A stretch of DNA of 64,000 nt from Protula sp. h YS-2021 (taxonomy: Eukaryota; Annelida; Polychaeta; Sabellida; Serpulidae), in the NCBI GenBank assembly GCA_949752745.1, contig OX457024.1, positions 107,810,287-107,874,286 of the forward strand. Direction: 5' to 3'. The notes under the pieces are model-generated. The model ran no database searches. It saw only the letters and a program-made list of their open reading frames with translations, and had not been told where the DNA came from. The position numbers were made by a program, and so were the translations under genes. Of the stretch, positions 1 through 64,000 are shown one piece after another. Within the stretch, counting starts at the first letter, position 1; each line of letters begins with the position of its first letter.

Positions 1-329
1 AAATGATATATTAGAGGATGATCAAACCTTTATAAGTAAGGAACAAAATTTAACACTAAGTGCAGCTTTCTTAAATTTCTGAGTCTTGAGTCAGCGATAA
101 AAAATGCCATACAGTTGCTGCAAGCAAGGGATATTACAGTAAATAGAAAAATAACCAAGGAAATGATTGTCGACCAAAAATTTAAATCCATAAGTGGAAA
201 AATTATAAATATACAAAAAGCTAAATGTAAGGTCTATTACACAGAACTTATCTCTACTCAAATTAAGCCCCCAAACATCCTTTCAAAATGGTCCCGCACC
301 GGCTTGGTATAAGAGGATCTGCGTTCATA

Positions 330-895
330 ATGCGAAAAAATCTTGCCTAGACACAAGACTGGTTGCTTTCCAGTTTAAAGCAATTAATGATTTGATAGCA
401 CATAATAAAAATTTGCAAAAATGGGGCATAAAAATTCCAGTAAATGCAACGAGTGCGACACAGAGGACTATTTGGCATATGTTCTGTAACTGTCCTAAAA
501 CAATAAACATAATGCGACTGATCTTAAATTTGATTAAAATCCCAATTGTTAATTGTGCTGAATTTATTTTTGGAACAAAGGACGGGGCACTAAATATGAT
601 CTTTATTCTGTGCAAGTGGCATATATACCAATCTCGGTTTTATAGCAAGAGGTTCTCCCTTGAAAGTTTTACAAGGGAATTGCAGATACTTATCCAGGCG
701 GACGCAAACCATTCAGAAAGCAGTGTTTTCGAAGCAAAATGGAGTAAATTTCTCTTTCTTCTAGAGCTTTAAATGTTGGCAAAGGATTCACAGCGGAAGA
801 AGTATTTTTTGCACTTTTGTCTCTCTCTTGTATGTGTTCTTTTTCAGTTTCTATGTTCTCATTGTAAAAAATAATAAAAAGTTTCAATAAAAAAA
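330..895 (+). pseudogene. LINE ORF2 C-terminal fragment, frameshifted
   Basis: A decayed 3' end of a non-LTR retrotransposon. The reading from about 338 to 772 has the usual LINE C-terminal layout: a segment around FQFKAINDLIAHNKNLQKW, a Cys-rich knuckle, then CNCPKT and a conserved W/F-rich tail ending at the stop near 770. The knuckle is readable only by changing frame twice: KCNECDTEDYLAYV lies in a different frame (433-486) from the segments on both sides. The copy therefore carries two compensating indels and no upstream reverse transcriptase. An AATAAA-like, A-rich tail follows at 868-895. The clade is not resolved. Confidence 0.6.
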
Positions 896-1409
896 ATCAT
901 TTCAGATTTAATCAGCTGCAATATGATATGCAAATTAAATCACAATGAAAATGACAATGACGAAGTCAAATGTGACGATATGATCAATAATAATGGCTTT
1001 CAGGATAAAACCAACTGACAATTGACTGTGTTGTGATCATTTCAGTTTCAAAGGTTAAACTCCAAGCAGGTTAAAATTATTTATGGCATCTTTTGCATTT
1101 CAAATTTCTAAAAATTATTAGTTATCGTACAAATGTAAATGCATATTTCAGATTATAAAACATGACAAAAGTGCTTTCGATATTGTTTTACTTAATGACA
1201 TGATGAAGTAAAGCCTATTAAAATCTATAATTTTACTAAACGGAATACTTACACTTATAAAGACAGTTGCTAAATGGTTTAGATACATCCTTTATGCAAT
1301 TTTGTAAGAAATACAGAATTAAACATAATTAATCAATACAAGAAACCTGAAATATGTACGTCAACAAATATAATAATGGTATGACACTGCGCAATATACT
1401 GGGTTCTCT
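896..1409. other. A+T-rich spacer
   Basis: A+T-rich sequence between the LINE tail and the end of the GPCR gene. It probably contains the GPCR 3' untranslated region. I see no coding signal. Confidence 0.4.
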
Positions 1410-2895
1410 TTATCTGAATTTGCTGATTATCTTCTTGCCAATACATTGAACTACCTCCTTCACATCTTGACGAAATCTCTTATTTATCACCCAGTAAACA
1501 ATAGGGTTGGTCGTATGATTGATGAAATAGAAATACTTGAGAAAGGAGCTGTCATATACTTCCAGATGCTTTATTAAACCAGGAACAAATGAGAATAGGT
1601 AGACAACTAGCACGGAAAAGAAGATCTTCACCGTGGTCACGTGTAATTGTTGCCTCTGTCGCGACTCTCTAGGTTGTATATCTTCATTGTTGCTGAAAAC
1701 ACTTTTTAGAATTATAATGAAACACAAAAAATAACACTAAGAATTTAGAATAATATTTTTGTACAGCAAAAGAGATAATATACTCCAACAAAGCTCTTGT
1801 AAAAATGATTTTGCTTTCATGTAAGGTACTGATACTGGTTTTGCTATTTAAATAACTACGACGTCTTCCAAAATTGTAAACAGTCTTTAATTGTCAATTC
1901 TAAAAATGCTTTTCCCCATATAATTCAGAGTGTTAGGCTCTGTATGTAACTAGTTGTTGACACATTGATGTTACATTACAACACTATTTTTAGATTTCAG
2001 TGGCACCATTTCTAAGTTTGATTTTGGCATTAACAGAGTAACGCGCATTGGTGAAAAATGGCACTTACCTGTTCTGAGAGCCAGAAAATTGTTCGAATGC
2101 GCTGCTTCTTTCGAATTCGTTTACGGAACCTGATCCAATAGAAAGTTTCGTTTCCGCCATCGCACTACTTCCGGGTGTTGCATATTTCCTCATATTGCGA
2201 CCTTGCTGATAGAGTTTGATTATAATTGAAAAGTAGGAAATGATCAAGATCAGAAAATGGAATGGCACCAGAAATGCCACAGCGATCGTTGGCAATACAG
2301 AGGGACCACGATAGTAGGTGTCAATACGCACAGCGGTATCAAACAGGAAATGCGTCATGAACAGTGTAAACATTACAGTAATGAGTCGTTTTCTTGTTAT
2401 GTGGTACGTTAAAGGTTTGAAAACAGCAAAGACTCGGTCCAATGCCATGGCCACGAGGATCCACACATAGCTCATCATCAACAAATGAAAACTAATATTC
2501 AACTGTGTGTTTAACCATTCAGCGATGCCAGTGTAGAGTGGCGCTAATAAAAATTGTGGTAGAATAACGAAGCAAGCCACGAAATCTATCACTGCTAGAC
2601 AAACTATATAGAAGTTTCCTGCATAGTTATTTTTCTTTTTCAAATAGATATGAATAACCAAACCATTTCCAAACAAACAGAAAATTTCAGCCAGTACCAC
2701 AATCGCTACTTCAATTGTAAAGTTGCCACTGGCTTTTCGAAGTGAACCGCTGTAACGTTTTGTAAAGTATTCAGTATCATCTGATGCTGTAACGCTCAGT
2801 CCAACTTCCTCAACTCTATCGATAATCTCAGTTTGATCAAAGTAAACATCTGTGACACCATTACTGTTGCATTTCCCATTTCTAATGTGTTCCAT
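1410..2895 (-). CDS. Rhodopsin-like (class A) GPCR, two exons
   Basis: Exon 1 is 2895-2069 and ends in a CAG|GTAAGT donor. Exon 2 is 1692-1410, after a TTTCAG acceptor. They join in frame (827 + 283 nt) to a 369-residue protein. Seven membrane segments are visible. Class A landmarks are G76-N77 in TM1, D104 in TM2, D153-R154-V155 (the DRY position) at the end of TM3, P211 in TM5, P313 in TM6 and N338-P339-x-x-Y342 in TM7. NFT near residue 58 is a possible N-glycosylation site, and no signal peptide is seen. Unusual points: the TM3 and ECL2 cysteines that normally form the conserved disulfide are both missing, and the TM6 toggle tryptophan is Phe (F311). The ATG at 2895 opens the frame. A plasma-membrane signalling role is inferred; I cannot name the ligand. 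Neuropeptide or amine orphan receptors are the likely neighbourhood. Confidence 0.85.
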
Positions 2896-3339
2896 CGTTG
2901 TTGTTTAGGTCCTTTGAATTTTAGTGTGTTTTGCAATGTTTTTCTTGTGATACTAGAACTAAAGATTGTGGTTGTTTTTAGGTGTAAACCGTAATGAGTA
3001 AGATATGCTTCTGAGAAACAAAACAAAGAAGCTATGTTTGTCAAGCACAATGTTTTGTGGCCAGAGGCAGTGAGGTAAACAGAACCATAAGTGCTCTGCG
3101 GTTTTTATCTACACAAACATGGAATAACATTTTATCATAATGCAGTCATTAGTTGATATAATGCAATCCCACAATTATCTACTGCGAATACCACTTATAT
3201 ACTACTCACACTTCCACCGGTTGCTTATAATGATAACTGGATGCTGAGTTCTGCTGGGTATTGCTAATTACCCAAAGAAACAGGGTTTATTTCGATAAAA
3301 GGGTTCTCCGCACCCTTAATTTCGAGAAGCAGAAAAGAA
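2896..3339. other. Region upstream of the GPCR gene
   Basis: This should contain the 5' untranslated region and promoter of the minus-strand GPCR gene. I see no clear TATA box or other motif and no further coding exon. Confidence 0.3.
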
Positions 3340-3870
3340 ACTAGAACCTCATTTTGTTAGCGAAATGTTAAACACTTGACAAAAATTAAAACTCAAAAAT
3401 ACTTCCTTCAATGAGTTATTTCTTGAATAATATATTGCAAACAACACCGCTTGAATACGTGTTATAAGCCGAGCAGTGTTTGGTTTTTGTTGACTTGAGT
3501 TTTTATTAATTGATCAGGCATACGCCGTGTTATCTGCGCAGTGAGAGCTCACACAAAGCTGTGCAACTGCGTTCTGTGCTATGCATTAAATGCTCCGCAT
3601 TTACTTGCAAAAAATACACTCTTTCACATGGCGTTTTAAACAAGAAAACGAAATCTAATGCGAAAAGTGTCATGCACCCGTTCATATCAAGTTCTACCTA
3701 AGTCCCAAGTCTCGTGGTCCTAGGGCCCGTAGTGCCAGTGGAGGAGATGACACAAGAAATCCGATCACTGTCAAGAAAAAAAATACCAACGGCTGCTCGC
3801 ACAAATTCATAAACATCTTGCAAGCCAAAGGCTTGACAAGTGTTAAATATGATTCTTTTTCGTTCTTTGA
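3340..3870 (-). repeat. Dispersed ~500-bp repeat, copy A
   Basis: Nearly the whole stretch reappears, reverse-complemented, at about 53275-53800. Shared landmarks include CAAGCC-AAA-GGCTTG (a small hairpin near 3816, with TTC in the loop of the other copy), GTGCGAGCAGCCGT, CATGGCGTTTTAAACAA, GTGAGAGCTC and CACTTGACAAAAATTAAAA. The copies differ by many substitutions and small indels. No coding capacity or superfamily is recognised. Confidence 0.7.
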
Positions 3871-4484
3871 TTCTTTTTAAACCGAAGCAATAACTGCGAT
3901 AACCTCAACTCAAATTTTCGATCAATAATCACAGTCAACTGAAAACGCGTTATGTTCGAATCAGCAATTAGAACTCTGAGAAAATCTTAATCAATAATCA
4001 CAATCTCGACAGGTCACCACTCCGTCAAAGTACCGCCATTTTCCAAAAGTAACCTGGGAATCCCTCGTGTGTTTCTGAAACTGCCATACTAAACATCCTC
4101 ACTTTGGTCAATCTTTGGAGCGACAGCGAAGCTTTTAATCTTAAGGTTGCCATCCGGAAGCTAGTCATCCCACAAAATGTGGTCGTCAGGCAATGTTGTA
4201 ATTAGGATAAAAACGAACAATTATTGCTGCTTGAAATACTGTGTATTTCTATTAAATGCAGTTATCAATCGGTGCAAAGGCGCTTTCAAGTTTAACTAGA
4301 CCGAATTTCGCTACACGTAGCGAAATGACACCCACTTGCAATGGTACAATCTATCTGGTCAAAGACACATTTTTCAGTCTTTCCACTTAATTGTCACCTT
4401 CAGAATTATATCATGAACAAGGACATCGAAGTAAATATAATGTAATCTCAAATAATCAAATTCAGTTTTCTAACCATTTCTCAG
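3871..4484. other. Unannotated spacer before satellite 1
   Basis: No open frame, RNA gene or clear repeat recognised. Confidence 0.3.
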
Positions 4485-7225
4485 ACAATGGACAACTTCC
4501 GGTTCTTGACTTTGACCATGATGCAGGAGGTCAAGGTCACCGAGGTATTTTAGGCCCAAAGGGTTGAAAATAAGCTCAAAATCGCTCTATCTCTAACCGT
4601 TTTCGAGATAATGGTCAACTTCCGATTTTTGACCTTGACCTTGACGGAGGAGGTCAAGGTCACCGAGGTACCTCTTATATAACGTCTTTAATGCCCAAAG
4701 GGTCGAAAATAACCTCAAAATCGCTCTATCTCTAATCGTTTTCGAGATAATGGTCAACTTCCGGTTTTTGACCTTGATCTTGACGCAAGAGGTCAAGGTC
4801 ACCGAGGTACCTGTTATATAACGTCTTTTAGGCCCAAAGGGTCGAAAATAACCTCAAAATCGCTCTATCTCTAACCGTTTTCGAGATAATGGTCAACTTC
4901 CGGTTTTTGACCTTGACGGAGGAGGTCAAGGTCACCGAGGTACCTGTTATATAACGTCTTTTAGGCCCAAAGGGTCGAAAATAACCTCAAAATCGCTCTA
5001 TCTCTAACCGTTTTCGAGATAATGGCCAACTTCCGGTTCTTGACCTTGAAATTAACGGAGGAGGTCAAGGTCACCGAGGTACCTCTTATATAACATCTTT
5101 TAGGCCCAAAGGGTCGAAAATAACCTCAGAATCGCTCTATCTCTAACCGTTTTCGAGATAATGGTCAACTTCCGGTTTTTGACCTTGACGGAGGAGGTCA
5201 AGGTCACCGAGGTACCTCTTATATAACGTCTTTTAGGCCCAAAGGGTCGAAAATAACCTCAAAATCGCTCTATCTCTAACCGTTTTCGAGATAATGGTCA
5301 ACTTCCGGTTTTTGACCTTGACCTTGTTGGAGGAGGTCAAGATCACCGAGGTCCCTCTTATATAACGTCTTTTAGGCCCAAAGGGTCGAAAATAACCTCA
5401 AAATCGCTCTATCTCTAACCGTTTTCGAGATAATGGTCAACTTCCGGTTTTTGACCTTGACCTTGACGGAGGAGATCAAGGTCACCGAGGTACCTCTTAT
5501 TTCAGATCTTTTAGTCCCAAAGGATCGAAAATAACCTCAAAATCGCTCTATCTCTAACCGTTTTCGAGATAATGGTCAACTTCCGGTTTCTGACCTTGAC
5601 GGAGGAGGTCAAGGTCACCGAGGTACCTGCTATATAACGTCTTTTAGGCCCAAAGCTTTGAAAATAAGCTCAAAATCGCTCTATCTCTAACCGTTTTCGA
5701 GATAATGGTCAACTTCCGGTTTTTGACCTTGACCTTGACGGAGGAGGTCAAGGTCACCGAGGTACCTGTTATATAACGTCTTTTAGGCTCAAAGCTTTGA
5801 AAATAAGCTCAAAATCGCTCTATTTCTAACCGTTTTCGAGATAATGGTCAACTTCCGGTTCTTGACCTTGACCATGATGGAGGAGGTCGTCACCGAGGTA
5901 TTTCTTCTATAACGTCTTTTAGGCCCAAAGGGTCGAAAATAACCTCAAAATCGCTCTATCTCTAACTATTTTCGAGATAATGGCCAACTTCCGGTTTTTG
6001 ACCTTGACCTTAACGGAGGAGGTCAAGGTCATCGAGGTGCCTCTTATGTAACGTCTTTTAGGCCCAAAGCGTCGAAAATAACCTCAAAATCGCTCTATCT
6101 CTAACCATTTTCGAGATAATGGTCAACTTCCGGTTTTTGACCTTGACCTTGACGGAGGAGGTCAAGGTCATCGAGGTGCCTCTTATGTAACGTCTTTTAG
6201 GCCCAAAGGGTCGAAAATAAGCTCAAAATCGCTCTATCTCTAACCGTTTTCGAGATAATGGTCAACTTCCGGTTTTTGACCTTGACGGAGGAGATCAAGG
6301 TCACCGAGGTACCTGTTATATAACGTCTTTTAGGCCCAAAGGGTCGAAAATAACCTCAAAATCGCTCTATCTCTAACCATTTTCGAGATAATGGTCAACT
6401 TCCGGTTTTTGACCTTGACCTTGACGGAGGAGGTCAAGGTCATCGAGGTGCCTCTTATGTAACGTCTTTTAGGCCCAAAGCGTCGAAAATAACCTCAAAA
6501 TCGCTCTATCTCTAACCGTTTTCGAGATAATGGTCAACTTCCGGTTTTTGACCTTGACCTTGATGGAGGAGGTCAAGGTCACCGAGGTACCTGTTATATA
6601 AAGTCTTTTAGGCCCAAAGGGTCGAAAATAAGCTCAAAATCGCTCTATCTCTAACCGTTTTCGAGATAATGGTCAACTTCCGGTTTTTGACCTTGACGGA
6701 GGAGATCAAGGTCACCGAGGTACCTCTTATATGACGTCTTTTAGGACCAAAGGGTAAAAAATAAGCTCAAAATCGCTCTATCTCTAACCGTTTTCGAGAT
6801 AATGATCAACTTCCGGTTTTTGACCTTGACTTTGATGGAGGAGGTCAAGGTCACCGAGGTACCTCTTATATAACGTCTTTTAGGCCCAAAGGGTCGAAAA
6901 TAACCTCAAAATCGCTCTATCTCTAACCATTTTCGAGATAATGGTCAACTTCCGGTTTTTGACCTTGACCATGACGGAGGAGGTCAAGGTCACCGAGGTA
7001 CCTCTTATGTAACGTCTTTTAGACCCAAAGGGTCGAAAATAACCTCAAAATCGCTCTATCTCTAACCGTTTTCGAGATAATGGTCAACTTCCGGTTTTTG
7101 ACCTTGACCTTGACGGAGGAGGTCAAGGTCACCGAGGTACCTGTTATATAACGTCTTTTAGGCCCAAAGGGTCGAAAATAACCTCAAAATCGCTCTATCT
7201 CTAACCGTTTTCGAGATAGTGGACA
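4485..7225 (+). repeat. Satellite 1: ~137-bp units, about 20 copies
   Basis: Head-to-tail array of a unit of about 132-141 bp. Each unit runs through GATAATGGTCAACTTCCGG, TTTTTGACCTTGACC, GGAGGAGGTCAAGGTCACCG, TTATATAACGTCTTTTAGG, CCAAAGGGTCGAAAATAACC and ATCGCTCTATCTCTAACCG. Length variation comes mostly from one versus two copies of GACCTT before the GGAGGAGG block. Copies are highly similar, which suggests recent amplification or homogenisation. Short frames inside the array are by-products of the repeat. Confidence 0.95.
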
Positions 7226-7379
7226 ATTTTTCTCTAACGGAATTCAATATACAGAAGTCACATGACCTTGACCTTGACACTGAATATGGAGATTCCATCC
7301 ATGATGTTACTGCCTACTGACACCGTACACGGGTTGAAGCAAGGATTTGAGCGCTATTTCCAGCAATTTTTCGTGATAG

Positions 7380-7720
7380 AAGAGGTTTTTGAAAAAATAT
7401 TTTGACCTCAATTTGACCTTGATCTTGAAGGTCAAGGTCAAAAATTTTTGCGGATTTCACGACATCTTATCACCCTCTATCTCTGTGCCAAATTTCATCG
7501 TCCTACGTCAAATAGCCTAGCAGGAGTTTTCTAGAAACCACTTTGAGGTAAAAAAAACTTTGACCTCAATTTGACCTTGACCTTGAAGGTCAAGGTAAAA
7601 AAAGCTTTGCGGATTTCACGACATCTCATCACCCTCTATCTCTGTGCCAAATTTCATCGTCCTACGTCAAATAGCGTAGGAGGAGTTTTCTGGAAACCTC
7701 CGTGACGGAAAAAAAAAAAC
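7380..7720 (+). repeat. Two ~172-bp direct repeats related to satellite 1
   Basis: Two copies (about 7388-7545 and 7560-7710) of a unit containing TTTGACCTCAATTTGACCTTG, GAAGGTCAAGGT, CGGATTTCACGACATCT and CCAAATTTCATCGTCC. They share the TGACCTTGA/TCAAGGTCA words with satellite 1 but not the rest of the unit. Confidence 0.8.
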
Positions 7721-7988
7721 GAAAAAAAAAGGAAGGAATAAACGCCGAAATTCTTAGCAAACCATACCCATTTGCAAACTATGTTTGCAAGTGGGAACTA
7801 TGCAATTTAAACGTCCAAATTTCTTCCACACTACAGCAATATTTTAGGTTGATTTAACATGGCGGAAGGCCGTCCCGAAAGTTGGGCACATTTTTCAACG
7901 TGTGTTTTAGTTTACTTTTCATTTACTCCTATTGTCAGAGCCTGAAAAATATGATTGTGTAGAAATATGGGTGTATATAAAGCACATA

Positions 7989-8140
7989 CAGTCCTTCCTC
8001 GTTATCTTGGACTTGGTTATCTCGACTGTCCCGTTTATCTCGAACCTTTTTCGAAGTCCCATTTTTTCCTTTATATATATTTAATAAAATCCCTCGTTAT
8101 CTCCAAGTTACTTCCACGGATATCTCGAACCTATGAACTT
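7989..8140 (+). mobile_element. Possible pogo/Tigger-type DNA transposon end
   Basis: The segment starts CAGTCCTTCCTCGTTATCTT and then repeats the words TTATCTCGA and TCTCGAACC. This style (CAGT, then a CTCGTTAT/CGAAC subterminal region) is typical of pogo/Tigger termini. No matching opposite end was found nearby, so this is at most a solo end or an eroded MITE. Confidence 0.35.
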
Positions 8141-8164
8141 TAAAGAAACATTGTATTTTTAGCT

Positions 8165-8560
8165 GCGAATATGTTTAACAAGCATGTCCAAGGACATGAC
8201 CCAGCCGAGTTACCAAACAAGGTAAGGGAGAAAAACTCTGAAACGAATACTGTTAGGCGAAAAAATGAAGGCGAAAACTTTGTTTCTGAACGTAACTTTT
8301 CAGAATTTTAATACACAAAAACGAGTTTTCCCGAGTGAAATCTCCAAAAAAAAAAAAAACAAAAAAAAAAAACAGAAAAAAACAAAAAAAAAAACAAAAA
8401 AACAAGCACATCCAGGAACATGGAGAGCAGCCCATGAATGTTCACGAAAGTTCAATGAAAAAAAAAACAAAACAACAAAAAAAAAAAAAAAGAAAAAAAC
8501 AACACGTCAAGAAAAAAACTAGATTGGGTTAACAAGCATGTCCAGGGACATGGTGACCAG
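8165..8560. repeat. Three short palindromic copies around an A-rich tract
   Basis: Near-palindromes of the form AAGCATGTCC-A-GGACATG occur near 8180, 8403 (degraded) and 8534, each followed by a CAGCC word. Between them lies an A-rich, AAAAAACAAAA-like stretch (about 8345-8520). Lysine-rich frames here are caused by poly-A. Confidence 0.55.
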
Positions 8561-9175
8561 CCGTGACCTACAGAATATATATCCAAGAATCACAGACAAA
8601 ATCATGATAAAATTGGCAGACAGCGGTTACGAAAAAAGCTGAATGGAGAAAATATTCGCTCACTTGCTCGGTGTAGTTGTGGCTGATGAGGAGTCATTCT
8701 TTCAATTCTTTCATCAGGGGACAAGAATACCAAGCGTGTGGTGAAAAGACCAAACACAGGGAATAATTTCGGGAAAAGCAATGGTAGAAGAGGCAAATGC
8801 AAGATCTAATGTCGTGTTAAGAGTGTGTGGTGGGATTACATACAATCTGATTAGTTGAAGGAAAATACTCTAATGTGTAAACACTCAAAGAAAACTACTT
8901 TGAAAATTACTCTAATGTGTAAACACTCAAAGAGTGCAGTTGAAATGAACTCCTTGGACAACACTTCATGTATGTTTTTTAGATCAAAAGCAAGGCCATG
9001 CAGAGGTCGTCGACATTCTGTTGAAACGAACTGGTCACATCTCAGTATGGGATGAAAGCCATCTATTAAAAAATTTTTGTTATCATCGTCGGCTGTTAAA
9101 CGGCTTTCAGCCAATGCGATGTCACACGCAAGATAGTTGTCATCACAGCGTACCAAATCAAAATGAGCGGCCATA
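8561..9175. other. Unannotated spacer with weak ankyrin-like fragment
   Basis: Mostly unrecognised. At 8985-9065 on the plus strand, after a TTTTTTAG that could be an acceptor, a frame reads QGHAEVVDILLKR. This resembles the core of one ankyrin repeat. It is a single short match with no supporting neighbours, so it is only a possible exon or pseudogene scrap. A 28-bp duplication (TAATGTGTAAACACTCAAAG) is at about 8871-8932. Confidence 0.25.
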
Positions 9176-9179
9176 CTCA

Positions 9180-11545
9180 AAATTGTATGAGAAGAAGCAA
9201 TTTGAAAATTAGACACAAAAAAATAAAAAAAATGTCCCCCATTTGGTCAATTTTTTTCGGATCGCCAAAATGAGTAATTTTTCAAAAGAGGCCTACCTAG
9301 GGAGTATTCGTGAAAAATTTGAAGAAAATTTGATCGAAACTGTGGGAGAAGAAGCATTTTGAAAATTGGCAACCACAAAATTACAAATGTCCCCCATTTG
9401 GCCAATTTTTGGCGGATCGCCAAAAAAAAAAAAAACAATTTTTCAAGAGAGGTCTACCTTGAGAACAACTATCAAACATTGGAAAGGAATCCGATCAAAA
9501 TTGTGGGAGATGAAGCAATTTGAAACTTTGACACCAATAAATTAAAAAATGTCCCCCATTTGGCCAATTTTTGGCGGATCGCCAAAATAAGTAATTTTTC
9601 AAGAGAGATCTACCTTGAGAACAACTATCAAAAATTGGAAAGGAATCCGATCAAAATTGTGCGAGAAGAAGCAATTTGAAAATTGTAGACCAAAAAATTT
9701 GAAAATGTCCAACATTTGGCCAATTTTTGGCGGATCGCCAAAATAAGTAATTTTTCAAAATAGGTCTACCTAGGGAATATGGGTGCAAAATTTGAAGAAA
9801 ATCTGATCAAAATTGTGGGAGAAGAAGCATTTTGAAAATTGGCAACCACAAAATTACAAATGTCCCCCATTTGGCCAATTTTTGGCGGATCGCCAAAAAG
9901 AGTAATTTTTCAAGACAGGTCTACCTTGAGAACAACTATCCAAAATTGGAAAGGAATCCGATCAAAATTGTGGGAGAAGAAGCAATTTGAAAATTTGACA
10001 CCAAAAAATTAAAAAATGTCCCCTATTTGGCCAATTTTTGGCGGATCGCCAAAATGAGTAATTTTTCAAAAGAGGTCTACCTAGGGCATATTCGGGTAAA
10101 ATTTGAGAGGAATCCGATCAAAACTGAAGGAGAAAAAGCATTTTGAAAATTGGCAACCGAAAAATTAGAAATGCCCCCTATTTGGCAATTTTTTGCAGAG
10201 CGCCAAAAAAAATAATTTTTAAAGATAGGTATACCTAGAGAACATTCGTGTAAAATTTGGTGAAAATCTGATCAAAATTATGGGAGAAGCAGCATTTTGA
10301 AAATTGGCAACCACAAAATTACAAATGTCCCCCATTTGGCCAATTTTTGGCGGATTGCCAAAAAAAGTAATTGTTCAAGAGAGATCTACCTTGAGAACAA
10401 CTATCAAAAATTGGAAAGGAATCCGATCAAAATTGTGCGAGAAGAAGCAATTTGAAAATTGTAGACCAAAAAATTTGAAAATGTGCCCCATTTGGCCAAT
10501 TTTTGGCGGATCACCAAAATAAGTAATTTTTCAAAATAGGTCTACCTTGGGGATATGGCTGCAAAATTTGAAGAAAATCTGATCAAAATTGTGGGAGAAG
10601 AAGCATTTTGAAAATTGGCAACCACAAAATTACAAATGTCCCCCATTTGGCCAATTTTTGCCGGATCGCCAAAAAGAGTAATTTTTCACGACAGGTCTAC
10701 CTTGAGAACAACTATCCAAAATTGGAAAGGAATCCGATCAAAATTGTGGGAGAAGAAGCAATTTGAAAATTTGACACCAAAAAATTGAAAAATGTCCCCT
10801 ATTTGGCCAATTTTTGGCGGATCGCCAAAATGAGTAATTTTTCAAAAGAGGTCTACCTAGGGCATATTCGGGTAAAATTTGAGAGGAATCCGATCAAAAC
10901 TGAGGGAGAAGAAGCATTTTGAAAATTGGCAACCGAAAAATTTGAAATGCTCCCCATTTGGCCAATTTTTTGCGGAGCGCCAAAACAAAAAATTTTTAAA
11001 GAGAGGACATACCTAGAGAACATTCGGGTAAAATTTGGTGAAAATCTGATCAAAATTGTGGGAGAAGAAGCATTTTGAAAATTGGCAACCACAAAATTAC
11101 AAATGTCCCCCATTTGGCCAATTTTTGGCGGATTGCCAAAAAAAGTAATTTTTCAAGAGAGATCTACCTTGAGAACAACTATCAAAAATTGGAAAGGAAT
11201 CCGTGAAAATTGTGCGAGAAGAAGCAATTTGAAAATTGTAGACCAAAAAATTAAAAAATGTCCCCCATTTGGCCAATTTTTGGCGGATCGCCAAAATGAG
11301 TAATTTTTCAAAAGAGGTCTACCTAGGGCATATTCGTGTAAAATTTGAGAGGAATCCGATCAAAACTGAAGGAGAAGAAGCATTTTAAAAAATTGGCAAC
11401 CGAAAAATTTGAAATGCCCCCCATTTGGCCAATTTTTGGCGAAGCGCCAAAAAAAAAAAATTTTTAAAGAGAGGTATACCTAGAGAACATTCGTGTAAAA
11501 TTTGAGAGGAATCCGATCAAAACTGAAGGAGAAGAAGCATTTTAA
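9180..11545 (+). repeat. Satellite 2: ~156-bp monomers in a ~777-bp higher-order repeat
   Basis: About 15 head-to-tail monomers of 153-160 bp, each containing CCCCCATTTGGCCAATTTTT, the hairpin TTTTGGCG-GAT-CGCCAAAA, AGTAATTTTTCA, GTCTACCT and a GATCAAAATTGTGGGAGAAG-like end. Monomers fall into distinguishable types that recur every five units. For example, the type with GTGCGAGAAGAAGCAATTTG recurs near 9660, 10435 and 11212, and the CAACTATCCAAAATTGG type near 9930 and 10708. This gives a higher-order period of about 777 bp. Confidence 0.93.
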
Positions 11546-11585
11546 GTAAAATTTTACACACGTACATACACACATACACAGGTAT

Positions 11586-11607
11586 GTCGGGAAACAAACG
11601 ACGAATC
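11586..11607 (+). repeat. Left terminal inverted repeat of the giant element
   Basis: GTCGGGAAACAAAC then GACGAAT. It pairs with 33099-33118. A GCGAAAT word follows at about 11627. Confidence 0.65.
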
Positions 11608-12415
11608 GCGATTTCTTCTCCAACTCGCGAAATGTACGCCAAAAATCTAACTTCGTTATTAGGGACTTTTCAGACATAAGTTGTATATGAAAATCTCGGT
11701 AGATTTTTTTTACATTCAATTCCGAAAGCGAAAATATATAAAAGACAACAGATTAAGAGAAATTTAACAAAGCATGAACCCTGCGAAACAGAATATTTTG
11801 TTTACATAATTTGCATATTTTACACCATTTTTTGATATCTGCAACTATAAGTTTGATGTGAATCGAGACTGTGTAAAAAATGTAAACAAACCGATTTTGT
11901 TTATAAACAAAGGCCACGTGCTTTCTGTAAAAGAGTATTAGGGAAACACTAAATAAAAGCCAAACAAGCGTAGAGTTTGTTTTCTTTTATTTACACCATA
12001 ATCCCAATGTAATATTTATTTTCTTTCATTTCTATACATAAACTATTTAACATTAATTGAAGATTTACAAAATATTGAAGAGCAGCACAAAAGATATTAA
12101 AACAGATGAATGTTTAAAAACATAGATTTATATTATACAGATGAATTGTTTAAAAACAAAATACAGATTTATACAGATGAATGTTTAAAAACAAAACTCT
12201 TTTAAAATATAACCAAAATACAGGAAAAATAATACAACAAAATCCTTCACTGATATAACCGTCTTGTGTAAATAACCAACTCTATCTTATTTTCAAGCTC
12301 AGTGTTATGTACACTACTTAAAATTTAATGATAGGCCGAAAAAAACGTGAGGCAATGAGATATAAACCACATAAAAGCTTCCTAAAGAAAACAAAATACA
12401 CAGCAGAAACTTTCA
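11608..12415. other. A+T-rich left subterminal region of the element
   Basis: No gene. A short duplicated stretch (ATACAGATGAATGTTTAAAA, about 12100-12200) is the only structure seen. Confidence 0.4.
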
Positions 12416-15400
12416 AACTAACTTGCGAAATGTACGTACACAACCATGCACAAAATTTGCAAGTTTAGAGACCATGCAACACAACTTGGGTGTACTACCC
12501 CTCTCGTGACGTTCATAAAGTTAATGTCGGTGACTTCGTATGAGAAAAATTAACTGAAAATAACACAATTAAAACTTTCAAACTGACATGCGAAATGTAC
12601 GTACAAAATCATGCGAAATGTGCGAACACCAAAATTTTTTAATCACGGAAACATCGGCAAATTTTCCAAGTTTTGAGACAATGTCACGTTTGCGCGTACG
12701 CCCTTCTCGCGACGTTCATAAATTTAAAGTCGGTCACTTCGTATAAGAACAGTGAACTGCAAATAACAGGTAAAACTGACAAGCGAAATGCACGTTTATA
12801 CACAATCATGCGAAATGAACGTATAACAACCATGCATGTGACACGGTCTCAAACTTTTGACAATTTTGCCGATGTTTCTGTAAATAAGCACATTTTGGTG
12901 TTCGCACATTTTGCATGGTTGTGTACGTACTAAAGTAGGTGACTTAGTATGAGAAAAGTGAACTGCAAATAACACAATTAAAACTTTCAAACTGACATGC
13001 GAAATGTACGCACACAACCATGCGAAATGTGCGAACACCGAAATTTTCTTAATCACGGCAATATCGGCAAAATTTCCAAGTTTTGAGGCTCTGTCACATA
13101 CCTTTTGCTCGTACTACCCAATCTCGTAACGTTCATAAACTTTGAAATTGGTCACTCCGAACAGAGAACTTTCGAACTGACAAACGAAATGTACGCTCAT
13201 ACACAACCATGCGAAATGTAATGCAACCAGGCGAAATCTGCGACGCAAGTATTTATTTTTTTTAAATACATAGGCAAACTTGGCAGCTTTTGTCACCTGT
13301 CACATGAAACTTATCCGTACTACCCATCACCGCCACTTTCATAAATTTACAGACTGTCACTTTATACAAGAAAAATCAAATGCAAATAACACACTGAAAC
13401 TTGATACGCGAACGCACATAACCATGCGAAATGTACGAAACAAAAACACTTCTTAATACCTCGGCAAATTTGGCAGGTTTTGAGACCCCGTTACATGAAA
13501 ATTGCCCGTACTACCCAGAACCGTGACGTTCATAAATTAAAAGTCGGTCACTTCGTATAAGAACAGTGAACTGCATGGAAAAAATGATACAAAAAAAAAA
13601 AAAAAAATTCCCCACACTTGTGTAAACCAAAACAGAATCCCACGAACATGACATCACCGCGAAATGTCCCCAAAACAGTTTATTTTTTTAACGGATTTGA
13701 AGCTTCATCCGCCTTTTTATTTTTCTTGTGAAAATTTGAAAGGTATGCCCGCAACTGAACTTTGTCCCTGTGTCCTAAAATATCACATGCTAAATGTACG
13801 TCCAAAACCATGTATGTAACAGGGTTTCAAACTTCAAAAATTTTGCCGATGCTTCTATGAATTAGAACATTTTGGTGTTCGCACATTTCGCATGGTTTTG
13901 TACGTACTTAATTCGGCCACTTGGTGTGAGAAAAATGGACTGCAAATAATGCAGCTAAAGCTTTCGAATTGACAAGCGAAATTTACGTACACAATTATGC
14001 GAAATGTGCGAACACCAAAATGTTCTTACTCACAGAAACATCAGCAAAATGTGCAAGTTCTGAGACCCTGCCACATATCATTTTCTCGTACTACATCGTC
14101 TCGCAACGCTCATAAATTTAAAGTCGGCCACTTCTTATAGGAGCAGTGAAATGCAAATAACACAGCTAATACTTTCGAACTGACAAGCGAAATGCACGCA
14201 CACATCTACAACCATGCGAAATGTAGTGCAACCACGCGAAATCTACGACGCAAGTATTTATTTTTTAAATACATCGGCAAAATTGGCAGCTTTTGTGACC
14301 CTGTCACATGAAACTTATCCGTACTATCCATCACCGCCACTTTCACAAATTTACAGTCTGTCACTTTATACAAGAAAAATCAAATGCAAATAACACACTG
14401 AAACCTGATACGCGAACGCACATAACCATGCGAAATGTACGAACCAAAACACTTCTTAATACCTCGGCAAATTTGGCAGGTTTTGAGACCCCGTTACATG
14501 AAAATTGCCCGTACTACCCAGACCCGTGACGTTCATAAATTAGAAGTCGGTCACTTCGTATAAGAACAGTGAACTGCATGAAAAAAAAACTGATACAAAA
14601 AAAAAAAAAACTCCTCCCACTTGTGTAAACCAAAACAGAATCCCACAAAAATGACATCACAGCGAAATGTCCCCAAAACAGTTTATTTTTTTTTTAAATG
14701 GATCTGAAGCTTCATCCGCCTTTTTATTTTTCTTGTAAAATTTTGAAAGGTATGCCCGCAACTGAACTTTGTTCCTGTGTCCTAAAATATCACATGCGAA
14801 ATGTACGTCCACAACCATGTATGTAACAGGGTCTCAAACTTCGAAAATTTTGCCGATGTTTCTGTGAATTAGAACATTTTGGTGTTCGCACATTTCGCAT
14901 GGTTTTGTACGTATCAAAGTCACACTTGGTGTGAGAAAAGTTGCCTGCAATTAACACAGTTAAAGCTTTCGAATTGACATGCCAAATGTACGTACACAAC
15001 CATGCGAAATGTGCGAACACCAAAATGTTCTTACTCACAGAAACATCAGCAAAATTTGTAAAGTTTTGAGACCCTGCCACATATCATTTTCTCGTACTAC
15101 ATCATCTCGCAACGCTCATAAATTTAAAGTCGGCCACTTCTTATAGGAGCAGTGAACTGCAAATAACACAGCTAATGCTTTCGAACTGACAAGCGAAATG
15201 TACGCACACATCTACAACCATGCGAAATGCAGTGCAACCACGCGAAATCTACGACGCAAGTATTTCTTTTTTAAATACATCGGCAAACTTTGCACCTTTT
15301 GTGACCCTGTCACATGAAACTTATCCGTACTATCCATCAACGCCACTTTCATAAATTTACAGTTTGTCACTGTAAACGAGAAAAATCAAATACAAATAAC

Positions 15401-15715
15401 ACTCTGAAACCTGATACGCGACCGCACATAACCATGCGAAATGTACGAACCAAAACACTTCTTAATACCTCGGCAAATTTGGCAGGTTTTGAGACCCCGT
15501 TACATGAAAATTGCCCGTACTACCCAGACCCGTGACGTTCATAAATATGAAGTCGGTCACTTCGTATAAGAACAGTGAACTGCATGGAAAAACTGATACA
15601 AAAAAAACTCCCCCCACTTGTGTAAACCAAAACGGAATACCACAAACATGACATCACAGCGAAATGGTCCCGAAATAGCGTCTTTTTTTTAAACGGATCT
15701 GAAGCTTCATGTTAC
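12416..15715 (+). repeat. ~1,005-bp tandem units rich in CATGCGAAATG (about 3 copies)
   Basis: The stretch 13780-14640 is repeated at about 14790-15610 with an offset of ~1,005 bp. A more diverged earlier copy covers about 12590-13740. Markers are TGCAACCACGCGAAATCTACG (13222, 14224, 15232), TTCTTAATACCTCGGC (13455, 14455, 15461) and GTCCTAAAATATCACATGC (13772, 14778). Identical 73-residue chance frames at 14308 and 15314 only reflect the duplication. Each unit holds many CATGCGAAATGTACG/GTGCG words in both orientations. Confidence 0.85.
14857..15046. repeat. ~57-bp inverted repeat with ~75-nt loop
   Basis: The left arm (14857-14913) reads TTCTGTGAATTAGAAC then TTTGGTGTTCGCACATTTCG. The right arm (14989-15046) is its near-perfect reverse complement. 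Equivalent pairs occur at about 13849-14044, 12878-13060 and 16605-16796, one per tandem unit. Confidence 0.8.
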
Positions 15716-16586
15716 CATGAAAACACTGACATTACTAACACCATGGAAGACATCACGTTTCACCGCCAGAAAATGCAACGACAGAAACATAAGCATAAAA
15801 AACATGTTATACAATGAATAGCAACGAAGGAAGTGTATATTTATCCTTTCTACTTCGCTACCGTGCGCTTTGCGTCTTCAACATTTTTCCCTTCCCACTC
15901 GAGTTACACAGTTAGTCCCACACACGAACCCCGTGCCAAGGTAAGACTTGAACGTCACCGCACAGCCCCCCTCCCTTACTTTCATTTCTAACAAGTACGC
16001 TTTCTGACAGCGAAACTAAAAACAAATTAAAACAAATACTCGCTGGGTCAAACAGCATGATTTCATAAAGACAGGTGTCCTGACTTAATACTGGAAAACG
16101 AAAAAACCTGCCCCGTAATTTTTGAAAGCTCTTGATAAATCGACAATCCCCTACCACCAATCCCACCCACCCACCCCCAATATTAAATGAGTATGTTTGT
16201 CAATACACCTTTTCCTGTCTACCTAGCAAGTGCTTTGTTTAAACCAACCGCACGAGTTTAAGTAATAACGCCACAACCGATGGCCCCCGATGCCGACTTA
16301 CAACACTACGTCCAGTGTTACCATGAAAACACTGACATTACTAACACCATGGAAGACATCACGTTTCACCGCCAGAAAATGCAACGACAGAAACATAAGC
16401 ATAAAAAACATGTTATACAATGAATAGCAACGAAGGAAGTGTATATTTATCCTTTCTACTCCGCTACCGTGCGCTTTGCGTCTTCAACATTTTTCCCTTC
16501 CCACTCGAGTTACACAGTTAGTCCCACACACGAACCCCGTGCCAAGGTAAGACTTGAACGTCACAGCACAGCCCCCCTCCCTTACA
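15712..16586 (+). repeat. 268-bp direct repeats 608 bp apart
   Basis: 15712-15978 and 16318-16586 are nearly identical, from GTTACCATGAAAACACTGAC to GCACAGCCCCCCTCCCTTAC. The unique middle (15979-16317) has no recognised feature. A partial fourth copy of the ~1-kb unit follows at 16590-16985. Confidence 0.9.
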
Positions 16587-17001
16587 AATTAAAATAAATT
16601 TTGCCGATGTTTGTGAATTAGAACATTTTGGTGTTCGCACATTTCGCATGGTTTTGTACGTATCAAAGTCACACTTGGTGTGAGAAAAGTTGCCTGCAAT
16701 AAACACAGTTAAAGCTTTCGAATTGACATGCCAAATGTACGTACACAACCATGCGAAATGTGCGAACACCAAAATGTTCTTACTCACAGAAACATCAGCA
16801 AAATTTGCAAGTTTTGAGACTCTGTCACATATTATTTACTCGTACTACCCAATCTCACAACGTTCATAAACTTTGAAATTGGTCACTCCGAACAGAGAAC
16901 TTTCGAACTGACAGTTAAAAAGAAAACTCCCCGCACTTGTGTAAACCAAAACAGAATACCACAAACATGATATCACAGCGAAATGTCCCCAAAATATTTT
17001 C

Positions 17002-17228
17002 TTATTTTTTAAACGGATCTGAAGCTTCTTCCGCCTTTCTATTTCTCTTGTACAAATTTGAAAGGTATGCCCGCAACTGAACTTTGTTCCTGTGTCCTAA
17101 AATATCACTTTCCTCTGAAAGGCAGGACTTGATTTCTTTCATCGTTGGCGGCTTGTATCGGTCAATGTGGCCTTGGAAATGTTTATGCACCGCCTCTTTT
17201 TCCTCTGTTGTCCACGGCCTACTCGAAC
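17002..17228 (-). CDS. Exon 14: C-terminal Myb/SANT-like domain and stop
   Basis: Reads RPWTTEEKEAVHKHFQGHI, then PTMKEIKSCL, LGHRNKVQLRAYLSNLYKR and ends DPFKK-stop. R-W-(S/T)-x-E-E-K-x-A-V is typical of the SANT-like C-terminus attached to YRLP-type recombinase proteins. The acceptor is TTTTACAG at 17229. The neighbouring copy of the ~1-kb repeat (GTCCTAAAATATCAC) overlaps the end of this exon: 17050-17105 resembles 13738-13790 and 14740-14795. Parts of exon 14 were therefore copied into the downstream tandem units. Confidence 0.7.
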
Positions 17229-20200
17229 CTGTAAAATAATTTGCACAAGTGTAAAACATGTGTATCTAGCAAAATAAATTTGTGAGTTTACATTAAGTGT
17301 CGAGCATTGCAAAAGATAAGGCGAGATTATAAAATGTAAGTGCAATGAACTGTCAATTCTTGCGAAAGCACACGTTACATTCAATATAGTTTTCGCAACG
17401 CTATTAACAGAACCACGCGAAATGTACCACCTAAAATTTATGTGAACCGAATGCTTTCTGTTAAATCCTACCTTTAGTTTTCTTGGGACTCTCTGACCTG
17501 CGGCTGTGACCGGATTTCTTCCGTTTCTTTTTCATAAGTGATGATACTGAGGTGACAGGCAAAGGAATTTCATATTCCACCTCGTCTGAAAGAAAAACAT
17601 AAATGAACACGTCTAAATGCAATGTTTTTGCTTATATGCAAGAGAAATTAATTATACATAGTGAAGGGTCAACAACATACAATTAAAAACAATGTTAAAT
17701 ATTCATCTACACTAAAATTTTCTTAGTCTCTCACTCCATGCGAAATGTGAAGTACATCTTTCTTTAATATTTTTGCTTGTATGCTTGTACCTGAACTATC
17801 GTCTGAAGCATCAGCGGTCGGTGGAGCAGGAGCGGAAGGAGCTGCTGTTTGTTGTTTTTTTGCTTTGGTACTTTTTTTCTTCTGCGCTTTCAGGAAATTG
17901 AAGATTTCTCTCACAGAACGACCCAGTAACATTTCCTCGTCTCGAACTCGATCCTCCACTTCATCTAACGTTGGAAGACTACCTCTGTGGTGTAATTCTT
18001 TCTTGAATATGGTCTTCATGAGAGCCACTTCAACTTCACTGAAGTGGGGACGAGTTGCTTGATCGCCTGTAAAAACATAAAAAAATGCCACTTTGTTATA
18101 AATAACATTGGCGGAGTTGCAGCAGTACCAAAAACCTGCGAAATTCAAAGGTCACACATTTTATTACTACTGTCTCATGTTTTGTACAGCCTTGTAAATG
18201 ATAATTACATTCTGAACAATGTTTAAAAAAAAATAATAAAAAAAAAACGTTTAATGAAATAGTCATTACAAATATCACCCCTTTATCATCTTACACAACT
18301 TTACTCCTGACTGTTTACGCACAATTCAAGCGAAATCCGATTAATAGGTTTCTTACCCAGCAGTCGTTGCTCCGTCTCTCTTATGACGTCCACTTCTCCC
18401 TCTCCGTCTGATTCTTCAACATCACCTGCGAACAGCATAGACGGGTATCAAATTAACTCCCAATTACATATACACGTCATTTTCGCGCCAAACTGAACTG
18501 TGTGTTACTTCAAATCTTCTCAGCTGTAAAACATACATGGGAACGGGGTCGAAAAAAGTAGGAAAATAAACGTACTGAAACACACACATCTTAAAACATT
18601 TTTTGGGTTTTTTAACATCTCCCTGTTACAAAGTCAGCTAACTATACTTTTCAAATTTTCTTACAAATTTTGAAGTACATTTTGCACGTAAAGTGCAACA
18701 TAAACCTACTTTCCGTTGGTCCACCCTGTGCAGTCACCTCGCCAATTTCCACATCCGGCAACGCTTCGTAGCCCGTTTGTTGGTATGGTTCCCTTGGCTT
18801 CCCACTGTTTATGGCAATGAGGACCTGTGCCACTTTACTCTTTTCGACAATGTCGACCGGTAATCTGTAGTAATCCCTATGAACCCTTATGTCGTGACCC
18901 ATGAAATTTGCCAAAAAGTCCTGCTCTACGTGCGGCAAGTTTAACACTTGCGACATCGTTGCAAGGTGTTTTCGCATGTTTGTTGAATTAAAAATGTTCA
19001 AGTCGGTAAGGCCTGCTTCCACTGCTACCTTTTTTACCGCGACGTGCCCCTCCATCGGTGTGTTATAATTTCCGGGACGTGCAAAGACATAAACCGAGTT
19101 CTTGTGGACGTACTTTTCGCGTAGCTTCAGCAGCAGCTTGATGTTTTCGTGCATATCGTTTGTTAACAGCACCGATATTCGTCTAGAGCATTTCCCCAAG
19201 AACTCAATCCTGATCAATTTGCTTGCCAACTGCTTTTCGAATTCCTGCATTCCCGCTAGATATTCGGGATCTGGCTCTGATGAAATTTTCAGACCGTCAG
19301 TTAAATCCTTCAATAGCAACCTTTCGACCTCACCACTGCGTTTTCTGTTGAACATTATCACCTGTGCGAGGGTATACACCACGACTTCCCTATAGATGTC
19401 TTCTTTCGCCGGTTTCGTATGAAGTACCTTCATTCTGTTCGATATGTGTTGGAAAAACTTGTCAATGTCTTGAAACATTGGCAGAATTTTTCTCTTGTTA
19501 AATTTTCGTCGCTTTAGCAGGAAGTTAGCTCGTCTGGACAAACATGTGTAATAACGATCGAGCACAGAATGGAACACAGAGGCAATCTTGTTTTTCGAGT
19601 AGTCTCCATTTCGTAGGCAATGCATCTCGTATTCGGTTGCAAGGGTTCTTAGAGTTCCTCCTAATCTCATAACCGCCGATGGATGGCTGAATTCTTCTTG
19701 TGATGCTGGTCCTTCGTCCTGGGACATTTTAATAACGCTCTCCATTAGCCTGTAGTGGCCAGGGTGGACTAGGTCTTCACTGCTTACGAAAACATCGGGA
19801 TATTTCTCGCGACACAGCTTAAGTAACTTTGCCAAAGCTATGACGGGTTGTGTTATCATACTTTGCGCCTTCGACATATGACCATGTTTATCGGATAAAA
19901 ATTCCATCAGCTCTAGCAGCAACTTGTCGTTCTTTATGATCTCCGTCGTATGACACGGGTGCATGCGTGCCAAAGCCTTTTTAACAGATTCAGACTTGGT
20001 GTCCACTTGCATCATTTTAGCTCTTGCCTCAGGAACAAGTCGTTTTCGCGTAGTTTTTTCGGGCGTATCAATTTTCTCTCCTTTTTCCCGTCGATCTGCA
20101 TTTTGCTTACATTCCCTCCTTTGATGACGTGCGAAGTTTTCTTTCGTTATCATTGCCTTGCAGTATGGACACAACAGGTACTCTTTTTCTTCAGTCGCTC

Positions 20201-23200
20201 TCTCCCTCTTCCTCATGGTGTTTCGGTATTTGACAATTAAGTCTTTCAACCCTTTCTTTTTGGCCTGTTTGTTGTACCAATAATCTCCCAATTTTCGAAT
20301 TCTATCCCATTCCAATGCACGACAACGCTTGTCTTTGATTTCTTTTATAACTTTTATTTCGTCTTCGTTTCGATGGACGCCTGTGCAATGTTCGGCTACA
20401 CGTGCAATCAATTTGTGACAGAAGAAACAACAATGCTTTTTTTTACTGGCTGGGTCCAGTCTTGGTAGATCGAAATCACTATCCGCAGTTGCTACCGTTG
20501 AAGATTCAATTGCAGTAGCTGGTTCTGTATCCGAGGTTTCGCTTCTTAAAGCTGATGGTGTTGAAACCGTTCGTTTCGCTGACTTGCGACGTGATTTCAT
20601 TGGGGTCGATGTGACGGGCGTAGATACGGATCTGTCGGTACTTGAACTAAACATCGGTCCCTCTGTTGTGTCTTTTTCTCCAACAGGCACCGATGGGTCC
20701 TCCATCTGACCGTGTTCGTCGCCTGAGATCTCGCTACTTTTCACTGATCTGCGAACCGTTGCTTTCGCCGCTTTTCCTGGAGTTGTGACAGGGGTTTCAT
20801 TAGACTCACTGCTACTTGTAGTAAATGTATGTTTTTTTCCTGGTAACCTTTTCTTTTTCGCAGTGGGTACGGAGTCTGAATCACCATCATGAGCGTGGCC
20901 AGAGCTTCTGACGGACTTGGGCTGTAACTCCGACTTTGTAAGATATTTCTGTCTCCCTCTTTTGTCTTTCTCTGGCGCCGATGAGGCTTTCAATTGACTG
21001 TGTTTGCCACCTGATCTCTGGCTACTTTTCACTGCTGGTCTGCGAACTATTGCTTTTGCACCTGATCTCTGGCTACTTTTCACTGCTGGTCTGCGAACCG
21101 TTGCTTTCGCTGCCTTTCGTGGAGTTGATGTGATAGGGGCTTCATCAGACTCCTCATCACTGCTACTTGAACTAAATTTATGTTTTTTTCCTGAGAGCCT
21201 TTTCTTTTTTGGAGTGGGTACGTAGTCTGAATCATGGTCACGATCGACGGAAGAGCTTTCATCGGACTGGGGCTGTAGCCTTTTCTGTTTAGGGCGAATT
21301 CGCAGTGAGAAACTCTTTGGCTTTTCTATCTGGGCCACTGATACGGGAGAACTGTTTTCTATCTGAGCCATTGGTACGGGAGAACTTAATACCGATGAAT
21401 CTGAGACGTGTTGTTCAACATTCGGTTCTAACGGAATGACCTCTCTTAGGGACACCTCGAACACCTCAGGATCACAATCTTTTCCCGCCTCTGCAATAAA
21501 TATATTAACCTAAAATAGCACTGAAATTCAGACAAAGAAATCATGGCAAATGCAAAGCAAGTCATTTTTACACAAGTAGGACAAAATACTACCATACCAC
21601 AGCGAATGTAACCCCCTCTCATATGTTTGCATCATGAGCTGGTTACTTCAATTTGTTAATAACATTAACTGCAAATGCTAAACCTCATATCGCACTTTTT
21701 GGTTAAAAAATAAACATTGTTGTGTATCAACATGTCGCAGTGAAACGAACCGAATTTAAAAAAAAAAAAACCACAGCAGACTCCAGATTTAGGGCACCAA
21801 GTGGCGAGTGCTGAAACTGAGTTCAATCTATCTTTTTTTTTTTCTTTGAGAAAGGGGCGGGGTGAGGGGGGGGAGAAGGTTGCAACCCACCATAGCCCCC
21901 TAATTACACCAAGTACACATTTTTGATTCTGGTGTATCAACATATTGCAGTGAAACGAACTGAATTTTGAAAAAAAAACCACAGCAGACTCCAGATTAAG
22001 GGTACCAAGAGGTGAGCGCTGAAACTGAGTTCAATCTATTTTTTTTTTCTTTGAGAAAGGGGCGGGGTGAGCGGGGGGGGGGGAAGGGAAAGTTGCAACC
22101 CATCGTAGCCCCCTAATTACACCAAGTACACATTTTTGATTCCGGTGTATCAACATATTGCAGTGAAACGAACTGAATTTTGAAAAAAAAAACCACAGCA
22201 GACTCCAGATTAAGGGTACCAAGAGGTGAGCGCTGAAACTGAGTTCAATCTATTTTTTTTTCTTTGAGAAAGGGGCGGGGTGAGGGGGGGGAGAGGGAAG
22301 GTTGCAACCCATCGTAGCCCCCTAATTACACCAAGTACACATTTTTGATTCTGGTGTATCAACATATTGCAGTGAAACGAACTGAATTTTGAAAAAAAAA
22401 AACCACAGCAGACTCCAGATTAAGGGTACCAAGAGGTGAGCGCTGAAACTGAGTTCAATCTATTTTTTTTTCTTTGAGAAAGGGGCGGGGTGAGGGGGGG
22501 GGGGAGAGGGAAGGTTGCAACCCATCGTAGCCCCCTAATTACACCAAGTACACATTTTTGATTCTGGTGTATCAACATATTGCAGTGAAACGAACTGAAT
22601 TTTGAAAAAAAAACCACAGCAGACTCCAGATTAAGGGTACCAAGAGGTGAGCGCTGAAACTGAGTTCAATCTATTTTTTTTTCTTTGAGAAAGGGGCGGG
22701 GTGAGGGGAGGAGAGGGAAGGTTGCAACCCATCATAGCTCCCTAATTACACCAAGTACACTTTCTTCATTCTGGTGTATCGACATGTTGCAGTGAAACGA
22801 ACTGAATTTTGAATAATAATAAACATAGGCATCGGAGATGCAGAGCCTTCAGCCAATAACAGCTACATCACTGTGGTCCAGTTACTCTTTTGAAATACCG
22901 CCCGGATAAAAACAACATACAAGGTGCAACGGATGAAGCGGCGGACGGGTGTTTGCACATTTACACTATATATACTTTCTTCCTGTAAAGTTTCGTGAAG
23001 CTCCGATAAATAGTTTTTGAGATATCGCCCAGACAAAAAAATTTACGGACAGACGAACGGACAGACCGATAGCAATAGCTCCCTACTAACACCAATATTA
23101 CGTCCTGCGATTTTGTGAAACAAGCCGTTTGGGTGTGGGGGCGGTCTCGCCAGCAATAATGTCTTCGTTTAACGGTATTAATATTTTTCTGACCACTACA

Positions 23201-26200
23201 CTTTACCACTGCACAAATGCTCAATACCAGCGAAATGGACATCGCATAAAAACTATTTTACTTACCACCTTTTGTTTCTTCTGTCAGCGCGCAAAACCTT
23301 TCCAAGACATGGTGCTGTTGCTCTTGCATAAGGTCCTCCTCCCTTACAGCTGTTGATGGAATAGGCCGCTGCCGAGATGTTACGGGTGCACTACAGGTCG
23401 TCAAGTGCTCTAGAAATTCAGGATCAGGTTCGGCGTCATCACGCAACATCTCAGAAAATGATAAATTTGGAAAAAAGTTTTGCTCTTGTGCTGTTGTAGC
23501 TTGTGGCTGACAAAGTTCATGGCTAGTTTGCTCCTGCCCCTCCCCCTCATCACTTGCTTTGGCCAAGACATCTGCTGAAACAAAAGAAATAAAAACAAAA
23601 TGCATTTCTAAATATCTTTTCCATATAAAACACACTCAACATGCGAAACGCGATATTGCTATGTTTTAGACTTGCACTTAACCTGGATGGTTTCGCTTGC
23701 TTGACGTCCTCATCAGTTTACAACCATACCGTAAAATGTATTATATTGTATTAAAGCATACAGCTAAAAAATAAAAATGAAATACGTAAAACCTACCCAA
23801 AATAGCACTTGTATCTACTGTTTGCAGTGAAGACCTGGGTTCAATGTGGGAAAAAGTTATGCCTTCAGGTTTCAGTCCTTCTACCACATCCCTCACAACA
23901 CATGTCGCAATTTCCTGTCCCGCAAATACCTCCGCATCTACCCCTCCAGGCCTCTGTACCATCCTGCAAACAAGTCCGGCAGCTTCTACAACAAAACAAA
24001 ATGACAGACATGAGAGTTACACAAGCAAATGGTAAATGCATTTATGTGATATACGCGAAACCAGATGCACTGCACACTTTTTTTATGTTCAACTTACTTG
24101 ATAACACATCTAAAATGAGAAAGAAACAAAGCCAATAAATAACTCTGAGTTACCTTGTTGATTAAAGTGCAAGGCGAAAAGCGCTGTATTTTAATTGATA
24201 ACAAAGCTAAATACGACTTACCCATTGCATTTGCAAGGTAGGTATTCCCTGGTTGGACCGTGTAAGTACCTTCCGTCTTGTGGGACAACTCAAAGATCTT
24301 GACTGGTTGAGGTACAGGTTTCACCACTCCTAAAAAAGTTAAAAGGATTTTGAATTTAAGTCATATTTTAGTTTCTTTCCGAGCATTTTTCGTGGGCGCA
24401 AACACAAAATTATTTGGAACAGCGAAATGGGCTGCAGTTGCAAACCCTAAAAACAAAAATAAGCAACACACGAGGTGACCACTTTAAACACAGCTGGGCA
24501 ACAGAACATCTTATGCTTCAATAGTTAAAAAAAAATACACTTACCAAGTAATTTGCCCTCAAACGACTCTGTAGCACCCAATTTCGCATCTTCAGCCAGT
24601 TTTGTGTTACTAAAATGTGTAGCTGCCCCCTCTTTCTTTGACTTGCTAGCAAACTTTTGTAAAAGGGCACCAACGCCCGTAATAACGGTATCGCTTCCCG
24701 GACTACATTCAAAAGTGTCCCTGTCTTCTGTCTCACGCCTTCCCCTTGCTGCTACGGGAACATTTTCTGAAAATGTATCACATTCTAACTACATAAGCGA
24801 AATGAGCAGCACATCAAAGCTGGACACCCTGGATTGCATTTGTTTTGCAAACTCTAAACCACTGCGGATTCGCACGACAGAGACTGACAACTTCACGTGA
24901 AATCAAAATGCCAACTACGCTTAAAGAGACCATGTAGCGGCCAGGAATAACCTTTACATTCAATCTTCAATTCAAAGCTGTACTCACAAAACTCTTTCAA
25001 TCACATTCGGAAGACCTGGAGGGCCACTACTGCTGTTGCCCTACTTGAATTTTGCACGTGACATCCTGCTAAGGCAGTGCTTAAGCAATGCCTAAGCAGG
25101 ATTTCACATGCAAAATCCAAATAGGATAGCAGCAGTAATTGCCCCCCCCCCCCAGGTCTTCCGTAATCACAGCAGTGATAAGCAGTCCTTTTCGCCGACA
25201 ACCATAATGCAAGAAAAAAGTTTTGAATTCTTTAAAATGCCAGCACCCGATTCCCTTGACCAAATCTGCACTACTGCTACATATGTCAGGATACTCCTTC
25301 CGACACACCTCAGCAACAATTCTTACCCTTTATAAATGCAAAAGCATCACTTACCCAGCGACTTCTCATAAGACGCCCCTTGAACAGCCGATTCCGCATT
25401 CGCTGTGTCTTTTTCGCCCTGCGATGAATGTGTGTGTGCCCCCTCTTCCCTTTTCACCGATCTCTCACAAAGCTCCTTTGACATGATATCAACGCCCGTA
25501 ATGACGCAATCGCTGTCCGAACTACGTTCTTCGGATTGCGCCACCCCCTCCCCAACGGTGACCGTAACGTCTGTGTCACGGCTTCCGATTGCAGCAACGG
25601 GGACATTTTCTGAAAAAGTATAACACTGGTATTACAAACGCTAAATCACTGAATTCGTACGACAGAGACACTGACAACTTCACATCAAGTCAAAACAGCA
25701 ACTAAATTTGAAAAGACCATGAAGCGCCCAGGAATAACCTTCACATTTCATCTTCAATTCAAAGCTGAACTGTACAAAACTCTTACAATCTTAGCAGTGG
25801 GCACCGATAAGCAGTCCGTTTCGCCGACAACCACAACGCACGAAAAATGTTTTGAATTCTTTGAAACGTCAGCACCTGGTTGGCTTGACCAAATCTGCAC
25901 TAGTGCTACATATATCCCGATACACCTTCCGACACATCTCAGCAACAATTCTTACCCTTTATAAATGCAAAAGCATCACTTACCCAGCGACTTCTCAGAC
26001 GACGCCCCTTCAACAGCCGATTCCGCATTCGCTGAGAGTTTTGTGTCTTTCTCGCCCTGCGATGAATGTGTGTTAGCCGACTCTACCCTTTTCACTGGTC
26101 TCTCACAAAGCTCTTTTGACATGGTTTTAACGCCTTGAATGACGCAATCGCTGCCCGAACTACGTTCTTCGGATTGCGCCACCCCCTCCCCAACGGTGGC

Positions 26201-28061
26201 CGTAACTTCTGTCTCATGGCTTTCGATCGCTGCAACGGGGATATTGTATGAAAATTCTGTGCAAGCGAAATGAACACATGTTTTAAAATTAATTTGAACT
26301 CTGTGATTTCTTCCAATGCCAATGTTTCATTCTAATGTAACAGCCGAGTCATAAACTATGACGTCCTTATTTAATCCTTGAACAATTTAAAGCTTAGCCG
26401 CACAGGACATGCATGTTCAAAATTCTGACAACAGTCCGTTTCGCTCCAGTCTTACAAGTTCCGGTTCAGGAAAATAACGAAACTGCCCTTCGGATCACAC
26501 CCACAGACACACAAAAAAAAAGATGTCGAATGAAACGAGAAATACGCGTCAAGCAAAATATATGTTGTATATTCGTCCATCTGTTATTACCTGAAATCGA
26601 CGCAGGGATATTTTCCGCTGCTTTCTTAATCTGGCTACAGGCTTGGTTAACATCCGAACTGTCATCACTATCTTTAACCGGTCCCCCAACAATTTCACCC
26701 ACAAAATGGGTCAAGTGGCTCTGATCCCTGCGGCATAACCTCTTTGCGGCTTCTGCCCAGGCCTTGATATATCCCTTCCCGGGGTTTTTACACACCTCTT
26801 CTGCAGAAAAAAATGACGGAATACTTAATCATTCCACATTTCATTCCATACAAGTTTAGACGCACATAAATCATTCCCAAAAACCATGCGAAAACACACT
26901 GTGCGTAAAGGAACACGATACTTTTTTATCATTCCAAGGCGTGAGCACAAAAATTACACGTACACAATGGTCATTTAAGTTTGTGTTCCACGCAAGTTAC
27001 AGAGAGAACAGATACCGAAGAGAAAATTTAAAAATAGGTGTTATACGAATAAGTACAATCTCGCATATACAGTCCGTTTAGCAATGAGAACGTGCAACTG
27101 GCAATACAGGGATTCGGCACTTCATCTAAAATACTGAAAAATACAAGTCCTTTTGGGTCTGATGCTTCCAGTTAGATAATCGAACCTGCAAACTAATGAA
27201 GCATTAGCATGCAAAACTCAACGGAAACGGGGATTTGCAAACCATAAAACGACAAAACAGACATTTAACCCAATCACAGGGAAGGAAAAAAATCGAATAA
27301 GTAAAATCTCGCATATACAGTTCGTTTAGCAATGAGAACGTGCAACTGGCAATACAGGGATTCAGCATTTCATCTAAGATACTGAAAAATACAAGTCCTT
27401 TTGAGTCTGATGCTTCCGGCTAGATAATCGAACCTGCAAACTTATGAAGCACTATCATGCAAAACGGAGATTTGCAAACCGACATTTAACCCAATCACAG
27501 GGAAGGAAAAAATCTGTCATTTCTTAATAACATATTACCAATTCCCACAGCCATAGGAAACGGTTTGAGCTTCCTGGGATCGGAAACTTTCTCCGGACTA
27601 AAAATGAAAGAATGTTTTGAAATCATGGATCACTCTCAGCTGCTGTAAGGACGTCACTTCTGTCCTTGTCAAGTTTTTTTTTCAGTTATTACAGGAGCAA
27701 AAAAAAAAAATGTTACGATACACTGGTCTTTCAACTCTACAAAAGTATAATTTCTGCGAATAGGACGTCATCATTCCACAAGAACACGCAAAAACAAAAG
27801 GGAATCTAAATCAAACTGGTTGTACAGGACGTCCACGACCTGGAAAGGAAAGCAATAGAAAAAAAGTTTAAGAACTTACGCAAAGTCAAAACCGCAAAAC
27901 GAGACTTCTATACTTCCGTCAGGGTCCCGGCCTTCCACATGTGCAGGCCACCACTTCCTTCTATAGATGTGAAGCACAACGTCACCTGTTCTGTAGCGCT
28001 GCAGATCAACGAACTGTTCTTGGACCTTGGTCTTTTTAATCCACCCTTTTTTCCGCGGCAT
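17002..28061 (-). CDS. PWWP - zinc finger - tyrosine recombinase - SANT protein, 14 exons
   Basis: Exons in transcript order: 28061-27880, 27597-27539, 26800-26591, 26256-25984, 25609-25355, 24766-24545, 24329-24222, 23985-23797, 23574-23266, 21490-18710, 18425-18357, 18066-17791, 17585-17472, 17228-17002. All have GT-AG boundaries. The first intron is phase 2 and the other twelve are phase 1. They join to 5,274 nt: 1,757 residues plus a TAA. Order of domains: PWWP-like (about 20-110), acidic Ser/Glu-rich duplicated exons (about 150-400), linkers, Lys/Ser-rich AT-hook-like repeats, two zinc fingers (about 957-1063), tyrosine-recombinase core (about 1300-1480), SANT-like 1 (about 1553-1620) and SANT-like 2 (about 1684-1745). 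The protein is inferred to be nuclear and chromatin-reading, with DNA cutting and rejoining activity. The start at 28061 directly follows a TTTCACAG acceptor, so a 5' untranslated exon is likely. Alternative: a domesticated host gene. Confidence 0.75.
17791..18066 (-). CDS. Exon 12: first Myb/SANT-like domain
   Basis: 92 codons reading RPHFSEVEVALMKTIFKKEL, then LPTLDEVEDRV and LGRSVREIFNFLKAQ, then a KKK-rich and Ala/Pro-rich tail. The aromatic and 'hFxxE' spacing parallels exon 14, so the two look like an internal duplication. Neighbouring small exons 18425-18357 (acidic) and 17585-17472 (basic KKKRKKSGHSRR, a likely nuclear localisation signal) belong to the same transcript by phase. A DNA- or histone-binding role is inferred. 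Confidence 0.65.
18710..21490 (-). CDS. Exon 10: zinc fingers and tyrosine recombinase domain
   Basis: A 927-codon exon. Numbering here starts at the GTG codon at 21464. Residues 80-250 hold a duplicated block (PTPKKKRLSGKKH / PTAKKKRLPGKKH followed by KAAKATVRR). Finger 1 is C346-x2-C349-x9-H359-x4-H364, and finger 2 is C432-x2-C435-x11-H447-x4-C452. The catalytic core has R709-S-G-E712 (Arg I), G757-K758 in the hairpin strand, R831 in NSTNMRKHLAT (Arg II), G856-H857 and Y866 in MGHDIRVHRDYYRLP. The H857 to Y866 spacing (9) equals that of Xer/phage integrases. The usual His three residues before Arg II is Thr828. All essential positions are filled, so activity is plausible. Such YRLP proteins form a large, poorly described family in animal genomes, as I recall; I cannot check this. 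Confidence 0.85.
21665..22815 (-). repeat. Intronic ~210-bp tandem repeat, about 5 copies
   Basis: Lies in intron 9. The unit contains CACAGCAGACTCCAGATTAA, GTGAGCGCTGAAACTGAGTT, a C/T or G-rich GGGGCGGGGTGAGGGGGG block, CCTAATTACACCAAGTACAC and GTGTATCAACATATTGCAG. Copies start near 21765, 21972, 22190, 22400 and 22610. Related, more degenerate units occur at 29.9-32.2 kb. Confidence 0.9.
22816..23105. repeat. Dispersed repeat in intron 9
   Basis: The beginning (AAACATAGGCATCGGAGATGC, then AGCCTTCAGCCA) recurs near 43757. The end (TTTCGTGAAGCTCCG, then a CGGACAGAC run and CAATAGCTCCCTACTAACACC) has the form of a common invertebrate dispersed repeat tail. Confidence 0.5.
23266..24329 (-). 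CDS. Exons 7-9: linker exons of unknown fold
   Basis: Exons 24329-24222 (KIFELSHKTEGTYTVQPGN), 23985-23797 (AEVFAGQEIATCVVRDVVEG) and 23574-23266 (Gln/Glu-rich, ending ERFCALTEETKG). Phases are all 1-1. I recognise no domain. They bridge the acidic exons and the recombinase exon, and membership in the gene rests on unbroken phase and good splice sites. Confidence 0.65.
24545..26256 (-). CDS. Exons 4-6: three tandemly duplicated acidic exons
   Basis: Exons 26256-25984, 25609-25355 and 24766-24545 are paralogous. Each begins N-(I/V)-PVAA and continues through GEGVAQSEERSS, SDCVI(T/Q)GV, KELCER and ASxEKSLG (the third is more diverged). The introns between them are also duplicated: 24925-25355 resembles 25715-25980, including AGGAATAACCTT and CTTCAATTCAAAGCTG. 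All are phase 1 on both sides, so copies can be added without breaking the frame. In the first copy the ancestral TTTTCAG acceptor reads TTTTCAT, and a GCACAG 9 bases upstream restores phase and frame. Low-complexity acidic sequence with no recognised fold. Confidence 0.75.
26810..27538 (-). repeat. Intron 2 with a 249-bp tandem duplication
   Basis: About 27050-27290 and 27299-27510 are copies, sharing AATCTCGCATATACAGT, GCAATGAGAACGTGCAACTG and CCCAATCACAGGGAAGGAAA. No exon could be recognised inside. Confidence 0.75.
27539..28061 (-). CDS. Exons 1-2: PWWP-like domain, first part
   Basis: Exon 1 (28061-27880) begins MPRKKGWIKK and holds YRTGDVVLHIYRRKWWPAHV, where RKWWPAHV matches the P-W-W-P core, then SIEVSFCGFDF. 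Exon 2 (27597-27539, 59 nt) is too short for ORF calling. It was found because exon 1 ends in phase 2 and exon 3 begins in phase 1, and it supplies EKVSDPRKLKPFP, the usual 'lkPf' stretch after the PWWP barrel. Exon 3 then supplies the final helix (GYIKAWAEAAKRL). PWWP domains bind methylated histone H3 tails together with DNA. No methyl-lysine cage can be judged beyond the aromatic WW. Confidence 0.7.
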
Positions 28062-28520
28062 CTGTGAAAGCAATAAGAGAATGATCATTAGCTGAATATA
28101 TTGGGAATTTGAAATAACGACAACACAATCCATAAATCTTAGCGAAACTAACCGACAAGTGACCGGATACATTTGGTGTAGCATTGTGATTTTCTTTTTC
28201 TTCCCTTTTTTTTTTACTGCTATGGCCATATCGGGGCCCCCTGCCACATTATTCTGATATGGGGCATTCAAAATCTCTCTAACCGTGGAGTCCCTCACGG
28301 AGTAGCAAGAAGGAATCTCAATCTTAGGTATGACCCGACAGCATGAGCTATAACTGCGCGAAATTGACCTATTTTTTTTACATTCTAAGAGATCATCCAT
28401 GCGTATTGGCTTATTCTTTTAAGCGTTCAAGGTGGAGGGGGAGACAAAGCATCCGGACTGCGTTCAGGGTAGGGGGTTTAAAATTGGCAAAAGTCTGTGT
28501 ACGTATTAACAGGGCTGGAA
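28062..28520 (-). promoter_or_regulatory. Upstream region of the recombinase gene, with open frame
   Basis: The frame of exon 1 stays open upstream to 28400. It includes VRDSTVREILNAPYQ and a KKKGKKKK stretch, then a hydrophobic stretch that coincides with the polypyrimidine tract before exon 1. The acceptor TTTCACAG immediately before the ATG suggests an upstream exon in this area. A GTTAGT donor near 28153 would not keep the frame, so the upstream exon is most simply untranslated. No promoter motif identified. Confidence 0.35.
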
Positions 28521-29680
28521 ATTGACGGGGATCAGAGACCCTCCTTTTTGGCTACCCAGAGTCCGACTCAGCCGCAAAAAATCAGGTCTTCTTGCGCCCT
28601 ATGTTATCTTAACACGGTTCGGATCCTCCCTAAATAGCTTTGGACCCTTTTTCAAAGTCCTAGGTCCCAAGGACCCGGACCAAAAGAAGCTAGTTTCCAG
28701 CAGTGGCCACTTACAAAAAATTGTAAACCAAGAAATCCAAGAAAAGACAACATCGACAGCATTTTCAAGCGAAACTGAGCAACAATTTTCTGAGCGAACA
28801 TTTCTAGACACATAAATCCGTAAAATAAAAAGATATGTTAGCTCAGAATGTGCCGTCCTCACAATCAAGCCTGTATTTTTACAGCAGTATCTTACACAAA
28901 AAAGTGCCACAAAACACACCAAACACGCTAAAACAACATTTTCTCGTGATTCACAAAATCACCGCGCTTTTAACATTTGTGTATTTACCTTTCAGGTGTA
29001 TCCTTATTAACTTTGTATCCACTTTTAATTTTTCAAAAATTATCCACATGTAACCTGGAAGCTTTCTGCATTGAAAGTGACGCCACCAAGAACAAAGCCG
29101 CGCGCATACACCTCGTGACAGGTTAATTTGCATACTGAGTAAAAAAAAAACATTCAACTTCATGTACACAGTGTAGTGTTTCGCAGATAATTTCATTCCA
29201 AACCTTACAATATTTTTTATAAACTAACACAAACTAAAAAATATCACCAAACAAGCATTTTAATGGCAGAAAAACCTTGACAAAATAACGGATTATTTCG
29301 CGCGCAAACAGTAACAAGGCAAGTCAATCATAAAAGTAGTGCACACACAATTAAAACAGCGCTCAATAATATACAGTCAGCCTGTCATGAGCGTGGGAAC
29401 CTCGAGCTTTTAGCCCGTTCAAAGATCAAAGCAAATCTACTGCGAAATAGAGCTTCTGATACGTGTTTGAATTGGCAATTCCGAAGGAGGACGGGGGCCT
29501 GGATGGAGAGGGGGGGATCTGAGAAGCATATATGGAAGATAAATATGACATTTTTCGCGTGTAAATAGTAAAAAGGCAAGCCAATCTTAAAAGTAGTGCT
29601 CAAACAAATAAAACAGCGCACAATAATACACAATCAGCCTTTCACATGTGCGTGAGAATCTCTCGCTTTAGCCCGCTGAC
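28521..29680. other. Non-coding stretch inside the element
   Basis: 28522-28710 has the look of an eroded dispersed repeat (GGGCTGGAAATTGACGG ... GTCCCAAGGACCCGG), but I cannot name it. The remainder is A+T-rich. 29285-29400 and 29555-29665 are imperfect copies (AAGGCAAG-CAATC, AAAACAGCGC, CAGTCAGCCT). No gene seen. Confidence 0.35.
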
Positions 29681-32280
29681 AGATGCAAGCAAATCAACTA
29701 CGAATAGTCGTTTCGGTGTGTTTATCAACTGTCAATTTCGCAGTTGGCGTGTACAAGAGAGGCGGAGGAAGGGTGAGGGGGATCTGGCCGTCAAAATTTT
29801 TTTTCACTTCTAGACTTTACCAGTGCATTTCGCTTTTTTGGGGAAAGGGTGGGGTTTTCCCCAAATGCAACCAACCCCGTTGTTGCACCAATTTAACAGT
29901 ACAAATACTACAATTGTTGGCTAAAAAAAAAAAGCCGTTTTGATCTGCCAAAACGTAAAGTCAACGTGAAACGAATCGATTTCTCTCTCTCTCTCTCTCT
30001 CTTTTTTTTTTTTTTTTAAATAAAGCAACTCAAGATTAAGGACAGTGAGATAGTGAAACTCAGTTAAAGCGATATTTTTTTGGATAAAGGGAGGGGGAGG
30101 TTTGCACGTCATTGTCTCCCACTAGCTACACTAATTGAGCATTAGCTACACTAATGGAGGGAGGAGTGGGGGAGTCGCGCACCCTCTCTATTTGCGTTAA
30201 TACAAAAATGCACTTTTGAAGTATTAGTTTCAGTCCAAGTGAAATAAGTCGAATTTGAAAAAAAAAAAAAGACAGCACAAGATTAAGGTCACCAAGCAGT
30301 GAGAAACGAAACTCAGTTTAAGTGATATTGACGGAAAGACTGAGTGTATATTAGACTTCTACGCACATTACACACGCTTGTACACCCCAGAAAAATATCA
30401 AATGGCATCACTCAAGAACCTGCCTCTACACGGCGTAACCAAGCGAATTTGGGAGAATTTAGTGGCCACAGCACACTCAAGTTTAAGGGCATCAAATAAT
30501 GAGAAACAAGTAATATTTGTGAAACACAAGCAGGCCCCAACCGTCTCCCAAATTCATAGGGGTATTAAGCGATGACGGACGGACGGACAGCCCAAACCTA
30601 TAGGCCCCAATCCGAAGGGTTGGGACATAATGAAAGCCAATTTCAGCGATATCCACAGAAAGAGTGGGTGTAAATAAGACATATGCGGACATAAAACACG
30701 CTTGCACACGCCAAGAAAAAAAAGTTTAAAATGAATGGTACTGAGAGTTTACAGTTACTGCATCTCACACGCGACACGCATACATGTCGCTTGCTAAACT
30801 AACATGAACAGATATGAAACTCAGATAATGCAATATTTTTTTTTCCGAAAAAAACGGACGAGGGGGGGGGGGGGGGATTTGCCCGTCATTGTATTCTCCT
30901 AGCTACACCAATGGAGCAAAACATTTTTGAAGGATTGCGTCCTGCAGTCAATAAAGCAGGCCGTTTTTAGTACGTTTATCAACTACCAATTTCGCAGTTG
31001 GCGTGTGCAAGAGAGCAGGGAGGAGGGGGGAGGAGGATCTGGCGAGAAAAATGTCTAGGTTTAACGGTGTTAATATATATTTTTTTCACTTCTAGACTTT
31101 ACCAGTGCATTTCGCTTTTTGGGGAAAGGGTGGAGGGGTTTACCCCGAATGCACCCCCCTCCCACCCAGTTGTTGCGCCAATTTAACAGTACAAATACTA
31201 CAATTTTTGTCTCGAAAAAACAAGCCGTTTTGGTGTGTCAAAACGTAAAGTCAATGTGAAACGAATCGATTTCTCTCTCTCTCTCTGCTTTTTTTTAATA
31301 AAGCACACTCGAGATTAAGGACAGTGAGATAGTTAAACTAAGTTAAAGCGATATTAACAGATAGACTGGGGTGAATTTGACTTGAAACACATAAAACACG
31401 TTTGCAACCCCCCCCCCCCCCCCCCCCACAGAAAGATACAAATGGCACAGAGTAATAACTGCATCTACTGGGCGAATCAAGTCGAAATTTGAGAAAATGT
31501 TGCGAATACAGCACACTCAAGTTAAGGCCAACAAGTAGTGAGATATGAAACTCAGTTAATGCGATATTTTTTGATAAAGGGAGGGGGAGGGGTTGCACGT
31601 CATTGTCTCCCACTAGCTACACTAATGGAGCAATATATTTTTGAAGGACTGCGTCCTGCAATGAGCAAAATAAACCGATTTCAATGCGTTTATCAGCTAC
31701 CAATTTCGCAGTGGTTGTGTATTAGAGGGGAGGGGAGGGGTTCTCGCCTACAAAAATCTTAAGTTTAACGGTTTTAACATTTTTTCCAACTAACAGGCTG
31801 TACCATTGCATTTTGCTTTTGTTACAGGAGGGGTGGGAGTGGGGGCGGTGCACCCCTCTACTTGCGCTAAAGCGACAATGCACTTTTGAAGTATTATATT
31901 CAGTCAAAGTGAAATAAGAAGAATTTGAAAAAGAAGACAGCACAGTTAAGATTACGGTCACCAAGCAGTGAGAAACAAAACTCAGTTCTTCAAGTGATAT
32001 TGACGGAAAGACTGAGTGTATATTAGACTTGTACGCACATGACACACGCTTGTACACCCCAAAAATATAAATGGCATCACACAAGAATCTGCCTCTACAC
32101 AGCGAAAGCAGGCGAACTTGGAAGAATTTGGAGAACACAGCACTCAAGTTTAATGGCATCAAGTAATGAGACATTAAGTCAATTTCAGCGCTGGCCACAG
32201 AAAGATTGAGTGTAAATAAGACATGTACGGACACGAAACACGCCTGTTCGCACAACAAAAAGTTATAAATTGCACTGAGA
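29681..32280 (+). repeat. Degenerate tandem/dispersed repeat field
   Basis: Several units recur at irregular spacing: CAATTTCGCAGTTGGCGTGT (29728, 30988), CTTTACCAGTGCATTTCGCTTTT (29815, 31098), AACGAATCGATTTCTCTCTC (29970, 31260) and GACTGAGTGTATATTAGACTT (30338, 32010). They are related to the intron-9 repeat (GGTTGCA or TTTGCACGTC G-rich blocks followed by a promoter-less spacer). It includes a run of about 20 C at 31410-31429. Confidence 0.75.
30513..30626 (+). repeat. Dispersed ~115-bp repeat, copy inside the element
   Basis: ATTTGTGAAACACAAGCAGG, then CAAATTCATAGGGGTAT, AAGCGATGACGGACGGACGG and CCAATCCGAAGGGTTGGGAC. A second copy lies outside the element at 46842-46968. Confidence 0.8.
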
Positions 32281-32925
32281 GTTTACAGTGACTGCAATTC
32301 ACACACAACACGCGTACATGAGGCTTGCGAAACAGACCGGCTTACATAAAGAAACCGAAAATAATATGTCAAACAAATGACTTGGTTAAAAAAAAAACAA
32401 GAATCTACGAAGAATAACAAACTCTAACGATTGCTTAATAAAATATGTGACACTTTGCTTCAGTTAAACAAAAATATGTACTTAAAAAAATGAAGTGGAA
32501 ACTTTCTGGTATTATCGTCCACTACCAAAAGGGGTGTTGCCTTGCTTACCCTCAACTTTAACTTTGATTTTTGAGATTTATAGGCTACAAACAAAACAAT
32601 AAATAACTTTAAAACGTATTTGCGATATTATTCTTCCTGTTTTAAATACAATTATACGGATATGCCACCCCAGAATCTACTAAAATGTAGGCCAAAAAGT
32701 AGACAACCACCTGGGGCCGGGTCCATTCCAACACGTGGTCGCGCTCCCCTGACACATGTGCTAGCACCTGATTGGTTGAAATGTGATATAAAAATAGATT
32801 TCACACAGATCGAAAGATGTGTACGTCTTCTGATTGGCTCTCGTTCCACGTGCTTTTCTCACACAGAGTTCATGGTAGGTAGCCACCTATATGTTGGTGT
32901 GAGAACTATTTTACACAGAAATTTT
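32281..32925. other. Right internal region of the element, no gene
   Basis: Two related words (CCTGATTGGTTGAAATGTGA and TCTGATTGGCTC) are contained here near 32768 and 32830. No convincing coding sequence. A 156-codon frame at 32620-33090 has no recognisable features. Confidence 0.35.
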
Positions 32926-32929
32926 GAAG

Positions 32930-33080
32930 GTCTCTGTAAATTTCTGCGAAATAGGCATGTGGTCTCAGGTGAAAGAGCACGTCCTGTTTCGCAAAATGAG
33001 CCCCTTACACAGATTTGCGAAACGGACGACCCGACCAAAATGCGAAACGGACCGAAATTCGGTCCGTTTCACTTTAACAT
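32930..33080 (+). promoter_or_regulatory. Right subterminal GCGAAA motif cluster
   Basis: In 150 bp there are TGCGAAATAGG, TTTCGCAAAATG, TTTGCGAAACGGACG and ATGCGAAACGGACCG, and then the palindrome CGGACCGAAATTCGGTCCG. A cluster this close to the terminal repeat could be where the encoded zinc-finger/SANT/recombinase protein binds. That role is inferred. Confidence 0.4.
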
Positions 33081-33098
33081 TGCAACGTGATACACACC

Positions 33099-33118
33099 AA
33101 TTCGTCTTGTTTCCCGAC
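33099..33118 (-). repeat. Right terminal inverted repeat of the giant element
   Basis: AATTCGTCTTGTTTCCCGAC, the inverse of the left end at 11586-11607 apart from a 2-base gap. Confidence 0.65.
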
Positions 33119-33464
33119 GAAGCCGCATCCACACATACATACGTACATACGGACGACGGATACCCCTCTATTGATAAGATAAGACCAGCCCGACATAGTC
33201 GGCTGGTCTAAAAACCACTTCAAGAACTATGTAAAATGCATTTAATTCGAATTTGGAAAATAAATGACATCGGGTCAAAAATGTAGGAGGAGATACAGTT
33301 TTAATTTTTTTCTTTAAAAACTCGCCAAAAATTCAAAAATCACCCGATCGACTAGAAAAGCACAAGCCGTATGCACGACCCCTTAGGGATGCCTCACACC
33401 AAAAATAAATGACATCGGATCAAAATTGTAGGAGGATATGCATTTTGAAACAAAGTTTACAGCG

Positions 33465-33499
<35 letters not shown>

Positions 33500-33600
33500 G
33501 GAAGCCATCCGCAGACCGATAGGAATACCCCAGCTTACGCGTAACGTAAGCTGGGCTAATAAATAAAATAATTAAATAAATAAATATATTAGCTCCCGTA
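33119..33600 (+). repeat. Two dispersed-repeat tails ending in perfect hairpins
   Basis: The first tail runs through ACATACATACGTACATAC and GGACGACGGATACC to a hairpin at 33182-33209 (AGACCAGCC...GGCTGGTCT with one bulged C). The second contains GATCAAAATTGTAGGAGGAT, an (AACT)n run at 33466-33499 and a hairpin at 33529-33555 (CCCAGCTTACG-CGTAA-CGTAAGCTGGG). The GATCAAAATTGTAGGAG part resembles satellite-2 monomers. Confidence 0.7.
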
Positions 33601-33860
33601 GCTAACTAAGTCTATTTTAAATTATCTTAAACAGTCAAAATGTACAGAACTTCGGTCAGATTCTTCGCATCAGAAGTGAAACTTTATGTGGAGTTGATTG
33701 GAGTTTCAAAATGACATTTCGTCAACGAACCGCGGTGTGTTTTCTTCTTCTTAGTGAGTGCACTGACCTGCATATGACGCTTGCACACTCTTTGCACACG
33801 CTTGCACACATAGCTCGATCGGCTAGTTTTTTGTCACATAATGGCCGCCACGTTTTTTTC
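33601..33860. other. Spacer downstream of the LMBRD1 exons
   Basis: Between the hairpin tails and the LMBRD1 junction minisatellite. No LMBRD1 exon or other gene recognised. Confidence 0.3.
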
Positions 33861-33869
33861 TTTGGCGTG

Positions 33870-34175
33870 AGCACTGACTTGCAGATGGCGCTCGCGGCGC
33901 GTGATGGCCGCCATGTTTTTTTTCCGTGGCGCGAGCACTGACCTGTAGATGGCGCTCGCTGCGCGTGATGGCCGCCATGTTTTTTTTTTTGTCCTTGGCG
34001 CGAGCACTGCCCTGTAGATGGCGTTCGCGGCGCGCGATGGCCGCCATGTTTTTTTTTTTCCTTTGCGCGAGCACTGACCTGTAGATGGCGCTCGCGGCGC
34101 GTGATGGCCGCCATGTTTTTTTTTCCGTGGCGCGAGCACTGACCTGTAGATGGCGCTCGCGGCGCACACACAGCT
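33870..34175 (-). repeat. ~65-70-bp minisatellite spanning the exon 9 donor of LMBRD1
   Basis: About five units. On the minus strand each reads CGCCGCGAGCGCCATCTACAG|GTCAGTG, i.e. the exon end RRERHLQ plus its 5' splice site, followed by A-rich sequence and ATGGCGGCCATCA. The donor nearest the exon (34143) is taken as the functional one because it gives the RRERHLQ end in phase 0. Confidence 0.85.
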
Positions 34176-35185
34176 CGATCTCGTCTTCAAGCTTCTCGAT
34201 CTTCTGCCGCTCGCTTCTGGACATCGCTCGCTGACCGCGTATCCGGTACTGCAAAACATCACGACGTAAGATGATAGAGGTCGTTGTGTCTCAAGGTATT
34301 TATTTATCAACACTTAAGGGATAAAAACAAATCCTTTAATAGCCAAATATAGCGTGCGACTTCTGCCTATATATTGATCTGAATTATCATTATTGAATGC
34401 CAATCTACTCACCTCTTTGCCCACCCTAAGCTTCATTGGTCACTTTTCTTCCGAATTCTTTTGACTCTTGCCGCTCACCCCCCCCCCCCCCTACAGCCCA
34501 CCGGCTCCCAAAACTTCGAGATCTTTAATCCTTCTCCCACCACCAGCCACTCGTCCCACATACTCACATACTGCACCCCCTCCCCCACCCTCCCCACACA
34601 CTCGCCCTGCTCCCCCTCTCCCCCACCCTCCCCCACCGACTCACAAACTTCGAGATATTCATTCCACATTCAACACACTCTGCATCTGATCTCATCTGCC
34701 TCCGCCTCCAGCCATCTCCTCTATCTCTCCACCTCCCCTCCCCCGCCCCCCCCCCCCCCTTCGACACACACTCATACCCTGCTCCTGATCTCGTCAATCT
34801 TCCCCTCCCTCTCTCCACCCACGCCCCCACACTCTCACCCGCTCCGGATCTCGTCAATCGCCCCTTCCAGCTCTCTCCTCCCTCTCTCCATCCCCCCCCC
34901 CCCGCCCCACACTCACCCTGCTCCGGATCTCGTCAATCTCCCCCTCCAGCTCTCCCCGCCGCTGCACCGTCTCCCGCAGCTCCAGACTGACGCTGCGCCT
35001 CCCTGTCACCAGGTCCATGGGCCACGCGGCCATCCCCCAGCCCTACGCCGCCACACCAGCCACGACAGGACCACAAAAAACGGCGCGCGCAGGAGAGACA
35101 AAAAAAACAAAGAACACATCACACAAAATTATGAATTGTTTCACCAGGAAACAACCACCAATCCTCTTAAAATTCAAGTCAAATC

Positions 35186-35251
<66 letters not shown>

Positions 35252-38200
35252 GTTTACATTAAGTTGGCAGCACATCAATATCTTTATATATGGCACAAAA
35301 TTATTCATTTCCGACTTGAATATTTAGATATCTGGATTTTTATTGATGCTTTTCCATTTTTTTTTTTTTTTTTTTTAAATTTCAGAAAATAGGAAAATGC
35401 ACTAACAGCGTATAAGACAAAGGCCAGCATGCCGAGAAGCGTAAGAGTGCTGATAGTAAACGAAACGGAATCTTCCCAGCCTGTAACACACAAAAAAAGC
35501 AGTGTGAGCGCTCTGATGGTAAACGACACGAAATCTTCCCAGTCTGGAACACAGAAAGTAAACCAGCATGAACACTCTGATGGTAAACGACACGAAATCT
35601 TCCCAGTCAGGAACACAGAAAATAAAGCAGCATGAGCACTCTGATGGTAAACGACACGAAATCTTCCCAGTCAGGAACATAGAAAGTAAAGCAGCATGAG
35701 CACTCTGATGGTAAACGACACGAAATCTTCCCACTCTGGAACACAGAAAATAAAGCAGCATGAGCACTCTGATGGTAAACGGCACGAAATCTTCCCACTC
35801 TGGAACATAGAAAATAAAGCAGCATGAGCACTCTGATGGCAAACGGCAAGAAATCTTCCCACTCTGGAACATAGAAAATAAAGCAGCATGAGCACTCTGA
35901 TGGTAAACGACACGAAATCTTCCCAGTCAGGAACACAGAAAATAAAGCAGCATGAGTACTCTGATGGTAAACGACACGAAATCTTCCCAGTCAGGAACAT
36001 AGAAAATAAAGCAGCATGAGCACTCTGATGGTAAACGACACGAAATCTTCCCACTCTGGAACACAGAAAATAAAGCAGCATGAGCACTCTAATGGTAAAC
36101 GGCACGATATCTTCCCACTCTGGAACATAGAAAATAAAGCAGCATGAGCACTCTGATGGCAAACGGCAAGAAATCTTCCCACTCTGGAACATAGAAAATA
36201 AAGCAGCATGAGCACTCTGATGGTAAACGACACGAAATCTTCCCAGTCAGGAACACAGAAAATAAAGCAGCATGAGCACTCTGATGGTAAACGACACGAA
36301 ATCTTCCCAGTCAGGAACATAGAAAATAAAGCAGCATGAGCACTCTGATGGTAAACGACACGAAATCTTCCCACTCTGGAACACAGAAAATAAAGCAGCA
36401 TGAGCACTCTGATGGTAAACGGCACGAAATCTTCCCAGTCAGGAACACAGAAAGTAAAGCAGCATGAGCACTCTGATGGTAAACGACACGAAATCTTCCC
36501 ACTCTGGAACACATAAAATAAAGCAGCATGAGCACTCTGATGGTAAACGACACGAAATCTTCCCAGTCAGAAACACAGAAAGTAAAGCAGCATGAGCACT
36601 CTGATGGTAAACGGCACGAAATCTTCCCAGTCAGGAACACAGAAAGTAAAGCAGCATGAGCACTCTGATAGTAAACGACACGAAATCTTCCCACTCTGGA
36701 ACACAGAAATTAAAGCAGCATGAGCACTCTGATGGTAAACGGCACGAAATCTTCCCAGTCAGGAACACAGAAAGTAAAGCAGCATGAGCACTCTGATGGT
36801 AAACGACACGAAATCTTCCCACTCTGGAACACAGAAAATAAAGCAGCATGAGCACTCTGGTGGTAAACGACACGAAATCTTCCCAGTCAGGAACACAGAA
36901 AGTAAAGCAGCATGAGCACTCTGATGGTAAACGACACGAAATCTTCCCAGTCTGGAACACAGAAAATAAAGCAGCATCAGCACTCTGATGGTAAACGGCA
37001 CGAAACCGTCCCAGTGTGGAACACAGAAAATAAAGCAGCATGAACACTCAGATGGTAAACGGCACGAAATCTTCCCAGCCTGTAACACAGAAAATAAAGC
37101 AGCATGAGCACTCTGATGGTAAACGGCACGAAATCGTCCCAGTGTGGAACACAGAAAATAAAGCAGGATGAGCACTCTGATGGTAAACGACACGAAATCT
37201 TCCCACTCTGGAACACAGAAAATGAAGCAGCATGAATACTCTGATGGTAAACGGCACGAAATCTTCCCAGCCTGTAACACAGAAAATAAAGCAGCGTGAG
37301 CGCTCTGATGGTAAACAAACTCGAGTCACATCGATGTAAAACTGTAATACATACACAGCAGAGCAGTGAAGTATATCTAAGCAAAGTAACTTGATGCGGA
37401 GTCCCATTTTTTTTTACCATAAATTGCATTTACAAGTTGTCGTAGTCATTTCACATAATTCCATTTAAGCACATTTCACCAATGTTTCTGAGTAAAACAT
37501 AGCTAAAAAAAATACTATGACTCTATAATTTCACATAAACTAAATAAAAGTTTCTAAAAAAATTTCTAAAAACTCTTATTTATTTATTTCTTTTTTTATG
37601 TTTGCTGCAGGCAACAAGACTTACGTTCGGCCCCGTGTAAATCATGAAAGAGATTTTTAATTTTTTCCCATTCTGTGCTGTTCGCACCACCTCTTGGCGC
37701 TTTCCTGAAGTCAACAAGTGCCCTGAAGGTGGAAGCACGTTAAGATGTAGTAAACACAGTAGCAGTAGAATTAGAAGTAGTAAACTTAGTAGTGGGAAAT
37801 ATAGTCCTACAATATGCATGAGACGCAGACTGATTATTGCGTATGCTTGAGTTGATACTGAGTTGATACTGAATTGATACTGAGTTTATATTGAATATCA
37901 CCATTTTTGTGAAGGATCGTTCTGAAATTTGACATTTTCAGTCATATAACAGTTTAGTCCCGACATTTTAACACCTTGACAGACAACTTAATTCATATCT
38001 ATAACTTCTGCTAATATCGCTCCCCCCCATCTTCCTCTTACACACACTCCAACCATCCCCCCCCCCCCATTCAAAAAAAAAAAAAAATAATAATAAATAA
38101 AACAAATTAATAATAATACAATACCCAACAAGGAAGAGGACGGCGGCGGCAAATGGAAAGAGCGCAGAATACTTCAGCGCCGTGCAGCACCTCTACAACC

Positions 38201-41200
38201 AAACAAACAAACATGTTACCGTACCGCACATCTACAACCAAACAAAGGTGTTACCGCACCGCACCTCTACAACCAACCAAACAAACATACATGTTATCAT
38301 ACAGCACCTCTATAACCAACCAAACAAACGAGTTACCGTACCGCACCTCTACAACCAAACAAACCTGTTACCGTACCGCGCCTCTACAACCAACCAAACA
38401 AACAGACATCCTACTGTACAGCATCTCTACAACCAAAGTGTTACCGTACCGCACCTCTACAAACAAATATGTTACCGTACCGCGCCTCTACAACCAACCA
38501 AACATACATGTTACCGCACCGCACCTCTACAACCAACCAAACAAACAAACATGTTAATGTACAGCATCTCTACAACATAAGTGTTACCGAGCCGCACCTC
38601 TACAAAAACACAATCAAACATATTACCGTACCGCACCTCTACAAACAAACATGTTACCGTAGGGCACATCTACAACCAAACAAGCATAAAGACATGTTAC
38701 CGTAAACCTACCAACCACCAACCAACCAACGAACGAACGAAACAGACATATTAGTCGCCATTAATCTGATGAAGTTGAAGCAAGTGCTTTGTTCTTTTCT
38801 TCCTGTCTTGTACATGAGAATATTACTTAGCATGACTGTACTGTCATACTTAGAATACAGTACATCAAATACTGATATAAACAACAAGTTAAGGCAGATA
38901 CAACGAGGAGCACAGGTTACTGCAAACAGTGCTTTCACCGTTGTAGTTTCAAACTTACACACCAGAACAGCCACCCACTCCTTACTTACGGAATTTCAAA
39001 AGGATTTCCGTCGTACTTACGGAAACTACCGAACGACTTCCGACGTGGTTACGGAAGCTACCGAACGATATTTGCCGTACTTACTGAAGCTGCAGGGTTG
39101 GTCAGTTGTCTTCCAAGGTGAAAAATATCAGCGGTTTTTACCTCAAAAATACTTTTTGCCAGTCAAATGTGAAAAACAACCACGTTGTGCAGTTTCTCGC
39201 AAGCAGTCTGCTGCCAATACCGTGTGATGTATGTCCTCCGGTAGCAGTATATCTCTCTAGCGGTACCATTCTGTTTATCAGTGTTTACTTATTGGTCGCT
39301 TCCAGGGTTAGCAAGTTTTGGACACGATGGTAAATACCCCTGGTAAAAACCAGGTTTTTACCGTCCTGTCCAAAACAGTTTTGGATGGTCCGAAAGGGTC
39401 CGAAACTGGATTGTCAAATTTAAACTATTCAAATATACAAAACGCGTTTCTGTGTTCATTCAAACATTTCCCTGTTTGTTTGTTAACGTTTCTGCTTATG
39501 AAAACACTTTCAGTCCGCACTGCTGTTGCGAGTCGCAAATGTCACACCAGCAAACAGCCCGTCCCACCACTATCCAAATAATGCGTGCCTGAAGAGTTCG
39601 AATTCTGTTTATTTAACACAGCTCGGGAAGGGAGAGGGGAGGGAAACTCGGCATCTACATAATCTCTTGATGCTCTGGCTAATTCTTTGAAACATGGTGG
39701 TAATAACTTTTCCGGAGTTCAAAAATGCACAAAGAATTTCAAAATGCATATTCCTTTACTGTCGCTTAGCGCCTAATCTGTCACTCCGTTGGCTTTTCTC
39801 GGAGTGCCTCTTGCGCGATATAATCCCTTTTGCCACCGTGTACTGCTCTGGGGGTAGGCGGGGACGACTCGACATCTGCTTAATCTCTTCATGCTCCAGT
39901 GTCTAACTATTGTATATAAGGTGAGTCTCTTAGCTGTGAAATTATACGACTTGTGCATAAGCATTGTGTAAATATTGTGTACATAATAAACAAATCAAAG
40001 AAATATCAATGGCAAAATTATATATAAAATGCATCAAGGTTAGTTTTTATTAATTGATAGCAATAAGCACCTCAAATAAGTGTCGTTTGTGCATAGAAAT
40101 TTTGTTGTTTTAGTTTCGAACCGTTTTGGACAGGTAAAAACCCTTTTGGCCGGTTTTTACCACGTTTTGACACTGTCCGGTCCGAAATAGGTTTCGGACC
40201 GTCCAAAACCCAACTCTAGTCGCTTCATATTAACTTAGTTGTCTTGAGGTATCACCGCAGTTTGCCTTTGGCACAGACAGTAGCCCCCCGTCACGTTTGA
40301 TTGTTATTTTGTTATTTGCGCTGCGTGAGCACTGTTTGTGGAAGCCTTACAATTGTGCTTCGTAACGAGCCACATACGAAAAAGTGCGCACACCCCCATG
40401 ACCACACACCACATGACCACACACCACATGTCCACACACCACATGTCCACACACCACATGTCCACACACCACATGTCCACACACCCATGACCACACACCC
40501 ATGACCACACACCCATGTCCACACACCCATGTCTTGACTGTCACTCAGTTCCTCTACAGCTTTTATCTAGTCAAATGCGTCGTGCTTAATCACAGCAAGC
40601 AATGTTGATGGGTAAAATGCTTTTCTCACCTTTGATCACCGAATGATCTCCACTGTACTGACGGAAGCTGCCGAACAATCTCCGTGGTCCTTACGGAAGC
40701 TACCGAATGATCTCCACTATACTCACGGAAGCTGCCGAACAATCTCCGTGGTCCTTACGGAAGCTACCGAATGATCTCCACTCTACTCGCGGAAGCAACC
40801 ATACGATCTCCGCCGTACTTTACCAAGTAATTCCAGAGGTACTTACGGAAGCTACCGAGCGATCTTCTCCGCCTTCCTCGTAGAAGAAGTACGCCATGGG
40901 GAGGATGAAGAAGACGAACAGCGACACGCAGCAGTAGAGGGCTACAAGCACAACAACGGTACTCATGAGGCCGTGAATCAGTGGGCTACAAGCATAACAA
41001 CGGTAATCATGATGCTGTGAATGAGTGGGCTACAAGCACAACAACGGTAATCATGAGGCCGTGAATGAGTGGGCTACAAGCACAACAACGGTAATCATGA
41101 TGGCTGAATGAGTGAGCTACAAACACAACAACGGTAAACATGATGCCGTGAATAAGTGGGCTACAAGCACAACAACGGTAATCATGAGGCCGTGAATGAG

Positions 41201-43958
41201 TGAGCTACAAACACAACAACGGTAATCATGAGGCCGTGAATGAGTGGGCTACAAGCACAACAACGGTAATCATGAGGCCGTGAATAAGTGGGCTACAAAC
41301 ACAACAACTGTAGTCATGATGCCGTGAATGAGTGGGCTACAAGCACAACGACGGTAATCATGATGCCGTGAATCAGTGGGCTACAAACACAACAACGGTA
41401 ATCATGATGCCGTGAATGAGTGGGCTACAAGCACAACAACGGTAATCATGATGCCGTGAATCAGTGGGCTACAAAAACACAACAACGGTAATCATGATGC
41501 CGTGAATCAGTGGGCTACAAACACAACGGCATTCAATTGAGTGTGCTACAATACTAAGAAAATAAGCACAACATTTGTACAGTTCTTATAACGTGAAACG
41601 TTCTTACCCACCCCCTCCCTTCCTATGGCGTTTTTGCATTCACGGCTAACTTTAGGTCATGTGTTCATCTTGTCTCCTCAAATTTTTTTTCTTTTTTTTT
41701 TTTTTTTTGTCACTGCACAAATCCATGATGAATGCTTAAACCAACTACCGAGTGGTTCATATTTCAAAGCAATCATATGACTATGTCCCCAGCTTTTCAC
41801 TTGACCACTTCACAGCTAGCCACTCCTATCGGATGCTCCCTACGGCTCGCCGCCGCGCGAAAACCACGGAAACGGGGAGTCCAAAATCTGTCTGAATCCC
41901 GCACACCATGAGAGTGACAAAACACTTTGCTAATCAAAATAAACAACTCCAATGTCAAGGTAATGAACACCCCTCACCTCCTCCTCCTCCCCTCCTCCCC
42001 CCCCCCCCCCCGCATGAAGTTCCCGCCACCAACTGACTTCCAAGATATGAATATTAGCCAAGTGGGTGGCTGCCATGAGGCATGGATATTGAAATTCCGA
42101 AGGGGTTAAGAGGTGACAGCATATGGGCTCATAGAGACACGTTTTACCTGTTGGGGAGGGGAGGGAGGGAGGGACGGATGGACAGACGGACAGACTTACG
42201 AGGGACGGAGGGAGGGAGGGGAGGTGAGGGGAGGGAGGGAGGGAACGAGGGAGGGAGGGACGGACGGACTTACAGAGGGAGGGAGGGAGGGAGGGAGGGA
42301 GGTGTTCCCGTGGAATCTCGGCCCTCTGACATCAAGCGGCCCCCAAGCCTATGTCGTGGAATCGAGGGCTTAATCCCACGAATATCGAGTCATTTTTCAG
42401 GGAGATCTCACGAACACCATCACCTTCATTCTCTGTCTCAATTATTTCAACTCGATAATTTTTCTACCCCCCCCCCCCCACCCCTCCTTTCTTTTTATCT
42501 TTAAATACTGCGCAGGCTGTTTACATTAAACTTTGTTTATGACAGTTGTCCTGTGAAAGAAACACATGGATTGTTTTTACCATAATAAGCGTACAGCACA
42601 GCATCGGTGAGGGATTTTCGTGTTTCACCAGAGGCAGCCCAATCCTGTTAAAAACGCACACAACCCTGCATTAGGTCAGAGCTCTGACAACGCCCGTTCA
42701 ATATTTACACTCAGCACAATGTTACCATGGGTATAGTTATATCAGTATAACCATTTATTTAGAACCGACTTCTAACCTTTTTAACGCCATGTTAGAGAAA
42801 TTTTGCTGCCCCCCCACCCCCCCCCCCCCCTCCTCTCTTGTACACAAATTGCGTCAGATACACCGATGATAATATTAACGGGCACACAACCTCACAACCC
42901 CCTCCCCACCCCAATCCACTCATCCGCTCTCATATACGGAGTTAATAGATCACTAAAAAAGAAGCGTCTGGATCATCCCCTCCCAATTCCATTTTCCACA
43001 ATCCCCACGGATTGCGGATGTAAGCAGCGACACGGCCCCACAACCCCCATCACGTCACCCCCCCTCACCCATTACCAACTTTGTATGATCTCCTAAATTT
43101 ACCAAATCATGCAAGTGCCGCTGATGGTCCTCACGAAGTGACCAGCAGCAAGTCCGCCCCCTCCCTCCGTCCGCCCCCACCCCCCGTTCGCCCCTTCTCC
43201 CCCCCCCCCCACCCGTCCCCACACACACTCATACCTTGTAGGTGCCGTTGCTGGTCTTCATGAAGGACACGAGGAAGATATCGACAGGCACGATGGCGGA
43301 CGTGAGGAGTGCCACGGCCAGACCAAGCACGGAGGCGACGGTGGAGAAGAGCTCCTTATCGCGCCGGTGCTGGTAGACCCGGATGTAGGCGAAGGAGAAC
43401 ACCAGTATCAGCTAAAAATAGCACCAAAAAAAAAAAAAAAAAAGAATATAGGAATTTTTAATTTAAAAGAAAAAGAACGAAATTGAGACCTGGGCAATTT
43501 TTCAGCTGAATATAAAGCAAAAAGCCAGGGTGTGATCTGCTGGGGGAACCCCTCGTCCCTCCCATCCTTTGCGACGTATCTTCTTCAAAATTAGTATGTT
43601 TTGTTATGTTTTGACCAAAAATTGATTTTGACATCGATTCCCCAACCCCCCCCCCCCCCCCCCTCCTCCACCTCTCCTCCCTCACATGCATTCCCAGCTA
43701 AGAAATGGGGCTGGTTTTTGTCCAATCCGGCAAAAGGAATTCCAGAATTGTAGTCTATGAAACATAGGCATCAGAGATGCAAAGCCCTCAGCCAGCCGGA
43801 AGATTCGAAAGAAGGAAAATAGCAGGTTTCAGGCCGGTCACAGGCTCATTTCAATCCTTAACATCGAAAAGAAAAAAGGGTGGCAGCGTTTTAAGATGAA
43901 ATAAAAAACATTTACCATGAGAAAGTCCACCTGAGCCACTGTCCTTGGTCGGATATGG
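34144..43958 (-). CDS. LMBRD1: LMBRD1 orthologue (lysosomal cobalamin transport), N-terminal nine exons
   Basis: Exons: 43958-43916, 43411-43235, 42644-42581, 40941-40847, 38192-38125, 37722-37625, 35480-35407, 35042-34917, 34248-34144. All are GT-AG and every phase matches (850 nt, about 283 residues). Diagnostic stretches are VPVDIFLVSFMKTSNGTYK, LTDAVLYAYY, FFILPMAYFFYEE, TALKYS, NSTEWEKIKNLFHDL, SFTISTLTLLGML and a coiled coil ending VRRERHLQ, all in the order found in LMBD1 of other animals. LMBD1 is a multi-pass lysosomal membrane protein that, with ABCD4, lets cobalamin leave the lysosome. The window's first exon (43 nt) joins well but may not hold the true start. The C-terminal half (after RRERHLQ) was not found down to position 1. 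At least five junctions are amplified as minisatellites. Confidence 0.9.
34675..34935 (-). repeat. Degenerate ~75-bp repeats spanning the exon 8 donor of LMBRD1
   Basis: About four copies of minus-strand GAGCTGGAGGGG, then GATTGACGAGATCCGGAGC and a (G)GTGAG-like donor, followed by G-rich sequence. The copy at 34917 is the exon end (EIDEIRSR|GTGAGT). Copies near 34845, 34785 and 34690 are progressively eroded. Confidence 0.7.
35163..35253. repeat. (AT)n microsatellite
   Basis: About 60 bases of alternating A and T in LMBRD1 intron 7. Confidence 0.95.
35482..37315 (-). repeat. 64-bp minisatellite, ~28 copies, each with the exon 7 acceptor of LMBRD1
   Basis: On the minus strand each unit contains TTTTCTGTGTTCCAG| followed by CTGGGAAGATTTCGTG, TCGTTTACCATCAGAGTGC and TCATGCTGC. 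This corresponds to the polypyrimidine tract, the acceptor and the first ~45 coding bases of exon 7 (WEDSVSFTISTLTLL). The true acceptor (TTACAG, 35481) is the one nearest the intact exon. Identity is highest with a lag of five units (320 bp). Long open frames across the array reflect the exon-derived unit and are not a separate gene. Confidence 0.95.
37316..37624. other. LMBRD1 intron 6, unique part
   Basis: A+T-rich; no feature beyond the splice signals of exon 6. Confidence 0.4.
38190..38705 (-). repeat. Minisatellite spanning the exon 5 acceptor of LMBRD1
   Basis: Repeats of minus-strand TTTGTTTGGTTGTAG|AGGTGCGGTACGG about a dozen times, with units of about 35-55 bp. The exon 5 junction is GGTTGTAG|AGGTGCTGCACGG, so the unit copies the acceptor and the first exon bases. 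Confidence 0.85.
39303..40218. mobile_element. hAT-type non-autonomous element (MITE), 916 bp
   Basis: Starts CAGGGTTAGCAAGTTTTGGA and ends with a related inverted sequence (GTCCAAAACCCAACTCTA). It is flanked by the 8-bp duplication GTCGCTTC (39295-39302 and 40219-40226). Subterminal inverted words GGTTTTTACC, GTCCAAAAC and GGTCCGAAA support one element. An 8-bp duplication and a CAGGG start are hAT hallmarks. No transposase. It sits inside LMBRD1 intron 4. Confidence 0.8.
40390..40535 (+). repeat. ~15-bp minisatellite (CCACACACCACATGT)
   Basis: About nine units of CCACACACCACATGT/ACC in LMBRD1 intron 4. Confidence 0.95.
40635..40860 (-). repeat. 33/66-bp repeats spanning the exon 4 donor of LMBRD1
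   Basis: On the minus strand the unit is GATCATTCGGTAGCTTCC|GTAAG or GTGAG, followed by ACCACGGAGATTGTTCGG. The exon 4 end is GATCGCTCGGTAGCTTCC|GTAAGT (40847). About six copies; further relatives lie at 38985-39095. Confidence 0.85.
40936..41530 (-). repeat. 44-bp minisatellite spanning the exon 4 acceptor of LMBRD1
   Basis: About 13 units of minus-strand ATTCACGGCATCATGATTAC, CGTTGTTGTGCTTGTAG|CCCACTC. The exon 4 junction is TTGTTGTGCTTGTAG|CCCTCTACTGC (40942), so each unit duplicates a polypyrimidine tract and AG. Confidence 0.9.
41531..42580. other. LMBRD1 intron 3
   Basis: Holds poly-T, poly-C and a (GGGA)n/(GGAC)n block (42155-42305). Frames here are repeat-driven, and no exon was recognised. 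Confidence 0.5.
42645..43234. other. LMBRD1 intron 2, C-rich
   Basis: Several runs of 9 or more C and CCCTCCC blocks (42810-42835, 43140-43215) on the plus strand, which means G-rich on the transcribed sense strand. No coding signal. Confidence 0.5.
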
Positions 43959-44059
43959 CTGATAAGGAAAAGCGGATCTTTATTAGTCCATATGCTAGCT
44001 ATATCATAATTCGGACTAGCACACAAAATTCGAGCTTCAGTGGGCGGAAACTTGACTCC

Positions 44060-44336
44060 TATATGTTCTTTTTATAACTTTTACAGACAGACATACACAC
44101 ACACACCCACCAGAAAAATCCGACATTTCACTGGCAAACAATGTTTTTACGAGCGGTAAAAACTCGTGGTATTTTTCCACGGTTCTTCTACACCATGTAT
44201 ATACGGGAGCTGGCATTTCGTCGATCGACATTTTGCCCAGCGACATTTTACTGAGCGACATTTCGCCGAAATTGGCATCTAACATATCTAGTCGAGATTT
44301 GTAATTTCGGGAGATGTCTTTTTAAAGATTCGTCAA
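44060..44336 (+). repeat. Short 18-bp repeats before the LINE
   Basis: A (CA)n stretch and then GCGACATTTTACTGA-type units (about four copies, 44215-44275) of the form (G/T)CGACATTT(T/C)GCC. Confidence 0.6.
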
Positions 44337-45556
44337 ATGATGAATTGCACCTTTTTTGCAGACGATATTAATCTGTTTTATTCCGGGTCTGATATTCCTA
44401 AAATGTGTCAAATCATCACAAAGGAATTATCAAAATTGGATCGCTGGTTTAAGTTAAACAAATTATCTTTAAATGTGAGTAAAACTAATTTTATGGTATT
44501 CGGTCGTCCGAAATGTAATGACTATAATTTAAGTGTTCAATTTGGTGATGCAAAAATTTCCCGCGTTCACTGTACTAAGTTTTTGGGTGTTATTATTTAT
44601 GATAAACTTAATTGGAAAGAACATATCAATCGAGTACGTTCAAAATTAGCAAAATGTATAGCAATTATGTATAAAGTTAGTTCAGTCATTGATAACCAAG
44701 CATTGTTCATTATCTATCAATTTTTGTTCTTACCATATATGTCTTATTGTGTAGAAATATGGGGAAATACTTATGAAACAAATGTCAAGGAAATCGTATT
44801 GTTGCAGAAACGAGCAATTCGTGTTATGTATGGTGTTGGACGGTATGAACATACGAATAGTCTCTTCTTCGAGTCGCGTATCATGACAATGCGCGAAGTA
44901 GTTAAATTTAAATCTTTAGTAATAATGTTTAAAGCGATAAGTCATACCCTTCCTTGTAATATTCAGTGTCGCTTCGAAATCGTTAATGACAGAATTACTA
45001 GACAACATGGGAACTTTAAACACGTTTATTCGCGAACTGCATTAAAAAAAAGACATTGCTTAGGGATTAAGGGTGTAAACATGTGGAATTCCTTACCTCC
45101 AGAATTGAAAACTGTTCATACGGAAAGGTTATTCAAGAAAAAACTTAAACACTATCTTATTGATACTTATGTAAAGACGAAGTAGCTATCTTTTATCTAA
45201 ATGTGGCAGCATTATGTCTAATATATGTCTATTCGATTAACTCTCTTCTTTTTATGAGCGAGTCGTCTTATATAAAACTTGTGATAAAATATCAGTTGTG
45301 TCGTATAATGTGCTACGATGGTTGTCATTAAACACTCCTCGATTAGTGTAGTTAGCACCATCCAATAAACTCTGAAGTGTATATAACGTAATTGTCACTG
45401 GAGAAAGGGGCAAGCATTGTCACAAGCGTTTGCTTTTAGCTTGTTCCCTTTTCTGAACTCCTTGAATAATAAATTACTAATGTTTGTTTTCCTTGTAATA
45501 ATCCCTTGATTTTGATTCAGAAAATAAACTTTGATTGATGGATTGATTAATTGACG
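44310..45556 (+). mobile_element. 5'-truncated LINE (Jockey/CR1-like), reverse transcriptase C-terminus
   Basis: An intact 282-codon frame (44337-45185) starts just before FADDINLFY, the catalytic F/YADD box of the reverse transcriptase. It continues through KLSLNVSKTNFMVFG, KFLGVIIYDKLNWKEHI and VEIWGNTY to the usual C-terminal WNSLPPEL...FKKKLKHYL ending. The 5' part (endonuclease and fingers) is missing, as is normal for target-primed insertion. A 3' untranslated region follows and ends in a TTGATTGATGGATTGATT tail near 45531-45556. The frame has no stops, so the insertion is relatively young. Confidence 0.9.
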
Positions 45557-46841
45557 GGCCAAACAGAAACAAGAAAAAAGCGCTAAGCGATCATGTGTTG
45601 GTGATTACATTTAAATGTGGGGCAATTGCAATATTCGCCGAATTGTAATTGACAGATACAATAATACAAGAAGCTGAAATTGTCCAGAGTTTCATTGATC
45701 GGGTAATCAATCGCGCGACATGTCTGACAATATGCCTAAGAATTAACGCAGGTAAAGAATGTCAGAAAAGGCACTCAAATTGCTCAAAAGTTTGACACAG
45801 TCATCACTGAGACAGCAAATCTAGTGAAATAAACTGGATTAGAAAATCATGAACACAATAACGAAAATATTCCAAACTCGGAAATTTACAAATTTCAATA
45901 TTCAAATTTCTTGACTTTTGCCTGACTTTCTGGAATGTTTTACCCGACCATTCACAATTTTTCCAGGCTTTTCAAGTTTCGTCTTTGTTTTCCAAAGTAT
46001 ACTCGTACTGTGCTAAGCATATAAAATTGAAAATGCATAAAGCAGGTCACATATCTAGGTCAAATGTTTCATTCTTGTTTCCTTATCGACTTCGGGTTTC
46101 CTATGCTAAGACGGGGTAATATATGGTGCCCAGCGGATTAAAATGACTTTTTTACTTTCATTTTGCATGTAAAACCTTCAAAGACGAAACTGTTATAATT
46201 CATTGTAATGACTAGTTTTTATATCTTAATGAAGAAAATTTGAAAACATTTAAGATTTTAAGTTATAATGTTTAAGATTTGTCCGATTTCCATATCCTTT
46301 CCCTCTTCCTTGTAAACACGAAAATGGAAGGAATAAACTCTAAGTTAAGGGTGGTTTTACATATTATACAAGATAATATTGGTTGTAAAATCTGTGACGA
46401 AATCGTGAGTTTATTTACTTTTTTTTAAACTGCTGTAACTCAAGATTTAAAGCTTGTCACCCAAGAACTTTTCCATCAAAGTGATGGCTTTAAACATACT
46501 CCAGAATGTTCAAATAAAAACAAATTCCAGATATCAATGGAGTAAACTGAATTTATATTTGGTCTTGCAAAGAGAGAAACAGCACTTGTAGGACAGCGAA
46601 ATGGCGGCCAAAAAAGTAAACAAACTAGAGTTTCACAACAACCAATTGGAAAACACAAGCATAGTGTTAATAAAGGGATTCTGAAGGAAATATACGTTGC
46701 TTCTGTACAAGGACGACACCGTAATTGGGATACAATTATTGGTTTTTAATGATTTTAGGGAAATATCCCTCAACTTACACGTGAACAAATATGTACCACC
46801 GACAGAAGAGGTCTAACCAAACATTGCTAATACACAAGTAA
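45557..46841. other. A+T-rich spacer, no gene
   Basis: No exon, RNA or strong repeat recognised. One GCGAAATGGCGG word near 46598. Confidence 0.35.
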
Positions 46842-46968
46842 GTATTTGTGAAACACAAGCAGGCCCCAACCGCCCCCCCCCCCCCCAAATTCATAGGGGT
46901 ATAAAGCGATGACGGACAGACGGACGGACACCCCAAACCTATAGGCCCCAATCCGAAGGGTTGGGACC
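46842..46968 (+). repeat. Dispersed ~115-bp repeat, copy outside the element
   Basis: Matches 30513-30626 closely but has a run of about 14 C in place of CGTCTCCC. Confidence 0.85.
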
Positions 46969-47845
46969 TAAAAACACACCAACTTATACGGCCATTAAAA
47001 TACACAAAAGTATAAATTATGTTTCTAAGGTAAACAATAGACAAGTTTGAGACATAAAATGTCCGTCTGAACATGAACCAATCACAAACAGCGTTACAAC
47101 CGATGTCCCAGAACCAAGATGGCGACGTCAACAAATAAACAGCTGATCAATCTGGCTGGTTTTATTAACTTTTCTCTTGAACAACAAATGATACTTTCAA
47201 TTTTGTGTTGCAATATTATGAGATACACTTTCCCAAGTGCGTGGATCTAAGGAATCCTTAGATCCAATAGTAAAATGAGTAAAGCAGGTTTCAGCCTATC
47301 TGCGTCAAATGTCTCATTCTACCCTCCGTACCAGTCTACGGTTTGGGCCTTGTAATCAGTCAACCCTTTCTGTTCCGACTTCCTGCGAATATAATCGAAC
47401 TTGTATCATCGCCCATAAATTGTGTTTAAATTTTGAAATTCGTTAAAACAGAGTAAGAATTGAAAGCTGATATTAACATAAATCCTACCACAATTGAAAC
47501 AGTAAAAGGAATCCATCCTGCGGCCAATACAGAATCAGGGATCCCCATGTCGTCGTCGGTTTACGCTTTCAGAGCAAAGCTCTATACGTTTCTATAACAG
47601 ATTCTCTCCACCTAGTACGGTTTTGTGCTAATGTTTGTTTTTTGACGTGTTTTTTTTCTGTCAATGGCCGCGTTTTATTGGACGTATCTGAAAATTTAGG
47701 GAAATGTACGTTAAAGTTGTAGTTACAAGGGGTTTAGTTGTGGAAATAGTCTTTGCGCATGCGCAAAGGGTCATATCCTGTGTTAACGTCAGCATATCGT
47801 TCACAGATATCAAATGGTATGTAAAAATCCTCAATTATCTGCGTT
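46969..47845. other. Spacer before the DIRS-like gag
   Basis: No gene seen. It may contain the 5' region of the retroelement that follows. Confidence 0.3.
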
Positions 47846-48468
47846 ATGGAGGCAGCTATTGAAAACTTAACTGCAAAGTTCGACAGTTTAGAAACACAGA
47901 TAAAAGATCATATCAAACAGAGTGATTATAAATACGAATTGTTCAAAGAAAACGTTGAAAAACAAATAAGTGATATTAGTAACAAGGATGATTCTCGCTT
48001 ATATGACAGTGACCGTATTTTTTCCAGTTCACGTTCGCGCATGGACGCACAGCGCTCTGTAGCTAGCGCCCTCGGCTCGTCGTATTCTCGGCCCACCGAG
48101 ACCAGTAAAGACACATTTTCTGAAGTGTTTGAGGAATTCAACGTCGTAAGGGACTCGTTAAGCAAAGTTAAACTTCCAGCAGAGCTAAAATTCAGTCCAA
48201 ATATAACTGGAATTAATAGCGAGGATAAAGGCGCCTATCGAATAATTAAAAAGCTCTGCGTCGTTTGTAGAGTCTAACCTGAAAATAATCGGATTGATTA
48301 AAAGTGGAGAAATTAAATCTCTCGACGAGGCTTTAGAGGACTTGATAATTTGCAATACTGCGCATATCAAGAGCCTCAAAGAGGAGCATGCCACACTTTT
48401 AGTACAAGGGAAGTTTAACAAGGACACAGCTTTTATGTACAAAGCACTTAGAAAGGATAATAGCTCCT
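47846..48468 (+). pseudogene. DIRS/Ngaro-like retroelement gag fragment, frameshifted and cut by gap
   Basis: Starts MEAAIENLTAKFDSLETQI (coiled coil), followed by a Ser-rich segment and SPNITGINSEDKGAYRIIKK. It then continues, only after a one-base frame change near 48250, with SASFVESNLKIIGLIKSGEI and LDEALEDLIICNTAHIKSL, KEEHATLLVQGKFNKDTA. The latter style is typical of gag-like proteins of DIRS-type retroelements. The frame change falls in an A-run. The sequence enters the N gap at 48469, so the pol part cannot be seen. Confidence 0.55.
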
Positions 48469-48668
48469 NNNNNNNNNNNNNNNNNNNNNNNNNNNNNNNN
48501 NNNNNNNNNNNNNNNNNNNNNNNNNNNNNNNNNNNNNNNNNNNNNNNNNNNNNNNNNNNNNNNNNNNNNNNNNNNNNNNNNNNNNNNNNNNNNNNNNNNN
48601 NNNNNNNNNNNNNNNNNNNNNNNNNNNNNNNNNNNNNNNNNNNNNNNNNNNNNNNNNNNNNNNNNNNN
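48469..48668. other. Assembly gap (200 N)
   Basis: Exactly 200 N, probably a placeholder of unknown real length, between the gag fragment and a CT-rich array. Confidence 0.99.
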
Positions 48669-48777
48669 TTGTACCATAATGTGAAATGTGAGTGTAGTTT
48701 ATTGTTCCCATTTCGGCCTGCGACTCAAACAACTGTCAAGGTACTTGTTATGAACAACTCCACCCGTCCTCCCTTGT

Positions 48778-49177
48778 CCCTCCCCCCCTCTGTCAGACAA
48801 AACAGACTTGTCAGACTCTCTCTCCATCTCCCCCTCTCTATCCCGTCTCTCTCCCTCTCTCCATCTCCCTCTCTCTCTCCCTCTCTCATCTGCCTCTCTC
48901 TCCTTCTCTCCATCTCCCTCTCTCTCTCCTGTCTCCATCTCCCCCCCTCTCTCTCTCCCTCTCTCCATCTCCCTCTCTCTCTCCCTCTTTCCATCTCCCT
49001 CTCTCTCCCTCTCTCTCTCTCTCTCTCCATCTCCCTCTCTCTCTCCCTCTCTCCATCTCCCTCTCTTTCTCTCTCTCTCTCTCTCTCAGTCTCTCTCTCT
49101 CTCTCTCTCCCTCTCTCTCCTCCCCTCTCTCTCTCCCTCTCTCCATCTCCCTCTCTCTCTCCCTCTCTCCATCTCCC

Positions 49178-49229
<52 letters not shown>

Positions 49230-49305
49230 TCTCTCCTCTCCCTCTCTCCATCTCCCTCTCTCTCTCCTCTCTCCATCTCCCTCTCTCTCTCCCTCACCCT
49301 GTCTC
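48778..49305 (+). repeat. CT-rich microsatellite/minisatellite
   Basis: (CTCT)n interrupted by CCATCTCC about every 20-30 bases. Serine/leucine-rich and Arg/Glu-rich frames over it are artefacts. Confidence 0.97.
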
Positions 49306-49371
49306 TATTTTACTTGACACGACTTAGTAAAATGCAATGAAATGTCTCAGATTTCATTCATATCCGCGATT

Positions 49372-49566
49372 TCGGGTCTGTGTACATATCGATCCGTGTG
49401 TACATATCGATCCGTGTGTACATATTGATCCGTGTGTACATATCGATCCGTGTGTACATAACGATCCGTGTCTACATATCGATCCGTGTGTAGATATCGA
49501 TCCGTGTGTACATATCGATCCGTGTGTACATATCGATCCGTGTGTACATGTCGATCCGTGTGTAGA
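49372..49566 (+). repeat. 19-bp minisatellite with TATCGAT
   Basis: About ten units of GTGTGTACATATCGATCC. Confidence 0.95.
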
Positions 49567-50985
49567 AGCCGCAGTTGCGTTACAATGACCGAAAATTAAA
49601 GAGCAGACTGTGTATGAGTCGCATTCCGTATAGGTCGAATTCTAAAGGCCATGTTATTCGGTGAAAAAAAAAATAAACACAAGTCTAAAAAAAAAAAAAC
49701 CTCAACGAAAAATGCTCATATGTCAAAGGGTCTTAATGCCAGAAAACATGGTGTTTAGAAATTTGTCAGTTGGACCTTTTTTTTTCAAGCTGAACTAACT
49801 TTTATCAATGTATATTCATTGTTTTTGTAGAAGCCTTTTTAATGATGCTTTCTTGATTAAGGTTAGCAGAAACCCCCTTCCTACCTCCCCCTCGACCTCC
49901 CCCCGATTCCTGAGGGGTGCCCATATTTTTTCCAGTACACTCCCCCGCCCCTCGATTCTCCTGAGGTGTTCCTCTTTTTTCCCACCTGCCCGCCGCCCCC
50001 CCCCCTTCCCCGGAATCTTCGCCTCCTGCATTTGTTTCAGTCAAGCCGTTTGCATTTATCTAAAACATTCCAACAGGATAAAAGTATAGATTTCTCTAGC
50101 ATCTCCGGACATCCAGCGCTTGTTTGTTGTATTTCATGATTTACTATTATAAATTATTGTGTGTCTGGAAGGACATTAGTGTATTTCAACAGAAAGTACT
50201 AGTTCTGAAAATTGGAACAGAAAATAACTACAATAAAAAACATTACGTGTTTCACTGCGGACGTTTAATAAATAAAGACCAGGCTGTAGTGAGTAGTTTT
50301 ATTCTCTTTTGGGGGTGGACTATTTCCGTGTCTGTCTGTCCCTCTGTCGGGCCCGCCTGTCCTCCTTTTCCATTCGACGGCGTGTGATTGTTTGGTGTCG
50401 TGTCGACAATTTTTGTGGTTTTTAGATTAGAACATGCTGAAACTGTGCAACGTCGCTTTTGTTCAGACGCGAGGTCTGTCCGCTGTTTCCGGCTTTTTTT
50501 TTTTTTGTTGCTTCAAACCTGTGGTATCCGAGATCGAATCAGTTCCTGTGCCTTTGTGATCTCAAAACGTACTTTGTTGGGGGTGTCGGGGGGGGGGGGT
50601 GTCGATGGGCTGATTTGAGGCTAACCTGAGCAGTATTTAGACAATTTAACCAATTAAAAAAAATACGGTATTTTTTGTTTGGCTTCGCCCTAACCCCCAT
50701 TTATAAACACGTGATTATGTAATACCAACACTCCGGATCTTGCTGATTATATGTCTCCCCCTAAGGAAGACATATATAGCATTTGGTGTGTCCGTCTGTC
50801 CGCAGTGAGTTCTTATGAAATTAATGAGTCGATTTTTTCTCAAAACATACATACATATTGGGGTACATGTCTAGATGATGCCCGTGCTATTTTTTTCTCG
50901 TTTCTCAAAAATTCTATTTTTGGCAATTTTTGAACATAGGGGAGGGGGGGGGGTTTCGTGCATTTTTTCACTTTGGCAGGCTATA
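49567..50985. other. Non-coding stretch with homopolymer runs
   Basis: Contains CCCCC/GGGGG runs and a GTCTGTCTGTCC-type tail (50330). No gene recognised. Confidence 0.35.
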
Positions 50986-51605
50986 TCTCCAAAACATTTT
51001 GTTGGATTAGGACTGAAACGTGGCAAGAACAACACACATATAGTGCAAATGTTTACTGTGAAGTTTTACTTCATTTTCGCTGAAGTGTATTTTGGCGAAT
51101 TTTTAAATTTTTCATTTTCAACTTTTTTGACCATATTATTGCGATATCTCCGAAACAGTTTCTTGGATAAGGCTGAAACGTGCAAGAATAACCCACATAT
51201 AGTGCAACTGTTTACTGCGAAGTTTCTTTCATTTCGTTGAAAATGTATTTTTGGCGATTTTTTTTTAATTTTGAATTTTGACTTTTTGCCATATTGTTGT
51301 GATATCTCCGAAACGGTTTGTTGGATTAGGCTGAAACTTGGCAGGACGAACTCACAAAACGTGTAAATGTTTACTGCGAAGTTTTTCTTCATTTCCGTTG
51401 AAAATATATTTTTGGCGAATTTTTCAATTTTTGATTTTTAACTTTTTTGGCCATAATTGTTGCGATGTCTCCGAAACAGTTTCTTGGATTAGGCTGAAAC
51501 ATGGCAAGAAGAACCCATATGTAGTGGAAATGTTTACTGCGAAGTTTTTCTTCATTTTTTGTAAAAATGTATTTTTGGCGATTTTTTCAAATTTTGGGGC
51601 TCGCC
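50986..51605 (+). repeat. ~160-bp tandem repeat, about 4 copies
   Basis: Units contain GATATCTCCGAAAC, TTGGATTAGGCTGAAACTTG, AAATGTTTACTGCGAAGTTT and TATTTTTGGCGA. Starts near 50985, 51145, 51305 and 51468. Confidence 0.9.
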
Positions 51606-53270
51606 ATTGTTGTACTTTTAAGCAAGGAATTTTTTCCACGTGACTGACTGGGGGAAGGGGGGAGATATATCCGTTTTTCTTTTAACAAAAACACTGGCCA
51701 ATCTAGTTTAATAAGAATTTATGCTTTGTTAGGTCCCGCCTGTTCTCATGTCCATTAGTTTTTACCCCGGCTGACTTCCGTTCACAGACTGATCAATTTT
51801 ATCCGACGTCTGTCGTGTATACGCGTGTTTTTGTGTGTGTGTGTGTGTATGTGTTTGTGTGTCTGGGATACGTGTGTCTATGTGCGTGTGTTTGTATATG
51901 CACGTAAATATCTTTCACATCGTTTTATTGCACTTAACCGCAAAACATCTTTTAACGTATTTTTTATATATATTTTCCTGAAATTTGGCCGTTTGTGGTC
52001 AATGTTTTGATCGATTTTAGCCGAAGTGCCAAACAAACAATTTAACCTGGTAAAGGAACTTCTGGGTAATATTCCTTTTGGATTTGAAAGTAATCACATA
52101 GGAGTTGTAGGAACAGCAGCACTTCTGTGCTTTTTTTGGAAAGCCAGCCCAAGCTGGCCTTCCTATAGTGCTACATTCCGCTTGGGGGATTTTTTTTTTG
52201 AGACGGTTCCAATTTCAGTCATAAATTTACTTTCATTCATAATATATTTACGTTCATTGATGAGTCAACTAATAGTAACTACAGTGGGCCAATGAAATTT
52301 GAAGATTTTTGTGATGTCATGCATCTGTTTTGAATATTGATCACCTCCCATTGAGGAACGTATTAGGGTTTGTCTCAAACATTGAATGAGTAGGACATTT
52401 ATTGCATTTCGTCTGAAAGAAGCTGAAAAACAGCGACTTAGGAATACTGGACCATGAAACAAGTCGCAACTTGTCGTCTAGATTTGCCATAGTCACAGCG
52501 ATTTGTTAACCTGTGGATTGTGGCTTACTATTTTGTTATTGAGTTTTGGCCGATATTCTTTGAACTTCGATAGCTTATTGATTTTGTTTCAAAGAGTCAC
52601 TGTTTTCATGAAATATTAAAACATTTTTTTTGAATAGATTAAAAAAATACAGAGGCATTTTTATGGGTTTCGTGGCAATGCTTTCTTTAGATTGAGCATT
52701 GAAGTGTGACTGCATCTGTTATTGACTTGTGTGCCAGTGCTGCCCTGCAGTGTTAGCTCGTGGTAATCGTTGCCAGCGGTTATACTGCATTTGGGTCATC
52801 AGTGACTCATTTGCTGCGCACTTCTTTTTCGCTGTTTTTGAAAGTAGACTGTTCATGTTTTGGCAACACGGCAAATGTGAAAGGTTGAGTACGGAAGCAC
52901 AGAGAGCATTTTACTCAAGTTTTGTTAGGAATTAAGTTGTAAAATGAATAGAATATTTGTTTCTTTATCCAACTTAAATCTCTTATACAACTCCCTTCAA
53001 ATACATGTGTATATTGTGGCAGAACATGGCCTTCCACCGATGCTTTTAGCCTAGTTCTAAATTATAGCCGTTTTTTTGCCAGTTTTTTTTTTTTGCCATT
53101 TTTTACCAAATCACTACACAAAACGCAAACGAGACGAACGACAGCCTGGAGAATATCTGCCATGCAAGAGTAATATCAAATATGTTAATTTATACCCACG
53201 TCGACCACCTCTCATGCCTTGCTCGAATTTTCAATGGGCAATTATTCAATCCCTCGAGCGTTTTACTTGT
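51606..53270. other. Unannotated stretch
   Basis: (GT)n at 51828-51850. A hairpin GGAAAGCCAGC...GCTGGCCTTCC at about 52136-52162 resembles the hairpin repeat tails at 33.2 kb. No gene recognised. Confidence 0.35.
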
Positions 53271-53274
53271 TGAA

Positions 53275-53800
53275 AAAGTTAGCAAAAGGCAGATTTTTAA
53301 CACTTGACAAGCCTTCGGCTTGCAAGGGGTTATGAATTTGTGCGAGCAGCCGTTCGTCCTTTTTTTCTTCTTGACAGTTTTTTCCGATTTTTGTGTCTTC
53401 TTCTTCTCTGACACTGTGGGCCCTAGGACCATGAAACTTGGAACTTATGAAGAGCTTGATCTGAACGTGTGCATGTCACTTTTTTATTTTCCTCTTCGAT
53501 TTTGATTTCTTTGTTTAAACGCCATGTGAAAAGAGTTTATTTTTGCAACTAAATGCAGAGCATTTAACGTACATCACAGAACACAGTTGCTGAGCTTTGT
53601 GCGAGCTCTCACGGCGTATACCTGCTCATTCAATAAAACCTTAAACCATCAAAAACCAAACACCACTCGACGTATTCAAGCTGTGTTGTTTGCAATATAT
53701 TATTCAAGAAATAACCCATTGAAGGAAGTATTTTTGCGTTTTAATTTTTGTCAAGTGTTTAACATTTCGCTAGCGAAATAAGGTTCTAGTTTTAATTTTG
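53275..53800 (+). repeat. Dispersed ~500-bp repeat, copy B
   Basis: Reverse-complement partner of 3340-3870, with the hairpin CAAGCC-TTC-GGCTTG at 53310 and the same order of landmarks. Confidence 0.7.
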
Positions 53801-54224
53801 CTTTACATGTCTCTTAAGCTTTTTAAAGAAAGCTGAAAATCTTAAACAAAATAGACAGCTAAGAAGTTATCAAAGACAGAAATCACTTCACAGGGCAAAA
53901 TGTGATATTTAGTAGGCGTGGTCAGATGTTAGATGGACTTGTTAGATATAAACAAAGACTTTTGAAAAATATTTCAGAACCACATTGTACGGAATATAAA
54001 GCTCAAATAGACCGGAGGACATATCACAAATTCGGATGAACAATAGTGCAGGGTGCATTATGGCGCAGGGTGCCTAATGGTGCAAAGTGCATTATGGTGC
54101 AGGGTGCATAGTGACCATAGAATCACCAGGACCAGAAGTAACTACAAAAGCCTAAAGGGAACAAATGTATAGATTGTTTTGTGGAAAATATAGATAATCC
54201 AAGTGGGTGAAAACAGCAATCTAG

Positions 54225-54225
<1 letters not shown>
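53801..54225. other. Spacer with GTGCATTATGGTGCA words
   Basis: Short imperfect repeats of GCAGGGTGCATTATGGTGC at 54045-54110. No gene. Confidence 0.4.

Positions 54226-54314
<89 letters not shown>
54224..54314. repeat. (AT)n microsatellite
   Basis: About 90 bases of alternating A and T. Confidence 0.97.
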
Positions 54315-54767
54315 TGTTTTGATCCATAAATAGGTTTATAGCTCCACGTGTTTTAATAGATTATCCTAGGATGGGACTTTAGTGCTGTACCGTTGGTTCT
54401 CCTTGACCCGGTACTGCGGTTTTGACGCAGTTGGTTCACATACAATTAGGACGCAGCAAACATATTTACAAGTTTTAGACGAGATTCAAATGTGTTTGCG
54501 CACTTTTGAAATGTCTGAAACACGTCTATTTCCGGTCAAATTTTGATACGTGTTTTAGACGAGTTTCAGATTACTTTTCAGACGAGGAAACGGGATGTAG
54601 CTTAGTTCCAGACGAGTATTTTTAAAATAAAAGATCGGATTATTTATCTTTTTTATTTTCGAAACCTAAAAAAACCTTCAAAAAGCATTTTATTTTCGTT
54701 ATATATGAAACCATATGTACGAAATCATTCAGACAACAATACAACACTCATCTTAACATTCGTACCT

Positions 54768-54842
54768 ACCTGGAATAGAACTCGGGACCTCTGACATCTT
54801 ACGCGTCGACCTTACCTCTACGCCACCACGCATCCGATTAAG
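54768..54842 (-). tRNA. tRNA-like segment (probably pseudo-tRNA or SINE head)
   Basis: On the minus strand, GTGGCGTAGAGGTAAGG resembles an A box (TRGCnnAGnnGG), and GAGTTCTATTCC lies about 35 bases downstream, resembling a B box. Total length is about 73 nt. The T-arm B box departs from GGTTCGAATCC, and I could not fold a clean cloverleaf, so a functional tRNA is unlikely. Confidence 0.35.
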
Positions 54843-55052
54843 TACGGACTATTCGGCTGCCAATATTTTGTTTCTATGTGATCTCCAACAGTTTACTTTT
54901 CACATTTTCCTGTTTTTGTTTAGTGGTGCTTTTAAAATTATTTGTTTTATAAAAAACGTGCATTTTGCTTTCATAGTGGCTATTTGGTTGGGATTAGTTG
55001 ATCGAGGCAAATAATATTCTTAACCAGAACTATAGAAAGAGCGTAAGTTGAC

Positions 55053-55086
55053 CTCCCCCCTCCCCCTCCCCCTCCCCCTCCCCCAC
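55053..55086 (+). repeat. (CCCCCT)n repeat
   Basis: About five units of CCTCCCC. Confidence 0.9.
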
Positions 55087-55724
55087 CCCTGAAACTAAAA
55101 CTTAAATCAAATGAATTATACCTAAAAGTCAATATTAGATTTTAAAATTATATATTTAACTCTTTATTAGTATCTAAAATTTGTCAATTTATTTGAAAAT
55201 GGTATTCAGAACATATGGTTTCCCATGACGCTCCAATACACGACACCCAACAAAAAAAAAACAATACTGATTGTTCATAATGCTCCAGTACAAAACATTT
55301 GATATCTCGTCTGAAACTGGGCGAGAAAATAAATACGAGATTCCGACCAGTTTTACATCCTGAAACTCATCCACAACTCGTAATGACGAGTATTAGACGA
55401 GATATAGAAACAAATGATTAAAATTATTTTTGGAAGGATAACAAAATTTTCTTGTTAATTACAGAAAGAATTTGACGAAATAATAAAAAAAAACAATAAA
55501 CATATTTCTACATTAACTTTAACAAAACGAAATGTGCGTGAAAGATATAAAATCAGAAAGTCGTCCAAAACTCGTTTATGATAAAATTTGATGTCTCGTA
55601 TCAAACTGGGCGAGGAAATAGATACGAGATTCCGACCAGTTTTACATCCTGAAACTCATCTACAACTCGTAATGACGAGTATTAGTCGAGTATTAGACGA
55701 GATATAGAAATAAATGTTTGCTGG

Positions 55725-57225
55725 GGAGAGGAGGAAGGGATGGTGGATTACCGTACCTGTCAGACAAGTATCACAGGATACTAACCTTTTGTTACCCGGC
55801 TGTAGATTTTTGCTTATCGTGAATCGATTAATGCCATTGATCGTGGGCTATAAGTCGAATATAATTGCCCCTAAAGCCCGCTTTAAACTTCGTTGTCGCT
55901 TAAAGACGGATTTTGCCTGGTATAAAACATTAAAGTATTCATAAAACCTACACACTCGCACAACCGATAAATCGTGAAATCAAGAGCAAAATGCGCTTTA
56001 TCAATAAATACAGGTAGCTTTCAACAGCGAAAATTCCTCGCAAAGGACAAAAGTTGCACAATCACCATCAAATAGTCGTCATATATTCCTGTGGTGGATT
56101 TGTAGCCAAATATATAATGAAAATAATTCTACAGTTGAATTTTACCGTTTTTTATTACAATATATAAGCAACACAATAAACAGCAAGGAAATCCGACACA
56201 AGAGATCTACAGATTAGATGCACGACAGAAAATAACATAAATATAAAATAAATCATTCATTTTGTAAAATCCCAGCAATCACTCTGTGTTTGGCAATCAA
56301 AGCGGCTTACTCCTTAAGAAGGTTTGTTTATTTCGAAAGCATCTTAGAGCTGTGGTTGCTATCTCAGCCATAAGGGTGTCACAGCGCGCTCAAAATATAT
56401 GATTTAATTTTTGTTTGTTTGTTTGTTTGTTTAGAGCAGTGACGTCATGTACGCAAAGGAATAAAGTGTTGAAAAGGGCTTCTTTTATTTACAATTTGAG
56501 CAAATTTAGGACATTTATTGAGGTGTCCCTTATTGCGAGGTTTAGTTGAAATTCATTAGTTACAGGCAAAAAATGCCCACGGTCCTGAATTGCGAGGTGT
56601 CCACAATGGCAGGCGGTCACTTGCCCCCGGACACCTGCTCCCCCCCCCCCCCAGGACAACTGCACCCCCCTCCCCCAAGACATCTCCACTGTCTTAAGGA
56701 GACCATTTGTATATTGTATAATGTATCGTTTTTTTTTTTTTTTTAAAAAAAGCCTGTTTAGGGTGCTAAAGTATCTTTTTCTTCAATTTCGTGCTAAACC
56801 ATGTGTAAACATCTTGAACAGTTAAGGAAAAAAATGCTGGCTGCTATAATTTTTTTTTAAATACATAATATAGAGCGGATTTTAAGTAAAAATGGCAGCT
56901 TTCCCTGGTCTCCTTAAAGCTGATTTTTCGGCACTTGTATTTATACACGGAGTTTAGGATCAACTTAAAAGCTTGTTATCAACTGGCAACAGGCAAATGT
57001 TATTTTAGAACAAAATATGTTATATTCACTATGCTATAGAATCATGCGTCTTTTTTTTTTTTTTTTTTTTGTTTGTTTGATTTTTTTTTTTTTTTTTTTT
57101 GCTTGCTGTGTAGTTTCATAACGTTAAAGCACGATAAGAATTAAGGAGACCTACCTTTGGTCTCCCTAAATTTTTGGTCTGCCTAATACTGTTGTTTCAG
57201 CAAAAAACGGTCCCCGTATTGCTGG
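55725..57225. other. Unannotated stretch
   Basis: A (GTTT)n run at 56414-56432, poly-C at 56640-56652 and long poly-T tracts at 57052-57102. No gene recognised. Confidence 0.4.
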
Positions 57226-57925
<700 letters not shown>

Positions 57926-58237
57926 AGCATGTATATATATCCTGGTATTTTTGTTGAGTTTATAGTCCAAATATACAGCATATTGTAGCCATCCTATGTT
58001 ACATAAGGCAACACACCCCAGGCTCGAATATTCAATAAGCGAAGAACTTCGAAACAAATTTTATACAACTTACTGCGTTTTATATAATACCACTGTGGTT
58101 TACTATAAAATTTCAAAATTTACAATGTGCACCGTCGGATGTGTGGAGACCTTGTTCAAAGCTTAAATATACCATCAACACTTTTCCCTCCATGTTTAGT
58201 TTTTCACATGAGTGGTCATTAGTCAATAACTATCACA

Positions 58238-59192
58238 TCACAATTCGACATGTTGAGGAATCATTTGATAGCCGACACGTGGAGAACAGAGACGGGTAAA
58301 ATCTTCGCTTCCAGAATTTTTACACCATGCGCCGTTAACACCATCATGGATGTACCTCCATGGGAATGGACTGTACACGTCCACACGTTCCCAGTCAGTT
58401 GACAGCTGTTGTTTCCTCGATCCATCTGGTGGTTGTGGCTGGCCAATGTACTTGGCATGCTGAAAGCTGTGTTTTATACAGAGCATAAGTTGTTTTTTGT
58501 TTCGCATGACGTCATATTGTGTTGGGTTGTTAGAGGAATAAAACACTGGGCACGGCGTATTAATCTTTTCGTTTATGAAATTAAGGAAGCACTCTTCGTT
58601 AAAATCCCCCAAAAACATCTCTTGTTTATAAGCGCACTCATTTACAATGTAATTTACAAAGTTTGAAAGTAGGGAACGTCTGTTGTTGCCTTCAACGCAG
58701 GTAATTTTCCTTCCTTTATTAAGGGCAATATCACTGAAGTATATGCCCTTCATACACGAGTACATCCAGTCTTGCAAGGTTTCCTTGTTGTTATCCGGTT
58801 TTGGCTTGATTCTATGTAGTACCGAGCCTTTTTTCGAAAATTTAAACATCGCAATGTTTGCCATGTCCATAAGCCATTGCGATCTTTCCCCATCAGAAAA
58901 CGCATAACTGTGAAATACTGTGTCATAAGCAACAACCATTTGTACCTTTTGCTGAATATTCTCATTATAACTCAAAATCCAATCCATGAGTACCTCAGAG
59001 CATTGTTTTTGTGCATTACGCAGACCAGAACACGGAATGTACTTTGAATACATTACTACTACAGGAGGGTTATTGTCACCCGTGTTATCAGCACTCTTAC
59101 ATTTCCGGATAAGGTCTTCCAGTATTTTTTCCTCTACTACTTGTCTCTCACCATGATAAGTGTTTTTATCCTTGTTCAACACAAGTTTCACC
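58238..59192 (-). CDS. Last exon of an unknown gene; possible deaminase-type zinc motif
   Basis: A 317-codon frame preceded by a TATTGCAG acceptor (59193), so at least one exon lies upstream and the Met at 59191 need not be the start. Near the N-terminus, NTYHGERQVVEEKILEDL is followed about 35 residues later by VVVMYSKYIPCSG...QCSEVLMDW and then VQMVVAYDTVF. An H-x-E helix, a strand and a P-C...C helix are the layout of cytidine-deaminase-like folds (AID/APOBEC and relatives). Here the two Cys are spaced C-x9-C rather than C-x2-4-C, so zinc binding is uncertain. The C-terminal ~200 residues (including YDVMRNKKQLMLC and SPFPWRYIHDG) match nothing I know. It is probably an intact host gene, as the frame is long and clean. 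Confidence 0.6.
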
Positions 59193-59199
59193 CTGCAAT

Positions 59200-60110
59200 A
59201 TTAGAAATTTGACATATATACTTCCTAAAATGATTGGCATAAATTCATCCAAGCTCTGATTAAACGGCCAACACAACCATCTATTTGTAAAGTAGAAAGT
59301 GGAAAATGGAAAATTCTCAGGTTTCAAAACTGTATGTTGCTGTGTATTAATGCTCCATTGAGGATTAAAGAAGATTTGCGATTGGAGACAGGAATAAAAT
59401 TCTCTGGTGGTAAAAAGCTCTTTAATCAGTGCCTGTACTTAAAGGGTTGGTAAATTAAGCAAGGCCTCTGATGGGTTTGAGAAGACTTTTTTCGGTGCAT
59501 GTGATCAGCGGATTAGTACAATAATAAAGTTTAAAAAGTAAAGTCAAAGCATTATATCAAGTGCTCAACTTGATCATAAAACGAACCTATGATGACCTCT
59601 GATATTATATTATAGAGCCTAAATCGCAAAAACGTGTATATATTGTCTCACGGACACTGGTACAAACATACTCTCACAAATTTGTTTGCTTTTCAGCTCG
59701 AAAATTTGTTTGCTTTTCACCCGTGTTAAAAATCCCGCAGACGCATCGGGGGATTAAGTTACAGCATAAGACTTATTTTGTGTAAGGGGGAGGTTTGTTT
59801 GCAGAGGGAATTGTTTGCAAGCAGCACCAGGAAGAGGATGAGATGTGGCCCATTACAGATCGCAGAGCAGAGTTTGTGGTTACGCCATCCTCGAAACCGA
59901 AGGGAAAGGAAATGCAAAGCCAGCAGAACAAAACCAGAGGCTAACAGCACACCACGCGTGTCATTACAGGACAGGCGGTAACGGTCCCGGTACTCCTGGC
60001 AGGTGGAGAGTGACCAGACTTTCTTAATCCTTCGTTTGTTGTGCATGCTCTAAACGTTGTGTATTCGGCGGAAATTTCGCAGCACCTAATCTAACCATAG
60101 CTATAACAGT
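59200..60110. other. Probable intron and upstream area of the unknown gene
   Basis: No upstream exon could be identified with confidence. A small direct repeat (AAATTTGTTTGCTTTTCA) lies at 59676-59720. Confidence 0.3.
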
Positions 60111-60139
60111 TGGGGCATTCTCTGGAGCAAGCTATCAAC

Positions 60140-60868
60140 CTTCTAATTTCTCACAGAACAGTACTACAGGAGCGGACGACCATTGTTCTAGACCAAAGGC
60201 AGATGGCGCCACTGACGCAGCCTCGGTTTGAACCAGTAGCCAACACCCCGCAGCCGGAGAAGGCAGAGAGGACGCAGGCAGCGATAACAGCACAGTAGCG
60301 ACAACTCTCCTACATGAAGTGCAGATCTGGCCACAGACACGATCCCAGCACAGCAACGGCTGGTACCATCAACCGCCATAACGGAGCCGGAGAAGGCCCA
60401 GTGGGCACAGACAGCGCTCCCAGCACAGCAGCGACAATCGCCATTTGGTCACAAGCTAACACATGCCCGCACAGACGCAAACTTTGGCAAATTTCTGGAC
60501 TCCAGGCTGAAGGTATGCCACATTGCTTACAGGTCCTCACACGAAGCAGTTAATTCTCATGCCATTGCAGAACCCAAAGTACGTTAGTTTTGGATAGACG
60601 AATCACTAGACAGGTAGGGTGTACTTTCTAGGTCAGTTATTTCAGGCCTTCTGAACAAACCTGTGGCAAAACATAGAAAACTCACCTAGGATAAATCAAT
60701 GAAGAAACAAAGGAGCATGCGGTAGTCCAGTTTGATGACAGCAAATTTCTAGACTCCAGGCTAAGGTGGCCGCATTGCTTACAGGTCCTCAGACGAAGCA
60801 GTTAATTTCATGCCACTGCCCTAAGCATGTCAGTTTCTGATAGAAGGGATAGGTGGGAAGTACTTTCT
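60140..60868 (+). repeat. Local direct duplications (~254 bp and shorter)
   Basis: 60488-60560 (GCAAATTTCTGGACTCCAGG, TTGCTTACAGGTCCTCA, CGAAGCAGTTAATT) recurs at 60742-60815. CATGCGGTAGTCCAGTTTGATGACAG (60716) has a relative at 61795. Short CAGCACAGCAGCGACAA-type words repeat at 60280-60440. Confidence 0.7.
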
Positions 60869-61609
60869 GAATCCGGGATAGAAGGGCCCTGGACAAAAGG
60901 GCCTTGGACATAAGGGGCTTTCCAAAAACGGCCTTTTCCAAAAGGGCCTTTCCCAAAACGGCCCTAAATGAAAAGTTGGACAAAAAGGCCTTGAGAAATT
61001 TTTTCTTGGATACGGTTCCCAAAATTATTTTTATTTTTTGTGTGTAATAAACTCCAAAAACATAGTTTATTGATTTAAAAAAATATTATAGTTCGAGTAA
61101 GGACCTCAAACTCAGAACTGTATCGGCAAGACACTGACACGCCAGCATCATCCGGATTAGCACATGTGTTTAAACAGCACAGTGCAGAGGAACGAAAAAA
61201 AGGACAGAGATGATCTTTTATGACTCCGAAATCTGGCATCTAAAGACAGTGATGGGAAGTAATTGAAAGAGTGTTTACAATGAGTAAAACATCAAGGCAG
61301 TGATTGGTACAAACATGGATTATCTTGTGGCATAGTGCTTCGGAAATCTCAAGAGAGTGATGGGGAGTAATCAAACAAAACACCAAGGCAGTTATCTGTA
61401 AAAACACAATGAAGTTTTTTTTTACTTGTTATTTTATAACATATTTCATTAAATAATTAAAACGAAAAATCCTTGAAAAATTCTCAAGGCCCTTTTGTCC
61501 AACTTTTCATTTAGGGCCGGTTTGGGAAAGGCCTTTTCGGGAAAATCCGCTTTGGGAAAGGCCCATATGTCCAAGACCCTTTTGTCCAAGGCCCTTCTGT
61601 CTGGATACG
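60869..61609. mobile_element. Mutator-like MITE (741 bp) with long TIRs
   Basis: Ends are about 125-bp inverted repeats (left AGAAGGGCCCTGGACAAAAG...CCTTGAGAAATTTT; right its complement at 61480-61609), built of GGGCCTTTCCAAAA-like words. GTACTTTCT flanks both sides (60860-60868 and 61610-61618), giving an 8-9-bp target duplication. A paralogous uninterrupted site, GTACTTTCTAGGTCAGTTAT, exists at 60622, matching the right flank TACTTTCTAGATCAGTTATT. The interior has no transposase. Confidence 0.8.
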
Positions 61610-61619
61610 GTACTTTCTA

Positions 61620-64000
61620 GATCAGTTATTTCAGGCCGGCTGAACAAACGCATGGTAAAACACGCACATTAAAGTGTCAGAAATACAAGCACTAAACAAA
61701 TATTGGTGCTGCTGTGTTTTGAGCTGCTGGGATGGAGAACTGTCTTGTCTTGTAGAAAATTCAAATGCGATAAATTAAATAAAGAAACAAGGGGGCATGC
61801 GGGAGCCCAGTTTGATGACAGTGACTTGACAAGTGCTGAAGCTGGCAAAAAGCATCACACTTATTCCTCACCGCATTTCGTGCCATATCAACGTACTGTC
61901 AGTCATGGAATCAGATCTTGCAGGGAGACAGGAAGAGCCAACGCTTTACATGCAGATTGTCAAGTGTGTCATAGTGCAGCTGGTAGAACCGGAAGTTTAT
62001 CTGTTCACAACAAGATTCAGCAATAGGCGAAGTTTGTATCATGGTATCTCTACCCATCGATCCACAGCGACACTCTCAGTAACGTGTGACTCACAGTTAA
62101 TCCTCCAGGAAAGCCCCGCTCCCGCCCTCCTCCCCCCCCCCACATGCCACGATACGGTACAAAGTAGTTACACGATTAGCCAGGAAGGGTCGGCTCAAAG
62201 TCTTACCAATAGCGAATGTGAATCTAGCTGTACCCCTTCTCTGATGTCAAATATGCGGCGCCGCAGAAACAAAGGACATGTGGGACGCTCTATCGCAACT
62301 ATCAAAAGCTACAGACGCTGGAGATTTACATTAAGTACCTCCGTTAGGCGGGAGAAACAGGGTTTTCGCCACAGGTCGTAGCACATATGGGGTATCGCAT
62401 GCTGATAAATTCACTGCGTGGCTCCCAATGTGTGGTATTTCAGCGACGGTACCTTTTGCGGTTTTTAAAAATCTGTTTCGAAGGTAGGAAACTATCAATC
62501 CAGTGTATGGGCGGGGGGATAAAGCTAGGAAGCCAGATGGAGTATTCACAGCGAGCACAAAACAGCGTAACTTCAACTGGTATTTCTTACCAGTTTTATA
62601 GTTGGAATAATGCTGTACTGATTGGTTGGATCGGTGAATACGTAACAGTCTAGTCGAAGAGCAATGGGGTGTGCATTAGTAACAAGGGCCGTAAAAAGAT
62701 ACCTGGATGGATGCAAATACAGGAGGTTCATAGTAGCCCTAGAAGGTATTGATCTGAACAAAATTGAATGCTAAGATTTAAAAATAAAAACCGAATTTGA
62801 TGTTTTAAGGGTTTCAAGGCGTTTACTCATCTCCCAACTGGAGGGCAAGCTCCCGAAAGGCATGAAACCTATGAATGGAAAATCTACCAGCTTACTACTT
62901 TTCAAGCAGTTGGTCGATTCATCATGACTAGTGATCATATGTATTCGCAAAATCCCAGTTTTGATTTTTTATCAAAATAAGCTTGTGCGCATTGCGCATG
63001 ACAAAGCTAGTTGGATCGAATCAAGATGTAAAACAATCAGTACCGCCTCTTGTCTCTAATATCCGGATACCACTATTTGGCGGCACGGAAAATCAACGAC
63101 AGCTCAAAGGTAATGGATGGGTGGCTGCTACCACAGTAAAATATGAAACCTGTCTTCGCTCACTCTGTCCTAATATACTTATATTCTAATTCAACTGTGC
63201 TACGAGACAGAAAATCCAGGACAATACTTTTCAAGCATTGGTTTTAATAATAGGTCAAAACAGGTAAATTTATATGCAAAAACATAAAATCTTGTAAAAC
63301 GTGTTGCTTAGGTAGCCTTTTTGCATAAATTAGAAACAAGAAATTTTATCTTTACCTATTTTGTTCTTGCAATTGCTGAAATACATCATACCAATTTTCT
63401 CGATCTGTTAGTATGTTGTAGGAAACTACTGTAACAACCAAATACTGCCTGCAAAAACACAAAGTTTCAATAAATGCATGCGTGCAAAAAGTACAATAAT
63501 AATCACATGTTGTTTTCATTTCATGGCACATGTATTGAATAATAATTTGCATTGTTTGTGGGTCATGTGATATTTTCGCTATAACTTGATTTCCAAATGG
63601 TACATGAGAATTTAGCAATAATAATAAAATTCTCGAAGAACCCTGAGTGAGGCATAGGTGAGAGATATGCCTTTGATTAGCTTTATTATTATAATGTAAA
63701 AATAAGCGTTCCAAGCTACATGTTTGTTGGACCTACGTAAATATGTCGTCACTGATCTATTGTGTGACTTAGTGCAGACAGGAGGGGTCGTTGATGAGGG
63801 ATGGATATGCTTCGCTTATTAAAAACAATATTTTAGGGAAGAATGTAATAAAAGCCATAATAAATCATATCTTGGTCCAATTTCATCACTCAAAAATACT
63901 ATAAAGGGATCCTTTATATCTGTGCAATGTATAAGTTACCTTGGAGAAACATAATAAATTGACTTTTGGTGCCAAAATGGCGAACTAAGTGTCATAAAAC
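61620..64000. other. No confident gene
   Basis: A 182-codon plus-strand frame (61833-62381) has no recognisable motif and overlaps the duplicated sequence, so I do not call it. A minus-strand frame at 63352-63714 is Cys/His-rich but unrecognised. The rest is A+T-rich spacer. Confidence 0.3.

Follow-up and report, generated by a model that had tools for sequence, protein, structure and literature searches.

Tyrosine recombinases, whose superfamily signature is the catalytic set R-K-HxxR-H-Y, integrate the DIRS, Ngaro and PAT elements without target-site duplication. The animal tyrosine-recombinase DNA transposons treated in the available part of one publication (PMC3212892) are Cryptons, in which no terminal repeats were found there, and a circular intermediate has been proposed for Cryptons. 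The Starships of Pezizomycotina, as far as the accessible text of PMC12134995 describes them, use a captain of the DUF3435 family, located at the 5' end, can hold sizeable cargo and in some cases bear inverted repeats. Endogenous nimaviruses of crustaceans, in the portion of PMC10871703 at hand, combine a C2H2 zinc-binding domain with a tyrosine recombinase, multi-exon in two of the viruses, and these recombinases are associated with insertion into simple repeats or microsatellites or into 28S rDNA; the authors also note decapod relatives outside viruses. Among the matches listed in our search of the published literature, which covered titles and the beginnings of abstracts (Repbase and preprints lay outside its scope), there was no large inverted-repeat tyrosine-recombinase transposon in animals.

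A sequence-only reading of a 64,000-nt stretch of DNA (the window) had proposed such an element, a transposon of 21.5 kb that encodes a tyrosine recombinase. This is borne out by the number of copies, by the precision of their ends, by flanks that vary from copy to copy and by one empty site, and we consider it likely that the block represents a DNA transposon that is autonomous, has been active recently and moves by means of its tyrosine recombinase.

Element boundaries and terminal inverted repeat

The two arms of the terminal inverted repeat, which had been placed at 11586 and 33118, are real: the left arm (11586..11606, plus strand) reads GTCGGGAAACAA-AC-GACGAAT and the right arm (33100..33118, minus strand, read from 33118 to 33100) reads GTCGGGAAACAA-GACGAAT, the arms being 21 and 19 bp long and differing by a 2-bp indel. 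We rejected the inverted repeat alone as proof of an element; by itself it is weak evidence because shuffled windows yield similar pairs. Ten block-shuffled windows held 0-3 pairs of a 12-mer seed with a 7-bp extension each (zero in six of the ten), and the real window held 6,417, the 40 listed comprising one inverted duplicate pair and otherwise simple repeats. Across the whole window the terminal 12-mer, with up to two mismatches, was not enriched (3 found versus 6.2 expected).

The block boundaries are confirmed by two independent tests, hexamer segmentation and copy comparison. Inside the 21.5-kb block there are 82 occurrences of the hexamer TTTCGC/GCGAAA, against 31 in 62.5 kb of flanking sequence, and the best two-boundary segmentation of these 84 kb, 11627..33042, is set in from the reported ends by 41 and 76 bp. 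When the terminal 40 bp were compared with ten other genome copies, nine of ten left ends and all ten right ends showed no mismatch. Junctions were read in 21 copies including that of the window, with the left end located in 19 and the right in 17. The ends are precise across copies, and the constant part is slightly longer than first thought, extending from about 11575 to about 33131 (whole element 11575..33131, from TAYACAGGTAT|GTCGGG to CCCGAC|GAAGCCGCATCCA). In the outer left tip, TAYACAGGTAT (11575..11585, plus strand), Y stands for T in 13 of the 19 copies and for C in 6, and AGCTAC replaces AGGTAT in one of them; the outer right tip, GAAGCCGCATCCA (33119..33131, plus strand), is the same in all 17 copies located.

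Copies across the genome

In the 863-Mb genome, assembled in large contigs, the recombinase part (622 aa) has at least 71 full-length copies on many contigs, all stop-free and approximately 100% identical (71 of 71 scored places, out of 602 first-look candidates). Mean divergence among 30 copies is 0.14%, which points to a very recent burst. Exact matches to the two-part terminal word number 629 genome-wide, versus 0 for its reversed control. Among 100 ends listed, 68 are right and 32 left ends, and 29 of the 32 left ends are matched by a facing, inverted right end at a spacing of either 12.6-13.2 kb (12 pairs) or 20.5-26.9 kb (17 pairs). Three listed left ends lack such a partner, and ten more adjacent pairs less than 40 kb apart lie in other orientations. 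With 29 of 32 listed left ends paired in this way, the terminal word is not an ordinary dispersed repeat found in all orientations, the outcome that had been named as refuting the transposon reading. An internally deleted 12.7-kb relative is missing the recombinase exon, and the 12.7-kb relatives are probably moved in trans. Further multi-copy families of the block's recombinase are present in the same genome.

These copies also bear on whether the block goes back or is related to an integrated large DNA virus similar to the endogenous nimaviruses, of which everything but the integrase was lost. The published endogenous nimaviruses do offer C2H2 and tyrosine recombinases and insertion into microsatellites or 28S rDNA (PMC10871703, in the part available), but all 71 scored recombinase copies are near-identical and the located ends fall at the same places, and therefore the small unit itself multiplies. 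Moreover, no viral gene was noticed among the block ORFs, and none of the 27 IMG/VR stretches that share a word of the protein encodes a relative, so we regard a viral origin as improbable.

Target sites and empty site

Across the 21 copies, precise ends are joined to differing flanks, and the targets are mostly CA/CATA microsatellites. In the window, copy junctions and sequence place a target-side CA/CATA microsatellite at 11556..11574 (plus strand) to the left and a CATA/CGTA microsatellite at 33132..33150 (plus strand) to the right, the latter continuing the dispersed repeat of the left flank. A 156-bp tandem array (9177..11543, plus strand) lies outside the element in the left flank, and its last stretch is common to the left flanks of the copies at C3:4347022 and C5:33016531. 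The suggestion that the two flanks form one interrupted dispersed repeat is correct: C5:33016531 and a 12.7-kb relative have both repeat flanks at the same place, and C3:4347022 has the left one.

One copy sits inside a 97-bp tandem repeat whose uninterrupted units represent the empty site. At this single clean empty site (n=1) there is no target-site duplication beyond 0-3 ambiguous bases, and a duplication of 2-3 bp would be compatible with it; most targets are simple repeats, which make short duplications unreadable. Two copies in different arrays have the same 19-base joint save for the variable Y, with the CA core on different sides.

The same junctions weigh on two further explanations. 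A host gene family could have spread by segmental duplication with coincidental inverted repeats; the gene is indeed intron-rich and host-like, and the nearby copy at C1:107967074 has the same right flank and resembles a segmental duplicate. This is the only copy that fits, and for the family segmental duplication is refuted by identical ends with differing flanks, by paired ends in the listed part of the genome and by the uninterrupted host repeat units, leaving it a negligible chance as a general explanation. It is just as hard to credit an assembly artefact or an element of the rolling-circle (Helitron-like) kind: absence of a target-site duplication is also a property of Helitrons, but these encode Rep/helicase and are not known to have terminal inverted repeats, and the copies are scattered over many contigs and have different flanks.

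Gene and protein

We predict a single gene on the minus strand (17002..28061) with 15 coding exons, a 5,286-nt coding sequence and a 1,761-aa product; all 14 introns of the model are GT-AG, in keeping with the earlier description of the element as intron-rich, and an extra non-coding exon upstream is possible. Exon 11 (18710..21490, minus strand) encodes a linker, two Cys/His zinc-like motifs and the tyrosine recombinase domain, and its frame is open until a stop at 18651, so that a shorter protein is possible. A motif scan located the catalytic motifs RSGEVERLLLKD, GKCSRRISVLL, RKHLAT and MGHDIRVHRDYY at 18867..19340 (minus strand), with R, K, R, H and Y in order and T instead of H as the first HxxR residue. 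The motif set was matched by none of 100,000 shuffles, using a pattern composed after the protein had been inspected. The same five residues are kept in a second in-genome recombinase family. The Cys/His positions are conserved across an alignment of three relatives and have no Pfam zinc-finger match. By eye, and likewise with no Pfam match, exons 1-2 (27539..28061, minus strand) give a PWWP-like protein start and exons 13-15 (17002..18066, minus strand) a C-terminal pair of Myb/SANT-like helical repeats.

Searches of Pfam, NCBIfam, PHROGs and PDB returned nothing usable. Against Pfam, with E up to 10, the recombinase had only unrelated weak matches and neither DUF3504 nor DUF3435/PF11917; its best NCBIfam match was a tyrosine-type DNA invertase (E 0.059). 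Two structure predictions were of low confidence (mean pLDDT 45 and 36), and homologue searches yielded two unnamed proteins only. No second gene or cargo gene was noticed among the block ORFs by ORF list, gene model or Pfam, and among the 17 of 22 block ORFs of at least 100 aa that were scanned against Pfam, none reached the curated cut-off and none matched a reverse transcriptase or DDE transposase.

DDE elements typically end in inverted repeats of about 20 bp, and with a recombinase that has no profile match, the block could be a cut-and-paste transposon whose real DDE transposase was overlooked, the recombinase-like gene being a passenger or accessory. Against this, no second gene was noticed in the ORFs just described, the recombinase exon is stop-free in all 71 scored copies, and at the one clean empty site a fixed-length duplication of the DDE kind is absent beyond the few ambiguous bases. 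We therefore hold a DDE transposon to be unlikely, if less so than a viral remnant.

Relationship to described elements

In its mode of action the element resembles Cryptons and Starships, and it matches the definition of neither. As in Cryptons, a tyrosine recombinase is the only recognised enzyme, with no reverse transcriptase or DDE match in the scanned ORFs. The element differs from CryptonA and CryptonI of animals and CryptonF of fungi in its 19/21-bp inverted repeat, its 21.5-kb length, its 15-exon gene model and its lack of DUF3504, and the recombinase may be distantly linked to CryptonA/DUF3504. Unlike DIRS, Ngaro and PAT elements, it shows no reverse transcriptase in the 17 ORFs scanned. 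With Starships it shares large size and a tyrosine recombinase, and with some of them inverted repeats; it differs in having one gene, no noticed cargo gene and no PF11917/DUF3435 match, and the 863-Mb genome and 15-exon gene model speak against a Pezizomycotina host. The proposal of a Starship counterpart thus survives as an analogy only, because there is no cargo gene seen and no DUF3435 or other Pfam match. The nimaviral recombinases, by their description, resemble it in being multi-exon in two viruses and in inserting into simple repeats, and belong to large viral genomes, whereas this element stands alone, with a single gene, inverted repeats and a CA-type target.

We lean slightly towards a new superfamily of large, inverted-repeat, intron-rich, microsatellite-targeting tyrosine-recombinase transposons of animals, an analogue of the fungal Starships and a source on which large DNA viruses such as nimaviruses may have drawn for their repeat-specific integrases. 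In transposition, the 1,761-aa protein would bind the inverted repeats through its zinc-like and Myb-like parts and cut at the CA-rich core outside them. The two ends would then join into a circle with the core GCATCCACACATAYACAGG, which would recombine at a short stretch of identity (CA, CAC or CAT) in the target tract, so that nothing longer would be duplicated. Speculatively, a cut-and-rejoin reaction might raise the copy number this far if the element moved during replication or if the circle were amplified.

Tyrosine-recombinase elements can thus be large, inverted-repeat-bearing and currently or very recently active in an apparent animal. An animal host would fit the 863-Mb genome in large contigs, the gene structure and a receptor-like ORF recognised by eye. 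Tools that rely on target-site duplications will easily miss an element that inserts into CA tracts without clear duplication, and ORF-based screens will be defeated by its introns and satellite-like interior. The copies are intact and young, and excision, circle formation and target choice are therefore directly testable.

Internal repeats and other open reading frames

Within the element, a tandem-repeat region (12451..17108), with units of roughly 1 kb and many ATTTCGCA-type motifs, reaches into the last exon of the gene, a 213-bp tandem array (21722..22813) lies within intron 10, and a 27-bp near-perfect palindrome (33044..33070) is found near the right end. An RT-like ORF at 44292-45182 lies outside the block.

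Copies of the element and their ends

Searching the species' own genome (863 Mb in 218 contigs) with 622 amino acids of the recombinase exon, we found at least 71 copies (71 scored out of 602 first-look candidates), all of which match across residues 1-622 at a rounded 100% identity without stops, while 65 preserve the same 952-aa open frame. Over 4.87 kb around this exon, 30 copies, including the window copy and its nearby duplicate, diverge by a mean of 0.14%; the median is 0.08%, the largest divergence is 0.72%, and no difference at all separates 17 of the 435 pairs. The copy at C1:107967074 (contig and place), about 138 kb away from the window copy and in opposite orientation, has the same right flank, with 100% identity as far as 33258; it is not an independent insertion but either part of an inverted segmental duplication or a duplicate made by the assembly.

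The terminal inverted repeat described in the sequence-only reading lies where it had been placed, with the left arm GTCGGGAAACAA-AC-GACGAAT at 11586-11606 and the right arm GTCGGGAAACAA-GACGAAT running leftward from 33118 to 33100. Taken alone, this repeat is little proof of an element. Block-shuffled windows contain zero to three comparable inverted pairs each (none in six of ten shuffles) and the real window holds 6,417 of the same grade, of which the 40 listed comprise simple repeats and a single inverted duplicate; when up to two mismatches are allowed, the 12-mer shows no enrichment there (3 observed, 6.2 expected). The boundaries are fixed by the other copies and by a compositional signature. 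Both ends were read for 20 of the 71 scored copies, C1:107967074 among them, and across the outermost 40 bp the first ten copies show no mismatch at nine left and all ten right ends. Allowing at most three mismatches in 25 bases, and with the window copy included, the left end was located in 19 of 21 copies and the right end in 17. Five of the six undetected ends belong to the second ten copies, and these do not demonstrate missing ends because 190 to 490 bases were read per end and array length varies.

The hexamer TTTCGC/GCGAAA, picked as the most enriched, has 82 occurrences within the 21,533-bp block versus 31 across 62,467 bp of flanking DNA, which includes 10 kb added on each side of the window. 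A maximum-likelihood search of these 84 kb returned 11627..33042 as the best single enriched segment (log-likelihood gain 54.8), which stops short of the reported element ends by 41 bp on the left and 76 bp on the right. Tandem arrays at 12.5-17 kb supply part of the count, and the hexamer is also found in exons, in introns and close to both element ends. It appears throughout the element (11627-33042), frequently as ACATTTCGCATGG, and may serve as a binding site for the protein that the element encodes.

Genome-wide, the pattern GTCGGGAAACAA-N{0,4}-GACGAAT is matched 317 times in forward and 312 times in reverse orientation, and a reversed control is not matched at all. Among 100 end places listed (C1 and part of C2), 32 are left and 68 are right ends. 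The paired, inverted ends that had been anticipated were recovered: 29 of the 32 listed left ends converge with a neighbouring right end, at a spacing of 12.6-13.2 kb in 12 pairs and 20.5-26.9 kb in 17, while three have no facing partner. Ten neighbouring ends within 40 kb, among the listed places, have other orientations. When five right ends lacking a left partner among the listed places were probed, one had a left end differing by one base, and four of the five had element DNA at one or both tested distances, so the excess of right ends is at least partly due to variant left ends. One 12.7-kb copy, read at full length, retains both ends and the first-exon region, and its main blocks share about 86-91% identity with the window element; it lacks roughly 17.1-25.0 kb, including the recombinase exon. 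On C2, left and right ends of adjoining same-orientation elements lie 119 bp (28730857/28730976) and 149 bp (31435829/31435978) apart, probably tandem insertions in one target tract.

Target sites and empty site

The sequence constant between copies extends from TAYACAGGTAT outside the left repeat to GAAGCCGCATCCA outside the right repeat, where, of 19 copies, 13 have T and six have C at Y, and one of the 19 has AGCTAC instead of AGGTAT at the left tip. Beyond it the flanks vary, being CA or CATA tracts for the most part. The suggestion that the window flanks form one interrupted dispersed repeat proved right, as the copy at C5:33016531 is inserted at the same position of the same repeat on both sides and that at C3:4347022 shares the left flank, its right flank being a CA tract ending in N. 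A second repeat is common to the right side of four other copies.

The only clean empty site is at C9:23116070, where the copy is inserted in a 97-bp tandem repeat with intact units reading GCCACTCATGCAGCC. Its left junction is GCCACTCA then TACACAGG and its right junction GCATCCACACA then TGCAGCC, leaving no more than an ambiguous CA or CAT as target-site duplication. At C4:20025004, read without an exact empty unit, the CA core is on the opposite side (ATGCGCA followed by CACATATACAGG; GCATCCA followed by CGTCTCC). The variable Y aside, both arrangements lead to one and the same joint, GCATCCACACATAYACAGG. From these two junctions we infer that a circle would recombine with the target through a short CA, CAC or CAT match, leaving that joint.

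Predicted recombinase gene

The predicted gene, drawn by eye from the sequence, runs from 28061 to 17002 on the minus strand, its 15 coding exons forming one 1,761-aa frame and its 14 introns all having GT-AG boundaries. The frame of exon 11 (18710..21490) by itself continues to a stop at 18651, which would allow a shorter product. Judged by eye, a PWWP-like N-terminus is followed by duplicated acidic exons, a basic linker, Cys/His motifs, the recombinase and two Myb-like repeats at the C-terminus; Pfam gave no match to the PWWP-like, acidic, Cys/His, recombinase or Myb-like parts, and a scan of 17 of the 22 block ORFs of at least 100 aa gave none at the curated cut-off. Exons 4 and 5 (25984-26256 and 25355-25609) belong to a tandemly duplicated stretch with about 87.5% identity.

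The putative tyrosine-recombinase assignment rests on the ordered motifs RSGE...LLLKD, GKCSRRISVLL, RKHLAT and GH-8-Y, a set absent from 100,000 shuffles, with the pattern written after the fact. Its R, K, R, H and Y are conserved in a second in-genome family. The NCBIfam match, a tyrosine-type DNA invertase at E 0.059, is weak, and two structure predictions were below usable quality. P0002, a protein relative (30% identity, 88% of the query covered), has the first, second and last motifs and a four-residue gap at the RKHLAT box. Searching the genome with P0002 gave at least 48 scored places out of 2,122 candidates, whose identity is 31-36% across about 540 aa; 17 share an 895-aa frame and 11 have one or two internal stops. 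None of the 48 coincides with the places listed for the window's family, and thus further families of this recombinase have multiplied in the genome.

Comparison with known systems

The element probably works like a Crypton or a Starship, yet we assign it to neither, since animal Cryptons are without terminal repeats (PMC3212892), and the defining feature of Starships, which may also hold sizeable cargo, is a DUF3435 captain (PMC12134995). Among published systems, the closest parallel found, likened by description only, is the recombinase of endogenous nimaviruses, which has a C2H2 zinc-binding domain, is multi-exon in two viruses and inserts into simple repeats or 28S rDNA (PMC10871703).

Surroundings of the element

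Outside the element, the window contains a reverse-transcriptase-like ORF at 44292-45182 (RVT_1 at E 5.6e-6, which falls short of the curated cut-off) and an assembly gap of 200 N at 48469-48668. Minus-strand ORFs at 1410-2904 look receptor-like (7-transmembrane) by eye, and a tandem array at 35450-37316 comprises 29 copies of a 64-bp unit, with several minus-strand frames open.
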